Part shown: positions 1 through 64,000 of the stretch, one piece after another
Numbering within the stretch: position 1 is the stretch's first letter
Layout of the letters: the number at the start of each line of letters is the position of its first letter
Source of the DNA: Cymbomonas tetramitiformis
Taxonomy: Eukaryota; Chlorophyta; Pyramimonadophyceae; Pyramimonadales; Pyramimonadaceae
Direction of reading: 5' to 3'
Assembly: GCA_001247695.2 (NCBI GenBank)
Contig: LGRX02035338.1
Location: 1 to 64,000, forward strand
Length of the DNA stretch: 64,000 bases
Made by a program: the position numbers and the translations under genes
The notes under the pieces: generated by a model
Database searches by the model: none
Told to the model about the DNA's origin: nothing
Seen by the model: the letters and a program-made list of their open reading frames with translations, nothing else

Positions 1-816
1 GAGACCGCGGCGGAGTATTTCTCGCGACTGGAGACCCGCATGGCCTCCGTCAACTTCCTGGCCGGCAGGGTCCCCAATTGCGTGGAGATGACCAACCTGT
101 CGATGCTCTCTACGTACCGCCGAGGGCTGAAATATGCACCCAAGGTGATGCGGCGCCTGAGAGCCATCCACTTGGATGTCTCCAAACCAGAAGAGTGGGA
201 GAGGAAGGCCGTCGTTGACGACATCCCAGGCACCCACAACGCCTTGTTGAAGATTCGGGAAGTTGCTGAGGAGGTGGAGAGTGACATTGACACGGAGGCG
301 GCTCAGAGGCGCTCTCAAGACAGTCCTCCCCGTGCTGTTTCCTTCGCTAACCCACCACCTCGCACCCCCTTCTACAGGCGTACCCCCTCTTCGAGCCGCC
401 CAGCTCTTGCCATGCTGGAGAATGGGCCTGCCACCACCGTCGCCGCGGCAGTGACCCCTTTGCCACCACCACCTGGCCTCTCCCGCCCCGACGCTCCGAA
501 AGTCCGCCGGTGCTTCGCCTGCGGCTCTGCGGAGCACATCGTCCGTAACTGTACGGACGAGGCTAAACTCAAGGAGTGGAGGGCCAATGCACCCGCTCGA
601 CTGGCGAATTCCCCTGGGTTTGTAGCCGCCGTCGTTTGGGCCATCGAGCAGCAGGAGGACATCTCCTCGGTGGATGGCGTCCCAGAGGAGTTCTCCGAGG
701 AGGTCTTGGCTCTTGCTACCTGTGAGGACGAGCAGAGCTACCAGACCCTGGCGGCCCTTGCGGGCATCGAGCTTGTGGAGGGTGACGGCCTCCCCCCGGT
801 GGAGAGCGATGAATGA
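1..816 (+). CDS. RE-A1 gag, C-terminal part
   Basis: Frame 1 is open from base 1 and ends at TGA 814-816. The segment corresponds to the last quarter of the 1.1-kb-residue gag in RE-A2. Near the end is a retroviral-type zinc knuckle, CFACGSAEHIVRNC (C-x2-C-x4-H-x4-C, near 513-552), which in gag proteins binds the element RNA. The region before it is basic and proline-rich; the tail after it is acidic. Gag forms the cytoplasmic virus-like particle in which reverse transcription takes place. The start lies outside the window. The next codons after the stop stay open in the same frame, so pol is probably expressed as a gag-pol fusion. Confidence 0.88.
   Translation, partial: ETAAEYFSRLETRMASVNFLAGRVPNCVEMTNLSMLSTYRRGLKYAPKVMRRLRAIHLDVSKPEEWERKAVVDDIPGTHNALLKIREVAEEVESDIDTEAAQRRSQDSPPRAVSFANPPPRTPFYRRTPSSSRPALAMLENGPATTVAAAVTPLPPPPGLSRPDAPKVRRCFACGSAEHIVRNCTDEAKLKEWRANAPARLANSPGFVAAVVWAIEQQEDISSVDGVPEEFSEEVLALATCEDEQSYQTLAALAGIELVEGDGLPPVESDE
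814..816 (+). promoter_or_regulatory. In-frame UGA between gag and pol (candidate readthrough stop)
   Basis: A single TGA followed by CTG separates gag and pol, which share the same reading frame; no ATG opens pol downstream. The same TGA-CTG is conserved in RE-A2 at 47088-47090. UGA followed by C is a leaky context known from viral readthrough. Suppression here is inferred. Confidence 0.6.
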
Positions 817-2319
817 CTGGCAGGCGGCCAGCCCCAGACCCTGCCCTTCGAGGAAGTGAGGTCTTGCCCTGATGATCAGACCCTCTCCGCCCTGGAGAAG
901 CGGTCAGAACCAGTGGAACCCCGACGCGCCCGAGGACGCAGAGACCCTTGGGGCCTACGTCCCCATCCCAAGAGCGTGGCCTTCACCTCTGGGACCCGCT
1001 TGCGACGCACCTACCGCTCAGCTGGTGCCCCATCGCCGCCGAGGGATGACTTGTCTAGCCACCCCCTTGCAGGAAGCACCCCCTTCGATGAGCCGTCACT
1101 ACCTCTTGATGACGGCCCTGCTTATACACAAGCGAGGATCGAGGGTCGGAGGGGACGGCGAGTCCCCCGGCACAGACCCCCATTATGGGCAGCAACCGCG
1201 GAGAGCCCCGCGATCTTCGCCCCCGACCGCGTGTTGTCCTACCACTGCCCATCTATCAGTCCAACCTCGCAGACCCACGGAAAAGGCTAACTGCGTGGCA
1301 CTGGAAGAGGGATCTGTACTCCCTTCCCCTCGAGGTCGCCATGCAAAAGGTCCGCAGAGCTCTGCGCAAATCCCCAGAGGCTGCCAAGGACCTGGTGGAT
1401 AAGATGTCGGAGCGCGCCCGCAGCCGCATACACTCTGGGAGTCGATCGCCAAAGGCGCGCGTGAACCGCGCCAACCAGCTGGCAGAGAGGATACGCATTG
1501 CCCGCGAACCTCAAGATCGCAAGGAGGGCCGTCAGCGCATAGCATTGTGGCACCTCCTCTCACACGACGGTCGCCAGCAAGTCCCCGAACCCTCTAACGC
1601 CAGCTCCCACGACCTCTACGCGGCTTGGAGAGAGCTGTCGCCCGCCGAGCAGCAAAAGGCAATCGCCACTTCGAGCCTAGACTCTTCTCCAGGTAGCAGG
1701 CTGTGGGAAAAGGAGGGCGCACGAAGAGCAGCAGCGAGATCTTCGACATCCCTCTGCACCCTGGACACTGAAGTGGGCACGATACCTGGGACAGCGGGAG
1801 ATGTGGGTCTACCTGGCGCCTGGTGCAGTCTGCACGCAGTACACCAGTACAAGATGAGGAAGCTGGGTCCCAGCCCCTTGGGAGCATCCCCTCCATCATC
1901 CTCGCTGGCCGAGCCCACAACAGAGACTACATCTTCGCACCATGATAACGCGCCGGCCACTCCGGCAGGAAACCCCGAAGGTTCATCCTACTGCTCAGAG
2001 GTAGAGGAGACCTCCACACCCAGTTCGCTTTGCTTCACCCAGCAGATGACCACCGTCAGAACGCATGAAGCAGATGAAGCGCCGCCCTGTCTCGACAGTC
2101 ACCCCATCGCTGAAGACCCTGAGGTGATGGAAGAGGAGTCCTCGGTCAATTCGCTCTGTTTCACCCAGCAGATGGCAGCAGCTGAGACCCCTGAGGCGAG
2201 AACTGACCACCAGAGCTCCCACCAACTCGCCCACAACTCCCCTACTGGCAGCCCTCAGCATGACGAGGATCCCCTCACCCATGGCAGTCTCATCAATAGT
2301 GTCGCTACCCATGCAAGCC

Positions 2320-2475
2320 CCACAACAAGCGGCACTACCCACGTGAGCCCCACAGTGAGCGGCACTACCCATGTAAGCCCTACCACCAGTGGCACTACTC
2401 ATGTGAGCCCTACTACCAGTGACACCACCCATGTGAGCCCTACCACCAGCGACACCACTCATGTCAGCCCCCCCT
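2320..2475 (+). repeat. 30-bp coding tandem repeat (THVSPTTSGT peptide)
   Basis: About six imperfect 30-bp units encode a Thr/Ser-rich decapeptide in the linker before the protease. The RE-A2 counterpart is at about 45441-45590. It is probably a flexible spacer, and the units are prone to copy-number change. Confidence 0.8.
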
Positions 2476-5039
2476 CGAGCGAATGCACCTCAGCGGGCAC
2501 CCTGCTGACGGCGAGTGTAGACAACCTCGTCAGTCATCCGACTGAAGATGTTGATTTGCTGGATGAGGAGTTCTACGCCGCGTGTAGGCAAACGTTGGAA
2601 GAATGCCGCGAGGCCTCGGACAACCTCCTCCCCAACCTCAAGTGCAAAAGCATACGCACAGATGGGGGAGTTCGGTGGAAGACCGACATCGAGGGTACCC
2701 TTGCAGCGGCACATGACGAAGAAGGACCGCTACTGCTGGTATTCTACGCAACCCTCAGAGGGCACACGGTCAAGGTGCTGATCGACTCGGGGGCCTCTGA
2801 CAACTTCATCTCGGAACAGAGCGCTAAGCGATGTGGCCTCACGACACGAGCCGGCTCCGAGATGCGAGTCACCCTGGCGGATGGATCTGTGAAGATCACT
2901 GGCGCCACCGCGTATGCCAAGTTTAACACGCACACCACCACGGGCACCTATACGGAGAACGCCCTTGCCCTCCGGATCCTACCACTGGGCATACAGGTGG
3001 ATGTTATCCTTGGCAGAAGGTGGCTGCGCAGTCACTCTCCTGTCACTCTGGGCTATGAAGGGAATGGCTCCGTCTCCTTCCTCAGGAAGTCCCGCAGTGG
3101 TAAGATTGGGGATCGCGTCACCATCACAGGCTGTTCTCCTGGGAAAGCATCTGGGGACAGGTCTCCGAAGGGCACGGCCTGCGCGGGATTGGTGGATGAG
3201 GTGTTCCTAACCCCTGCCCAGCTGAAGAAGTACCTGGTGTACGCGGAGACGCAGAAGCTACGCGGCAATGACGACCCGGAGATACAACCCGCCTGGCTCA
3301 TGGTGGCCGAGAAGTCCCCCGATGATACTGCTTCTGCCTTTGCAGCCACGGCTATCGACTCTGAGAACGCCGAACCCGCTGCGGATACTGAAGATGCAGA
3401 AGTGAGCCCTGAGTGGACCCTCAAGTTTCAGGACTTCTGGGGTGAGGAGTACAAAAAGGAGATGACGACTGCCCTACCGAACATCGATGGACTCAGACAT
3501 GACCCCCAAGATGAAGCCAACATTAACCTGGACCCTGAGCTGAGCAAGAAGGGGCCTCCCTGCCAGCGCATCTACAAGAAGTCTGCAGAGGAACTCCGCC
3601 AACTTCGAGAACGCGTGGAGACTCTGATGTCCAAGGGCTACATCCGACCCTCTTCCAGCCCTTATGCAGCTCCCTGTCTGATGGTCCCCAAACCGGGAAA
3701 CGGTAGCATAATGATTCGGGAATAGATAACTCCAAAATGGGGAATAGAAATTTCAATCTGTTTTTGGGGAATAGGTGTGTGACACATGCATATGCGTCTA
3801 AAGTTTTGCGTTTAAATTTTTAATAAAGCGTTAAAATTTTCCCCCCACCCATCTGTTCACTTTCGTTTTGCAAACATGAGGAAGCCTCCGAAAAAGTACG
3901 GCAGGGTGTGCCTTTCTTGCGACAACGGCGGGTATCGATGTACTGTTGAACACACTGATGGTATGCATTTTATTGTCCTCTATTCAAGAAAAAGGACAGG
4001 GTAAAAGATTCTCCATAAAAAATGAAAGGTGCGTTGCCCTTGCTTTCCACGGTTCCCTTGTACAGTTGACTACATATATAATAAGTGTTAGGAACAACTT
4101 TTTTTGCGCAAGCAAGATTACGGGGCTTTCATTGAACCAAATACGGGGCTTTCATTGAACTAGATACAGGGCTTTCGTTGAACCAGATACGTGGCTTTCG
4201 TTGAACCAGGTACCGTACGTGGCTTTCATCGAACGAGATACGTAATGCTACGCGAGTTCCTGACCACGATACCGAGTGTGCAGGCAATTCTGCTTAAATT
4301 AGAAAGGGTTGGAAGCAAGATCCGTTCGGAATCTAGGATGCTGGACGGGTCTTGAGAGGGGGGTAATGGGCGTGATTCGAGCCAGCCAACACGACTCACG
4401 CCCAACAGGGACGCATCCTGCACCGCATGAACATATCACGCATATCATATAAGCATAATAAACACATACTGACCGTTTGGCAGTGCAATTTCACCTCTAG
4501 CGGAAACGCGGATGTCAACCGCGTCCACGTTTCCGCTAGGCGTTTCTTCCCTCATTCGCGCGCTCGTTTGCAAGAGAGCCTGGGCAACGGATGAGGGAAG
4601 CGTTAGCAAAAATAGTATTTCGTATGCGTTGTTTTCCCTAAACAAATTGCACAAACTGAACGGTCAACCACACATCTCGTTGTGGGATGACGCGTTCATT
4701 TGGCGGAAGCGGGTGGAATTTAAGGAATTTGAAACCCGCAATAGTTGCGCTACATGGGGTTTCATCTTCTTTGCGAAACGGGTACCCACATCATACTAAG
4801 TAGGAATATGTGATAATATTTTGAAGCAAAAGATTACTCAGATTAGTATACAATCTTTATTTCGCTGGACAGGGGCACACTCCCGGAGAGAAAGCCTTCC
4901 GCCTTTAGTTAAAATTGCATATTTAACAAATCAAACAGTGAGTATTTTCTTCAAGTATTTTCAGACGGTAATACTTAAACACTGGTAATACTTAAACACT
5001 GAGTGTTGTCTCGCGTGTTGTCACCAAGCCTTAGAAACT

Positions 5040-5345
5040 CACGATCTCACTCCCAAAGTGACCAAAAACCGTTCGATCGGCGATCGAACGGTTTTTGGTC
5101 ACTTTGGGAACGCGTCTGAAAATACTCAGTGTTGTCACCAAGCCTAAACTCGCGATCTTACTCCCGAAGTGACCAAAAACCGTTCGATCGCCAATCGTTC
5201 GGTTTTTGGTCACTTTGGGAACGCGTCTGAAAATACTCAGTGTTGTTTCGCGTGTTGTCACCAAGCCTAAACTCACGATCTCACTCCCAAAGTGACCAAA
5301 AACCGTTCGATCGCCGATCGTTCGGTTTTTGGTGACTTTGGGAAC
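5040..5345. repeat. Three tandem long palindromes
   Basis: Three units of about 60 bp centred near 5078, 5191 and 5314. Each has arms of nearly 30 bases reading CCAAAGTGACCAAAAACCG... and its complement around a GATCG core. They are separated by a shared spacer ending GAAAATACTCAGTGTTGT. The first is almost perfect; the others have a few mismatches. They could extrude as cruciforms or fold as RNA hairpins. Confidence 0.85.
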
Positions 5346-5454
5346 GTCTGAAAATACTTAGAGAAAATACCAGACAGGTCTTTGCAACCAAGCCGACTTC
5401 AGTTCTCACATACTGTAGAGCCCTAAACGTACGGTTTACGCCCTCCCGAATCTG

Positions 5455-5520
5455 GAATTCACGGCCGTTAATATTAAATTCACGGCCGTGAATATTAAAT
5501 TCACGGCCGTGAATATTTCA
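5455..5520. repeat. 19-bp tandem repeat, three copies
   Basis: The unit ATTAAATTCACGGCCGTGA is repeated about three times and contains the palindrome TCACGGCCGTGA. It lies inside the 3.4-kb TIR element, with no coding function seen. Confidence 0.75.
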
Positions 5521-5639
5521 CTGCACGTATGATTGCCCACACTGTTTGCGAGTAAATTAGATTGGGAAAACATTTTCCAACGTTCGTAATGCCCAAAGAT
5601 ATATCATTTAGACTCTTAGGTAGGAGTTTTTTTAGCTCT

Positions 5640-6840
5640 TGACTGAGCCGTGGCCGCATCAGCTCAGTTTGCAGTCGCGACTGCGAGCTAAGCTGAGAGG
5701 CCCTTATAACTTTCATGCACATCGCATCAAAACTCAAACAGCGGAGGGGTTCTCGTGCGTTCTAGCGCACGATACTTGGCACCAATATTGCTAACAGCAA
5801 TATTGGTGCACCCTCAAACGCACAACCTCTGATGTCAGCTATGCGCAAAACGCGTGCTACACATCATGGGTTTCGGTACATGCAAATCCAAACCCAAACA
5901 TGCCAAACAGCAAAGGGCTTCCCGTGAGTTCCAGCGCCCGTAACTTTGCAAAAGTATTACTAAGATATATATCTTTTAGTTGCCAAAGGCCCAAGGCCTC
6001 AAAAGCCTTGTGCACGAAGCCATCAATTTATTTCTTTGGAGATTTATTGGGTTTGTGTTCGAGTTTACCCAAACCCAATACATGCCAAACTGAAAAGCAA
6101 TTCCCGTGCGTTATAGCGCGCGAAACTATGCACAAATATTTACAAGACACATATCTTTCAGTTCTCAGAAGCACAAGGTTTGAGATAACTTGTTGGCAAA
6201 ACCATCAATTTATTTCTTTGGCAGATCTATTGGGCTTGGGTTCGAATGTTTCCAAACCCAATACATGCTAAACAGCGAAGGGCTTCCCGTGCGTTCTAGC
6301 GCACGTAACTGCGTAGAAATATTGCCAAGATATTTATCTTTGATATATTCGAAGCACAAGGTCTAAGAAAATCTGTGCACAAAATGGTATTACTATTTCT
6401 TTGACACAGATTTTAGCGTGATATACAAACTCATAAATCTGGGTCAAAGAAATGATATGTTAACTTCGCGCACAAGCTATCGCAAACCTTGCACTTCAGA
6501 AAAGTGAAATATATGCATCTTATCAATATATTTTGCAAAGTTACGTGCGCTGGAACTCACGGGAAGCCCTTCGCTGTTTGGCATGCTTGGGTTTGGGTTT
6601 CAAACCCAAAAGGCATCATGCCAGCACGCGGCCGTCTTTAATATACTCAACGGCTTGCCATATGCTCTTGAGGGTGCACTGATATTGATATGAACAATAT
6701 CACTGCCAAGTTTCGTGAGAAGATTCTCACGAAAACCCCTATTATGCAAAGCCGCAAGTGGTTGAAACCATCTCACACCGCACCAACTTAGCTTGCAGTC
6801 GCGAAGGCTAAGCTGATGCGGTTGCGGATGGGGCCAATCG
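5640..6840. repeat. Fold-back region with three direct repeats of about 185-195 bp
   Basis: Direct units begin near 5890, 6080 and 6265 and share CTTCCCGTGCGTTCTAGCGC-like blocks and CCAAACCCAATACATGC. An inverted counterpart runs from about 6530 to 6830: the GCAATATTGGTGCACCCT block near 5800 and the GCATCAGCT..TAG block near 5660 recur in reverse order and orientation. The arrangement is a long interrupted hairpin typical of fold-back transposons. Confidence 0.7.
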
Positions 6841-7176
6841 ATAGTTCAAACGAAAGGTATTCACCTAATGAATACAAACGCTTTAGAATCGAATGGTGGA
6901 AAAAATTATGCTTCATGCTACATTTTTCTCCTCCTGGTCCTCCATGGCTGTGAAGTGTTGGGGAGTGTGCTAGTCAAACTGCTTGTAAATTTTTTTGGCG
7001 CTCGATTGAATTAAGCATGGTTACATGTGACATATAATCTATTCCCCAAAAACAGATCGAAAATTCTATTCCCCATTTTGGAGCTATCTATTCCTCGATA
7101 ACCTTTTTTCCCCGGGAAACCCCAAGGAGCTGCGACTGGTGATCGATTACCGGCTCCTCAACCGCCAGACAGTTAA

Positions 7177-8015
7177 CCTCTTAGCCGGTAACGCTATTTC
7201 CGGCCAAAAATGCATGTTTTGTGTGGGAAGCGGGTGTGGTGCTCACATACATAAGCATGCCACGGTGATTATACATGTTTTCGACACCTATCGCAACTAC
7301 AAATTGAGCTATTGTATGAACATCTATGGCATATATATCGTGAGATATACCGATTATACAAGCAAAACTTCTCCAAATTTTAGCAATCGATTTTACGCAA
7401 AAGCGATTCTTGGTCGCCTAAGGTCTCTTAAGCGGTTGCCGTTAGTACGATGCTATCGGCCTTGGCCATGTTTAAACTTTTGTCAGTCATATGTTGAGTT
7501 AAATGTGCCTACATCTCGATATACGTGGCCTTTTTACGAAAAAAACATGAAAAAAACATGCGAGTCTTCAATGTTTTTCATACTTAAGCAATGTTTTCCA
7601 TACTTAAGCGATCAGTCTGCGTGTATTTCACATATAAGCGAGGATGTATAGCCCTTAGCACTCATATATCGATATGTGATGGTTGAATGTGGCATACCCT
7701 GAACATATATGGTCATGCACATTCATATCAATGTCAAAGTTGTCTAATCATGCAGATTTGAGCCGATTTCCGTTTCAAAATTGGCTATAAAAAGCATTAT
7801 TGTCGGTTCAAATTGTTATGAATATGATAAGAGTGTATGTGTATCCCATACAAATCTGCCATGGAGTGATGCATGCATGCTCACTATGCACACATACCCT
7901 CGGTTGTATCATGTCTAGAGTTCGCCTAACCCGTTTTGGTGAGCACACGTGCATGCGAAACCAAAAGGACCGCGGGTGGTTTGTTACGATATCGTAACGG
8001 CTACCGGCTAAGAGG
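7177..8015. mobile_element. piggyBac-like non-autonomous element, 839 bp
   Basis: It is flanked by TTAA at 7173-7176 and 8016-8019; RE-A2 has a single TTAA at this site (about 44148). The terminal inverted repeats are CCTCTTAGCCGGTA at both ends. A TTAA duplication with CC-starting termini is diagnostic of the piggyBac superfamily. Just inside the right end is the 16-bp palindrome GTTACGATATCGTAAC. No transposase frame is present. Removing the element with one TTAA restores the RT codons exactly. Confidence 0.9.
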
Positions 8016-9689
8016 TTAAGGACAAGTATCCTCTCCCAGACATCCAGATGATGTTCGACGAGATGCAGGGTGCGAAGTTCTTCTCTTCGTTCGACGCGGT
8101 GGATGGCTTCTGGCAAGTACCGATGGCACCAGGAGATGTCGAGAAGACCGCCTTCACCACCCAGATGGGGTCATATGAGTGGTTGGTCATGCCGCAGGGG
8201 CTGCAGAATTCACCGTCTCGGTACCAGCGACGGATGCAGCGAGCCTTGGGCCATCTCCCATTTGTCCGGATCTTCATCGATGATGTGGTCGTCTTCAGCA
8301 ACACCGCTGCAGAGCACTACGAGCACGTCAAACAACTGCTCCTGACATGCAGGGAGAAGGGCGTCTTCCTCAAGAGGTCCAAGTGCCAATTGTTGAAGAA
8401 ATCCTTGCGGTTCCTTGGCCACTGTATCTCCGCAGATGGCTGCAGACCCCAACACGACAAGGTGGCTGCAGTGAGGGACTGGCCCGAGCTGGAGACGGTT
8501 ACCCACGTCAGGCAGTTCTTGGGCCTAGCGGGGTATTACCGCAGGTTCATCCACTGCTTCTCCGAGATCGCTCAGCCCCTCACCCGGTTGACCAAGTCGG
8601 ACGTACCCTGGGAGTGGGGTCCCATGCAGCAGTGGGCCTTCGAGGAGCTGAAGAAGGCCCTCACCTCAGCGCCAGTGCTCGCCTTGCCCAACATTAAGGG
8701 TGCCGCAGACGGCACAGCACCTTTCGTGGTGCAGACGGATGCTAGCGGCATCGCTCTTGGGGGAGTACTGATGCAAGACAATGGAGATGGTCTTGGGCTG
8801 CGCGTGATAGCCTACGAGAGCCGCCAGTTCTCAGCCGCCGAGCAGAATTATCACACCGGCGAGCGTGAGCTAGGTGCTCTACACCACTGTACCACCGTTA
8901 CCTGGCGGCATTACCTCATCTTCACCAACTTCCGCATCCAGGGTGATCACCGCCCCCTTGAATGGCTGATGGAACCTGGCAGGGAGCTTAGCCGCAGACA
9001 GGCACGCTGGTACATGGATCTGGTGGAGGTGGGAGTCCCGAGAATGGAGTACATCAAAGGAGCGCTGCTGCTGGTACCGGACGCCCTGTCCAGAAGACCC
9101 GACTTCAAAGACAAGGACGTGCGTGAGGGGTTGAAGGAGGCAGGGGTGATCGACCCCACCTCAGATCTACCGAAAGACCCCCTGGCAACGCTGGAGTCTG
9201 AATACTTCTCCAGCTCACCACCCGCAGCTCATCCCCACTGGGCCCAGACTGTTGACTGTTGGCTCTCAGCAGTGGAGACCCTCTCCGTGGCGGAACAGGC
9301 CATGGACATGGGGGAGACCATCGCTCTCGTTAACCCGAAGCTCTATAAGGGAATGAAGGAGGATCACCTCGACTTCGACATGCCTGACTGGCCTGCAGCT
9401 GATAGCGCGAAGCCGGTAGAAGCTCCACACAAACCCCCTGATAGAGCTCCACCCCAGATAAGGATAACGAGGAGTATGTCACGCGCTGGGAAGGCCTCTA
9501 CGACCCCAGCGCCTCCGCAGTTGGCGTCACCGAAGACGCGAACGCCTACGTCACGAGCTGACGCATTGGAGGCGCCCACTGAGAAGGTTCCAACGAGCTC
9601 ACCAACCCCGCAGCAGGCGCCCCAACAGTCAACTCCATCCCCGGTCCTTCACCCACAGAAACGGCGGGCTCCCCCAGAGGACTCACAGA

Positions 9690-10125
9690 ATTGGCGTGTC
9701 CGAGCAGAGTACTCCTCGAAGTACGCCGAGAAATTTGGACCCTTCGATGTGGACGCCTGTTGTGACTTTGGCGGCCGCAACAGACAGGCGGATAGATTCT
9801 GGACAGACTGCCTTTCAGAGAAATGGAGGGGCCTTCGGGTTTGGTGTAACCCTCCATACAACTCCAAGTGCATTACTGTGGAGGCGATCTTGAACAAGTA
9901 TATCGCAGAATGGAAGGCAGACCCAGAGAACACCTCAGCAGTATTCGTTCTACCAGATCATCAGTCCAAGCTCCCCGCGTGGCGCAAACTTTTCAGAAAG
10001 GCCAATATGCAGATTGTGGAGGTCATCCCTACTCACGATGACAAGGGCGAGCCCAACCAGTTCTTCGAGAACCCAGATGGGAGAGCCTTCGACCTTCGCT
10101 GGCCTGTTCTGATAGTACACGCCCC
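9690..10125 (+). other. Dam-like N6-adenine methyltransferase domain in RE-A1 pol
   Basis: Located between RNase H and integrase. FDVDACCDFGGRN is followed about 35 residues later by WCNPPYN, the NPPY catalytic motif of amino-methyltransferases. Further on, VFVLPDHQSKLPAWR and a terminal hydrophobic strand complete a domain of about 150 residues resembling phage-type Dam proteins (DNA N-6-adenine-methyltransferase family). In that family the NPPY loop binds the flipped adenine. The same domain is intact in RE-A2 at about 42010-42470. Whether it is active on DNA is not known. Confidence 0.8.
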
Positions 10126-11589
10126 TCCCGCCAAACCACAACCAGCACGCGTGAGGCATCCGCGAACAGCCCCCGCTGTGATAAGGACAGGTGAGGCGGC
10201 AGACTTCAGAGACGCAGCCTCCCAGCAGTCGGACTCAAAGTTCCTGCGCGCGTTGAAAGCGGAGTACACCCGAGAGGGGACACTTCGTTCACTAAGAGAG
10301 AAAGTGAAGGCGGCACCACACCAATGCCTACAGGACTTCAGGCTAGTGGGTGAAGTGGTTTGGAGGACCGCAGCAGGGAGATATCAGTTGGTGCTGGGGG
10401 AGGACTCTCCACTTCGAGAAGTAGTGATTCGCCATGCTCATGAGTCATTGTCCTCGGGTCACACTGGGCGAGACAAGACTCTGGAGAGGGTGCTGCGACG
10501 CTTCTATTGGCGTGGTGCCGCGGAAGATGTGGGCACTTGGGTTGCATCCTGCGCAGTGTGCCAATCAGTGAGGCCGCGGGGAACTTACCCGGATGGGTTG
10601 CTAAACCCTCACAGCATCCCGAACAGGCCATGGCAGGATGTCGCGGTGGACTTCGTCACCGGCCTGCCGGTATCAGAGAGGGGCAATGACGCTTTCGTGG
10701 CCTTCACCTGCAAGCTGACGAAGATGGTCCACGTTGTGCCGATGAACTTCGGCGACAGCTCCGCAGCTGTGGTGGCCAGAATCTACTTTGACTCGGTGTG
10801 GCGCTTACATGGCGCGCCTATGAAGATTGTCTCTGATCGTGACCCACGGTTTCAAGATGCTTTCTGGCAGGAACTCATGAGACTGATGGGTGTGAAAGTG
10901 GCTCGTACCACGCCGTACAACCCTCGGTCTGACGGCCAGGCGGAACACAGCAACAGGGTTATTGAGGACATGCTCAGGTCCTTTGTAGACGCCAATGTGG
11001 AGGACTGGGATCTGTTCACCACTAACGTGGAGTTCGCGATCAATGACTCCAGGAGTGAATCTACTGGCTTCACGCCATTTGAGCTGGTGTTCGGGTTCTC
11101 GCCGCTGTCGCAGTTGGACCTTTTCCTGGAGGCCGCACAGTCCACCGCTGGACGACGAACTGGGGGAGTAGGCACCGCACACGAAGTGGCTGTGAAATTT
11201 TCGTCGCAGCTGCGGGACGCCAGACAGCGGTTAGAGCTGGCTCAACAGCGACAGCGCGAACAGTTTGATCGCAGGCACGGGCAGCGGGAGTATGCTGTTG
11301 GAGATCTGGTCTGGATAGAGGCGAAACACCTTACGGAGAAGGTGATGGATCGCTCCATCTGTAGGAAACTGACCAAGCGCTGGCATGGACCAGTTCCTGT
11401 GACCGAACGCTTCTTCAGCGATATACAGATGACCATGCCCGAGGCCGACAGAGGAGCTCCAGTAGCCTACCGCCTACGCCTCCCTCCTCACTGGCGGATT
11501 CACGACGTGTTCGCTCAACATCGCCTCAAACCGTACACCAGCGGTCAAGATGCTTTTGCCGCACGCGATCACCTAGCAGTACCTGAAGA

Positions 11590-11770
11590 GGTGGTAGTGG
11601 ACGGTCAGAAGGAAGCACACGTTGAGCGCATTCTTGCACGTCGAGTGCGGTCTGTTCGAGGAAAGGAGGTGGAAGAGTGGAAGGTTCGCTGGACTGGCTA
11701 CTCCAAAGCTCACGACCAATGGAGGACGCGTGACAAACTTGAACGCGGAAGTCCACTTCAACAACTTCGT
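11590..11770 (+). other. Chromodomain in RE-A1 pol
   Basis: Encodes HVERILARRVRSVRGKEVEE, then WKVRWTGYSKAHDQW. This follows the chromodomain pattern of V-E-x-I-L, a Y/W-rich sheet (W-K-V-R-W-x-G-Y) and D-x-W-x-x-x-x-x-L. In chromoviruses this module sits after the integrase and directs integration to histone-marked chromatin. Confidence 0.88.
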
Positions 11771-12029
11771 GAATTCGAGCAAGCGAGACTGCACATGGAA
11801 GCGCAAGTCCGCGACGAAGCCACTCGACGACGCGAGCAGCGTGGCCGTCACTCCGCTCAAGCCGGAATGACACTGGCCCACCTCATCACTAATCCCTGCG
11901 ATGAACTGGACCAGCTCGAACAGATGGAAGATGATATCCCCCTGCCGTGGGAACGCCAAGAGCGCGTGGAAGATGGGTCGTTGGCACTGGTGACAGAGCT
12001 GCTGGCAATACAGGCAAAAACAACCCGCA

Positions 12030-12500
12030 CGCCCAGGATTCTCGTACTTTTCAGCGGTACTGGCTCAGTAGAGAGGGAATTCCTAAATTGCTTCCCCTCC
12101 GCTTCAGTAGTGACCCTCGACTCCGGGCATATCTGGCAACCCACTCATGTGTGTGACATCCTGCAATGGGACTACAAACAATACCCGCCTGGATTCTTCG
12201 ATGTTGTTTGGGCAAGTCCCCCCTGCAGGCAGTACAGTCAAGCGCGCACCACTGGTGGACCCCCTGACCTTCCCCAGGCTGACAAAATCGTACGACGAGC
12301 ATTGCAGATCATTGACTACCTGGAGCCAAAACATTGGTTCATGGAAAACCCCAGGGGTCGCTTCCCTAACGCGCTACGGCTTCGCCCTATGATGCGCCAG
12401 CTTCCCCCACCACTGGTGTGTACCTACTGCATGTACGGTACTCAGTACATGAAACCCACCTGCATATGGACGAACTCAGCACCACCCTCGCGCCTCGCCC
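12030..12500 (+). other. C5-cytosine methyltransferase domain in RE-A1 pol
   Basis: Motif I is LFSGTGSVEREF (SAM binding). DILQWDY follows the DSGH strand. Motif IV is ASPPCRQYS with the catalytic Cys, and motif VI is MENPRGRF (ENP). The block TYCMYG..YMKPTCIWTN closes the fold. The pattern matches small Dcm-like enzymes of algae and large algal viruses rather than DNMT1 or DNMT3. No separate target-recognition domain is visible. The reaction would be 5-methylcytosine formation from SAM. Confidence 0.85.
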
Positions 12501-12869
12501 CTGCTACGCTGTACTACTTCAACACCGTGTGCGTGCGGATGGGCAACCGGTGCTCATCCAGAGACTGCTCAGCTTGGACCTCACCCGCAGCAGACTGGAG
12601 CAGGTCGATCTGCGAGTGTATATCCCGTGCCAGCACTCCTGCTACGACAACTTTTCCGACATTTACGCCTCCGCGACACTGAAGACCCGCTTTAGATTCC
12701 AAGTGGCACCCTTCTTCTTGAAAGTGGTGCCCTGGTAGCGGCAGGCAAACTATGCTCGAAGAGGGACCAGAGAACCTAAGAACTGGAAACAGCAAGGAAC
12801 CAGAAAACCTAAGAACTGGAACTTAGATGGGTACCTTAGCGGAGTGATCCCAGGAGGTAGACCACTCCT

Positions 12870-12882
12870 AAGGGGGGGAGAG
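12870..12882 (+). other. Polypurine tract of RE-A1
   Basis: AAGGGGGGGAGAG lies immediately before the 3' LTR, the usual place for the plus-strand primer of an LTR retrotransposon. RE-A2 has the same tract at 39291-39303 on the other strand. Confidence 0.85.
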
Positions 12883-12883
12883 T

Positions 12884-13576
12884 TGTGCCCGGAGGCACAG
12901 CGTGAGCCGATATGCATATGCGTCCGTATGTGTGTCATCGGGGGTAATCTGGGATTGGCACGATGACAGTGAAATTGGGCTTGAAATCACGATGAGAATG
13001 AATACCAGATGTCCGGGGTATGACAGTATGACACTATGACACTATGACAGTATGATAGTATGACACTATAGTAGTATGACAGTACTGTGGGGGGTGTCAT
13101 CGTGGAACTCAGTCAGACCCTCGAAGAATGGTCAGATTCGCATCGGGGTTGAAAAGACAATGAAATCGAATATCAGATATTAAGGTTATGACAGTATGAC
13201 AGTATGACGCTATGACAGTATGACAGTATGACAGTACAGTAGTATGACAGTACTGTGGGGCAGTCATCGTGTCAGCCTGTCGGCATAACATCTGAATCGA
13301 GAATGACGAATCGGAATTAGAAATGAGATCGGATCGGGAACTGAACGTTGAGCCGAAGTGTGACATCGGCTCTCGAGTGGTTGACCCTGCAACCTGAGTG
13401 ACGAGTGAATAAGTAGAGCACTTGAGAAGTGTTTAGCCTTCAGAACTCGGAACCGAATTATCGTTTGTACCTCAATCTGGGCCTGATCCAGTATATTATA
13501 AAAATCCGAATTGTGTACCTTTGCACGTTCAATCAAAAACATATCTCCGAGCATCTGTCGTCGTGCCCCTGGCACA
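12884..13576 (+). repeat. 3' LTR of RE-A1 (693 bp)
   Basis: It begins TGTGCCCGGAGGCAC and ends GTGCCCCTGGCACA, so the ends are inverted TGTGCC...GGCACA. It aligns along its length with the two 692-bp LTRs of RE-A2. The interior holds short arrays of TGACAGTATGAC-type 10-bp units near 13020-13080 and 13188-13255. The following five bases are GGTAC; the partner duplication lies outside the window. Confidence 0.93.
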
Positions 13577-16500
13577 GGTACCCAACTTGGTGAATATTGC
13601 TTAGTCTCTTTGCCGATTCGCTCGTACTTTTTCTCGGAGTGGTTGCCTCCACATATCTTTATTGACAGCTTTGTGGGTCTGCCCTCTTTGCGCAAAGTTA
13701 TAATATACTGGTGTGTGGGATTCTTGCGTCACGCTATCGAGCTATGTTTGCTATCCGCAATGTTGGGAGAGGTAGCGACACATCTTGGGGTTTACCCTGG
13801 TTGGACCATCCCCGGTCTTAGCTGATCATGCGCTACCTCACGTGAGTTTACTGTGCGCGTGTCTCGTTAAGTTTCAACTTATTATATGCTTGCAGGTTTT
13901 GTGAGCGCCTCATGTTTCTTCAACGGCGGCTACTTCGGATCTTGCGGACTGGTTGCCCCCAGCACCGACTGATAGCTAGGTACTTCATATACATGACGTA
14001 TATGGTTCGATTATCAGGTGCGGCGGGGCGTAGTACGCAACACAATTATGGGATCCGAGCGTGATGCTATGTGCACTGGTTATTCCAACCTCTATGATCC
14101 CGGCCTGATTATTGATGCACTGGTTGTTTTTCTATTTTGGCATAGATGATGGATTCGGCATCCCTTGCCTACAAAGTTTGTTATCTTATAGATTCACCTC
14201 GTTCGGTACTTGCAGTAAATAGTGGCGTGTAGTAGGTATTGTAATAGGCGGTTCGATGATCGTGCAATTTCGTACTTTTGCTCATATGTTGAGCAACTTG
14301 TATGCAGAAAACGCAACAACGAGTAGTGCCATGATAAGTCTGCAAATGAGAATGTGCGTGATTCAACTTTCGGTATATTGTGTGTATTGGATCTATGGGA
14401 TTTACGCACTAAACTTTTCAAAGTTTTATCAATAAGAAACAACATACCTTAGGAGTCGGGCAATCTCATTGCAGCACGTGTTTGCACAATAAACGAAAGT
14501 GCACGTACAGGGGATACCGGTATGTACGTATGTACTAGTAGTGCACATTGATGCGGTGTAACATATCTGTTTAATGCGTCGATACAGTATACCAAAATAT
14601 TCACAGTACGAATTGTACAAGGGTCATGCCGAAATTTTGAATTCTAATATATAACCTAATACAATTCTTGGTGGCATTGGACTCTGTGGACCTTTACGCT
14701 GTGCACCTTAGGCATCTCTTTGGCTGGCTTAGGATACCGAAAATCTATTGTTCAGGTTTCTGTAGGATGTTGTTAGCTGTACATGTATAAATGCCTATGC
14801 GATTTGCTAATTGATTCGGTTACCCGCCTTTTTATACGTATTCCGTCTTTCACCGCAGAGAGGTTCGATTCTCGTTGTCGTACTCGAAGACCGTCCGTGC
14901 TTCGAGTATCATGAGATTTTCCATGCTGCCGGTACCATACTCCGGCGTTAGTATTGATCATTCGTTGCGGAGTACATGACCACAGACGACCTTTTCGGGT
15001 GACGCATGAAGCCAAAATGCCACCCATCGGGCAGCCTCCCTCAGGATTCACGCTCCACGATGCGCAACACGATACCCGAACACCATAACGATTTCACGAA
15101 TCCTAGTTTCCCTGCCGCCGCCATCAGTCACTCGAAGGGCATGGCGTGCAAACCTCATGGAATAAGGCAGGGATGAGAAGCGGTATGTCCAGACCTGGCC
15201 TGCATCTGCTGCTCCGAGGCATCTCTCCAATGTATTTCTTGCGCTCTGGGATTTCGCGCAGCTCCGCTTGCCTTTGCCTAGTCAACCAACATCGTGGTCA
15301 CAATGAAAGGTTTGATCCCACGGAATACCGTTCGCGGAGACAGGAAGTTAGTCGTGGTGAGAAACTGGCCTAAGCCCTCGGACGGAGGTCCATGCAAACA
15401 GCATGTGTGCCATGACAATTGCAGCCAGCAGCCACAGAGGACACAATTCAAAACTGTTTCAGGGATTCAACACCCTCATATTGGCATACTGTGGAACTTT
15501 ATGTATTCCGTCTACCACTAGTTTGCATCGTCGAGTTCAAAATAAACGGGCCTACATCTGCTCTATAACTGGTATACCATACAATCAGATATCAATTCGT
15601 CTAATACTTTTTGTTCAATGGAAAGCTTTGGTACATCTCCTTTTCTGTACACAAAATTTCAAATATAATGTCAAAACACTACACTACCACTGTTTTCATT
15701 TCCCAATGATCCATAGGAATTCTTCATCAGGACAACACAGTTGTCCGAATGATCGCCTTTATAATTTCCGACGGCCTTTCCAGATTACCGAAATTGGCAT
15801 TGAGATCCTATCAATGCACCTTATACTGGTGCATTATACTGGCGCATTCCAGGTTTGAAAAACGTCGTCCCCACATCTGCAAGACAAATTGCCCCAACAT
15901 GCACACAGGTACCGCTTTTAGGCACATGTGGTGTTCGAGATTTTGTTTGAGAACTCCAAAATGGGCATTATGATGCTTGTTACACATAGGCTGCCACTAA
16001 CAAATCAACAAGTGCACCTGACTAGTCCGACAGCAATGCCTTCCTCAGTATACAGCATGAGCTGACCAATAAAGGGTGTGCTTGTAGAGTTCACATCCAG
16101 GGCAGTTTAGAGGGCCAACTCTTAGTGCTTCTGGAGAGCAGCACTTCCTGTGTGGCGCGAGGAGAAACGGTGGAAGGGATGCGTTCCCTCAAGAGGCAAG
16201 CGAGAGGCATTCTGCAAATGCCAGCGCACATGCTGAGTCGCCCCAAAATTACAGAGCGCTTTCCTATTACTGTATGCAGGTTGTGAGATCTACACTTTTA
16301 CGCACCTTGGTTTTTTATTTCTTGAGAAGTATCCCTTGATATGAGGGTCCTGTGGCAGTGCCCACGTTGCACCTCAACAGCGCGCCTTAAGCGGCATTGA
16401 CAGCCTATGCCGCTGCAACAATTCGAGCGCATAGACCAACATCCCGACGAATTCAGGAAAATATGTGGAGGTATAGCAAATAATTTCTACTGTGTAAATG

Positions 16501-17594
16501 ATGTCAAAGGTAGCCTGTCAACATCCACTTCTTGTACAATTAATTGGCAAGAAATGGCTAGCTTGAACATGGCGGTAGGATAAGGTCTTCGACAAATAGC
16601 AAGTATTTGTTAGTTCACTTCGTCCTGCTATTGTTACAGAACGATGTCTACGCTTGCATACGATGAAGGCAATGCCTTCACCGTAGAATGACAATCCACG
16701 AAACGAAAGCAATTGTGCATGTAAAACGGTTACGAGACACATGGCGGTGTGTATGCAGTCACCATGGAGCCATAAGCATCCTTCTTGCCTCCCGTGTTCT
16801 CTGCCTCTCCTGTCTTCTCGATTGCTGTTGTGGAGCCGTGCCACATCACCAGTCAAAACCCCTTATGCGATGACACAGCGGGATGACGCATCGCGTGCAT
16901 GCACAAGTGCTTCACATGCAGTGCTTTTGGGGGGACCGGAAGTCGAGATTCGATCATTAGCGTATTGGGTAGCAAATCAGTCCACAAACCTCAACGAGAG
17001 CTCCCGTTGGGCAAAAACCACATGCGAGCAAGCAACCGTCTCCGGCCACACCCGGAGGATGCAAAATTCGTTATCCAATCAGCAGGAACCGTCGGTCGGT
17101 CTGTTCGTCGCCTTGACGCAGCGGCTTACAGGAATATCTCAAGCGTTCCCCTAATAGCACGTGGGCACTGATGAGGTTGAGTGGGCGGGTGTATGGCGTT
17201 GCATTCCCAGGTTAGCCCCTGTAGAGAGCTCGCACCGTGCAGTATCCTACCCCTCTCGTCGCCCCAGTTGCCGGCAACCACCACCCCACAGATCTGGAAC
17301 CCTGCGCAGCAGAGGGGTGCACCATGCCGCGTGCCTCAGACGGCGCGCGGTGCTCAATACAGTGGGGCCGCGCTGCAGGAGGCGGCCCTTCGCCGCAGAG
17401 GCCTCACCTGAGATAGCAAACACTCCCTCTGACTGGTTGCCCGGCACGGTTTACGTGGCAGTAAGGGATCGATGACCTCGGCTGAAAGAGCGCGGAAACA
17501 TCGCGGTAGACAGTGGCAACAAATCTTCGAGTCTCCGCGTTGTGCCAGAGAATCAAAATGAACAATATGGCGAAAGTTGGAGCACAGTACGTTT
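13577..17594. other. Unassigned region downstream of RE-A1
   Basis: Many short frames on both strands, none with a recognised domain and none clearly longer than chance. A T-loop-like GGTTCGATTC near 14871 does not fold into a tRNA. I see no clear gene, TIR pair or LTR here. Confidence 0.5.
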
Positions 17595-18800
17595 TCGTGG
17601 CACACGTGGCTGGCTGAATAGAGAAGAGAGGAGCGCCTTATAGCTGAACACGTGGCTGGCTGAACAGAGGAGGGAGAGGAGCGCCTTATAGCTGAACACG
17701 TGGCTGACTGAACAGAGGAGGAAGGCGTATATAGCTGAACAGTGGCTGGCTGAACGGAGGGGAGCGCCCATATAGCTGAACACGTGGTTGGCTGAACAGA
17801 GGAGGGAGAAGGACGTATATAGCTGAACACGTGGCTGGCTGAACGGAGGAGGAGGCGCCTTATAGCTGAACCGCGTGGCTGGCTGAACAGAGGAGGGAGG
17901 GGCTGACCATAGCTGAACACGTGGCTGGCTGAACAGAGGAGGGAGAGGAGCCTTATAGCTGAACACGTGGCTGGCTGAAGAGAGGGGAAGGAGCGACTTA
18001 TAGCTGAACACGTGGCTGGCTGAGCCCCTTATAGCTGAACACGTGGCTGGCTGAGCAGAGGAGGGAGAGGAGCGACTTATCGCTGGCGAACACGTGTGTG
18101 GCTGAGCCCCTTATACCTGAACACGTGGCTGACTGAGCCTCTTATACCTGAAGCGTGGCTGGCTGAGCCTATTATAGCTGACCACGTGGCTGGCTGAACA
18201 GAGGAGGGAGAGGGAGCCTTATAGCTGAACCCGTGGCTGGCTTAAGAGGAAGGGGAGGAGAGGGAGCGCCTTATAGCTGAACACGTGGCTGGCTGAGCAG
18301 AGGGAGGAGAGGGCCCCTTATAGCTGAACACGTGGCTGGCTGAGCCTCTTGGCTGAACACGTGGCTGGCTGAGCCTCTTGTAGCTGAACACGTGGCTGGC
18401 TGAGCCCCTTATAGCTGAACACGTGGCTGGCTGAAAAGGAGGGGAGGAGGAGCCCGTTACAGCTGAACACGTGGCTGGCTGAGCCTCTTATAGCTGAACA
18501 ACGTGGCTGGCTGAGAGAGAGGAGGCCCCTTATGGCTGAACACGTGGCTAGCTGGGCCCTTATAGCTGAACACGTAGCTCGCTGGAGCCTCTTGTAAACG
18601 TGGCTCGCTGGGCCCCTGTTGCTGAACACGTGGCGGCTAAGGCCTTACCAGCTCAGACACGTGGCCGGCTGGGCCCATATACCTGAACACGTGGCTGGCT
18701 GGGCCTCTTATAGCTGAACACATGGTTGGCTGAGCCCCTTATACCTGAACACGTGGCTGGCTGAGCCCCTTATACCTGAACACGTGGCTGGTTGAAGAGA
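17595..18800. repeat. Minisatellite with CACGTG in most units
   Basis: About thirty imperfect units of CTGAACACGTGGCTGGCTGA are joined by variable spacers such as CAGAGGAGGGAGAGGAG and CCCTTATAG; spacing is mostly 30 to 50 bp. Most units contain the palindrome CACGTG, the G-box or E-box core bound by bZIP and bHLH factors. It lies just downstream of the membrane-protein exon on the opposite strand. Any regulatory role is speculative. Confidence 0.88.
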
Positions 18801-18882
18801 GGAGCTCTTCAAAACTGAACTGCGGAGTCTCGGGATAGTCGACAACAAAAGCCCAACTAGCCGACTGGTGTGTGGTCCTCAC

Positions 18883-19483
18883 CTTGGGTATGGTAGCACG
18901 GGTTGAAATTAAGTAAGACGGGGATAACGAGCGAAAGGATCCAGGCAGAGCCTTGAGAGTAAGCGAACTCGAGGGGGAAGTGCTTGTTCAAGTCGGCGCT
19001 GGCGGTGAACCCGAGGACGAAGAACGTGAGGCCGAAAATCGAGACGAACAGCGTCGTCAACTTGCCAAGAGTGTTGAGGCTGTACGTCGCGATTTTGACA
19101 GACGGCCTTTGGCGATGCCGCCATGCCGTTGTGCACGGGCATGCCAGGATGTAGTACAACACCTTCCGAATAAGTATCACGGGTATGGTGACCATCAGCA
19201 GCAGCGAAACGCTGGGAGGCGTGTTATGTAAATGCAATTCTTTTTTGCTATGGTCGAATTCGTCCAGCAAAGGTCTGATGTAGAAAGGCACATCCTCCTT
19301 CTCGAAGCCATTGTTGTGAGCCGCCGTCATGGCAAGAGTGAACCCCAAACACGTCACCTCGAGCAAGAAGCGCTCGATGAAGTCTAGCGGGTGCAGCGGG
19401 TCACACAGGAAGACGCCGAGCAACGCGTGGGTGTTGGAGACATAGTACCAGTAGTCCTCCGCCCAGCCGCGCGCTATGTAGCC
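18883..19483 (-). CDS. Internal exon of an unidentified multi-span membrane protein
   Basis: An open stretch of about 200 residues is bounded by a good acceptor (TTCCTGGCAG at 19484 side) and donor (CAAG/GTGAGG at 18883 side), so I read it as a single internal exon rather than a whole gene. It begins GYIARGWAEDYWYYVSNTH and carries DPLHPLDFIERFLLE, then four hydrophobic segments (around LLEVTCLGFTLAM, LLLMVTIPVILIRKVLY, LTTLFVSIFGLTFFVLGF and WILSLVIPVLL). Similar HPL-x(n)-ER-plus-helices proteins occur in protists, from memory and without a named function. Flanking exons were not found; the 3' side runs into the minisatellite, so the gene may be broken. Confidence 0.55.
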
Positions 19484-19802
19484 CTGCCAGGAAGGCGGCC
19501 AATCACGTGAGATGCACAAGTCTCGTATTTCTATGACTGGAGTGTGTTATGACAAGAGCGTCATAAGTTGTATAACACAAGAATGTCACACCGAGAGCCT
19601 TTTTCGGGTCCATAGCGTGTTTCGCACCCCTACGCACCCCAACCGTTTATGTCCCGTCGGAATTCTCTGAAGAGCTTTAAGACGGGGCGCACCAAGTCCT
19701 GCAGGTAGTTACACGCGCAAAGGTGTACTGCAATTACCGGCAAGTTTGGGGGACGGCCCGAGGAAGAGTACATCTATTCTGGTTGAATTGGAGCTCGCAG
19801 AA

Positions 19803-22110
19803 TTTTAAACGTTTCTCCGCCGGTAGATCGACAAAATCGTTTGAGCCGTTAGATCGAGAGCAGAGGCGCCTGAGCGAGATCTGTTGTCGTTAAGCTTGAC
19901 AGCACTTAGTTCCTTCCCGGGATTCCGCAGCTCTGATCTTTTGTGTCGCGAATAAATTACTTCACACTTTTTGTTACTGCAGAAGTTTTAAACACCTTTG
20001 GCAGGTTATGCCGGAAAAGATGGCTGGCAAGGATCAAGAACATTTTGGAGGAGGCCGTCGCCACAGTCACCGCGGGAATCTACGCCCATGGAGGCTCCGC
20101 TAACGCAGCAGACTGCACTGCTCAACACAAAGATACACCAGATGAAGGATCTCAGCGCGCGGGTTGAGGCAGCTGAGGCGGCGACTGCAAAAGCCGTCTC
20201 CCAAAACGTGGGATCCACGGTGGCAGGGACGCAAAGCTGGGGGCACTTCGAAAATGGCGTGCCTAACGTTGCTGGGAATCTTTTTCCAACGCGACCCGTG
20301 ACCTTGGAACTGGACACGCCCCAGATGTACGAGAGGTACATCGACACGACGTACGCCACCCTCTCCAAGTGAACCAATTCGTTGATGCGGTATAAGCAAT
20401 TGGTGCTGGCGCAAGTGCTTTCCTACTTGCACGACGCCGTTGCCTACACGGAAAGTACTATGGAGAACTTGCAGCCGCCCAGCATGGAGGAGCTGGGCGT
20501 GTGCAAGATTTACACCGCCCACAACACTGTGAAGGGCGTGCTCTCCATCCTAAGTAATCCCTACCCTTCAATCCTGCTCAGAGCTGGCATGCAATCTGAT
20601 GGGACAATCCACGGTGCAACGGAGGCGCTGCAGGCGCAACTGGTCTTCATCGAGGAGAGGGTCGGTCTCAGCCTGTCTGGCCAGGAGAGGGTCGATCTCA
20701 GCCTGTCTGGCCAGGAGAAGGTCGGTCTCAGCCCGCATCCCTTCTAGCTGTGGCAGGGTAGCAGGCGCCAGGGACATCCCGTGGTGGAGAGGCGCAGGCG
20801 CCAGGGACACCCCGTGGTGGAGAGGCGCAGGCGCCTGGTCGATCCACCTGATGCGAGCCCCCTGAGGGTTCGCTGCAACACCTCGCCGCTCACGCCAGCT
20901 CTGCGCCACACCGCCCTTCTGCTCCTCGCCCTTTCTTGCAGGGTGGGCTCTTTCCGTTGTATACCCGGAGGAGTGGAGGATGGCCGAGACTTTCCTGATC
21001 GGAAAGTTAGGTCTGAAGCTGGGCGGCCCGGCACATCGTGGACCGTTTCGCGTCAGAGCTCTCCGCCCAGCTGCCTCAGTGGTACGTCCCAATATGCATG
21101 GGCGTGGAACCTTCGGCCTAGTCCTGACAAGGGGAGGTCGATTGAGTGAACCCGCCGTGGTCAATGCCAGACGAAGCATCTTGGCAAGGACAAGGAGAAG
21201 TATGAGATGGTGTACCTGGCGGAGATGGCGCAGGCGAGCAGCTGGGGCGCGGCGCTGCAGGAGCGCTGGAGGGCCGAGCCGGGGGACAGCTCCCTCACAG
21301 ACCTCACGGTGCAGATGCAGGGCGCGGCCCTGCAGGACGCGGCGGTGCGCAACCACCGGCCAAAACGTGGAGGCCTTCATGCAGTTCTGTGTGTCGGAGG
21401 GGGGGTCGTGGCTCCCGGCAACGGAGGCGACGTGCGGCTGAACAATGCCCACCTTATGTCCGAGGGCACAATCAAGGCTGCTACCATGCAGCCCAACCTC
21501 TCCGCCAGCAACAAACTGCCAAAAGGGCATGGGCTGTAATGTGTCTCATGTGCTGAAAGGCATGTCTTCCCTGCAGGTGCGGGGGGCGGAGGAGCAGGAA
21601 GGGGCCAACGACTGGGTGCAGTTGGCCCTGAGGGAGCTGGGGTGTGTCCCCCCGGAAGGGGATCACTTCACGGGCCACAGCACCCGCAAGGGCGCATGTA
21701 CCTGCACCAGGGCAGCGGGTGCATTGCTGGAGAAGTGCTTCTTTATGGGGGGCTGGTCACAGCTGTCCTCTGGAATCCACTCTTACACTGACCCGACAGC
21801 TGTTCCCGATGAGTAAGTAGATGGAGAGGTACTTTAGTTGGACCACTTCGAGGTGGCGGGGATGCGCGGCCTGGCGCAGTGCAGGGCGCCTTAAAAGTCT
21901 CTGTGACATGGCAGTGAGATTACAGGTGCAAAAGAAATGGTTAAATTAGAGCTTGAAGAGTTTTTGACAGTTTCTGTGCCGGTAGATCGACAGTAGTTTC
22001 TGAGCCGTCAAAAGCGTCAAAAGTGCCTGAGCGAGATCTGTCGTCGTTACACTCAACTGAACTTAGGAGTTCCTTCCGGGGAATCCGCAGCTCTGTTCTT
22101 TTGCGTTTCC
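19803..22110 (+). mobile_element. Decayed tyrosine-recombinase element (DIRS- or Crypton-like)
   Basis: Direct repeats of about 150 bp flank the region: 19803-19950 and 21961-22110 share GCCGGTAGATCGACA, GCCTGAGCGAGATCTG and ATCCGCAGCTCTG. Between them, frames in several phases encode a recombinase-like C-terminus. Direct (not inverted) terminal repeats plus a tyrosine recombinase recall the split-direct-repeat DIRS relatives (Ngaro/PAT). No reverse transcriptase is visible, so a Crypton relative is possible. No target duplication is seen, as expected for recombinase-driven integration. Confidence 0.6.
20052..21816 (+). pseudogene. Tyrosine recombinase remnant
   Basis: The reading frame is broken several times. 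Recognisable parts are an N-terminal coiled segment near 20090-20370, a stretch around 21035-21105 reading DRFASELSAQLPQWY, and the C-terminal catalytic region at 21540-21816. That region has GHSTRKGACT (near 21670, the H-x-x-R box; Arg and the preceding His are visible) and, about 25 residues later, GGWSQLSSGIHSYTD (near 21750-21790), with Tyr at 21784-21786 as the likely nucleophile. This is the pattern of phage-integrase-fold recombinases of DIRS and Crypton elements. Stops and frameshifts make it inactive here. Confidence 0.6.
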
Positions 22111-23064
22111 TCCCCCCCCAACCCTGGAGACTCGGACTTTCGCGCCTAGAAGCTGTGTAACAGGCTAGAAAGCATGTGAAGCTGTGAAACAGCCTAGAAA
22201 ATACGTTCCAAAGAAGATATTTCCCCTCAATCACTTAGAACCCATGAGAAAGGAAAGCTTCATTTTTTCGAGTTCTTGCGGTGTGCCTTCTGGCAATGAG
22301 ATGACACGTGCAAAAGAAAACGGGGATAAGCACCCGAGTAAGAGTGCACCCATTCCCGGGGGTAATTGCCCGAGGAAGAACACTCCGGCGACTGCAGGAA
22401 CTTGCCCGAGTAAGGGTACGCCCGCAACTTCGGGTAACTTCCCGAGCTTGTTGCCCCCGGGAGGCCATCAAGCTACGCAGTTGGATGAAAACGTGAGCAC
22501 TTGCCCGAACTTGCCCGAATTGCACTGTAGGGATGTGCACTGCAGAATTTTCCATAAAAGTGCGATCGAAGGGTATCCAATCCAACTCGCAGAACAGGTC
22601 GCAGGGCCAACATCGGAATGGACAACATCAATATACGCAGTGTAGGGTCCGGTTGGTAACATTTTAAATGGTCAGGAACTGTAGAGCAGTTCTAAAAACT
22701 CCACTGGCACTCGAAGTCAAGGCCACTCAATGTGCACGGGAAAGTTACGAGCAATTTACCCGATCTACAAGGCCGCATAGCTTGAGGTACCGGTCCCCCT
22801 CCAACCCTTTACCAAAGTAGTTGCGCGTCTCCACAAGCGCCTTTGCCTGCAGGTACTCAACGCGGTCGAGAATGACCTGCGCGCGCGCAGGGCGAAGCGA
22901 CGACAGGGGGGATACTAGGCATGCTTATTCCCACCGGACAGCGGAGCGCTGTGTGCTACGTCGGACGCGTGATGCAAAATATGGATGGCGACCATAGTCA
23001 TTTGACGCTCAGTTGAAAGTGTTACATACAACATAATCAACAAAGCAAGCACAACTAATACATT
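22111..23064. other. Unassigned region with a short coding-like tandem repeat
   Basis: An open frame at 22184-22645 contains three imperfect 12-residue units (around CPSKGTPATSGN) between about 22341 and 22455, from a 36-bp tandem repeat. No domain is recognised and there is no other support for expression. The rest shows nothing I can name. Confidence 0.35.
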
Positions 23065-23824
23065 TTATAACAGGTAAGTGAGAAGTCGAACAAGGTCCTC
23101 AAGATCGGCGCTGCAAGACTGTATATCAGCTCTGCTCACCCTGTCCACGAAAGTGTTCCACTCCTCTCGCGCGATGCTGCCATCGCCACGGTCTACGTTT
23201 TTAAAAAGGACCTCAAGCTTCTTCTCTTGAAAAGCTGTTTGTAAAGTCCAGTCGTCACTATCCTGAAAAGCGAGTACAGTGCACACAGCATTAGTGCGTT
23301 CAAGCCAGATAAAGCGCAGCGTTGGAAACAAGTAAAGAGTCGATCGAATGTAGAACGCACGTGCTGTAGGTTTGCTGTACTGTCTAAACAAAAGCTACGA
23401 CAGTTTAAAAACACTCGCTACTGCAGTGCCCAGTCGAAGTAGGAGGTTCGTCCGCCACACTTCTGGATCAGTCCAATATACAGGTTCAAGGAGTTTCGCG
23501 GGAGAAGTTCCGTACGCGCAGCCAGCTCTACAACTCCGCTACAACAGCAATGTCGAGAATTCAGGCAGGCAATTTACGAGCAAAACAGGGAGAACCTTAA
23601 TCAGCTCCTGTAGTTCCGGCGACTCTAAACCTTCCAATACCTCGTGCTTTTCTATATGTCCATCCTTATCACGGTCTATGCCTGAAAAAATGGTATCCGC
23701 ATCTTGTCGACTCAATATGTTTGTTTCAGTTTTTGGATTGAAGTCTTCCGTGACGTCTCCATAACGCAGCGCCATCACCTCATGGCTACTCAGAAATTCT
23801 TCTGACAACTTGGCTCGCGGGGGT
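23065..23824 (-). CDS. EF-hand protein, last two exons
   Basis: Exons 23824-23596 and 23262-23065 join in phase 0. The donor is ATTAAG/GTTCTC, the acceptor TTTTCAG/GATAGT. The first exon also starts at a good acceptor (TATTTTCCAG), so at least one upstream exon is missing from this call. The first exon ends with a canonical calcium loop DRDKDGHIEKHE. The second has NVDRGDGSIAREEW, a slightly degenerate second loop, and ends LLTYLL before TAA. The paired loops form one EF-hand calcium-binding module. The parent protein cannot be named: such C-terminal pairs occur in ion channels and many protist proteins. No coding sequence is recognisable upstream, so this may be a gene remnant. Confidence 0.55.
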
Positions 23825-24429
23825 CTGGAAAATAGAAAGGCAAACATCTTTGCGCCGACAAACAACAATCCAGTTGAGAGACAGTAATTAGCTTATTAGC
23901 CGATGGCAGTTGTTGTTTTGAAACCAGTTCTCGGAAGTGCTCAGTATCACAAATGAGGGTCACGTTCTGAATGCTGGGTCTAAGCTAGAAAATTGCCCGG
24001 CAAGGAATTCCAGCTTTCGATTTTGGTAGTGATTGAAGGTCGTCTGGATGGAAGGCAACGGTAAACCTGATGTTTACAATCGAGATCGTGCAATGTCGTT
24101 TGACATGAAGTTAGTACTACCTGCCGTCCACAGAGTTTGCGCATTCACTTAATTGAAAAACTTTGTTACCGTGTCGTAAATAGAGACCTTTATATCTTCA
24201 CTCTACAGCTCAATAGTTTACTTGCAAATTACGTTTTCCGTTTCATGAGGCTGAAAGTAAGACGGTTCATGAGGAATCGGATTACTCTGACTGCTATACA
24301 GCTGTTGCAGTCACAACTTCTTCCAATATTGAATATTCTGCACCAAACAGTATCACACTGACGTGAGAATGAAGTTTACATGAAAACCGGAAAGGCAGAA
24401 GCATTTTATATGTACAGTGATATCATATG

Positions 24430-24630
24430 TCCGTACCTTAGGGTGCCCAACTAAAGTTGAGCCGTCCAATGTTTTCAGATCGGGAACATCGGAAGGTCCG
24501 AAGAGACCTTCTGTTCCTGGGGAGCGACAAAGGAATGCATCGTATTTTGATCTCTGGAATCGTACATGGACTGTCGGATTCGGAAAATTGCCACTGTTAA
24601 AAATAACCGGACCAGTTTAAGTTGTGCAGC
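24430..24630 (-). repeat. Dispersed repeat, uninterrupted inverted copy of 55800-56170
   Basis: Matches 55800-56170 in reverse complement, from GTGCCCAACTAAAGTTGA to the GGAAAATTGCCACTG block. It lacks the 186-bp element found in the other copy and so serves as the empty site. Confidence 0.8.
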
Positions 24631-24786
24631 TCTACCGTACAGCGGTGATGAAGGTATCCGACGGCTGTTGTCGATTTAAGACGTTCTGCTGGCGTCCAGC
24701 CGTCCACCTCCTCCACCATACTTAGCAGAGTGATTGATCTGACGGCTACTGGCGATTTAAGATCGACCACTGGTTACGACCAGTAG

Positions 24787-25280
24787 TTATGTGACACACC
24801 TACACTGCGGTACCCCCCTAACTACCCTAGCTAAACCAATAATCACAATTGAAATCAGCAAGATAGAGCTAATCGGAGAAGGGTATTCTAGCACACTACA
24901 CACTACATTATGAATGTGTACATATCATTTCAGCCAATTACGAGCTTGATACCTGCCACTGCAGAACGGCAAAAGTTGAAAGCACCAAACTATCAATTCA
25001 ACTCAAAAACGAAAGCCCACATGAGGGCGGAGGGGGGGAATAAACCCCTTTCTCAAACAGAGCAAAACTTGTGAGGCCGAACTCACTAGTGAGTTCGAAA
25101 CCTTATTCCTCCGCTACGGTCTGTCACATAACCTGGGTTATGTGACACAACACCTCTCGTTCCACTCGTTGTCCTGTGACACACGCAACATCCAGTTATG
25201 TGCCACACCTACATTGCGGTACCCCCCTAACTACCCTAACTAAACCAATGATCACAATTGAAATCAACAAGAGCTAATCT
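24787..25280. repeat. Pair of direct repeats of about 85 bp
   Basis: 24787-24872 and 25196-25280 share TTATGTG, CACACCTACA and GCGGTACCCCCCTAACTACC, then CACAATTGAAATCA. The roughly 320 bp between them have no coding content. They could be remnants of a small LTR or TRIM element; no target duplication was confirmed. Confidence 0.55.
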
Positions 25281-26170
25281 GAGACAGAACAAAGATCGGA
25301 AGGTTTCAGATCACCACAAAAGCAAAAGCAATTTCGAAGCACTCGACGAGTATGCACTCACAACAACTCGATGTTGATCCTCACACGATCCGGGCTTACT
25401 CGCCTTCTCTCGATCAGCCTCGATGCTTTTATAGCATAGCAATTTTGGCTTATACATTTTTATAGCATAGCAATTAAGGCTCCCCCTCTACGATGCTTTT
25501 ATAGCATAGCAATTTTGTCATTGTCCACCTTTTCTAGAAGAAACTAGCGTTAAGCCATTTCTTCTATGGGCGTTAAGCCTCTCTTCTTTCGGCAGTAAGC
25601 CTACTTCCTTTACGTGGCACGAGTACGCCAATCCTTGAGAGAACATCTTTTTCGTTCGCGATCTCTAAACTCGAAGAAACAACTCATCAAAATTCAAAAG
25701 CTTTTACCATTTACCTCCCTTTCCTTTTCCTTGTGGTTGGTGTGCGTTCAGCGTTGGCATCTCTTCGACTACATCGACGACACGTTCTACCCTCGGCTTT
25801 GGTCTGGTGGTGTCTGGCGGTGCTTACGCACCAGACACCAACCGGCACGACTCCGACAATTTCGACAACAGCGAGAACGAGTGCCTTGACTCCGACGGTC
25901 TCGCCTATCCGCATTTTCCGCTTTCCAACGTGGATATATATATTACATGCATATTTCAGGTTCTCCATTAGCCCCCCACACTGGGGTGCCTCACCTCTGC
26001 CCTCTGTGTCACCCCTCGATCTGAGGTTCCAGATCAGTCTCTCGGGTTTGCTCACCGATAATAAAGCACCTCCTGCATTTTATTATCGCATCTTCGAGAC
26101 AGCAATGATAGCCCGCTTGTGGGCTTGTCCCCACTGTCCAGCTTCTTATCACTTTAGGAGTTCGGCTCAA

Positions 26171-27108
26171 TGTCACAAACCGCGGCTTATCGTGTACCTT
26201 AGTCGGGTTGTGACACCTAGGACAGTAGTCCCTGTGACGAACATATGACACGCGCAGCACAATACGCGCGAGCGGTTACAGCAGTGACAGGGTACGGAAG
26301 TACGGATGGGTGTTACATCTTATTTGGAGGTAGCAACTGTAATATGTAGGGCGGCGTAGCAGAGTGAGGCAGACGCTCATTTTTGTTTTGCCTTCGTAAC
26401 AATGAGTTCCAAAAAAGGAAGTGCTTGCTCAGTCCGCGAAAACAGCAGTGTTATGATATAGCAATTTATGATATATGGTATTCTTTTGCTTGTGAAGTTG
26501 TGGATTCTGTGGACTTGTGCTTAAATCTGGGTTGTGATAAACCCCTACCCCCCCTAGGTTTAAACCTGGGTTTAAACCTAAAATGACCCCCTCTGGTTTA
26601 AACCGGTTTGTGGTTTCACACTGTTAAGCCTAGTTTCACAATGTTAAGTCTAGTTTCACATTGTTAAGCATATCAAAGGGTACATGTTGTCTTTTCATTG
26701 TTAAGCATACAACAGGGGTAGACGCCATATTGAAATTCAGTCTGCTCTCTGGCAGCCGTGCGAGTAGCCGTTTGGTAATCGTACGGCGTGCTCTCTATCT
26801 CGTGTCTCGTCTCCTATTCCATACAAGGATACAAGTGACAACAGATTCTGTGCACGCGATCAAACGATTGTACCAACGGAGTGTAAGCCGTAGGATTTAT
26901 TTATCGGCCAGGTAGCATCGTCGCGTCGCTAGGTCACGTATGGCGCGTACACGCCGTATATCGCAACGGCTGCAATGGGGGGGAATTCTGGGGGTTTAAA
27001 CCTGGGTTTAAACCTGAAATGACCCCCTCGGGTTTAAACCGGTTAACGGTTTATGCACAACCTAGGCTTAAATATTGGCGTCAGAACTGCATACTGCAGT
27101 CTTTTACA
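26171..27108 (+). repeat. 5' LTR of RE-B (391 bp plus nested insertion)
   Basis: Starts TGTCACAAACCGCGG and ends CAGTCTTTTACA (TG...CA). With the nested element and one 8-bp duplication removed it is 391 bp, identical in length to 53997-54387, with about ten differences by eye. No convincing tRNA primer site follows it. Confidence 0.75.
26527..27065. mobile_element. 539-bp TIR element in RE-B 5' LTR
   Basis: Flanked by GCTTAAAT at 26519-26526 and 27066-27073; the other LTR has one copy (about 54346). The ends are CTGGGTTGTGATAAACC and, inverted, CTAGGTTGTGCATAAACC. Subterminal blocks repeat GGTTTAAACC and ATGACCCCCT in inverted arrangement. An 8-bp duplication suggests a hAT-like or P-like element; there is no coding capacity. 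Confidence 0.85.
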
Positions 27109-27190
27109 AAACAAAAATGTGTTTAATTACAGACATGTCGTCTGTAATTCCGAGCGTGAAGCAGCAGTCTTGAAGAACGAGGCCTTCGAA

Positions 27191-27740
27191 GGGTGAGGCC
27201 AGGAACGGATTTATCCGTACTGGTAAGCTTGGAGAGGTTGAGTAAAGCAGACTGTTGTGACACTGGAGGTTCAGCAGCCATCCGAGACACAGCGACAACA
27301 TTTATTTATGATATTCTGGGCTATTCTGGGAGACAGTGTCCTGATGGAGCGAAACACCGGATGGTAAAGCCAGGAACGGATTTATCCGTACTGGTACGCC
27401 TGAAGGCGTAGAGCGAAACAGGAGGTCTCAGTGTTTATCGTGGCGACAACATTTATTATGATATTCTGGGCTATTCTGGGAGACAGTGTCCTGATGGAGC
27501 GAAGCACGGGACGGTGAAACCAGGAACGGAGTTATCCGTACTGGCAAGCCTGAGGGGGTGGAGTGAAACAGGAGTCTCATCACCTACAAGACTCATTACC
27601 TCAGGAATGAGCGAGAATGGCCTTACAGTGACTGCTGCTTAGAACGAAGCACTGGGAGGTGAAGCCAGGGACGGAATTTCCGTACCGGTAAGCTGAAAGG
27701 TGTGGAGTGAAAAGGGCTTTCACCTTGGCAACTTCCCACC
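27191..27740 (+). repeat. Four tandem units with hairpin potential (possible structured RNA)
   Basis: Units near 27191, 27361, 27511 and 27660 (spacing about 150-170 bp) each contain CCAGGAACGGAT-TT-ATCCGT-ACTGG or a variant. This folds as a 6-bp hairpin inside a CCAG/CTGG stem, followed by CCTGA...GAAACAGG, a second stem-loop. In unit 4 the inner stem changes from ACGGAT/ATCCGT to ACGGAA/TTCCGT, keeping the pairing. The units lie in the RE-B leader, between LTR and gag, where packaging signals are expected. No known RNA family was matched from memory. Confidence 0.6.
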
Positions 27741-27981
27741 ACTGAGGGATTAGCGACGGAGTCGACTACAGACCTCCAGAAGCAGCAGCGAGCCGAGAGA
27801 CGTACTCAGAGAGCGGCACGTGTGAGCCAGCATTTTCCCGAGCTGGAAGAACAAACAACAGCCGGCGGAGGACAGCCCGAGGCCGAAGCCCGGGAGCCTA
27901 CGGTGATATTCGAAGAAGAGATGGACTACGGCGATTCCACTCGCCTTTCCCTCGGTACTCTATCTGCCCACGGTAGCACTT
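27715..27981 (+). pseudogene. RE-B gag-like frame, part upstream of MULE
   Basis: An open frame after a TGA near 27712 has no ATG at its start and encodes a Gln/Arg-rich then acidic stretch (VSQHFPELEEQ ... VIFEEEMDYGDST) until the MULE end. The frame agrees with 32847 onward (5025 bases apart, a multiple of three), so both are probably one gag-like region split by the MULE. No domain is recognised. Confidence 0.45.
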
Positions 27982-28009
27982 CATTTTTGTCGCGAGGTCT
28001 TTTTATTTG

Positions 28010-28125
28010 TCGCACCGTGCGACAAAACTGCAATTATACCGTGCGACATAAATGAGCGTTGCGCTCATTTCTGTCGCACCTGCGACGCAAACATGAGCGC
28101 AACGCTCATTTCTGTCGTGAAAATT
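28010..28125. repeat. Subterminal palindromes of the MULE
   Basis: Successive hairpins GTCGCACCGTGCGAC, AAATGAGCGTTGCGCTCATT, GTCGCACCTGCGAC and ATGAGCGCAACGCTCAT lie just inside the left TIR. Such motifs are commonly transposase binding sites in MULEs. Confidence 0.75.
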
Positions 28126-28416
28126 TACAGAAAATTTTCAGATGACCAAATTTGGATGGACAGGAAATTGCAAGGATAACAAATTATGAAAAATAAATCG
28201 GGCATAAATCTGATGACAAAAATATCTGCTTGTGAAATTTCAATCAGATACCAAGTTGAAATATTAAAGACAAACATCTTTCACGATGCAGAATTCACAA
28301 ATCATTCACAATACTGAATTCACAAATCATGCACAATAAGAAAGCAAAGCAACAATAGCATATTCAGTGGCAAGTAATACAAAATTGATAACATATTTTA
28401 CAAGAGTAAAGACTGT

Positions 28417-28525
28417 TATTGCTACTAGCAGTATCAGATTCCAGTTACGTCACACTACTAGCAGTATCAGATTCCAGTTACGTCACACTACTAGCAGTAT
28501 CAGATTCCAGTTACGTCACACTACT
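28417..28525. repeat. 33-bp tandem repeat, three copies
   Basis: Three near-identical units containing AGTATCAGATTCCAGTTACG lie directly downstream of the transposase stop at 28521-28523, partly overlapping it. Confidence 0.85.
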
Positions 28526-31357
28526 TGCAAGCTTCTGCGTCCCGCTTTTGCTTCATGGTCTTCGGCTTGTTTGAGGGAAAGGCACGTTCCATCATCCCAA
28601 AGATGCCAAGGCCATCACGGAGGTGGTAACCCGCCAAGATGTGCGGGCAACACTTGCAATTCCAAAACCACTTGCAAGACGCATGCGTCTCCATCAACAA
28701 GATCGGTGGGATCGTCCACGTTAAATGTCAACTCCACGATGTCCTCCGAGTACTTTCTCACCAGGTCCAAACTGTGAAAAAAAGTTGCGGGGATTCTCTC
28801 CGCGGATCAAGAGTCGGAACTTGCTCACACGAAGCTCGGTCACCTTTTTACCAGTTGCATTCAGGTTCGTGTAAATGAAGTCGAACCCGTGAATGCGAGA
28901 GGGATACAAGTAGAAGTTGGAAGGATCTTCCTCGGACTCAGTCACAGACAGAAGGTCACACGCAAGCTTCAAGAAAGCAATCGGGTAGCTCGGAAGGGAG
29001 TGGGCGAATGTGTCTTTGTTCTTGAAGGCGCGGTTCCTCAACAACGCGGGGACAGATTTCTCCAACACGACTTGGTGGGTGGCGTGTCGATCGGCCAAAC
29101 GTCGGTCCTCGCGATGTCCACGCTCTTCCGATTGCATCGTGGCCATGATACCAGAAATGGTGCTCGCACCGCGAAAGAACATGATATGTTCCCCGTGAGT
29201 AAAGTTGCGGACCGCATTGACAAAGGCTTGGAGTCCGAGACCTTCCCACTCACGCTTGGCGATGTCCGCAATGAGCTTCCGCATCTCGAGGGTGAAGGCG
29301 TCCTCAAGAGGACGTCGGTCGTTGAGAATTTGGTCCGTCAACTCCTTTGGAACATGCCTGTTTAAAAAACATGTATACATAAAAACAATAATAATAAGAA
29401 GAAGTCGTCGACATACATAAGAACATTGATAAACAGGAAAAATGTTCACGGCAAAGCTATCAAGTATCACGGTTCAAATACACAACCATGTACTTTCGAC
29501 GCACGTGTTCGGAATCTCGGATGGACAATACCATGTCGAGACCACCCGGTTTGTCAATCTGATTTGCAGCCGCGGTCAGGGACCGCATGTTATCGCCACA
29601 AACGATAGATATTGGGAGGTCGATGTCAAATGCGACCTTGGCGTACTTGGTGAGGGCGTTCAAGCCGACCAAGTATGAGAAGTATGACTCGCTCTTAGCA
29701 ATCACGTAGAGGAATAAGTAGAAAGATTGACGGGGACAATTTCTCTTGTCAGTGATGTTCTTCCAGAGGTGAGGTTTGTCAAAGGTGACGCCATCGGTGC
29801 CCAAGTCGATGAGGATGTACTCGCCTTGCTGCTTGCCAAAGGAGGCGTCGGCCTTGACAGTGAAGACGTTGTGACGACCATGGGAAGAATGTTCACGTCG
29901 AATGTTATCCCCCAAGATTAAATTGGTCATGGCAATCGCAGGCCCATACTGGTCGCACCTGTTAAATAGGAAAAGGGCAAGAGACAAAGATTAGTATATG
30001 ATTAAACAAAGGTGGAAAATACAACACAAGCAAGCACACAGATATTTGAAGGCAAGATACGGCAAAGCCTTCACTCCAGGCACCCAACAGCACCGGCTTA
30101 CCGTTCATAGTTGACGACAAAGTAACGCATCGCAACCGGCACGTTTCGACGCCCAGGCATCAAACTCAGATCGCTCGGAGGGCATAGAGTCTTTTTCAAC
30201 CCAAGCTTGCAACCCGGAAACGGTGTCGACTTCTGCAAACAAGCAGGAAACAAAAGTGTAAGTACCAAAAGTATACAGGAGTGCAAGCTAAAAAGTGCAC
30301 AACGTGCGATCCACAAAAAGGTAACCGGAATTCAATTTAAAATAATAGAGAACTGCCATAGTGAAGGGGACGCACCGGAGCTCAAATCTTTGAGGCGACC
30401 CACGAAGTTTTGAACTTGCTTCAAGGTAGGCAGCTCTTGCTTAGATTTATCGGTACCATCCCAGTGTTTTTGAAGCAGGTCATTCAGGGCTACAGCTGGT
30501 TGCCCAGGGCGAGCTGCCGCAAGCTCGGTCAACGCTGCGCGGGAATCTAATTGGGACGCCAGTCTCGGGAGCCGTGGAAACATTGTCAGCGTGAGGGTAC
30601 CCGTTATGGAACACCTCCCAGAGGCGTGTCTGAGCGTTGAAAACGTATTTTTCGGCATAAGGGCAGGCTAACCCCTCGGAGGTGGCGTGGGTGTTACACC
30701 CGTAGGTCCGGGAGTATTCAGATTGGGTGATGCGCCGCATGCGGATTCCAGTCCCTTCGACGAAAGAACGATGTTCTTTGAAGGAAGCGAAAGACACGCG
30801 CTCCGCGATGCGGGACCATACAGCCTTCGTCTTTGCCTGAAACACCCCCACGTAACGACAGTGAACATTGATGTAAAGAACTGGAAAGAGCCAAAATAAA
30901 GCAGGAGGTGCATACATGGCAAAGTACGGAGAGGGAAAATGGGGGTGGAAAAAAGGAACCAACCTTCTTGGAAGCAGGGCTTGAAGAAGGGGACTTCGAG
31001 GTGGCAACATTGTTACTGGAGACTTCTTGCAAAGGGCGGCGAACTTCCGAGGCGACTGGAGATGTGCAGCGATCCCCACAGGTCGGGGCGAAAGCAGGAC
31101 GACACCTGTAAGATCCATCAGCCTACGCCACAGAAAAGAAATAACGGTCAGGAAGTAAAATGAAGAAGTCAACGGGAAGGGGGGGGTTAGGAGACCTCTA
31201 GATTCACATCGAACCATTCCTCGGCGATGTCAAAAGCTTTCATTGCCGGGTCGACAGTAGGTTGCGAGAATGCCAAATCAACAGGAGGTTGAGAGCAATA
31301 CAATTGCACAGCGCGCAAAGCGCGCTGGTGCAAAGGGGTGGCGTTTTCGCTGCTCAT
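28521..31357 (-). pseudogene. MULE transposase, six exons, frameshifted
   Basis: Proposed exons are 31357-31196, 31122-30964, 30836-30376, 30232-30102, 29958-29494 and 29357-28521, with GT-AG borders. Exon 3 holds a zinc-finger-like CNTHATSEGLACPY...WEVFHNGYPHAD, resembling the WRKY/GCM1-type finger of MULEs. Exon 5 carries the transposase core: KADASFG (first catalytic Asp), SESYFSYLVGLNAL, and VCGDNMRSLTAA (second Asp). The C-terminus has WNCKCCPHILAG near 28640, a SWIM zinc finger. Frames break near 30560, in exon 4, and near an A-run at about 28766, so this copy is inactive unless those are assembly errors. The host strand of RE-B reads through it in antisense. Confidence 0.68.
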
Positions 31358-31869
31358 AGTATGTGGGACCGGCGCTGGAACTTCAAAAAACAATGAGATG
31401 AAAGAAGAGAACAAACCTTAAGTACACACGCTGAAACCGGTAGAGGTGATTTTTTTGCCAGAGAAAACGTGGCCAGCTAAGGAACGTCCCATGGAAGCCG
31501 CGACAGACGCCCAGAGTGCCAGCAAAGCGCATGCGGACAGGATATTACGAACAACGTGAGGCAACAGTTGAGCTGGCGGAGTGTGTGGGGGGGCGGGCTC
31601 ATCGTGTTGAATTATAAGTGGTCCGTGAACAAATCCGCTAGATATTCACGCAAGCAATTTTTTCTGTGAAACGTTTGGGACGAATTTAGCTGGCAGAGAG
31701 CGGGTGGCGGCTTTTCAGAGATTCGGGACTGAACTGTTTTTGGGGGAATTAGGAGGGAACTAGAAACTTTGACTGTACGAAATTCGAAGGGAGCTGGCCG
31801 CAGGGCCGCAGGGAGCAGCGCAGGGTGCTCGAGTATCACGTCGCTGATTGGCGATACGACGGAGGTACG

Positions 31870-32570
31870 TCATTTTCGGTTACGAACGATCGCGATCGGT
31901 CGAGACAATCCGGGGTAGGACTGCGGATGCTGAGATCGGTAAACCTGTCAGAGTAGTGTTGCGACAAAATCATAATTGGAAATTCTGCATATCTTCGTGG
32001 TAAAATATGGAATTGTTACCCGTGTCTCTCGTTGTCGGTTACGCGCGATCGGTCGAGACAATCCGGGGTAGGACTGCTGATGCTGAGATCGGTAAACCTG
32101 TCAGAGTAGTGTTGCGACAAAATCATCATTGGGAATTCCGCATATCTTTGTGGTATAATTTTGAATTGTTACCCGTGTCTCTCGTTGTCGGTTACGCGCG
32201 ATCGGTCGAGACAATCCGGGGTAGGACTGCTGATGCTGAAAACGGTAAACTTGACAGAGTAGATTGCGACAAAATCATAATTGGAAATTCCGCATATCTT
32301 TGTGGTATAATTGTGAATTGTTAAACGTGTCTCTCGTTGTCGGTTACGCGCGGTCGGTCGAGACAATCCGGGGTAGGACTGCTGATGCTGAAAACGGTAA
32401 ACTTGACAGAGTAGTTTGCGACAAAATCATAATTGGAAATTCCGCATATCTTTGTGGTATAATTGTGAATTGTTAAACGTGTCTCTCGTTGTCGGTTACG
32501 CGCGATCGGTCGAGACAATCCGGGGTAGGACTGCTGATGCTGAGATCGGTATCCCTCAGATGCTATCGTA
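31870..32570. repeat. 152-bp tandem repeat, about 4.5 units
   Basis: The block CGAGACAATCCGGGGTAGGA recurs near 31901, 32054, 32207, 32359 and 32509, spaced 151-153 bp. Each unit also has GTGTCTCTCGTTGTCGGTTA and ATTCCGCATATCTT. It lies inside the right end of the MULE, upstream of the transposase, so it may contain promoter or transposase-binding sites. Confidence 0.88.
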
Positions 32571-32849
32571 TCATGATTGGCCGGTAAAGCGCGAGCGCTC
32601 AACACAATCCTGGGTAGGACTGCTGACATCGGCAGGAAATTTTTGGAAAATTTCCAACGGCATAATTTTTCAGGGACATCTCCTGCGGTGCGGTGTGTAC
32701 GATGTCACTTTTTTCCAGGAAACCTGTTTCGCTCCTTTAAGGGAAACGAAATGAAAAAACAGCATATTTCTGAAAAAGCTGCGAAGCGTCGTTAATATAA
32801 ACGAATCTTTTTGCGACACGACAAATAAAAAGACCTCGCGACACAAATG

Positions 32850-33976
32850 ATATGCTTCCATCTGCCCACATACATGGGCACCAAGGAAGAAGACCGGCCG
32901 AAGTTCTTGAGGGACTTCTCCCTCTTGTGCAAAAACTTCAGGCGCCAGCATGACGCCAGCATCAGGAAGAGGCTCAGGTCCGTGGCGACCACCAGTCTCT
33001 CTGACGAGCAAAAGCAAACTCTGAGGAGTACACCTCTTGACTGGCAAACACTGTGGGACCTCATCCCCACGTTGTTAGATGGCAAGGATTCACCAGCGCA
33101 CAGTTGGTGGTAGTGTGAGAATTATGAAAGCGGGGGCCTGGTGGCTTCCAACATGGATAGGGTGCTCAAGGACACCAGCGTACACGGCTCACTTGAGGGT
33201 TCCATCCCATGTGCTAGGTCCCCTTTCAATGAAATGAACACTGGCGCAACGTGGATAATCGCGAGGCCAGCAACAGCCCAGGATGCTCACGGGGAAGTTT
33301 CCAACGAGTATAGACCCGATGGAACCTCGCTGAGAGGATTGACTACTGGACACGATGGCACTCACGACACGCAGTACTTCTACGCCCTCAGGGGATTCAT
33401 TGCTGCGCTTGACAGAAAGTTCATGATGAAGGGACTCAGGAGAAAGTTGATCTCTTGACCCAGAAGCCCCAAGAACCGGGGCAAGATGGGCTGACGTATA
33501 TGAAAATGTGCCAACGCAGGGAGATGCAGCTCAACACTGGGAAAGTGGTGAGCGACGAGACTTTGCGCACCTTCATCGAGGATTGCGTCGAGAACCTCCG
33601 CATCAAGATCTTCCAGACACGGGTAAAAGAGCAGTTGACAGCTCAGTACCCGCCACCCAACCGGGTGACCTGGAAGAACCTTGAGGCCATCGTCGAGGTT
33701 CAGGATAAGCTCAAAAACGACGCCGAGTCCTGGATCCTCACATTCCTGCAGGAGATCACGAGGCGATGCGGCTGCCAGTATTCCACCTGGGAAGCCCGAC
33801 AGCATGGCCTCGACCTCAAGGCCATAAAGAACTCGATCGGGAAGATAGAGCCAGCCGTGGACGGACAGTCCGGCGATCCTGAGAGCAGCAAGAAGGCGGA
33901 CGCTTCGCCTTCTAAGAAGATGAAGAAGGAGGTGAATGTCGCGGAAAGAGCCACAGTGGGTTTTGCTGATTGAAAC
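32850..33976 (+). pseudogene. RE-B gag-like region downstream of MULE
   Basis: Frames 32847-33113 and 33141-33458 share one phase and are separated by a stop; 33455-33973 follows in another phase with a 4-base overlap. The encoded protein is helix-rich and basic at the end (KKADASPSKKMKKEVN). It contains CFHLPTYMGTKEEDRPKF and TWKNLEAIVEVQDKLKND and has no zinc knuckle. Position between LTR and pol makes gag the likely identity, but no family was recognised. The breaks suggest decay. Confidence 0.45.
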
Positions 33977-34401
33977 CCGTGACAAATAGACCAAACCCTA
34001 ATGTGATATATATATACATCCCGGCACACCCGCCCCCTCCACCGCTGTATTGGGATGCCCCACCGTCGCCGGACTATTCACCGGGCCCTACTACAGACGA
34101 GGAGGACGGGGAAGATCCCTCGCACGACGATCGAGACTTTTCAGATTTCTTCTGTGGCTCTACGAATGATTCAACCACGGCATCGACAGCTTCAATTCAC
34201 GGCACTATGACTGTGCTGCGGGCTGGCACAGCAGTGCCACCGCCAACTAGTGGGGTAGTGGCTAGTAAGTTAATCATGCCGCTCCTGTACAGTGAGATTG
34301 ACCGTAGCTGTATGTGCAGAGGGGTCCGATCACGGACCGATTTCAGATTTTCAACTCTTGACTGGGAACAGCCCTGCCAGAAAGGACAGGCCTTCCCTTA
34401 A
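33970..34401 (+). CDS. RE-B acidic, proline-rich frame of unknown role
   Basis: A 143-residue frame with a Pro-rich start (HPPPPPLYWDAPPSPDY) and an acidic DEEDGEDPSHDDRDFSDFF segment. It overlaps the stop of the preceding frame by a few bases, as retroelement frames often do. It may be a linker between gag and protease. No catalytic motif is seen, and protease should follow but is absent. Confidence 0.35.
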   Translation: MKPVTNRPNPNVIYIYIPAHPPPPPLYWDAPPSPDYSPGPTTDEEDGEDPSHDDRDFSDFFCGSTNDSTTASTASIHGTMTVLRAGTAVPPPTSGVVASKLIMPLLYSEIDRSCMCRGVRSRTDFRFSTLDWEQPCQKGQAFP

Positions 34402-34640
34402 AACTCACTTTCCACCGCTATAGATGGTGTTTGTTCACAGGTTTCAACTTCGGCTGGTCGGTCACCACACTAGGTGGTGTGTTGGAATAGTCACACCGCT
34501 CACTTATGTGACTCTTCCCGTAGTAGTGTTTATGACTGTCACCCGAACCTGAACCCTAACTGTTTATGCCCGTTATATCGGGTGAACTTATCAACTTTAT
34601 TACATTCTGAGAAAACCTATCACTGAGTGAATATATCCCG
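34402..34640. other. Non-coding junction where RE-B protease and RT should be
   Basis: No frame continues here. The next coding sequence already starts at the RNase H boundary, so protease and RT are missing. I saw no TIR or LTR in this stretch; a deletion with or without filler DNA is the simplest reading. Confidence 0.5.
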
Positions 34641-34644
34641 GGTC

Positions 34645-35506
34645 CTAGGGGTATATCCAACACTCTGCTCGGGGAGGTGTTTGAAGCCCATCGACTACAG
34701 CAAGCCCATCTTCCTCTACACGGACTGGAGCAACCATGGCATTGGCGCAGTGTTGGGCCAAAAGGATGAGCAAGGCGTGGAGCACGTCTACGTGGTGATC
34801 AGCCGCTCGCTGTCGAAAACTGAGAGACAGTATGCGAGCTTTCAGGGTGCAGATGCTGGCAGTGGTGTGGGCAATCCGCACTCTGCGCCAATATCTGCAT
34901 GGGGTGCACTTCACGCTGGTCACCGACCACTCACCGCTCACGACCCTCATGGAGAAAGGGGACCTGCAGGGTCAACACCTGCGCTGGGCCATCAGTCTGC
35001 AAGAGTTTGAGTTCACGGTCCAGTATCGACCAGGGCCAAAGAATGAGAACGCGGACGTGCCTTCCAGGTACCCGCTGCCCAGCACAGCAGACGAGACTGG
35101 TGCCCGCCTGGACCGGGAAGGTGACTGTGCGCGGGAAGCGGGGTGCGCCGAGAGGCAGACGCGTTGTTTCGCAGACACCATCTGCTTAGAGGTGACCAGG
35201 GAGCCACCGCTTGGCCCAGAAGCGAGCCCAGAGGCTCAAGTGGCCAACTACTGTGAGAAGATGGTCAGGGAGCAGCTGGGGACCAGTGCGGTCCACCGAC
35301 TGTTTGATGTGCACTACCAAGAGGAGTTGGAGTGCAGAAGGGGTGTCATGTTTGATACTGACCACCCAGAGGTGGCCAGATGTTCCGGCAGATTGATGCG
35401 AGTCGCATGGGATGCCCTCAGCCAGGTACAGCCGGTCAGAGGCATGCATTTTGGAGGCTCTCCAGCGGTCTACAGCGACGAGACCATGGAGGTGGCAAGC
35501 TGAGGG
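34645..35506 (+). pseudogene. RE-B RNase H domain and tail
   Basis: KPIFLYTDWSNHGIGAVLGQ (catalytic Asp in TDWS) is followed by SRSLSKTERQYA, then, after a frame change near 34840, LAVVWAIRTLRQYLHG and VTDHSPLTTLMEKG, ending with GPKNENADVPSRYP. This is the standard RNase H and tether pattern of gypsy pol. A second frame change near 35500 leads into the methyltransferase. Both could be single-base decay; neither site has an obvious slippery heptamer. Confidence 0.75.
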
Positions 35507-36894
35507 TGCCTAAGAAGATCGACACGAGGGTGGTCGACAGGAGCTTCTTCCAGGAAGCCAGGGAAGAAGGCGTGGTTTGCTACGAGCCCTGCGGGGGTCT
35601 GTGTGCTGGGTTGGAGATGCTCTTGCGCTGCGGCGTCAAGGTCAACAAGTACCTCTACCAGGACATCTCAGCGTCCAGCCCTACGGTGGCAAGGGCGAGG
35701 TGCATGGCGCTCAGTCGCCGACATCCTGACCTGTTTCACGCAGGGGCGGTTCACCTAGAGCAGCTGCCCAGCAACATCGAGGACACTAGCCTTGTTGACC
35801 TCGTCCAAGCAGGAGCATTGAGTGGAGGGCAGTGGGTCATGGTGTGTGGATATCCATGTCAGGACCTATCACCAGCAGGCAAGCTAGCAGGTTTGGAGGG
35901 CAAGCACAGCAGGCTGTTCTACCAGGCAGTGCGAGTCCTTTCGACGCTGCAACAGCTGCAGCCTCAGCGACCGCCAGCGTACGTGCTGGAGAACGTCTCT
36001 CCACTGTCACACCGAGAGAACTCGAAGATCAGAAAGGAGGTGTTCCCTATCATCAACAGCGTGGTGGGCCAGCCGGTATCCTTTGACGCAGCGCGCGCAG
36101 GATCATATGCGCACCGCCTACGAGCATACTGGAGTAATCTGTTCCAGAACCACCAGTTCAATCTGGTGATGGAGGGGGTGGACAGGCCACCCGACAGATA
36201 CGTGAGTGACATCCTGCAACGAGGCTGGAAGCCGCGCAAGGTAGTCACTCGGGACAGGAAGCCCCACTACGCCGCTAACGTCGTGGGAGAACCCATGCGG
36301 GTGCTGCCAACCATCTTGGCGACGCAGAACTCCGGAGCCTTTCGTGCACCTCGTGCAGGTACGGTGGTAAGAAGGAAAGATGACGTTGAGGAGAAAGGGG
36401 AGACCAGAGAGGTCAACCTGGACGAGAAGGCCATTGCCATGGGGTACAGCGCAAGTGAATTGCGCATGGCTCGGGGCATGAAAGATGAGGAGTTGGCAGG
36501 GATACTCGGTCTCGCCATGGATCGCAGGGCCATGGAGCTGCTGTATGCAGTGGCGGAGGTCAGTACGACCAAGCTGCCAAAGAGTCAGGAGAGTGAGGAG
36601 GAGGAGCATGGCGCGCTAGCTGCCATCCCCATCGTGGGGTCCGCCAAGGTGACAACCGCTTCGGAGTTGGCACCGGAGCCGGCGCAAGCGCAGCTGGCAG
36701 AGTGGGTCACCAGATCCAGTGACTACACTCAGCAAGTTGCCCGACGCCTTAGTCACCAGGACTGGGAGGAGCGACTGCAACACATGTGCAGCCAAGGGCA
36801 GAAAGGCATGCAAGGTGCAAGGACTCGGCACAGCGGATGCAGTCCCACGTCGCCGACAATGGAAGCTTGCCTCCATGGAGCTCGCGGGCTGTAA
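35507..36894 (+). pseudogene. RE-B DNMT3-like C5-cytosine methyltransferase
   Basis: The motifs are in canonical order: I, EPCGGLCAGLEMLLRCG near 35584 (SAM binding), with VNKYLYQDIS after it; IV, GYPCQDLSPAG near 35850 with the catalytic Cys; then GLEGKHSRLFYQAVRVL; VI, YVLENVSPL near 35985; VIII, AHRLRAYWSNLF near 36110; and a C-terminal helix LGLAMDRRAMELLYAV like motif X. The spacing and the G-x(4)-GRLF and AHR-x-R-x-x-W-x-NL blocks resemble DNMT3 rather than DNMT1 or Dcm. All key residues are present. It sits between RNase H and integrase as part of pol. The frame overlaps the integrase frame at 36719-36894, so expression as one polyprotein would need a frameshift or a repair. Confidence 0.82.
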
Positions 36895-38597
36895 GGCGCG
36901 TCACCACCAAGCCTTCTCAAGGCCTGGAGACAAACCTGTGGAAGTGAACTCAGCGCCAGAATGGGCACCAGTGGCGAAGAAGGAAAAAGAAATGAGGTTG
37001 CCCAGGCTGCCAGACACGACAAGACTGGTCGCCATGGTGGCTAGTGTGACACATCAAGAGTCACTTCGGGAGAAGTACCCGGACATACACGAGGACAAAC
37101 TATGCCTCGCGTGGATGAAGACTGGAGAGAACTCGAAGGTCCCCAAGGAGGAGTATCACAGAGTCAGGAAGAGGGCGGCTCGTCACCGGTGGGACGAGCT
37201 CATGGGTGAGCTGTACATGGTCACCATCAGCGGCAAGGAGCTTCTGGTACCCAAGCCCTGTGACAGGATTCAGCTGGTGCGTGAGTACCACGAGAGGACT
37301 GGCCATTGGGGCATCAGGCGGACGTTGAACCTGTTGTGGCAACGCCATTACTGGGTGGGCATGAAACAAGATGCCAGAGCAGTGATCACACAATGTGAAA
37401 CCTGCCAGAGGGTGAAGACGCACTACGCGCGGGAGGAGGCGATGCTCACTCCGCTGGAGATCAAATCCTTCATGTATCGCTGGTCCCTGGACTTGGCTTG
37501 GCCCACGAAACGCGTCACTAAGGCTGGGGACCAACGCGTCTTGGTCATGACCGAACATTACACGCGTTTCATTATGTGCGTTCCGATTCCCAACAAGGAA
37601 GCCTCCACCGTCGCCAGCGCGTTTCGCAGCCACGTCCTGTCTGTGTTTGGGGCGCCAGCGGAATGCCTCGTGGATGGGGGTACTGAATTTGAGGGTGAGT
37701 TCGCTGCACTAAGCAGACAGTGTCTCGTCGACCGGAGAGTGACCTCGCCGAGTTCCCCAGAGAGCAACGGCCTGACCGAGCGTGTGGTGCGCACCATCAA
37801 GTTTTGCTTCAAGAAGATGGCCCTCGACAAGGGCCTGGACTTCGAGTGGGACGAGATGCTCTGGTCACTTGTACTCAGTTACAACGCAGCCAAGCAGCAG
37901 TCGACTGGGGTTGCGCCGTTCACGCTGCTGTTCGCCCAGGAAGCTACTGTACCACCAGATCTTCGTGCGCGACCCGAGCTGGACTTTGAAAGGCAGGACG
38001 AACAAACTCTGGCTGAGGATTTGTTGCAGCGAGCGGCTATCGTGAAGAAGCTCATGGTGCACGCAGGATGCAACTTGGAAATCGCTCAACACCGTGACAC
38101 CTTGCTGTACGAACACAGGAGGAGTGGCAGCTACGAGCCAAAGCCGCACCAGTTCAAGGCGGGTGACTTCGTGTACATAAGACAACAACCACGCTCTGGC
38201 ATGGAGGTAGCCACCAAGCCAGCCATTCTGAAGTTGGTCAAGGTGCAGAAGGATGGGGTGGTGGTCTTGGAAGACAGCACCAAGTTGCGGGAGAAGAGTA
38301 CGGTACAAAACATTGCGCCGTGCCACCTGCAGGTGAAAGACCAATATGACTGCAGCGCAGCCATCCCCAGCAAACATCTCGCGTGTGAGAGGTGCATGAG
38401 GACAGATGGAGAGGCATCGATGCTGTTGTGTGATACATGTAATCGTGGCTATCACATTTGGTGTCTGGAGCCGGCACTGGACAAAGTGCCTGAAGGAGAT
38501 TGGCAATGCCCCAAATGCTTGGGTGTGGCTATGGTGGCAGCCTCCGCCGAGGTGAGCGCGTATATCGTGGAAAGAATGGCTGCCATGGAACTGCAGC
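36719..38597 (+). pseudogene. RE-B integrase with PHD finger, interrupted by RE-A2
   Basis: The integrase zinc finger is EYHERTGHWGIRR...CETCQRVK (37283-37415). Catalytic residues follow in WSLDLAW (37488), CLVDGGTEF (37669) and SPESNGLTERVV (37756), the D, D, E triad. A GPY/F-like C-terminal region leads to a PHD finger at 38384-38520: C-x2-C-x11-C-x2-C-x4-H-x2-C, then WQCPKC. PHD fingers read histone H3 tails and are an alternative to the chromodomain. Translation runs on to MAAMELQ, where RE-A2 entered; the same frame resumes at 52438. Confidence 0.85.
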
Positions 38598-39289
38598 TGT
38601 GCCTGGGGCACTACGACAGATGCTCGGAAATATGTTTTTGATTGAACGTGCAAAGGTACACAATTCGGATTTTATAATATACTGGATCAGGGCCAGATTG
38701 AGGTACAAACGATAATTCGGTTCCGAGTTCTGAAGCCTAAACACTTCTCAAGTGCTCTACTTATTCACTCGTCACTCAGGTTGCAGGGTCAACCACTCGA
38801 GAGCCGATGTCACACTTCGGCTCAACGTTCAGTTCCCGATCCGATCTCATTTCTAATTCCGATTCATCATTCTCGATTCAGATGTTATGCCGACAGGCTG
38901 ACACGATGACTGCCCCACAGTACTGTCATACTACTGTACTGTCATACTGTCATACTGTCATAGCGTCATACTGTCATACTGTCATAACCTTAATATCTGA
39001 TATTCGATTTCATTGCCTTTTCAACCCCGATGCGAATCTGACCATTCTTCGAGGGTCTGACTGAGTTCCACGATGACACCCCCCACAGTACTGTCATACT
39101 ACTATAGTGTCATAGTGTCATACTGTCATAGTGTCATAGTGTCATACTGTCATACCCCGGACATCTGGTATTCATTCTCATCGTGATTTCAAGCCCAATT
39201 TCACTGTCATCGTGCCAATCCCAGATTACCCCCGATGACACACATACGGACGCATAGGCATATCGGCTCACGCTGTGCCTCCGGGCACA
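38598..39289 (-). repeat. 3' LTR of RE-A2 (692 bp)
   Basis: On the plus strand it begins TGTGCCTGGGGCAC and ends GCCTCCGGGCACA. It contains arrays of GTCATACTGTCAT-type units at 38920-38990 and 39085-39165. Confidence 0.95.
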
Positions 39290-39290
39290 A

Positions 39291-39303
39291 CTCTCCCCCC
39301 CTT
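39291..39303 (-). other. Polypurine tract of RE-A2
   Basis: Minus-strand purine run next to the 3' LTR, matching the tract in RE-A1. Confidence 0.85.
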
Positions 39304-39477
39304 AGGAGTGGTCTACCTCCTGGGATCACTCCGCTAAGGTACCCATCTAAGTTCCAGTTCTTAGGTTTTCTGGTTCCTTGTTGTTTCCAGTTCTTAGGTT
39401 CTCTGGTCCCTCTTCGAGCATAGTTTGCCTGCCGCTACCAGGGCACCACTTTCAAGAAGAAGGGTGCCACTTGGAAT

Positions 39478-40980
39478 CTAAAGCGGGTCTTCAGTGTCGC
39501 GGAGGCGTAAATGTCGGAAAAGTTGTCGTAGCAGGAGTGCTGGCACGGGATATACACTCGCAGATCGACCTGCTCCAGTCTGCTGCGGGTGAGGTCCAAG
39601 CTGAGCAGTCTCTGGATGAGCACCGGTTGCCCATCTGCACGCACACGGTGTTGAAGTAGTACAGCGTAGCAGGGGCGAGGGTGGTGCTGAGTTCGTCCAT
39701 ATGCAGGTGGGTTTCATGTACTGAGTACCGTACATGCAGTAGGTACACACCAGCGGTGGGGGAAGCTGGCGCATCATAGGGCGAAGCCGTAGCGCGTTAG
39801 GGAAGCGACCTCTGGGGTTTTCCATGAACCAATGTTTTGGCTCCAGGTAGTCAATGATCTGCAATGCTCGTCGTACGATTTTGTCAGCCTGGGGAAGGTC
39901 AGGGGGTCCACCAGTGGTGCGCGCTTGACTGTACTGCCTGCAGGGGGGACTTGCCCAAACAACATCGAAGAATCCAGGCGGGTATTGTCTGTAGTCCCAT
40001 TGCAGGATGTCACACACATGAGTGGGTTGCCAGATATGCCCGGAGTCGAGGGTCACTACTGAAGCGGAGGGGAAGCAATTTAGGAATTCCCTCTCTACTG
40101 AGCCAGTACCGCTGAAAAGTACGAGAATCCTGGGCGTGCGGGTTGTTTTTGCCTGTATTGCCAGCAGCTCTGTCACCAGTGCCAACGACCCATCTTCCAC
40201 ACGCTCTTGGCGTTCCCACGGCAGGGGGATATCATCTTCCATCTGTTCGAGCTGGTCCAGTTCATCGCAGGGATTAGTGATGAGGTGGGCCAGTGTCATT
40301 CCGGCTTGAGCGGAGTGACGGCCACGCTGCTCGCGTCGCCGAGTGGCTTCGTCGCGTACTTGCGCTTCCATGTGAAGTCTCGCTTGCTCGAATTCACGAA
40401 GTTGTTGAAGTGGACTTCCGCGTTCAAGTTTGTCACGCGTCCTCCATTGGTCGTGAGCTTTGGAGTAGCCAGTCCAGCGAACCTTCCACTCTTCCACCTC
40501 CTTTCCTCGAACAGACCGCACTCGACGTGCAAGAATGCGCTCAACGTGTGCTTCCTTCTGACCGTCCACTACCACCTCTTCAGGTACTGCTAGGTGATCG
40601 CGTGCGGCAAAAGCATCTTGTCCGCTGGTGTACGGTTTGAGGCGATGTTGAGCGAACACGTCGTGAATCCGCCAGTGAGGAGGGAGGCGTAGGCGGTAGG
40701 CTACTGGAGCTCCTCTGTCGGCCTCTGGCATGGTCATCTGTACATCGCTGAAGAAGCGTTCGGTCACAGGAACTGGTCCATGCCAGCGCTTGGTCAGTTT
40801 CCTACAGATGGAGCGATCCATCACCTTCTCCGTAAGGTGTTTCGCCTCTATCCAGACCAGATCTCCAACAGCATACTCCCGCTGCCCGTGCCTGCGATCA
40901 AACTGTTCGCGCTGTCGCTGTTGAGCCAGCTCTAACCGCTGTCTGGCGTCCCGCAGCTGCGACGAAAATTTCACAGCCAC
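39478..40980 (-). CDS. RE-A2 pol C-terminus: integrase tail, chromodomain, C5 methyltransferase
   Basis: This frame continues pol after the one-base deletion at 41016/41017. Early residues form the integrase C-terminal region (YAVGDLVWIEAKHLTEKV). The chromodomain is at residues about 140-200 (HVERILARR, WKVRWTGYSKAHDQW). The methyltransferase spans residues about 280-430: LFSGTGSVE (motif I, near 40130), SPPCRQYS (motif IV, catalytic Cys, near 39950), MENPRGRF (motif VI, near 39825). Its last 70 or so residues are in a different frame from RE-A1 because RE-A1 has seven extra bases there, so the true C-terminus is uncertain. Without the upstream deletion it would be fused to the 2017-residue frame. 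Confidence 0.88.
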   Translation of the reverse strand: MAVKFSSQLRDARQRLELAQQRQREQFDRRHGQREYAVGDLVWIEAKHLTEKVMDRSICRKLTKRWHGPVPVTERFFSDVQMTMPEADRGAPVAYRLRLPPHWRIHDVFAQHRLKPYTSGQDAFAARDHLAVPEEVVVDGQKEAHVERILARRVRSVRGKEVEEWKVRWTGYSKAHDQWRTRDKLERGSPLQQLREFEQARLHMEAQVRDEATRRREQRGRHSAQAGMTLAHLITNPCDELDQLEQMEDDIPLPWERQERVEDGSLALVTELLAIQAKTTRTPRILVLFSGTGSVEREFLNCFPSASVVTLDSGHIWQPTHVCDILQWDYRQYPPGFFDVVWASPPCRQYSQARTTGGPPDLPQADKIVRRALQIIDYLEPKHWFMENPRGRFPNALRLRPMMRQLPPPLVCTYCMYGTQYMKPTCIWTNSAPPSPLLRCTTSTPCACRWATGAHPETAQLGPHPQQTGAGRSASVYPVPALLLRQLFRHLRLRDTEDPL

Positions 40981-40994
40981 TTCGTGTGCGGTGC

Positions 40995-43900
40995 CTACTC
41001 CCCCAGTTCGTCGTCCGCGGTGGACTGTGCGGCCTCCAGGAAAAGGTCCAACTGCGACAGCGGCGAGAACCCGAACACCAGTTCAAATGGCGTGAAGCCA
41101 GTAGATTCACTCCTGGAGTCATTGATCGCGAATTCCACGTTAGTGGTGAACAAATCCCAGTCCTCCACATTGGCGTCTACAAAGGACCTGAGCATGTCCT
41201 CAATAACCCTGTTGCTGTGTTCCGCCTGGCCGTCAGACCGAGGGTTGTACGGCGTGGTACGAGCCACTTTCACACCCATCAGTCTCATGAGTTCCTGCCA
41301 GAAAGCATCTTGAAACCGTGGGTCACGATCAGAGACAATCTTCATAGGCGCGCCATGTAAGCGCCACACCGAGTCAAAGTAGATTCTGGCCACCACAGCT
41401 GCGGAGCTGTCGCCGAAGTTCATCGGCACAACGTGGACCATCTTCGTCAGCTTGCAGGTGAAGGCCACGAAAGCATCATTGCCTCTCTCTGATACCGGCA
41501 GGCCGGTGACGAAGTCCACCGCGACATCCTGCCATGGCCTGTTCGGGATGCTGTGAGGGTTTAGCAACCCATCCGGGTAAGTTCCCCGCGGCCTCACTGA
41601 TTGGCACACTGCGCAGGATGCAACCCAGGTGCCCACATCTTCCGCGGCACCACGCCAATAGAAGCGTCGCAGCACCCTCTCCAGAGTCTTGTCTCGCCCA
41701 GTGTGGCCTGAGGACAATGACTCATGAGCATGGCGAATCACTACTTCCCGAAGTGGAGAGTCCTCCCCCAGCACCAACTGATATCTCCCTGCTGCGGTTC
41801 TCCAAACCACTTCTCCCACTAGCCTGAAGTCCTGTAGGCATTGGTGTGGTGCTGCCTTCACTTTCTCTCTTAGTGAACGAAGTGTCCCCTCTCGGGTGTA
41901 CTCCGCCTTCAACGCGCGCAGGAACTTTGAGTCTGACTGCTGGGAGGCTGCGTCTCTGAAGTCTGCCGCCTCACCTGTCCTTATCACAGCGGGGGCTGTT
42001 CGCGGATGCCTCACGCGTGCTGGTTGTGGTTTGGCGGGAGGGGCGTGTACTATCAGAACAGGCCAGCGAAGGTCGAAGGCTCTCCCATCTGGGTTCTCGA
42101 AGAACTGGTTGGGCTCGCCCTTGTCATCGTGAGTAGGGATGACCTCCACAATCTGCATATTGGCCTTTCTGAAAAGTTTGCGCCACGCGGGGAGCTTGGA
42201 CTGGTGATCTGGTAGAACGAATACTGCTGAGGTGTTCTCTGGGTCTGCCTTCCATTCTGCGATATACTTGTTCAAGATCGCCTCCACAGTAATGCACTTG
42301 GAGTTGTATGGAGGGTTACACCAAACCCGAAGGCCCCTCCATTTCTCTGAAAGGCAGTCTGTCCAGAATCTATCCGCCTGTCTGTTGCGGCCGCCAAAGT
42401 CACAACAGGCGTCCACATCGAAGGGTCCAAATTTCTCGGCGTACTTCGAGGAGTACTCTGCTCGGACACGCCAATTCTGTGAGTCCTCTGGGGGAGCCCG
42501 CCGTTTCTGTGGGTGAAGGACCGGGGATGGAGTTGACTGTTGGGGCGCCTGCTGCGGGGTTGGTGAGCTCGTTGGCACCTTCTCAGTGAGCGCCTCCGAT
42601 GCGTCAGCTCGTGACGTAGGCGTTCGCGTCTTCGGTGACGCCAACTGTGGAGGCGCTGGGGTCGTAGAGGCCTTCCCAGCGCGTGACATACTCCTCGTTA
42701 TCCTTATCCGGGGTGGGGCTCTATCAGGGGGTTTGTGTGGAGCTTCTACCGGCTTTGCGCTATCGGCTGCAGGCCATTCAGGCATGTCGAAGTCGAGGTG
42801 ATCCTCCTTCATTCCCTTATAGAGCTTCGGGTTAACAAGAGCGATGGTCTCCCCCATGTCCATGGCCTGTTCCGCCACGGAGAGGGTCTCCACTGCTGAG
42901 AGCCAACAGTCAACAGTCTGGGCCCAGTGGGGATGAGCTGCGGGTGGTGAGCTGGAGAAGTATTCAGACTCCAGCGTTGCCAGGGGGTCTTTCGGTAGAT
43001 CTGAGGTGGGGTCGATCACCCCTGCCTCCTTCAACCCCTCACGCACGTCCTTGTCTTTGAAGTCGGGTCTTCTGGACAGGGCGTCCGGTACCAGCAGCAG
43101 CGCTCCTTTGATGTACTCCATTCTCGGGACTCCCACCTCCACCAGATCCATGTACCAGCGTGCCTGTCTGCGGCTAAGCTCCCTGCCAGGTTCCATCAGC
43201 CATTCAAGGGGGCGGTGATCACCCTGGATGCGGAAGTTGGTGAAGATGAGGTAATGCCGCCAGGTAACGGTGGTACAATGGTGTAGAGCACCTAGCTCAC
43301 GCTCGCCGGTGTGGTAATTCTGCTCGGCGGCTGAGAACTGGCGGCTCTCGTATGCTATCACGCGCAGTCCAAGACCATCTCCATTGTCTTGCATCGGTAC
43401 TCCCCCAAGAGCGATGCCGCTAGCATCCGTCTGTACCACGAAAGGTGCCGTGCCGTCTGCGGCACCCTTAATGTTGGGCAAGGCGAGCACCGGCGCTGAG
43501 GTGAGGGCCTTCTTCAGCTCCTCGAAGGCCCACTGCTGCATGGGACCCCACTCCCAGGGTACGTCCGACTTGGTCAACCGGGTGAGGGGCTGAGCGATCT
43601 CGGAGAAGCAGTGGATGAACCTGCGGTAATACCCCGCCAGGCCCAAGAACTGCCTGACGTGGGTAACCGTTTCCAGCTCGGGCCAGTCCCTCACTGCAGC
43701 CACCTTGTCGTGTTGGGGTCTGCAGCCATCCGCGGAGATACAGTGGCCAAGGAACCGCAAGGATTTCTTCAACAGTTGGCACTTGGACCTCTTGAGGAAG
43801 ACGCCCTTCTCCCTGCATGTCAGGAGCAGTTGCTTGACGTGCTCGTAGTGCTCTGCAGCGGTGTTGCTGAAGACGACCACATCATCGATGAAGATCCGGA

Positions 43901-46900
43901 CAAATGGGAGATGGCCCAAGGCCCGCTGCATCCGTCGCTGGTACTGAGACGGTGAATTCTGCAGCCCCTGCGGCATGACCAACCACTCATATGACCCCAT
44001 CTGGGTGGTGAAGGCGGTCTTCTCGACATCTCCTGGTGCCATCGGTACTTGCCAGAAGCCATCCACCGCGTCGAACGAAGAGAAGAACTTCGCACCCTGC
44101 ATCTCGTCGAACATCATCTGGATGTCTGGGAGAGGATACTTGTCCTTAACTGTCTGGCGGTTGAGGAGCCGGTAATCGATCACCAGTCGCAGCTCCTTGG
44201 GGTTCCCAGGTTTAGGGACCATCAAACAGGGAGCTGCATAAGGGCTGGAAGAGGGTCGGATGTAGCCCTTGGACATCAGAGTCTCCACGCGTTCTCGAAG
44301 TTGGCGGAGTTCCTCTGCAGACTTCTTGTAGATGCGCTGGCAGGGAGGCCCCTTCTTGCTCAGCTCAGGGTCCAGGTTAATGTTGGCTTCATCTTGGGGG
44401 TCATGTCTGAGTCCATCGATGTTCGGTAGGGCGGTCGTCATCTCCTTTTTGTACTCCTCACCCCAGAAGTCCTGAAACTTGAGGGTCCACTCAGGGCTCA
44501 CTTCTGCATCTTCAGTATCCGCAGCGGGTTCGGCGTTCTCAGAGTCGATGGCCGTGGCTGCAAAGGCAGAAGCGGTATCGTCGGGGGACTTCTCGGCCAC
44601 CATGAGCCAGGCGGGCTGTATCTCCGGGTCGTCATTGCCGCGTAGCTTCTGCGTCTCCGCGTACACCAGGTACTTCTTCAGCTGGGCAGGGGTTAGGAAC
44701 ACCTCATCCACCAATCCCGCGCAGGCCGTGCCCTTCGGAGACCTGTCCCCAGATGCTTTCCCAGGAGAACAGCCTGTGATGGTGACGCGGTCCCCAATCT
44801 TACCACTGCGGGACTTCCTGAGGAAGGAGACGGAGCCATTCCCTTCATAGCCCAGAGTGACAGGAGAGTGACTGCGCAGCCACCTTCCGCCGAGGATAAC
44901 ATCCACCTGTATGCCCAGTGGTAGGATCCGGAGGGCAAGGGCGTTCTCCGTATAGGTGCCCGTGGTGGTGTGCGTGTTAAACTTGGCGTACGCGGTGGCG
45001 CCAGTGATCTTCACAGATCCATCCGCCAAGGTGACTCGCATCTCGGAGCCGGCTCGTGTCGTGAGGCCACATCGCTTGGCGCTCTGCTCCGAGATGAAGT
45101 TGTCAGAGGCCCCCGAGTCGATCAGCACCTTGACCGTGTGCCCTCTGAGGGTTGCGTAGAATACCAGCAGTAGCGGTCCTTCTTCGTCATGTGCCGCTGC
45201 AAGGGTACCCTCGATGTCGGTCTTCCACTGAACTCCCCCATCTGTGCGTATGCTTTTGCATTTGAGGTTGGGGAGGAGGTTGTCCGAGGCCTCGCGGCAT
45301 TCTTCCAACGTTTGCCTACACGCGGCGTAGAACTCCTCATCCAGCAAATCAACATCTTCAGTCGGATGACTGACGAGGTTGTCTGCACTCGCCGTCAGCA
45401 GGGTGCCCGCTGAGGTGCATTCGCTCGAGGTGGGGCTGACATGAGTGGTGTCGCTGGTGGTAGGGCTCACATGGGTGGTGTCACTGGTAGTAGAGCTCAC
45501 ATGAGTAGTGCCACTGGTGGTGGGGCTCACATGGGTAGTGCCACTTACTGTGGGGCTCACGTGGGTAGTGCCGCTTGTTGTGGGACTCGCATGGGTAGCG
45601 ACACTATTGATGAGACTGCCATGGGTGAGGGGATCCTCGTCATGCTGAGGGCTGCCAGTAGGGGAGTTGTGGGCGAGTTGGTGGGAGCTCTGGTGGTCAG
45701 TTCTCGCCTCAGGGGTCCCAGCTGCTGCCATCTGCTGGGTGAAGCAGAGCGAATTGACCGAGGACTCCTCTTCCATCACCTCAGGGTCTTCAGCGATGGG
45801 GTGGCTGTCGAGACAGGGCGGCGCTTCATCCGCTTCGTGCGTTCTGACGGTGGTCATCTGCTGGGTGAAGCAAAGCGAACTGGGTGCGGAGGTCTCCTCC
45901 GCCTCTGAGCAGTAGGATGAACCTTCGGGGTTTCCTCCCGGAGTGGCCGGCGCGTCATCATGGTGCGAAGATGTAGTCTCTGTTGTGGGCTCGGCCAGCG
46001 AGGATGATGGAGGGGATGCTCCCAAGGGGCTGGGACCCAGCTTCCTCATCTTGTACTGGTGTACTGCGTGCAGACTGCACCAGGCGCCAGGTAGACCCAC
46101 ATCTCCCGCTGTCCCAGGTATCGTGCCCACTTCAGTGTCCAGGGTGCAGAGGGATGTCGAAGATCTCGCTGCTGCTCTTCGTGCGCCCTCCTTTTCCCAC
46201 AGCCTGCTACCTGGGGAAGAGTCTGGACTCGAAGTGGCGATTGCCTTTTGCTGCTCGGCGGGCGACAGCTCTCTCCAAGCCGCGTAGAGGTCGTGGGAGC
46301 TGGCGTTAGAGGGTTCGGGGACTTGCTGGTGACCGTCGTGTGAGAGGAGATGCCACAATGCTATGCGCTGGTGGCCCTCCTTGCGATCTTGAGGTTCGCG
46401 GGCAATGCGTATCCTCTCTGCCAGCTGGTTGGCGCGGTTCACGCGCTCCTTTGGCGATCGACTCCCAGAGTGTACGCGGCTGCGGACGCGCTCCGACATT
46501 TTATCCACCAGGTCCTTGGCAGCCTCTGGGGATTTGCGCAGAGCTCTGCGGACCTTCTGCATGGCGACTTCGAGGGGGAGGGAGTACAGATCTCTCTTCC
46601 AGTGCCACGCAGTTAGCCTTTTCCGTGGGTCTGCGAGGTTGGACTGATAGATGGGCAGCGGTAGGACAACACGCGGTCGGGGGCGAAGATCGCGAGGCTC
46701 TCCGCGGTTGTTGCCCATAGTGGGGGGTCTGTGTCGGGGGGCTCGCCGTCCCCTCCGACCCTCGATCCTTGCTTGTGTATAAGCAGGGCCGTCATCAAGA
46801 GGTAGTGACGGCTCATCGAAGGGGGTGCTTCCTGCAAGAGGGTGGCTGGACAAGTCATCCCTCGGCGGCGATGGGGCACTAGCTGAGCGGTAGGTGCGTC

Positions 46901-47048
46901 GCAAGCGGGTCCCAGAGGTGAAGGCCACGCTCTTGGGATGGGGGCGTTGGCCCCAAGGGTCTCTGCGTCCTCGGGCGCGTCGGGGTTCCACTGGTTCTGA
47001 CCGCTTCTCCAGGGCGGAGAGGGTCTGATCATCAGGGCAAGACCTCAC
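40995..47048 (-). CDS. RE-A2 pol: protease, RT, RNase H, Dam-like methyltransferase, integrase
   Basis: 2017 residues in one frame, continuous with gag except for the TGA at 47088. Approximate residues: peptide-repeat linker 490-545; aspartic protease LIDSGASDNF 640; RT from about 950 with FIDDVVVFS at 1052; RNase H QTDASG at 1204; Dam-like domain 1520-1670 with FDVDACC at 1542 and NPPY at 1577; integrase zinc finger 1770-1820; catalytic D, D, E near 1839, 1905 and 1941. The frame ends early because one base is missing at 41016/41017 compared with RE-A1. There is no ATG near the start; GTG at 47048 is only where the frame is counted from, and translation probably comes from gag by stop suppression. 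Confidence 0.92.
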   Translation of the reverse strand: MRSCPDDQTLSALEKRSEPVEPRRARGRRDPWGQRPHPKSVAFTSGTRLRRTYRSASAPSPPRDDLSSHPLAGSTPFDEPSLPLDDGPAYTQARIEGRRGRRAPRHRPPTMGNNRGEPRDLRPRPRVVLPLPIYQSNLADPRKRLTAWHWKRDLYSLPLEVAMQKVRRALRKSPEAAKDLVDKMSERVRSRVHSGSRSPKERVNRANQLAERIRIAREPQDRKEGHQRIALWHLLSHDGHQQVPEPSNASSHDLYAAWRELSPAEQQKAIATSSPDSSPGSRLWEKEGARRAAARSSTSLCTLDTEVGTIPGTAGDVGLPGAWCSLHAVHQYKMRKLGPSPLGASPPSSSLAEPTTETTSSHHDDAPATPGGNPEGSSYCSEAEETSAPSSLCFTQQMTTVRTHEADEAPPCLDSHPIAEDPEVMEEESSVNSLCFTQQMAAAGTPEARTDHQSSHQLAHNSPTGSPQHDEDPLTHGSLINSVATHASPTTSGTTHVSPTVSGTTHVSPTTSGTTHVSSTTSDTTHVSPTTSDTTHVSPTSSECTSAGTLLTASADNLVSHPTEDVDLLDEEFYAACRQTLEECREASDNLLPNLKCKSIRTDGGVQWKTDIEGTLAAAHDEEGPLLLVFYATLRGHTVKVLIDSGASDNFISEQSAKRCGLTTRAGSEMRVTLADGSVKITGATAYAKFNTHTTTGTYTENALALRILPLGIQVDVILGGRWLRSHSPVTLGYEGNGSVSFLRKSRSGKIGDRVTITGCSPGKASGDRSPKGTACAGLVDEVFLTPAQLKKYLVYAETQKLRGNDDPEIQPAWLMVAEKSPDDTASAFAATAIDSENAEPAADTEDAEVSPEWTLKFQDFWGEEYKKEMTTALPNIDGLRHDPQDEANINLDPELSKKGPPCQRIYKKSAEELRQLRERVETLMSKGYIRPSSSPYAAPCLMVPKPGNPKELRLVIDYRLLNRQTVKDKYPLPDIQMMFDEMQGAKFFSSFDAVDGFWQVPMAPGDVEKTAFTTQMGSYEWLVMPQGLQNSPSQYQRRMQRALGHLPFVRIFIDDVVVFSNTAAEHYEHVKQLLLTCREKGVFLKRSKCQLLKKSLRFLGHCISADGCRPQHDKVAAVRDWPELETVTHVRQFLGLAGYYRRFIHCFSEIAQPLTRLTKSDVPWEWGPMQQWAFEELKKALTSAPVLALPNIKGAADGTAPFVVQTDASGIALGGVPMQDNGDGLGLRVIAYESRQFSAAEQNYHTGERELGALHHCTTVTWRHYLIFTNFRIQGDHRPLEWLMEPGRELSRRQARWYMDLVEVGVPRMEYIKGALLLVPDALSRRPDFKDKDVREGLKEAGVIDPTSDLPKDPLATLESEYFSSSPPAAHPHWAQTVDCWLSAVETLSVAEQAMDMGETIALVNPKLYKGMKEDHLDFDMPEWPAADSAKPVEAPHKPPDRAPPRIRITRSMSRAGKASTTPAPPQLASPKTRTPTSRADASEALTEKVPTSSPTPQQAPQQSTPSPVLHPQKRRAPPEDSQNWRVRAEYSSKYAEKFGPFDVDACCDFGGRNRQADRFWTDCLSEKWRGLRVWCNPPYNSKCITVEAILNKYIAEWKADPENTSAVFVLPDHQSKLPAWRKLFRKANMQIVEVIPTHDDKGEPNQFFENPDGRAFDLRWPVLIVHAPPAKPQPARVRHPRTAPAVIRTGEAADFRDAASQQSDSKFLRALKAEYTREGTLRSLREKVKAAPHQCLQDFRLVGEVVWRTAAGRYQLVLGEDSPLREVVIRHAHESLSSGHTGRDKTLERVLRRFYWRGAAEDVGTWVASCAVCQSVRPRGTYPDGLLNPHSIPNRPWQDVAVDFVTGLPVSERGNDAFVAFTCKLTKMVHVVPMNFGDSSAAVVARIYFDSVWRLHGAPMKIVSDRDPRFQDAFWQELMRLMGVKVARTTPYNPRSDGQAEHSNRVIEDMLRSFVDANVEDWDLFTTNVEFAINDSRSESTGFTPFELVFGFSPLSQLDLFLEAAQSTADDELGE

Positions 47049-47087
47049 TTCCTCGAAGGGCAGGGTCTGGGGCTGGCCGCCGGCCAG

Positions 47088-47090
47088 TCA
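47088..47090 (-). promoter_or_regulatory. In-frame UGA between RE-A2 gag and pol
   Basis: Identical TGA-CTG context to RE-A1 (814-816), with gag and pol in the same phase (3504 bases between counted starts). Conservation in two copies argues for a functional leaky stop rather than a mutation. Confidence 0.65.
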
Positions 47091-50000
47091 TTCATCGCTC
47101 TCCACCGGGGGAAGGCCGGCGTCACCCTCCACAAGCTCGATGCCCGCAAGGGCCGCCAGGGTCTGGTAGCTCTGCTCGTCCTCACAGGTAGCAAGAGCCA
47201 AGACCTCCTCGGAGAACTCCTCTGGGACGCCATCCACCGAGGAGATGATGTCCTCCTGCTGCTCGATGGCCCAAACGACGGCGGCTACAAACCCAGGGGA
47301 GTTCGCCAGTCGAGCGGGTGCATTGGCCCTCCACTCCTTGAGTTTAGCCTCGTCCGTACAGTTACGGACGATGTGCTCCGCAGAGCCGCAGGCGAAGCAC
47401 CGGCGGACTTTCGGAGCGTCGGGGCGGGAGAGGCCAGGTGGTGGTGGCAAAGGAGTCACTGCCGCGGCGACGGTGGTGGCAGGCCCGTTCTCCAGCATGG
47501 CAAGAGCTGGGCGGCTCGAAGAGGGGGTACGCCTGTAGAAGGGGGTGCGAGGTGGTGGGTTAGCGAAGGAAACAGCACGGGGAGGACGGTCTTGAGAGCG
47601 CCTCTGAGCCGCCTCCGTGTCAATGTCACTCTCCACCTCCTCAGCAACTTCCCGAATCTTCAACAAGGCGTTGTGGGTGCCTGGGATGTCGTCAGCAACG
47701 GCCTTCCTCTCCCACTCTTCTGGTTTGGAGACATCCAAGTGGATGGCTCTCAGGCGCCGCATCACCTTGGGTGCATATTTCAGCCCCCGGCGGTACGTAG
47801 AGAGCATCGACAGGTTGGTCATCTCCACGCAATTGGGGACTCTGCCGGCCAGGAAGTTGACGGAGGCCATGCGGGTCTCCAGTCGCGAGAAATACTCCGC
47901 CGCGGTCTCGTTCACCGCCTGCTTCAGGGCAATGGCCTCGCCGTGTGCGTTCTCCAGGTAGGCCTGCGTCAGAGAGCACACCGCCAGATCGCTGAAGAAC
48001 ACGTCCAGCTCCCCGTAGCGTTGGTGCCAAGCTTGCTCGGACCCAAAGGTCCCCGCCGCGCGCTCCAAGAACTTTCTCTGCTGGTCTTGAAGAGTGTACT
48101 CCTTGAAGCTCCAAAGAAGGCTTGACACACTCGCCTGGTACTCTGATACTGATGGCGTACAACTGGGAGTGGTCAGTGCTTCGATCACGATGGCCTCCTG
48201 GAATACCTTCCGCACCATGTGGGAGTAGTGCTCCAACTGCGTCAGGAGGCCCTCCTTGTCGGCCGATTTTGTGTCGGACGCGGAGCGGGGGAACCTGGTG
48301 ACGCTCTTGACCAGCTTTAGCACCATCTCTTTGGTCTTGTGCTCCAGGCGGACCTCGTCTGGAGATGCTCGCAGGTTAGTGCCCTGCGGCAGACGGACGA
48401 TGCCTGGAACAAAGGGGGTGGCGCTGGGAGAGAGCACGGGGTTCGCAGCGGCGGCAGAGTGAACGGGGTTCGCGGCAGCGGCAAGTGAACGGGGAATGGG
48501 GAAACGGGCAGGAGGTGGTGGTCCCGGGGCATGCGCGGGCGGAGGCGCAGGCGCGGGATTTGTGGGGACTGCGGTCGGAGTGGGCGGTAATGTAGGGGCT
48601 GATGGTGGTGCGGGGAGTGGGAGAGGTGTATGGAAGGGCAGGGGTGTGGATGGTTGTGCGGCCACCACGCTCATGCTCCGGTACCAATCGGAGTTGCTGA
48701 CCTCCGACCACGCGGCGAGCCCGTCCTGATCGAAGTTCTGCATCTCCGACTCCCGCGCAGTAGCAGGGATCCACTCCCACACTGGCTGCCCCATGCTGGT
48801 AGACCGCACATTGGCCGCGGCTGGGTCCCCCATTGCCATATCCATGACCTCGCGGTCGACCATGAGGACCCAGGTCTCCACACGAGGGTTGGTAAGGGGT
48901 AGGGGTGCATGGTGTAGCCGGCCCCCCATGCGCGCATATGCAGTCAGCGGCGCTCCCAGCAGGTGCATGATCCTGAACAAGATGGCGTCGCCCTGCACCC
49001 CAGCCCGGCGGCGTTCGTCCCATGGTAGGGAGACGGTTGCCGCGCCTCGCACCCCAGCTGACTGGTGCACCCACAATGACCCACCATCGTGGGTGACGAA
49101 GAGGGCTCTGACCTCTGGGTACTGAGGGTAGGAGGGCTCTGGTGCGGGATCGTCAGGGGGATCCTGAGGTGGATCACTAGGGGGGCCTGGTGGCGAGTCG
49201 CTTGGACTGGAGTCTCTGGGCTCTGAGTCGGGATTGCCACCGCCGTGCACCACCGTCTCCATCGACTGCCGCCGGCGGGCCACCATCATGTTATGGGGAT
49301 TTGGCCGGCCCTGGGTGGGAGGTTCGGCGGGAGCGGTCTCAGCGGCGGTCTGAGGCACTGGAGGGGTTACGCTGGCGACGGCGTCTGCCTCGTGTAGATG
49401 GTCCGCCGTCAGGCCCTGTGCGCTGCCCTGAGGGTCGCCTGGTGGGGAGGCTCCTGCCGATGCCGTCGCACCAGGCAGCGCGAGTCCTCTCGAGAGCACC
49501 GCGGAGATGTCCAGGGCCTGTACTGCCGCCAGGACTTCTCTGCGAATGTGTTCACTTCGGCTGCTCGCGTCCGAGTCGGAGCCGGACCTGTGGGCGGCCC
49601 TCCGCCTGCGCTCAGCCCGTGCCTGCGTGCTTCGGCTGCCTCTGGTCCCCGTGCTGGTGCGGCTGATGTCCGTACCGGAGTCGGGGTCAGAGTGATCAGG
49701 TGCGTGGCTTGGGCCTGGAAGATGCTTGCCATGTGTCGCAGGGCCCGAAGATGCCCTTCGGGAACGCCGACGCCGGCGAGTCTCTGAGGTTGTCGCCACC
49801 GCGGGAAGGTGACGCACCAAGAGCTGGGTACCGCCCAAGACGTTCTGCTGAACCCCGCTGTCAAGGGGTACCTGCAGAGGGTCCGGCAGGGCCGCGGCGC
49901 CGATGCTGATGAAGTGCTGCAGCGATGAGGGATCCGCGCCTGAGTCATGAAGCGCGGAGGTGGCTGGTGCCAGCTGATGGGGCTGCTGTGGTCGATGTTG

Positions 50001-50510
50001 CGGCTGTTGTGGCGGCTGCGGTTGCTGTTGCTGCTGCTGCTGCTGCTGCTGCTGTTGCTGCTGTAGCTGCTGCTGCTGTAACTGCTGCTGCTGTAACTGC
50101 TGCTGCATCGGTTCCAGTGGCTGCTGTTGAAGCCACTGCTGTTGCTGCTGCTGGTACGCGAGCCACTGCTGCTGCTGCTGTAGCTGTTGTTGGAACGGTG
50201 TGGGATATGCGCCCACGGGGTGATGGGTTCCCAGTGTGAACGGCACTGGTGATACTCCCCCAGCGAGGGGCGCTGATTGGGGCAATACCCAATTGACGCC
50301 GTTCCATACAGCCTGTGCGGGGGTGCCATCCGGCATAGTATAAGGGCGGGGCACCGCTGTGTAGGGCATGGTGGTGCCTGGATGTGGAATGGGGTGAGCG
50401 GAAGCGTAAGCGGCGGGCGATGGGAAGGTGAGGGGCGAGAACAATGGGGGGCGTGACGGCTCTGCACTGACCCCCATGCTGGGAAAGGACTCTGATATAT
50501 GTTGCGACAT
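47088..50510 (-). CDS. RE-A2 gag
   Basis: I place the start at the ATG reading MSQHISESFPSMG (50510), because the further-upstream in-frame codon at 50552 is TTG. The product is about 1140 residues, long for gag. The N-terminal third has a Gln-rich tract from CAG-type repeats (about 50000-50190) and long Pro/Ser/Ala-rich disordered stretches. The centre and C-terminal half include LARAAG-like helical capsid sequence (ETAAEYFSRLETRMAS). A zinc knuckle C-x2-C-x4-H-x4-C lies near 47350-47400. It would assemble the particle and bind the RNA. The Gln tract may vary between copies. The overlapping antisense frames are shadows of the GC-rich repeats. Confidence 0.88.
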   Translation of the reverse strand: MSQHISESFPSMGVSAEPSRPPLFSPLTFPSPAAYASAHPIPHPGTTMPYTAVPRPYTMPDGTPAQAVWNGVNWVLPQSAPLAGGVSPVPFTLGTHHPVGAYPTPFQQQLQQQQQWLAYQQQQQQWLQQQPLEPMQQQLQQQQLQQQQLQQQQQQQQQQQQQQPQPPQQPQHRPQQPHQLAPATSALHDSGADPSSLQHFISIGAAALPDPLQVPLDSGVQQNVLGGTQLLVRHLPAVATTSETRRRRRSRRASSGPATHGKHLPGPSHAPDHSDPDSGTDISRTSTGTRGSRSTQARAERRRRAAHRSGSDSDASSRSEHIRREVLAAVQALDISAVLSRGLALPGATASAGASPPGDPQGSAQGLTADHLHEADAVASVTPPVPQTAAETAPAEPPTQGRPNPHNMMVARRRQSMETVVHGGGNPDSEPRDSSPSDSPPGPPSDPPQDPPDDPAPEPSYPQYPEVRALFVTHDGGSLWVHQSAGVRGAATVSLPWDERRRAGVQGDAILFRIMHLLGAPLTAYARMGGRLHHAPLPLTNPRVETWVLMVDREVMDMAMGDPAAANVRSTSMGQPVWEWIPATARESEMQNFDQDGLAAWSEVSNSDWYRSMSVVAAQPSTPLPFHTPLPLPAPPSAPTLPPTPTAVPTNPAPAPPPAHAPGPPPPARFPIPRSLAAAANPVHSAAAANPVLSPSATPFVPGIVRLPQGTNLRASPDEVRLEHKTKEMVLKLVKSVTRFPRSASDTKSADKEGLLTQLEHYSHMVRKVFQEAIVIEALTTPSCTPSVSEYQASVSSLLWSFKEYTLQDQQRKFLERAAGTFGSEQAWHQRYGELDVFFSDLAVCSLTQAYLENAHGEAIALKQAVNETAAEYFSRLETRMASVNFLAGRVPNCVEMTNLSMLSTYRRGLKYAPKVMRRLRAIHLDVSKPEEWERKAVADDIPGTHNALLKIREVAEEVESDIDTEAAQRRSQDRPPRAVSFANPPPRTPFYRRTPSSSRPALAMLENGPATTVAAAVTPLPPPPGLSRPDAPKVRRCFACGSAEHIVRNCTDEAKLKEWRANAPARLANSPGFVAAVVWAIEQQEDIISSVDGVPEEFSEEVLALATCEDEQSYQTLAALAGIELVEGDAGLPPVESDE

Positions 50511-51741
50511 ACTGGCTGCTGAGCTGATCAGATCGCACACTGGGTGTGGCAAAAGCCACAGGTGAGCAGAAGGTAGGAAGTGCTCGCCTTTATTTATTCA
50601 GTGTCGCTTTCGTGAGGGGGGGAAGGAGGAGGTGAAGGTGTAGGGCTGACTTCTGGAGACGGTGGAGCGTCGGCCAAGGTTTCACCAGGAAGCACCGGTA
50701 TTGCTGGGTGGTAAGGGTCCGGGTAGTTGAAGACAAAACCCGTGAACCCCTGGTAGTACCACTCACGGTAGTGGCGCGCTGGTGGGATAGCCAGGGTGTA
50801 TGCTGTCCAGGCGCTCAGTTGTCTTCCACCTCGTCGTCTGAAGAGGAGGGTGAAGGTGGGAGGGGGCCCTCTGGGGAGTTATCGAAGGCTCCTGCTGGTG
50901 GGAAGGTGGGGTCTGGTTGAAATAACCACTTGAGGGGTCCCTGTTTCCACCACTCTCTTCTGTGCTTTTGTGGGGAAACTGCCATACACTGGCGTACTCA
51001 AAATTTCGCCAGGGCTCCGCGACACAGATTTCAAGTGCCTAAGTATGCAGGCAGAGGTCAAGAAACTGCAACCAGAAAGCTCAGCAAGGTCCCAGAAGGT
51101 AACCGGACTTCGTACACTCCAGAAATATTCCAGCCAGAGAGTAAACCAGAGGTGTCCAGAAACTGTCCAGGAACTGTCCAGAAACCACTAAAAGCGCTGT
51201 TTTGAGTGGCTTTCCCAACTGCTGGTGGCCGTGAGGGCGGTATTGAGGGGTTCTAGGCTGTCCTATGGGGTCTGGGGATAGAGTTTTTGGTGGTGGGGGC
51301 TACTGTGGAAGGTTTTGGGGTAGGCTGAAAACGGGCTAAAACGGCTATTTTGGGCTGTTTTTGGCTGTTTTTCGCCTTTTTAAGGCTCTAGAAAGTGAGT
51401 TATGAGGTTTTCCTGGCTACTATAAACCGGGGAAAGCCTTTAGGGTGCTCCCTGACGGTTGTTTGTAGCCTGGGGCAGACTTGGAGTTTAAGATCGGAAA
51501 ACGAATCTTGACTTTTCTGAGCCTGGTTGGGCCCCCACTGTTAAGGGAACGTTATACTGATGTTTTGTGACTTTTGGGAGCAGTATATGGATTCCTTCTT
51601 TGAAAAAAAATGGCTTTTCTGACGTAAAAGTTGCGCAAAGTTTCCCAAAAGTATGAGTCTCCCCCCGCAGTATAACGGAAGTTACGGTAACGCCGTGGTT
51701 GAACGCGCGGAGGTGTTCAAGTAACGCTCATTGATACCAAT
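50511..51741 (-). other. RE-A2 leader with tRNA primer-binding site
   Basis: A non-coding leader of about 1.2 kb separates the 5' LTR from gag. Adjacent to the LTR, at 51728-51739 on the minus strand, is TTGGTATCAATGAGC, of which TGGTATCA matches the usual initiator tRNA-Met primer site. The rest should contain packaging and leader signals; no long frame is convincing. Confidence 0.75.
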
Positions 51742-52433
51742 TGTGCCTGGGGCACTACGACAGATGCTCGGAAATATGTTTTTGATTGAACGTGCAAAGG
51801 TACACAATTCGGATTTTATAATATACTGGATCAGGGCCAGATTGAGGTACAAACGATAATTCGGTTCCGAGTTCTGAAGGCTAAACACTTCTCAAGTGCT
51901 CTACTTATTCACTCGTCACTCAGGTTGCAGGGTCAACCACTCGAGAGCCGATGTCACACTTCGGCTCAACGTTCAGTTCCCGATCCGATCTCATTTCTAA
52001 TTCCGATTCATCATTCTCGATTCAGATGTTATGCCGACAGGCTGACACGATGACTGCCCCACAGTACTGTCATACTACTGTACTGTCATACTGTCATACT
52101 GTCATAGCGTCATACTGTCATACTGTCATAACCTTAATATCTGATATTCGATTTCATTGTCTTTTCAACCCCGATGCGAATCTGACCATTCTTCGAGGGT
52201 CTGACTGAGTTCCACGATGACACCCCCCACAGTACTGTCATACTACTATAGTGTCATAGTGTCATACTGTCATAGTGTCATAGTGTCATACTGTCATACC
52301 CCGGACATCTGGTATTCATTCTCATCGTGATTTCAAGCCCAATTTCACTGTCATCGTGCCAATCCCAGATTACCCCCGATGACACACATACAGACGCATA
52401 GGCATATCGGCTCACGCTGTGCCTCCGGGCACA
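51742..52433 (-). repeat. 5' LTR of RE-A2 (692 bp)
   Basis: Same ends and length as the 3' LTR; about three base differences were noticed (for example GGC for GCC near 51880 and CAG for CGG near 52391). In the element sense it should hold the promoter. The GTCAT unit arrays are at 52065-52130 and 52230-52300. Confidence 0.95.
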
Positions 52434-52804
52434 GCAGCTGAGAGAGAAATTGGGAGCAGACACGATGTTATTGCCTGCGGACGTGGGCCCACACCGGGCA
52501 GTGAGACCGGGACGTGAACATCCATGGCAGGCGCTTATTACGTCGCGACAGATTGCCAGAAAGGAGGGGACCATGGGGGATCTCCCAGACAGAGTGGCGT
52601 GGGGAAGTCAGGCAGAACTGAGCAGGGTGATCACACACTTGATGCCAGGACATTGGCATGATGGCCACCGCATCATCCTGAGCCGAAAGTGTTCAGAGCA
52701 GCACACTCGTGCGAGGAGCTTACGGAAGGCAGCTACAGTGCAGGCCATGAGCCCGGAGGAGGTGCAGAGGAGGGGGGACGTTACTCAGTTGAACAGAGCC
52801 CAAG
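52434..52804 (+). pseudogene. RE-B polyprotein, segment after RE-A2
   Basis: From CTG at 52438 the integrase-PHD frame continues: LREKLGADTM, then WHDGHRIILSRKCSEQH and MSPEEVQRRGDVTQLN. It is about 120 residues with no recognised fold, probably a linker between PHD and the last methyltransferase-like domain. The frame meets the hAT MITE at 52805 and would stop shortly inside it. Confidence 0.75.
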
Positions 52805-53093
52805 CAGGGTAGAAGTCTTCCCAAATTCTTTACGGCCCGTAAACTATATTTCCGCTGGCCCGCTTTCGGCCAAAAAGGTCAAGGAAGAACAATGCCCGCC
52901 GCAGGCGCGAAATTTTGAAATTAAGTATGGGGGTTTGATAAAAAGTAGCAAAGAATGCCTATATTTTTGGCCGAAGTTTGGCCGGCTCATATTTTTGTGC
53001 GGTCCGGGGGCGAAAGCCCCTTCGGCCCGGTTTCGGCCCGGAGCGAGCTTCTGCGGCCCCGGGCCGGCCCGCCACGGTAAGACTTCTACCCTG
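52805..53093. mobile_element. hAT-type MITE, 289 bp
   Basis: The ends are CAGGGTAGAAGTCTT and AAGACTTCTACCCTG, exact inverted repeats of 15 bp. AGCCCAAG is duplicated at 52797-52804 and 53094-53101. CAGGG termini with an 8-bp duplication are typical of hAT. The interior is GC-rich near the right end with GGCCC runs. It is non-coding. Confidence 0.93.
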
Positions 53094-53101
53094 AGCCCAA
53101 G

Positions 53102-53739
53102 TAAAGATTGCCAGTCAGCTGGACTGGGGCTTGGAACTGGTGATGACGGTTCCTCAAGAAGTTAGACGCCTGGCGCACGAGGTGAGTTGGAAGAAGATCG
53201 TACAGGTCTGGGACCCGTGGGCTGGTACAGGTGTGATTGGCAAGGTGATGGCACTGGAGTGGCCTCACTTGAAGTTCATGAACAACGATTGGAATCCGCA
53301 GTTGAAATGGCCTGAAGCCCTCAATGCACTACAGCCGGGCAACTATCGTGCTTGGAAGGAGAAGTATGGAGTATGTGATGCGGTGATAACCTCACCTTGG
53401 TTCGCCGTACTGGATATTGCATTGCCATTGGCAGTGCTGGCCCGCAGAGTGGTGGCTTGCATTCACGTGCCATCGCACTATATGACAGACATGACAGAGA
53501 GCAGGGCGCAATACTTTCGCAAACTGTGTCATGCTGGACGCTTGCATGTGATTGGACACTTGGAGCATGGGCCCATAGGTAGAAGATGTATGTGGGTGAT
53601 GGTGTTTCAAAACCCTTTGACGCGAGCAAGGATGCTACGAGGAGGAGAAGCCACTGGAGTGGGTATGTTTACTTTCAGCATGGGCAAGTTCGCGCTGGAT
53701 GGTGCTACAACAGAAGATGTTGAACAAGCTCTTATCTAA
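53102..53739 (+). pseudogene. RE-B C-terminal methyltransferase-like domain
   Basis: Continues the polyprotein frame after the MITE (VKIASQLDWGLEL...). Motif I is VWDPWAGTGVIGK (near 53210). The acidic strand end is FMNNDWNP (near 53278), and the motif IV position reads AVITSPWFAVLDIALPLA (near 53385). This is the Rossmann layout of amino-methyltransferases, with SPWF in place of DPPY, NPPY or SPPW. The altered catalytic loop makes activity doubtful, but in family terms it is closest to N6-adenine or N4-cytosine enzymes. About 210 residues, ending ATTEDVEQALI before TAA at 53737-53739. Confidence 0.65.
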
Positions 53740-53774
53740 TGTCTGTGCTACCAGTGGCAGCTACAGATGGGGGA

Positions 53775-53994
53775 TGTTGATGAGAAAAAGAGCTTGTATA
53801 GGAAGCTAAAGGCAGTTATCAAAAATTTTGAACTTTTGTGTGGTTACAGTAAGAGGTTTACTGCACAGTGACATAAGACAATGTATATAGTACCGAGCTG
53901 GTGTTATGGGGATACTGACAATAAGTAAGACTGTTTGGTAGTAGGACTAGATAGTCGTGCTTCATAAGGACACGTCGTGCATAAGTTCGCGACA
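53775..53994 (+). repeat. 220-bp direct repeat D1 before RE-B 3' LTR
   Basis: TGTTGATGAG...GCGACA, preceded by a purine run (AGATGGGGGA). It is repeated at 54388-54612. One frame reads EKKSLYRKLKAVIKNFELL to FTAQ-stop and is kept in both copies, so the repeat may carry the end of a coding sequence. Confidence 0.75.
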
Positions 53995-53996
53995 GC

Positions 53997-54387
53997 TGTC
54001 ATAAACCGCGGCTTGTCGTGTACCTTAGTCGGGTCGTGACACCTGGGACAGTAGTCCCTGTGACGAACATATGACACGCGCAGCACAATACGCGCGAGCG
54101 GTTACAGCAGTGACAGGGTACGGAAGTACGGATGGGTGTTACATCTTATTTGGAGGTAGCAACTGTAATATGTAGGGCGGCGTAGCAGAGTGAGGCGGAC
54201 GCTCATTTTTGTTTTGCCTTCGTAACCGTGAGTTCCAAAAAAGGAAGTGCTTGCTCAGACCGCGAAAACAACAGTGTTATGATATAGCAATTTATGATAT
54301 ATGGTATTCTTTTGCTTGTGAAGTTGTGGATTCTGTGGACTTGTGCTTAAATATTGGCGTCAGAACTGCATACTGCAGTATTTTACA
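53997..54387 (+). repeat. 3' LTR of RE-B (391 bp)
   Basis: TGTCATAAACCGCGG...CAGTATTTTACA, the same length as the 5' LTR without its insertion. It is bracketed by the D repeats, which is unusual. Confidence 0.75.
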
Positions 54388-54612
54388 TGTTGAGAAAAAG
54401 AGCTTGTATAGGAAGCTAAAGGCAGTTATCAAATTTTTTGAACTTTTGTGTGGTTACAATAAGAGGTTTACTGCACAGTGACATAAGACAATGACACAAT
54501 GTATATAGTACCGAGTTGGTGTTATAGGGACACTGACAATAAGTAAGACTGTTTGGTAGTAGGACTAGATAGTCGTGCTTCATAAGGACACGTCGTGCAT
54601 AAGTTCGCGACA
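54388..54612 (+). repeat. 225-bp direct repeat D2 after RE-B 3' LTR
   Basis: Second copy of 53775-53994 with small indels (for example an extra GACACAAT near 54490). Confidence 0.75.
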
Positions 54613-55799
54613 TCAATCACTTATTCCGTTATCACATTTATATGTTTATTTCGCCGTCTCCGTGATCGATATTGAAAAATCAAAGCGATACTGTATATAG
54701 TATGAAGAGGTGCTAATTAGGTTATTAGCCTCAATATGGCCTGACGTGAGGGAGCGTCTGTCCTGCTCTTGAAACGTCTAGGCCTCCGACTGATCAGAAA
54801 ACCTCAGTTTTCAAATCTACACATCTACCCCGGGGAGCGGGCATCCTGACTGATCCCCTCCGCTGATCGGAAAACCTCCTGTTAAAGTGAGGCACATCGG
54901 CGCTGCTACCGTAACACCTAGCGTATAATAGAGCTGCACAACTTAAACTGGTCCGTTTATACCCTCCCGTCTCCGACGGAGGGCCCATGCGGCGTTTAAT
55001 GTGTCGTCGTCGTTGTCACACTTTCGTTTCAGTACGTGGTCGCCAGGTTTTTGTGTGACATGAAACGCAGTCCGCAAAGCTCCCAGAATGAAAGTTGGTG
55101 ACACTGTCGATGTCGCCTATCGTATGGGTTNNNNNNNNNNNNNNNNNNNNNNNNNNNNNNNNNGTCCTCAACACGATAGGTGTTCCCCGTGGCAAGATTA
55201 AACCTCTCCTTAAAAACTTTCAAGAATCTGTAGGCAACACACCAGAAATAGGCGAGACGTGTTTCTGTTAAACACCTCCACCACCTTGAACACTGACCCG
55301 CATACAGTTGACATCCTGGGCAATGAGACCATGACAGAAACAGAAGCTGTGCAAAAAACAAACGACTTTCTTCAAACCCTCCTGCAATAATTTTCAAAAG
55401 TCTTGCAATAAAAGATGGCTCTCTGTCCTTTAGGGGAGGGGCCCTCCCCCCCTCTCCCCTCCCCCACCACCCCCCCCTCTCCTCCGCCCACCCTGACCTC
55501 CTTCCTCATCGTCTCCAAATACCCCCTTAATTCTTCGACTTCCCTCCCCACCGCCTAGTTTCAGCCACCCCTCCACTCACCCGGCCATGGCTGCTTCTCC
55601 ATCTTCTAGAGTTTTTTGCTTAGCACCTAGCTTTTTCTCTAGATGTCACCCTGCTGAAAAGTGGGTTGAGCCCCTTTGTGGGCGCGCTATAGTAGAGGGA
55701 GTAGCCCCTAGTGTTTTCACTAGCCTGCTTTGCAGGGTTACCGCACTCTCAGGACTTTGTCCCCTTTGCTAGCGTAAATGTTTTATTATTATTATTAGA
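54613..55799. other. Unassigned region with assembly gap
   Basis: No confident gene. A minus-strand frame spans the gap (55397-55029) with a Cys- and aromatic-rich translation but no known domain. 54929-54953 (GAGCTGCACAACTTAAACTGG) matches 24600-24625 in reverse complement. A C-rich pyrimidine tract lies at 55435-55560. Confidence 0.5.
55131..55163. other. Assembly gap (33 N)
   Basis: A run of N; the true length is unknown. Confidence 0.99.
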
Positions 55800-56170
55800 C
55801 GGGAGGGTCCAAAGCACCGCGCCTTCATTTTTAACAGTGGCAATTTTCCGAATCCGACAGTCCATGTACGATTCCAGATACTCTCACAAGTCAGAGCCTC
55901 CGGACGCGGCGATTTTCTCCCGGTTTATCGATTTTTTTATTTTCTGTGGTAGTCCGGAGGGTTACGAGCTGCTTTCCATTGCTTTCTGTCGAGAATCGCG
56001 CGATCGGCCGCGCAGCGGCCGAAGCTCGTAACCTCTGGCTTGCGAGAGTTCAGAGTTGGGAGTAGATTCCAGAGATCAAAATACGATGCATTCCTTTGTC
56101 GCTCCCCAGGAATCTCTTCGGACCTTCCGATGTTCTCGATCTAAAAGTATTGGACGGTTCAACTTTAGTT
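55800..56170 (+). repeat. Dispersed repeat, copy interrupted by a 186-bp MITE
   Basis: Reverse-complement match of 24430-24630 on both sides of 55879-56064. The two copies show the filled and the empty site of that MITE. Confidence 0.8.
55879..56064. mobile_element. 186-bp MITE with 9-bp target duplication
   Basis: GATTCCAGA occurs at 55870-55878 and 56065-56073; the copy at 24430-24630 has it once. Both ends begin TACTC, with an offset inverted block CTCTCACAAGTCAGAG / CTCTCGCAAGCCAGAG. The interior has the palindromic GCGATCGGCCGCGCAGCGGCC. A 9-bp duplication suggests a Mutator-type MITE. Confidence 0.83.
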
Positions 56171-56579
56171 GGGCACCCCTAGCGTATAAGCGTACTGTAA
56201 GTTCCTCGCGTAAGAATGTGATGAAACTTGAACGATCAAGATGACGTGACGAGAGCGGGGACGTGGAGAGCCTAGACAGTCTCAGAGTGAGACGAAAGCG
56301 AAAGGTTGCTGTCCGTTTGTGGTTTGTGTGTGAGAATTACTATTAGAAAGACGCGCTCATCATTTCGCAGCTATAACAAAAAGTGGCATCATCATTGAGA
56401 TCGTGCGCATGTGCCGAATTGGATAGTTCTACTTTTACCACCGACTCCGAGTCTTTGTCACAGCATTATCTTCCAATAAGCCTTGTGAAATTTATTCCCA
56501 AGTTGAACCATCGCATGGTGTGGAGTTGTACATAAAAGTGCAAGCGCGTGCTTCACAGATAAACTGTTGTACCTGAATA

Positions 56580-57353
56580 ATGAGCTCAGCTGTGAAAGAA
56601 GCGGTTAGATCTGTGGGCAGGATATCTCGATTAAATAAGCAAGCACTCACTTTAACCGAAGCTGCAGCAGATCGTGTCAAGGCCCTTCTGGCAAATAAAA
56701 AGGAAGAGTATATCCGCCTCGGCGTACGTAAACGTGGTTGCAACGGCCTATCGTACACGATGAATTACGCTGGTAATCTCAATTAAATTCTACGCCGCAT
56801 GTGTTATTTTGGCGTGTAAACCTTTTCGGGTATGTTCAGTTGAATCGTGTGGTTAAACGAACTTGGGTGCTAACGTCTCAGAGCTGCCTGCGAAGTTCGA
56901 TGAAGTTGTAGAGCAACACGGTGCTCGAGTGCTAATTGACCCTGGAGTGCTGATGCACGTCGTTGGAACCACTATGGATTTTCACACTGACAGGTTAAGG
57001 TGCGTATTTGCTTCTGTAACTTCTGGGTTAAGTACCTTAAACCCTAAACACATATGGCCTCCCTCCTTCCCCCTTGCGTGACCCCAGTGTGTATTGTGCA
57101 GCCCGATACTTCTATACAGTCTTTCATCTTTTTTCTAGTTATCCCCCTGGATTATGACTTGTTTCCAGTGCTGTTTTATGTACTCTTTACAAGTACAGTC
57201 CTCGAAATGTTTTTTCTCTGGGTGCTTGTTGTTGGCCCGCCGAGCGAATAAATGTTTGAGGCATCGGGTTTTCTCTGTTGCAGATCCGAATTCGTTTTCA
57301 TCAACCCCAACGCTAAGGGGTCATGTGGCTGTGGGGAGTCCTTCAACGTTTAA
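56580..57353 (+). CDS. ISCA1: ISCA1-like iron-sulfur cluster assembly protein, three exons
   Basis: Exons 56580-56772, 56882-56993 and 57284-57353 total 375 bases (124 residues plus stop). Donors are CTG/GTAATC and CAG/GTTAAG; acceptors are GTCTCAG and GTTGCAG. The protein belongs to the A-type carrier family: [15 protein letters not shown], then [14 protein letters not shown] with the first ligand Cys, [34 protein letters not shown] with the CGC pair. The three cysteines bind the cluster. It matches the usual length of about 130 residues. A short basic N-terminus ([17 protein letters not shown]) could be a mitochondrial targeting signal. ISCA1 acts late in the mitochondrial pathway, helping to form 4Fe-4S clusters for enzymes such as aconitase and lipoate synthase. 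This is the clearest cellular gene in the window. Confidence 0.95.
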
Positions 57354-59894
57354 GCGCACGTTCCACGCCTCGTTTTCGCAGTTCACCATGTTTACATTCG
57401 CTTGCGACTCTGTGGTCCACTATTTTCGTCTCTAGCAAGTTGTCAGTTTTGGGTAATGGAAACGACGCTGCACGCACATCTTGGTATAGGCTTGACTTAG
57501 GTCCGTTAAGTATTTTGCACCCTCACACTTGGATCTGCCAATTTCAACGAAGTTTGGCGCGTCCCTAGTTAATACCTTTAATTCAAGTTTCGCGATTTAT
57601 CCCGAAGATATGTGGTGTCTTATTGCGGCCTTGAGGAAAGAATTCCGCCCGACTATCTGAAATATCCGATGCCTGCTCAGAGTACAGTACGCTTGTAGTT
57701 TCATACTGCAGCTTGAAACCCCGAAAGCGCACTTGCTCTCTCTGACTTTCACCGCCGCGCTTAACCCGGAAAACGCACTTGAATTCCCTGACTTTCACCG
57801 TCGCGCCAAGCATTACAAACGTAAGGTTCACATAAGGTTTCCTAGTCAAGTGTACGTTTTCCTGTTTTCAATTTTGTTCAGGCGCGTGGTTAGCTCGGGG
57901 CTCGCGCGGACTCCCCTTCGCGCGCGCACTTCAAGCGCCCTCTCGGTTTGAGCCAGGTCCCGACCAAAGAGTGCACGTGTTTCCGTATCCAGGTCCTGGG
58001 TCTCACGAACTTGATAAGGGGTTGGTAATTTTGCGCTTTCCCCCAACAACAGGCTGGGGATATGTTTTCTTCCAGAATTTCGTCTCGCCGATTTTCACCA
58101 TTTTAGTGTTCAATAAACTTGGCTTCCACTCTCGTAGCCTTTGGAGTCGCCTACAATGTCAGGAAGATCTTCTGTTACCTGCTGGTTTCAACGACGTACC
58201 GAGTACCTGCTGCAGTGTCTTTGTGCTCGGTTTACAATTCTCAACGGAAAGGCGAAAACATCAGAACAATGCCGAGTAAAGGAGTTTCGCTAGTATCTGC
58301 AGCAAGCAGAAATGACTTTTTGTGTTTTGAACCTGAAGGAAAATAAAAAATAGGTGATGTGCAACCCATTGAAAATGAATTCACTGGCAGTGCGGCAAGT
58401 GAGGCTTGTACTCTCATGGAACCCTCGTGCACAAAGTGTGTCCAGTCCACTTTCTGACTGTGCCGGCGACCATTCCAGGGCCCAAAACGATATCTGACCG
58501 AAAGGGCATCGAGATAAGATATGCATAGGAGATGGAGGTAGCACTGAGACACAAATGCAGGTGTAAGTGTAGTACATTCAGGTAGCACTCCTGAAATGGT
58601 TGGTTATGGACTGACAAGATGCGATATGAGTGAACTTTAGATAGTCACCAGAACCGAAGATAAATTTGCCAGAGAAATGAGGTGATAGATCCATAGCAGG
58701 TAACGTGTGTGTGCCGGGTGTGTGGGGAGCATTTCGATGCCCACATATATGTCATCTTTTCCCATCAGATGTCTGTGCCCGCGGTAGTTGACCTTAAACC
58801 TGGGACTAGGGGAACCCTTTGTGGAGCGTGCGCGGCAGCTGGTTTACCCTCTGACTTACTTGACTTTTGCCTTGCCTGGGCTAGAGGGCCAACATTGAAT
58901 AAAATTTTCATAATAGTGGACCTACAGTGGAAATTTGGACTGCCAAAACACAAAGCACTCTACTGCATGTACTTGATCATTTCACTCGACTCTTCGCTCT
59001 TCGGAAGACAACCTCATCACTTGTCCAGTTAGAGGGGTGGTGTGCGGTGACCATCAGTGTAGCCTAAACATTGTTTATCTGCCTTACATTCGGAAAGGCG
59101 GGTTGCGGAGTCCACATCGGACTCCTTCAGTAGTTTTCTCACAGACATCAATCTTGTGGTCACTGGTGTACTCATAGCATAGAGATGCCAACGTGTAGGC
59201 GTGCGCGGCAGTGCCCAGGAGACCAGTGAATGTGTAAGAGGTAAAAGCAGGAGATAATGCGAGATACGGCATACCACAGGTAAGGTATAATTATCGGGGT
59301 GGTAGAATAACATGATAACATACCACTGTGAAGCTGTAAACGGGGTTATCGCGGCTTTATGCTTCCGAGCCTTCATCGCCCAGTACTGTACGGTGTACTG
59401 ATTCGTACAGACTAACGGGGTGTGACATCAGTTACGTTGTCACATTCCGCACCTTACTGTTCTGCACTAGTTACGGAGTAGGAACCGTCAGGGGGGGGGG
59501 TTGCCAGGGGACGGTGGCTATTTTAAGCCGTTCGATTGGCATATTGTATTTCTATCCAATGGGGCAGCTCAATGGAAATGGGCACCGAAAGGGACCCCAG
59601 AACCATTGACTGCGTACTTTGGAGAGCGAGAGCACAGGACCGCTTATAGCCGGCAGCATATCATCCGTCGTCATGCCTTTTGGAGCGCTACGCCGCTGGG
59701 AGCGCTCGAGGGGCGGTAGCTGGTTTCTGGAAGACGCCACTCGAGCGAAGGAGCCAGTAGCGCCATTTTAATTACCCATCAGTAATGCGCGCTGGAAGTA
59801 TGAGATTGAGTCTGACGAGTATCGCGGAATTCCATACACTGGTCGCAAGAAGAAATCGACGCCTACGAACAGTGACGATTCGGGTGCAGGGGCT
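57354..59894. other. Unassigned region with weak gene candidates
   Basis: Possible coding pieces without a recognised family: 58119-58346 (+), ending near a GAAAATAAAAAATAG tail; 58709-59032 (+), with two CxxC pairs (MCRVCGEHFD, LCGACAAAG); and a minus-strand frame 59376-59029 beginning MKARKHKAAITPFTAS that may splice near 59325 into a hydrophobic frame (FTGLLGTAAHAYTLASLCYE). None is strong enough for a separate call. Two direct repeats of about 45 bp (CTGACTTTCACCG) lie at 57735-57810. Confidence 0.35.
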
Positions 59895-60416
59895 GTGGCT
59901 TGGAGTAAAGAGAAGCTGCCAGATTCTGATGACGATGATGACGCGGGTGCTACTGACAGTAAGCCTGACATTGATACTGCCAGTCCGAAGTGGGAGTATG
60001 ATACGCCTGGTGAATATGACACCGAGGATGACGTCAGCGAGTTCGATGACTTGGTAGCTGACGATGCTGAAGAACAGGCTGAAGCTCGAAGGTTGAAGAG
60101 ACAGGGACTGCAGTTGATCATGGATGATAAGGGTGAACTTCCCCGGGTGCCAAAGGGCACATCTCCGACATCACCCGTTCAGCCAGAGGATCCACCTATC
60201 CCCGAGCCGAAGCCTGATGACATATCTGGTTGTGCTCCACCCCCAGTGGTGAAGACCAAATCTAAGCTAAAGAGTCAACTTGTCATGGAATATGCCAAGA
60301 CTGTTAATGCTATTACAATGGTTGACAGTGATGACGAATCTGAGTTGCCCCCTCGGGGGAAGAGGGCCAGTGTCAAGGTTGATATACAACCTTTCAGACT
60401 ATGCGGCTGCTATTGA
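59895..60416 (+). CDS. Acidic low-complexity frame, unidentified
   Basis: A 173-residue frame, open also upstream to about 59790, where a possible acceptor (CCCATCAG) lies. Composition is very acidic: DSDDDDDAGATDSKPDID, YDTEDDVSEFDDLVADD. It ends in a short basic stretch and a Cys-rich tail. No fold or catalytic motif is seen. It could be a linker of a lost retroelement polyprotein or an exon of a host gene. Confidence 0.3.
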   Translation: MAWSKEKLPDSDDDDDAGATDSKPDIDTASPKWEYDTPGEYDTEDDVSEFDDLVADDAEEQAEARRLKRQGLQLIMDDKGELPRVPKGTSPTSPVQPEDPPIPEPKPDDISGCAPPPVVKTKSKLKSQLVMEYAKTVNAITMVDSDDESELPPRGKRASVKVDIQPFRLCGCY

Positions 60417-60714
60417 ACTGTAGCAACGCGCAACAATATTTGGTGGGGTATGAGTGCAGTCTCTGGTGTCCAGAAGTATCTGCTTGAGCGCAATGCTCCT
60501 CATCATATACCAATGCCCTCACGCTTCATAAGCGTCGTACCACCATCGGGTTGTGAACCCGAGGGCATTGGGTGAACTAACAGTATCGGCTGGTCGAATT
60601 AGCCTGTTGATACCCGCATGTTGTTCAGTTCATGCTTGAAGCGAAGACGCGTCCTCTCAGAACAGTTTGTTCTTCAAGAACTTGTCTTGCCTCGCCATCG
60701 AGATGCCGTACCCG

Positions 60715-60895
60715 GCCTCTCGATGACAGATGTCACTCATGGTGAGTGGATGACAGATATTATGATTGTACATGTCATAGTCGACCGTACTGACAATACT
60801 CGACGACTGTATGTCATTATAACATATGACATGACATGACATGGTATGACATGTATGACATGTATGACACATATGTCATCGGTCATATCCCTGAC
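60715..60895. repeat. GACAT/ATGTC short repeat cluster
   Basis: Dense ATGACATG and TGACATGTA units form overlapping palindromes, densest at 60820-60875. It resembles in style, but not in exact unit, the GTCAT arrays in the RE-A LTRs. Confidence 0.6.
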
Positions 60896-63626
60896 AGATC
60901 TCCCCTCTTAGAAGAGTTGTGACCTCACAATATAGGGTGCATACCTTTGTATATGTCTTTGATGTCTTTGTTGTTGAGCTGGTACCAGTCTTCTTACACC
61001 GATGAGGCGTCCCTCAAGGTGTTTTTAGGATATTGGGGGGAACTGAGTCCACTTTAAACCCTCACCTTAGGCATTTAGCCTTACAGTTCTTAGGATGTAG
61101 CCCCCATGAATTGCGTATCGTATTTCAGAGTGACGTTTCAAGGTATCTTCCGAGGTTTACGTTACGGATAGATATAGCGCTGCCGTTCGTATCGTATTTC
61201 AGAGTGCCGTTTTTACGGCTTTATATAATGCATCCACCTCTTCCTCCCTTCAGAGAGCTTACTCCCCCGAAGTTCACAGGAATACTATGGAGGGTCCCTT
61301 TTTGGGGCTTGGTTTAATGCAAACGGAGTGGGCCCTGCTTAACGAGATATCGGAGGGTCTCTATGAGTCCACTTTAAATCCTCACCCGATCGCCCCATTG
61401 CTCCTTTTATTTTTCGGTCCGGTACGCGCGCACCGACGAACATTTCATAGATTGGATTCGACAACGTACTAATGTGAAATTCGTTTTAGTTATGTATGCC
61501 AATCATAACTCAGGATCACAACTCCGTCCACCTCAGTATCCGGTAGCTGCGGATTACTGGCCATAAGATCCGAATGACAAACCACGGTCTGGCAAAGGTA
61601 GCATAGCAGTTTTTATTTATCCACAGATATGGTACCCGCATGCATGCGTATCTGTGCAAGGGTATGATTTGTACAAGGCTCACTACACCTCAGCAAGGAA
61701 GGATCAATTCCCGCTCCTGTCATATCAATTTGATGCAGGGTAAAAATGTTAGGGATGTAAACCTGCAGTTCTCGGGATGCAGCCCTGCAGTTTTGGGGAT
61801 GCAGCCCTGCAGTTCTTGGGATGCAGCCCTGATTATTATTCGGTCGGCAATCATTGGCCAAAGTCATCGGCTATCAGCTTATTGACTCAGAAGCCACAAT
61901 GTTATAGAAGCTACGACCTATCGTGACCATATGCGGCAGTTATGCCTTCAGCATACGTAGACAATATGATTATGTGGAACTTATAATCCCACTTAAGTTG
62001 CATCATGTTAAATTTATCCAGGTGTTAACAACTGTTCAGGGTTTGATAAGGGGTTGACGCCCCACAGGCCAAAGGTCATTCATTGTCTCGTAAGGCTCGC
62101 TTCAAGTGTGCGGCTTTGAGGATCAGCGTCCCGGCGAGGCACAGGCATGATGCTTCCTTGATTATAATGGAGCTGGAAATGAGAATGCTCAAGATATCCG
62201 AAGACAGGAAGGCTTTTTGTTGGCCAGAGTTGCTGTCTAGATGTTTAACCTCTATGGGATTGCATTCGGATACAAACTGTGCAACAATGCATGTGATTTA
62301 TGCATTGGTGTATGACTTTGATGAATTGTCTCTTGTCATGAACCTGGAAGGAATGACGGGCAAATAGCTAGAGCGGCGGATCTCACTCACTCGGCTTTGC
62401 TGTTATGGAATTCGATGCCTGAATGGCACAAATGGCAATCCTTGGCTCAGATGCTTTCCTTCAGACACTGGCAACAACTTGTGCGCCAGCTTCTCTAGAT
62501 TTGGGGGAAAACCATGGATCAACAATTCATCAATCAAAACACATGTTACCAAGGCTGATTCAACGAATCCTTCAACTCTTGAAATTCAACAATCAGCATC
62601 TCAGGCTGTTGACGTCAAAGTAATGGTCGTAAGCTTACAATATAGCTTATTCACATTTAAAAAACCATCGTTCTCCTATGTCAGTGCCCTTCATATAATA
62701 TGATAGAGCCGGAGAAATATGCATCTATGATTTCTTCATAATGAACTTCATGTGTCAGTAAGACAAATAAAGACTTCATTTGATGCTTCAATCGGCATGA
62801 TGTACCGTGTCATCAAACTTTATGACTGCTATACACAGATGCTGGAACTTTTCATAAGATTTTTAATCTTCCAAGCAAAATCACAATGATGTAAAATCAA
62901 AAATGATGTAAATCAATTTGTGGCAGCTGTATGAAGAATGAATGAATCTATACTCTTTCCTCCCCCTTTAAAAAGAGGTGCATCAAACCAATCAGATGGT
63001 GATGGAGAATGCCATTCAATTATTATGTTATGTGAAAAATGGTTTGATAGAAAATCAGACTGAGATTACTCATCGAATCACGTGCTTTCGAGGTAACAAT
63101 GTCAACATGAACACCGATTCTCTCTACGTCATACCGGCAACATGCCTGACGCTTTTGAATGTGGCAAATGCCAGATGATGTCAAATGTCAATTCACTATG
63201 ATTCAATATGCAGTTTTTGGGTTGCAGCCCACATACATTGTTGGTTCAGGATCACAATAGAGTGCCGCCTAGCTTTAGACAATGTTTCTGGATAATGATT
63301 GTCATAATGAACAACGAAACTAGTGATGGTACCGAAGCTCACTTTGGTATGGAAGCTAATAGAGAGTCAATCAAGAATATGAATATCATTTCTCTACTGT
63401 CGTAAAAGGCTCACAGATTTAGTGTCTGTAATGACAACAACTTACTACGAGCTGTATTTCCGTACTTGATGAATGGCTGGTATGTCATTTCATTGTGACT
63501 AGAACATGGCATCGCCTAGTGATATGTGTATATATGAATCTTATTCAGTACATGATCACTTATCTCAATGGTACCCATTTTATTTTTGGGCATACACTAT
63601 TCAGAATGAACTGTGCTTGGAAACCA
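60896..63626. other. Unassigned AT-rich region with dispersed short repeats
   Basis: Includes two copies of GAGTCCACTTTAAA (61045 and 61362), two of CGTATCGTATTTCAGAGTG (61113 and 61190), the minisatellite at 61766-61835, and isolated relatives of its unit near 61085 and 63210. A frame at 62083-62367 starts SLSRKARFKCA, reminiscent of the ADALSRK end of a gypsy RNase H, but nothing else supports this. Confidence 0.4.
61766..61835. repeat. 22-bp minisatellite, three units
   Basis: CAGTTCTCGGGATGCAGCCC and two close variants in tandem. Confidence 0.85.
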
Positions 63627-63706
63627 TCTGTAGATTGCGGGTTCGATTTCCCGCCATGGCTTTTCCCAAGTTTCGTGGCCTAATGGACAAGGCGACAAAT
63701 TTCTAA
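63627..63706 (+). tRNA. Permuted tRNA-Arg(UCU)-like sequence, possibly a pseudogene
   Basis: The 3' half comes first: anticodon-stem strand TCTGT (63627-63631), variable AGATT, T-arm GCGGG-TTCGATTT-CCCGC (perfect 5-bp stem, loop one base too long), acceptor strand CATGGCT. After about 7 bases the 5' half follows: acceptor AGTTTCG, TG, D-arm GCCT..AGGC (perfect stem, A-box TGGCCTAATGG), anticodon stem ACAAA, loop TTTCTAA with TCT at 63702-63704. ACAAA and TCTGT pair at four of five positions. The acceptor stem is weak: three Watson-Crick pairs, two G-U, two mismatches. Permuted tRNA genes with this order are known in red algae and prasinophytes. The weak acceptor and 8-base T loop suggest decay. 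Confidence 0.5.
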
Positions 63707-64000
63707 ACATTCCAGAATGAGCTTTCAAAGAGTTATAATTCCTCAATGAGGCATGTGTGTCTTATGTGCCAAAATGATATGAAATCACAAGTATGATGTC
63801 AATCTATATGTGGATGGTTTATACCATTTTATGCTATTCCACAAATAAGTAGTGATGTCAGAATAAAACTTTGGACAATTACAACTCAGTACAAACCCGA
63901 GTGCATTCAAGTCCACTTGTATGCTCAGAATCTGAATCTAATGTACTTTCTATATGCACAGGATAGAATATATTTTCTGTGTGATTCTGGATTCAGGAAT
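63707..64000. other. Unassigned AT-rich sequence at right edge
   Basis: No frame or repeat of note is seen. Confidence 0.5.

Follow-up and report, generated by a model that had tools for sequence, protein, structure and literature searches.

The genome of Cymbomonas tetramitiformis carries a genuine, high-copy family of mobile elements, RE-B, whose Pol comprises, in order, RT, RNase H, a C5 DNA methyltransferase (DNMT), an rve (DDE-type) integrase, a PHD finger, a linker and a C-terminal domain that is methyltransferase-like by its motifs. This confirms the arrangement described in the original prediction, which was made from a single copy in a window of 64,000 nucleotides (contig LGRX02035338.1). 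The best explanation of the whole, which we favor by a modest degree, is that RE-B is a Ty3/gypsy-type retrotransposon of approximately 15.5 kb that is present in high copy number.

The original prediction had assigned the element to 34645-53739. We rejected these limits because the repeats and ends, which had been missed, place the window copy at 26171-54612. Its features are as follows.

26167..26170: target-site duplication TCAA, left copy, equal to 54613-54616
26171..27108, + strand: terminal repeat A1, broken by a 540-bp MITE-like insert
26527-27066: the MITE-like insert in A1, 540 bp, flanked by two copies of CTTAAAT
32829..33973, + strand: gag remnant with broken frames, of which 32870-33953 matches the DNA of other copies
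33954..34662: gap between the gag remnant and RNase H; several kb, including RT, in other copies, lost in this one
34663..35010, + strand: RNase H; the reading frame changes near 34840
35488..36816, + strand: C5 DNA methyltransferase in a single stop-free frame, with PCQ, ENV, HRxR and LGxA in canonical order
36815..38340, + strand: integrase, with an H2C2 zinc domain at 37262-37420 and the rve core at 37478-37759
38384..38518, + strand: PHD finger (C4HC3), Pfam match
38593..38597: GCAGC, left half of the target duplication made by RE-A; its partner is at 52434-52438
38598..52433, - strand: RE-A, a later LTR retrotransposon insertion, LTRs 99.6% identical
52439..52804, + strand: linker, part of the RE-B ORF and in the same phase as the integrase and PHD finger
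52805..53093: hAT-like MITE, a later insertion, with TIR CAGGGTAGAAGTCTT and the 8-bp duplication AGCCCAAG
53102..53739, + strand: C-terminal domain with DPWAGTG and SPWF, through the stop codon; kept across the family
53775..53994, + strand: repeat B1
53995..53996, + strand: GC joint of 2 nt between B1 and A2, within the palindrome GACAGCTGTC; identical in four other copies
53997..54387, + strand: repeat A2
54388..54612, + strand: repeat B2, which closes the element on the right
54613..54616: target-site duplication TCAA, right copy

Pfam searches of the window copy found, in this order, RNase H (PF17917, 2.7e-15), the C5 methyltransferase (PF00145, 1.2e-10), the integrase zinc domain (2.4e-16), rve (4.1e-7, which is under its curated cut-off) and the PHD finger (4.2e-10; 39.9 bits against a cut-off of 24, with the C4HC3 ligands present). 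Thus, the methyltransferase does lie between RNase H and integrase, and the PHD finger follows the integrase, as had been predicted. Three frame changes are present, near 34840, 35491 and 36816. The prediction that two later insertions interrupt the element was also borne out: each is enclosed by an exact duplication (GCAGC/GCAGC for RE-A and AGCCCAAG/AGCCCAAG for the hAT-like element), and the RE-B ORF traverses both, with agreeing phases and with segments that are stop-free in that phase.

Upstream of RNase H, the window copy has lost its RT, as judged from the other copies: none of the 29 other loci matches upstream of 34663, and in locus L018 the RT lies directly upstream of RNase H. A search of the window with the pol of RE-A as query found no RT; the same query also missed the upstream pieces of other copies, so its failure here is weak evidence. 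Pfam gave no match for eight ORFs from the upstream pieces of other copies and no meaningful match for the gag pieces of the window. In two other copies, DNA matching 32870-33953 lies upstream, about 8-9 kb from the DNMT, and a gag-like ORF and a DTGA motif were seen by eye in loci L048 and L049.

This second gypsy-type family has the gypsy order of Pol and many copies across the 852 Mb genome, where the DNMT was scored at no fewer than 84 places (out of 4030 candidates) and the C-terminal domain at no fewer than 150 (out of 3200 candidates). RT, RNase H, DNMT, integrase, PHD finger and C-terminal domain are all present in other copies, and in L018 the stretch from RT to integrase is stop-free over 1443 codons. 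Among the C-terminal domain matches listed, 31 of 150 lie in open frames of 2395-2402 amino acids, and 54 of 150 share one identical bit score, as near-identical copies would give. RE-B was probably active until recently. The possibility that other copies lack the DNMT or the C-terminal domain was checked in part: among the matches listed, the two domains share 23 contigs, lie on the same strand in all 23, and are spaced 3441-3462 bp apart in 18. Likewise, the PHD finger, linker and C-terminal domain occur together in 7 of 10 sampled genome copies. An eighth (L034) has the linker and C-terminal domain on a stretch that begins inside the linker, and the remaining two carry an insertion at the place of the linker and C-terminal domain, where the 2.8-kb stretch ends before any further domain. 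Given the continuity of the frame, the copies genome-wide and the fixed strand and spacing, we rejected a chance neighborhood of domains.

Purifying selection acts on the DNMT, the integrase and the C-terminal domain. Calculated from copies picked as stop-free, a choice that lowers the ratio, the median dN/dS is 0.095 for the DNMT (24 of 30 loci, 273 pairs) and 0.055 for the integrase (9 of 30 loci, 35 pairs). The corresponding values are 0.07 for the linker (6 of 10 copies, 15 pairs) and 0.034 for the C-terminal domain (4 of 10 copies, 6 pairs), with a median of 0.049 for the latter when 16 copies (119 pairs) are used.

The DNMT had been called DNMT3-like with canonical motifs. The motifs stand: PCQ, ENV, HRxR and LGxA follow one another in order and are not rearranged as in DRM, and on this ground we rejected a DRM-type enzyme. 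Membership in DNMT3 is favored, not proven. In a search of PDB sequences, the best 25 of 52 matches are DNMT3A, DNMT3B and DNMT3C (2.4e-5 to 0.001), followed among the 52 by DRM (0.002), HaeIII (0.003) and HhaI (0.02); in a comparison with eight other DNMT stretches of the same genome, no subclass is prominent. A phage origin was rejected as the best reading, the phage matches having 25-30% identity over 36-42% of the query (5 of 13 matches listed), and a search of viral contigs with the DNMT gave nothing useful.

The prediction of a second methyltransferase-like domain held in part. The ORF at 53095-53739 does contain DPWAGTG, unchanged in 15 of 16 copies, and SPWF, present in 16 of 16, and these motifs suggest that the domain is methyltransferase-like. 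A motif I-like pattern followed by a motif IV-like pattern arose in 0 of 200000 shuffles, for a pattern that was fitted after the sequence was seen. Searches of Pfam, NCBIfam, PHROGs and PDB sequences with this domain gave nothing that passed a cut-off or had an E-value of any significance, the only PDB entries being photosystem chains (E 0.45-1.9). Phages and plasmids yielded only two plasmid matches (E 6 and 7, meaningless), and viral contigs gave nothing useful. An Rfam search was likewise unproductive. The structure prediction proposed for 53102-53739 lent no support from fold, as the single-sequence model has a pLDDT of 35 and is too poor for a fold search.

Both methyltransferase domains could instead be non-catalytic, as structural relics or DNA-binding modules. 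The DNMT is only remotely similar to characterized enzymes (its top PDB match is at 2.4e-5), and its motif I, YEPCGGLCAG, departs from the FxGxGG that is usual in such enzymes; similarly, the C-terminal domain shows SPWF in place of the xPP(Y/F/W) of known enzymes. Against this, nine aligned copies have identical PCQ, ENV and HRxR residues, DPWAGTG and SPWF are conserved to the extent given above, and purifying selection is strong, and we regard a loss of catalysis as improbable.

The ends of RE-B are arranged as A1-coding-B1-GC-A2-B2, as in DIRS/Ngaro elements. Besides the window copy, B1-GC-A2-B2 is present in 3 of 10 sampled copies and B1-GC-A2 in a fourth, while none of the repeats is visible in four others; L032 has B1 only, with no A2 within the following 1.2 kb, and L039 has B1 only, close to a contig end. 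The left end is A1 without B in all three copies examined, and the three copies read at both ends have 4-bp target duplications (TCAA, ACCA and AGGC). In the window, A1 and A2 differ at 9 of 356 aligned bases and B1 and B2 at 6 of 214, an equal divergence that is expected if the pairs were copied in one event.

These repeats could also be read as a damaged ordinary LTR pair, in which the 5' LTR has lost B and a piece of LTR tail precedes the 3' LTR. In keeping with this, A2 and B2 jointly start with TG and finish with CA, like one LTR, and L032 has no A2 behind its B1. However, independent copies with differing flanks have the identical layout and 2-nt joint, A1 stands alone on the left in 3 of 3 copies, the copies have their own target duplications, and the A and B pairs are equally diverged, so that we consider such damage very improbable. 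As for class, the same repeat is not found at both ends as in LTR elements (A1 on the left, B1-A2-B2 on the right). RE-B has the split direct repeats of DIRS elements and, in place of a tyrosine recombinase, rve/H2C2, together with a target duplication, whereas DIRS/Ngaro/PAT elements are not known to make a target duplication. The RT-RNase H-integrase order and the short target-site duplication are those of Ty3/gypsy elements.

Taken as a whole, the account that we lean toward is one in which Pol carries a DNMT acting on the element's own DNA, a PHD reader, a second enzyme and end-restoring repeats. The DNMT, in one polyprotein with RT and integrase, would add methyl groups to cytosines, either in newly made cDNA or in the inserted copy and the DNA around it. 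By binding a histone H3 tail, the PHD finger would steer the integration complex or methylation, and the C-terminal domain would be another AdoMet-dependent enzyme, probably one that methylates exocyclic amino groups. The B1-GC-A2 block may serve as a template that restores both ends of a truncated transcript starting in A1 and ending in B2, after which the integrase would trim the joint and insert the DNA with a 4-bp duplication. End restoration from such a repeat block has been proposed for DIRS/Ngaro elements.

The domain content suggests that RE-B marks its own new copies by methylation. CpG observed/expected is 0.70-0.76 in RE-B, 0.83-0.85 beside it and 0.75 in RE-A, and the CpG transition excess is 1.56-fold in RE-B and about 1.8-fold between two RE-A copies. 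The depletion is mild and the excess no greater than that of RE-A, so that they are no specific trace of self-methylation, and we rejected CpG decay as proof of it. Alternatively, the DNMT could act in trans, with host DNA, rival elements or DNA viruses as its targets, and the PHD finger would be used for integration only. The high copy number of RE-B fits such a role, and the accessible part of PMC6338049 proposes antiviral roles for element-encoded methylases; yet an enzyme inside Pol, beside RT and integrase, would travel with the cDNA, and we think action in trans rather unlikely.

RE-A and RE-B probably carry the same two kinds of enzyme with their positions swapped. The place between RNase H and integrase is taken by Dam in RE-A and by the C5 domain in RE-B; farther on, RE-A has a C5 domain behind its chromodomain, and RE-B has, behind its PHD finger, a domain that is amino-type by its motifs. 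More tentatively, two distant gypsy-type families may thus each bear a cytosine methyltransferase, an amino (adenine-type) methyltransferase and a chromatin reader in mirror order, with RE-B joining a DIRS-like end-restoring cycle to a DDE-type integrase, and both might write two marks on their own copies and place them by reading chromatin.

From the accessible parts of the literature, the closest published system is KnitGypsy-Dnmt3 of Klebsormidium nitens (de Mendoza et al. 2018, PMC5890265), which, like RE-B, is described as having a DNMT in a gypsy Pol ORF, DIRS-arranged repeats, conserved key DNMT residues and a DNMT under purifying selection (Ka/Ks < 0.2). Compared by description only, its main text does not contain "PHD", and, unlike for RE-B, the portion seen speaks neither of another methyltransferase domain nor of a target duplication. 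The layout that had been predicted to be unlike standard gypsy elements has this precedent. Yeast was employed in that study for element-encoded DNMTs. In the same source, SymbioDIRS-Dnmt3 and SymbioLINE-Dnmt are multi-copy elements with a DNMT fused to or beside RT, as in RE-B, although the former is a DIRS element with a tyrosine recombinase and the latter a LINE, whereas RE-B is a gypsy element with an rve integrase. Ngaro/DIRS elements, as outlined in PMC8547959, share the split repeats A1-ORFs-B1-A2-B2 and use a tyrosine recombinase, unlike RE-B with its rve integrase and 4-bp duplications. The Ectocarpus gypsy elements of PMC12477816 likewise have a chromatin reader after the integrase, which is a chromodomain or Tudor domain rather than a PHD finger, and no DNMT is mentioned in the text available. 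An orchid Ty3/gypsy element (PMC9289625, in part) also gained a nucleic-acid-marking enzyme, in that case an m6A RNA demethylase rather than a DNA methyltransferase. A literature search of limited coverage, with sources accessible in part, found no PHD finger in a gypsy Pol and no gypsy element with two methyltransferases; the PHD finger, the C-terminal methyltransferase-like domain and the 4-bp duplications are apparently new in RE-B. That elements bear the kind of enzyme used for their silencing is a paradox noted for two lineages in the accessible text of PMC5890265. With its numerous open-frame copies, histone-reader finger and second conserved domain, RE-B makes this paradox testable, raising the question of whether an element marks its own cDNA, and for what gain. 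Its most unusual feature is the combination of split direct repeats with an rve integrase, which poses the problem of how DIRS-type ends are produced and inserted by an RT and integrase of gypsy type.

In the window copy of RE-B, a gypsy-type retrotransposon family, Pfam places RNase H, a C5 methyltransferase (DNMT), an integrase zinc domain, an rve core and a PHD finger in that order between 34.6 and 38.6 kb. This order agrees with the original prediction of a DNMT between RNase H and integrase. So does locus L018 elsewhere in the genome, where 1443 stop-free codons run from reverse transcriptase (RT; RVT_1, 1.7e-20) through RNase H (3.4e-33) and DNMT (7.9e-12) into the integrase. The PHD finger predicted after the integrase is likewise confirmed, with PDB sequence matches to CHD4, MLL3 and many further PHD chains; the integrase matches those of Ty3 and PFV. 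Downstream, the RE-B ORF is interrupted twice.

Features of the RE-B ORF downstream of the PHD finger
38598-52433, minus strand: insertion of RE-A, a separate LTR retrotransposon family; LTRs 99.6% identical
52439-52804: RE-B linker, sharing the phase of integrase-PHD
52805-53093: hAT-like MITE insertion, 289 bp
53102-53739: RE-B C-terminal domain, sharing the phase of integrase-PHD and linker

Exact target duplications flank both insertions (GCAGC for RE-A, AGCCCAAG for the MITE), codon phase is preserved across both cuts, and the three segments have 0 stops in their shared phase and 2 to 19 in the other two. Therefore, linker and C-terminal domain form one ORF with integrase and PHD finger, as had been predicted for a domain beyond two later insertions.

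We searched the genome (851.7 Mb, 25,745 contigs) for other copies. The DNMT query gave at least 84 scored matches from 4030 candidates (84-96% identical, the window itself aside), and the C-terminal domain query at least 150 from 3200 (93-97% identical). Among the matches listed, 23 contigs are common to both; the strand agrees in all 23, and the two starts lie 3441-3462 bp apart in 18 (otherwise 3355, 4139, 7819, 17733 (window) and 17911 bp), which argues against chance neighbours. Of the 150 C-terminal domain matches listed, 54 share one identical bit score and 31 belong to open frames 2395-2402 aa long, which we read as suggesting a recent burst of RE-B. We sampled ten copies, every eighth of the 84 DNMT matches listed (ranks 2, 10, ... 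74). PHD finger, linker and C-terminal domain occur in seven, with the domain or PHD finger split or shortened in three (L033, L035, L037). L034 has linker and C-terminal domain in a fetched stretch that begins inside the linker. None of the three parts occurs in the fetched stretches of L031, where the integrase resumes past an insertion and the stretch stops ahead of the expected PHD finger, and L036, which contains DNA 66-69% similar to RE-A. Two further loci (L042, L044) have frames upstream of RT with long hydrophobic stretches by eye, unusual for gypsy Pol, and no Pfam match.

Selection was estimated as pairwise dN/dS (Nei-Gojobori, own script; pairs with dS > 0.03) on loci free of stops across 90% of the query, a choice that biases dN/dS downward. 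The medians are 0.095 for the DNMT (24/30 loci, 273 pairs), 0.055 for the integrase (9/30 loci, 35 pairs), 0.07 for the linker (6/10 copies, 15 pairs) and 0.034 for the C-terminal domain (4/10 copies, 6 pairs). A larger set for this domain, in which the window and three loci already analyzed were joined by twelve picked among stop-free rows of the 150 matches listed, gave a median of 0.049 (16 copies, 119 pairs; largest 0.401). Even given the stop-free bias, these ratios indicate that constraint on the C-terminal domain is about as firm as on the integrase.

The class of both enzymes is less firm. The DNMT ranks DNMT3 first in PDB (2.4e-5), ahead of DRM (0.002), HaeIII (0.003) and HhaI (0.02); a nine-copy profile narrows the gap (DNMT3 2e-4, DRM 0.0024, HhaI 0.006). 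The predicted canonical motif order holds for PCQ, EN, RxR, the motif IX E/G and LGxA, which align with four other DNMTs of the genome, but motif I was poorly placed by MAFFT. A WxNL after HRxR is reminiscent of DNMT3. The genome has 124 PF00145 matches, and the eight fetched for comparison are about equally distant from the RE-B DNMT (five nearest, 40-48 bits). The predicted DNMT3-like character thus has the PDB ranking in its favor but not this comparison, and is unproven. Seven DNMT genes, each a single ORF of 383-401 aa (contigs C25294, C20845, C8, C6, C2041, C154, C16883), are possibly mobile or viral; that on C8 (L070) best matches DNMT3 chains in PDB (3e-11). The C-terminal domain had been called methyltransferase-like, and its DPxxGTG followed by SPWF resembles amino-methyltransferases. 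The joint pattern, fitted after the sequence was seen, occurs in 0 of 200000 shuffles. The motifs are thus present, but the domain has no meaningful match outside this genome in Pfam, NCBIfam, PHROGs, PDB sequences, viral contigs, phages or plasmids.

The full element had been placed at 34645..53739; its terminal repeats and TCAA duplication put the ends further out. A 356-bp A repeat lies at 26171 and 53997 (97.5% identical; 9/356 bases differ on the alignment) and a 220-bp B repeat at 53775 and 54388 (6/214 aligned bases differ, plus two length changes), giving A1 - coding - B1 - GC - A2 - B2 with TCAA at either flank. A1 is interrupted by a MITE-like insert (540 bp) that has a CTTAAAT copy on either side. 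Three of the ten sampled copies (L035, L038, L040) have B1-GC-A2-B2 with the identical GC joint and differing flanks. L034 has B1-GC-A2; L032 has B1 only, as does L039, which lies close to the end of its contig. No repeat occurs in the 2.8 kb fetched per copy for L031, L033, L036 and L037. Left ends were located in two of three copies, one measuring ~15.9 kb (its C-terminal domain carries an insert) and the other ~15.5 kb; A1 starts directly after ACCA or AGGC, and the same four bases directly follow B2. In neither of these copies, nor in the window, is A1 followed by B-like sequence. With its palindrome GACAGCTGTC plus two additional bases, B1-GC-A2 resembles circle ends that have been joined, in keeping with the model put forward for elements with split direct repeats.

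The window copy is a relic. Matches to it begin at 34663 in 15 of 29 other loci, at 34669 in four and further on in ten. None of the 29 matches the window upstream of 34663, though they contain that region, which is RT where read. Two copies place the counterpart of the window's gag remnant (32870-33953) ~8-9 kb ahead of the DNMT, so several kb have been lost between gag remnant and RNase H. The frame also changes near 34840, 35491 and 36816. Broken minus-strand ORFs at 28721-31645, between A1 and gag, are perhaps, by eye, a later DNA-transposon insertion; three tested had no meaningful Pfam match. A tandem array of ~152-bp units occupies 31891-32567.

Because DNMT and integrase share one polyprotein with RT, the DNMT would accompany the cDNA. 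It may mark the cDNA or new insertion, and the PHD finger may read histone H3. B1-GC-A2 would serve as a circle-like joint, which the integrase would then trim before inserting the element with 4-bp duplications. CpG observed/expected is 0.70-0.76 in two RE-B pieces, 0.83-0.85 alongside and 0.75 in RE-A; CpG transitions are 1.56x those at other C sites in RE-B (120 random pairs of 30 loci) and ~1.8x between two RE-A copies. These values suggest a weak methylation trace in RE-B, which does not single it out because those of RE-A are similar.

RE-A copies in the window
1-13577
38598-52433, minus strand

Between its RNase H and integrase, RE-A has a Dam-type (adenine methyltransferase) domain (PF05869, 1.4e-7; phrog_111, 2.3e-11) and, behind a chromodomain, a C-terminal C5-type domain (phrog_757, 6.7e-17; PF00145 slightly below cut-off). 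Its C-terminal part gave at least 81 scored matches from 11333 candidates, 98-100% identical, indicating a young, high-copy family. The RE-A and RE-B integrases are only 25.6% identical. Our boldest reading, that two distant families carry both kinds of enzyme with positions swapped, is tentative and rather doubtful, hinging on the unproven RE-B C-terminal domain. Elsewhere in the window, an ORF at 21442-21816 with HSTRKGA and a GGW block looks tyrosine recombinase-like by eye and has no Pfam match, and 17600-18830 is a tandem array of ~31-bp units with CACGTGGCTGGCTGA.

In the portions of the literature searched, we found no case of a PHD finger, or of two methyltransferases, within a gypsy Pol. 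RE-B is of the same kind as the Klebsormidium element described with DNMT3 in gypsy Pol and DIRS-like repeats (de Mendoza et al. 2018, PMC5890265), but has a PHD finger, a term absent from that paper's main text. The readers described behind gypsy integrases in PMC12477816 are chromodomain and Tudor, whereas that of RE-B is a PHD finger. Finally, the split repeats of RE-B are like those of Ngaro elements, described as A1-ORFs-B1A2B2 with tyrosine recombinases (PMC8547959), but RE-B has an rve integrase instead.
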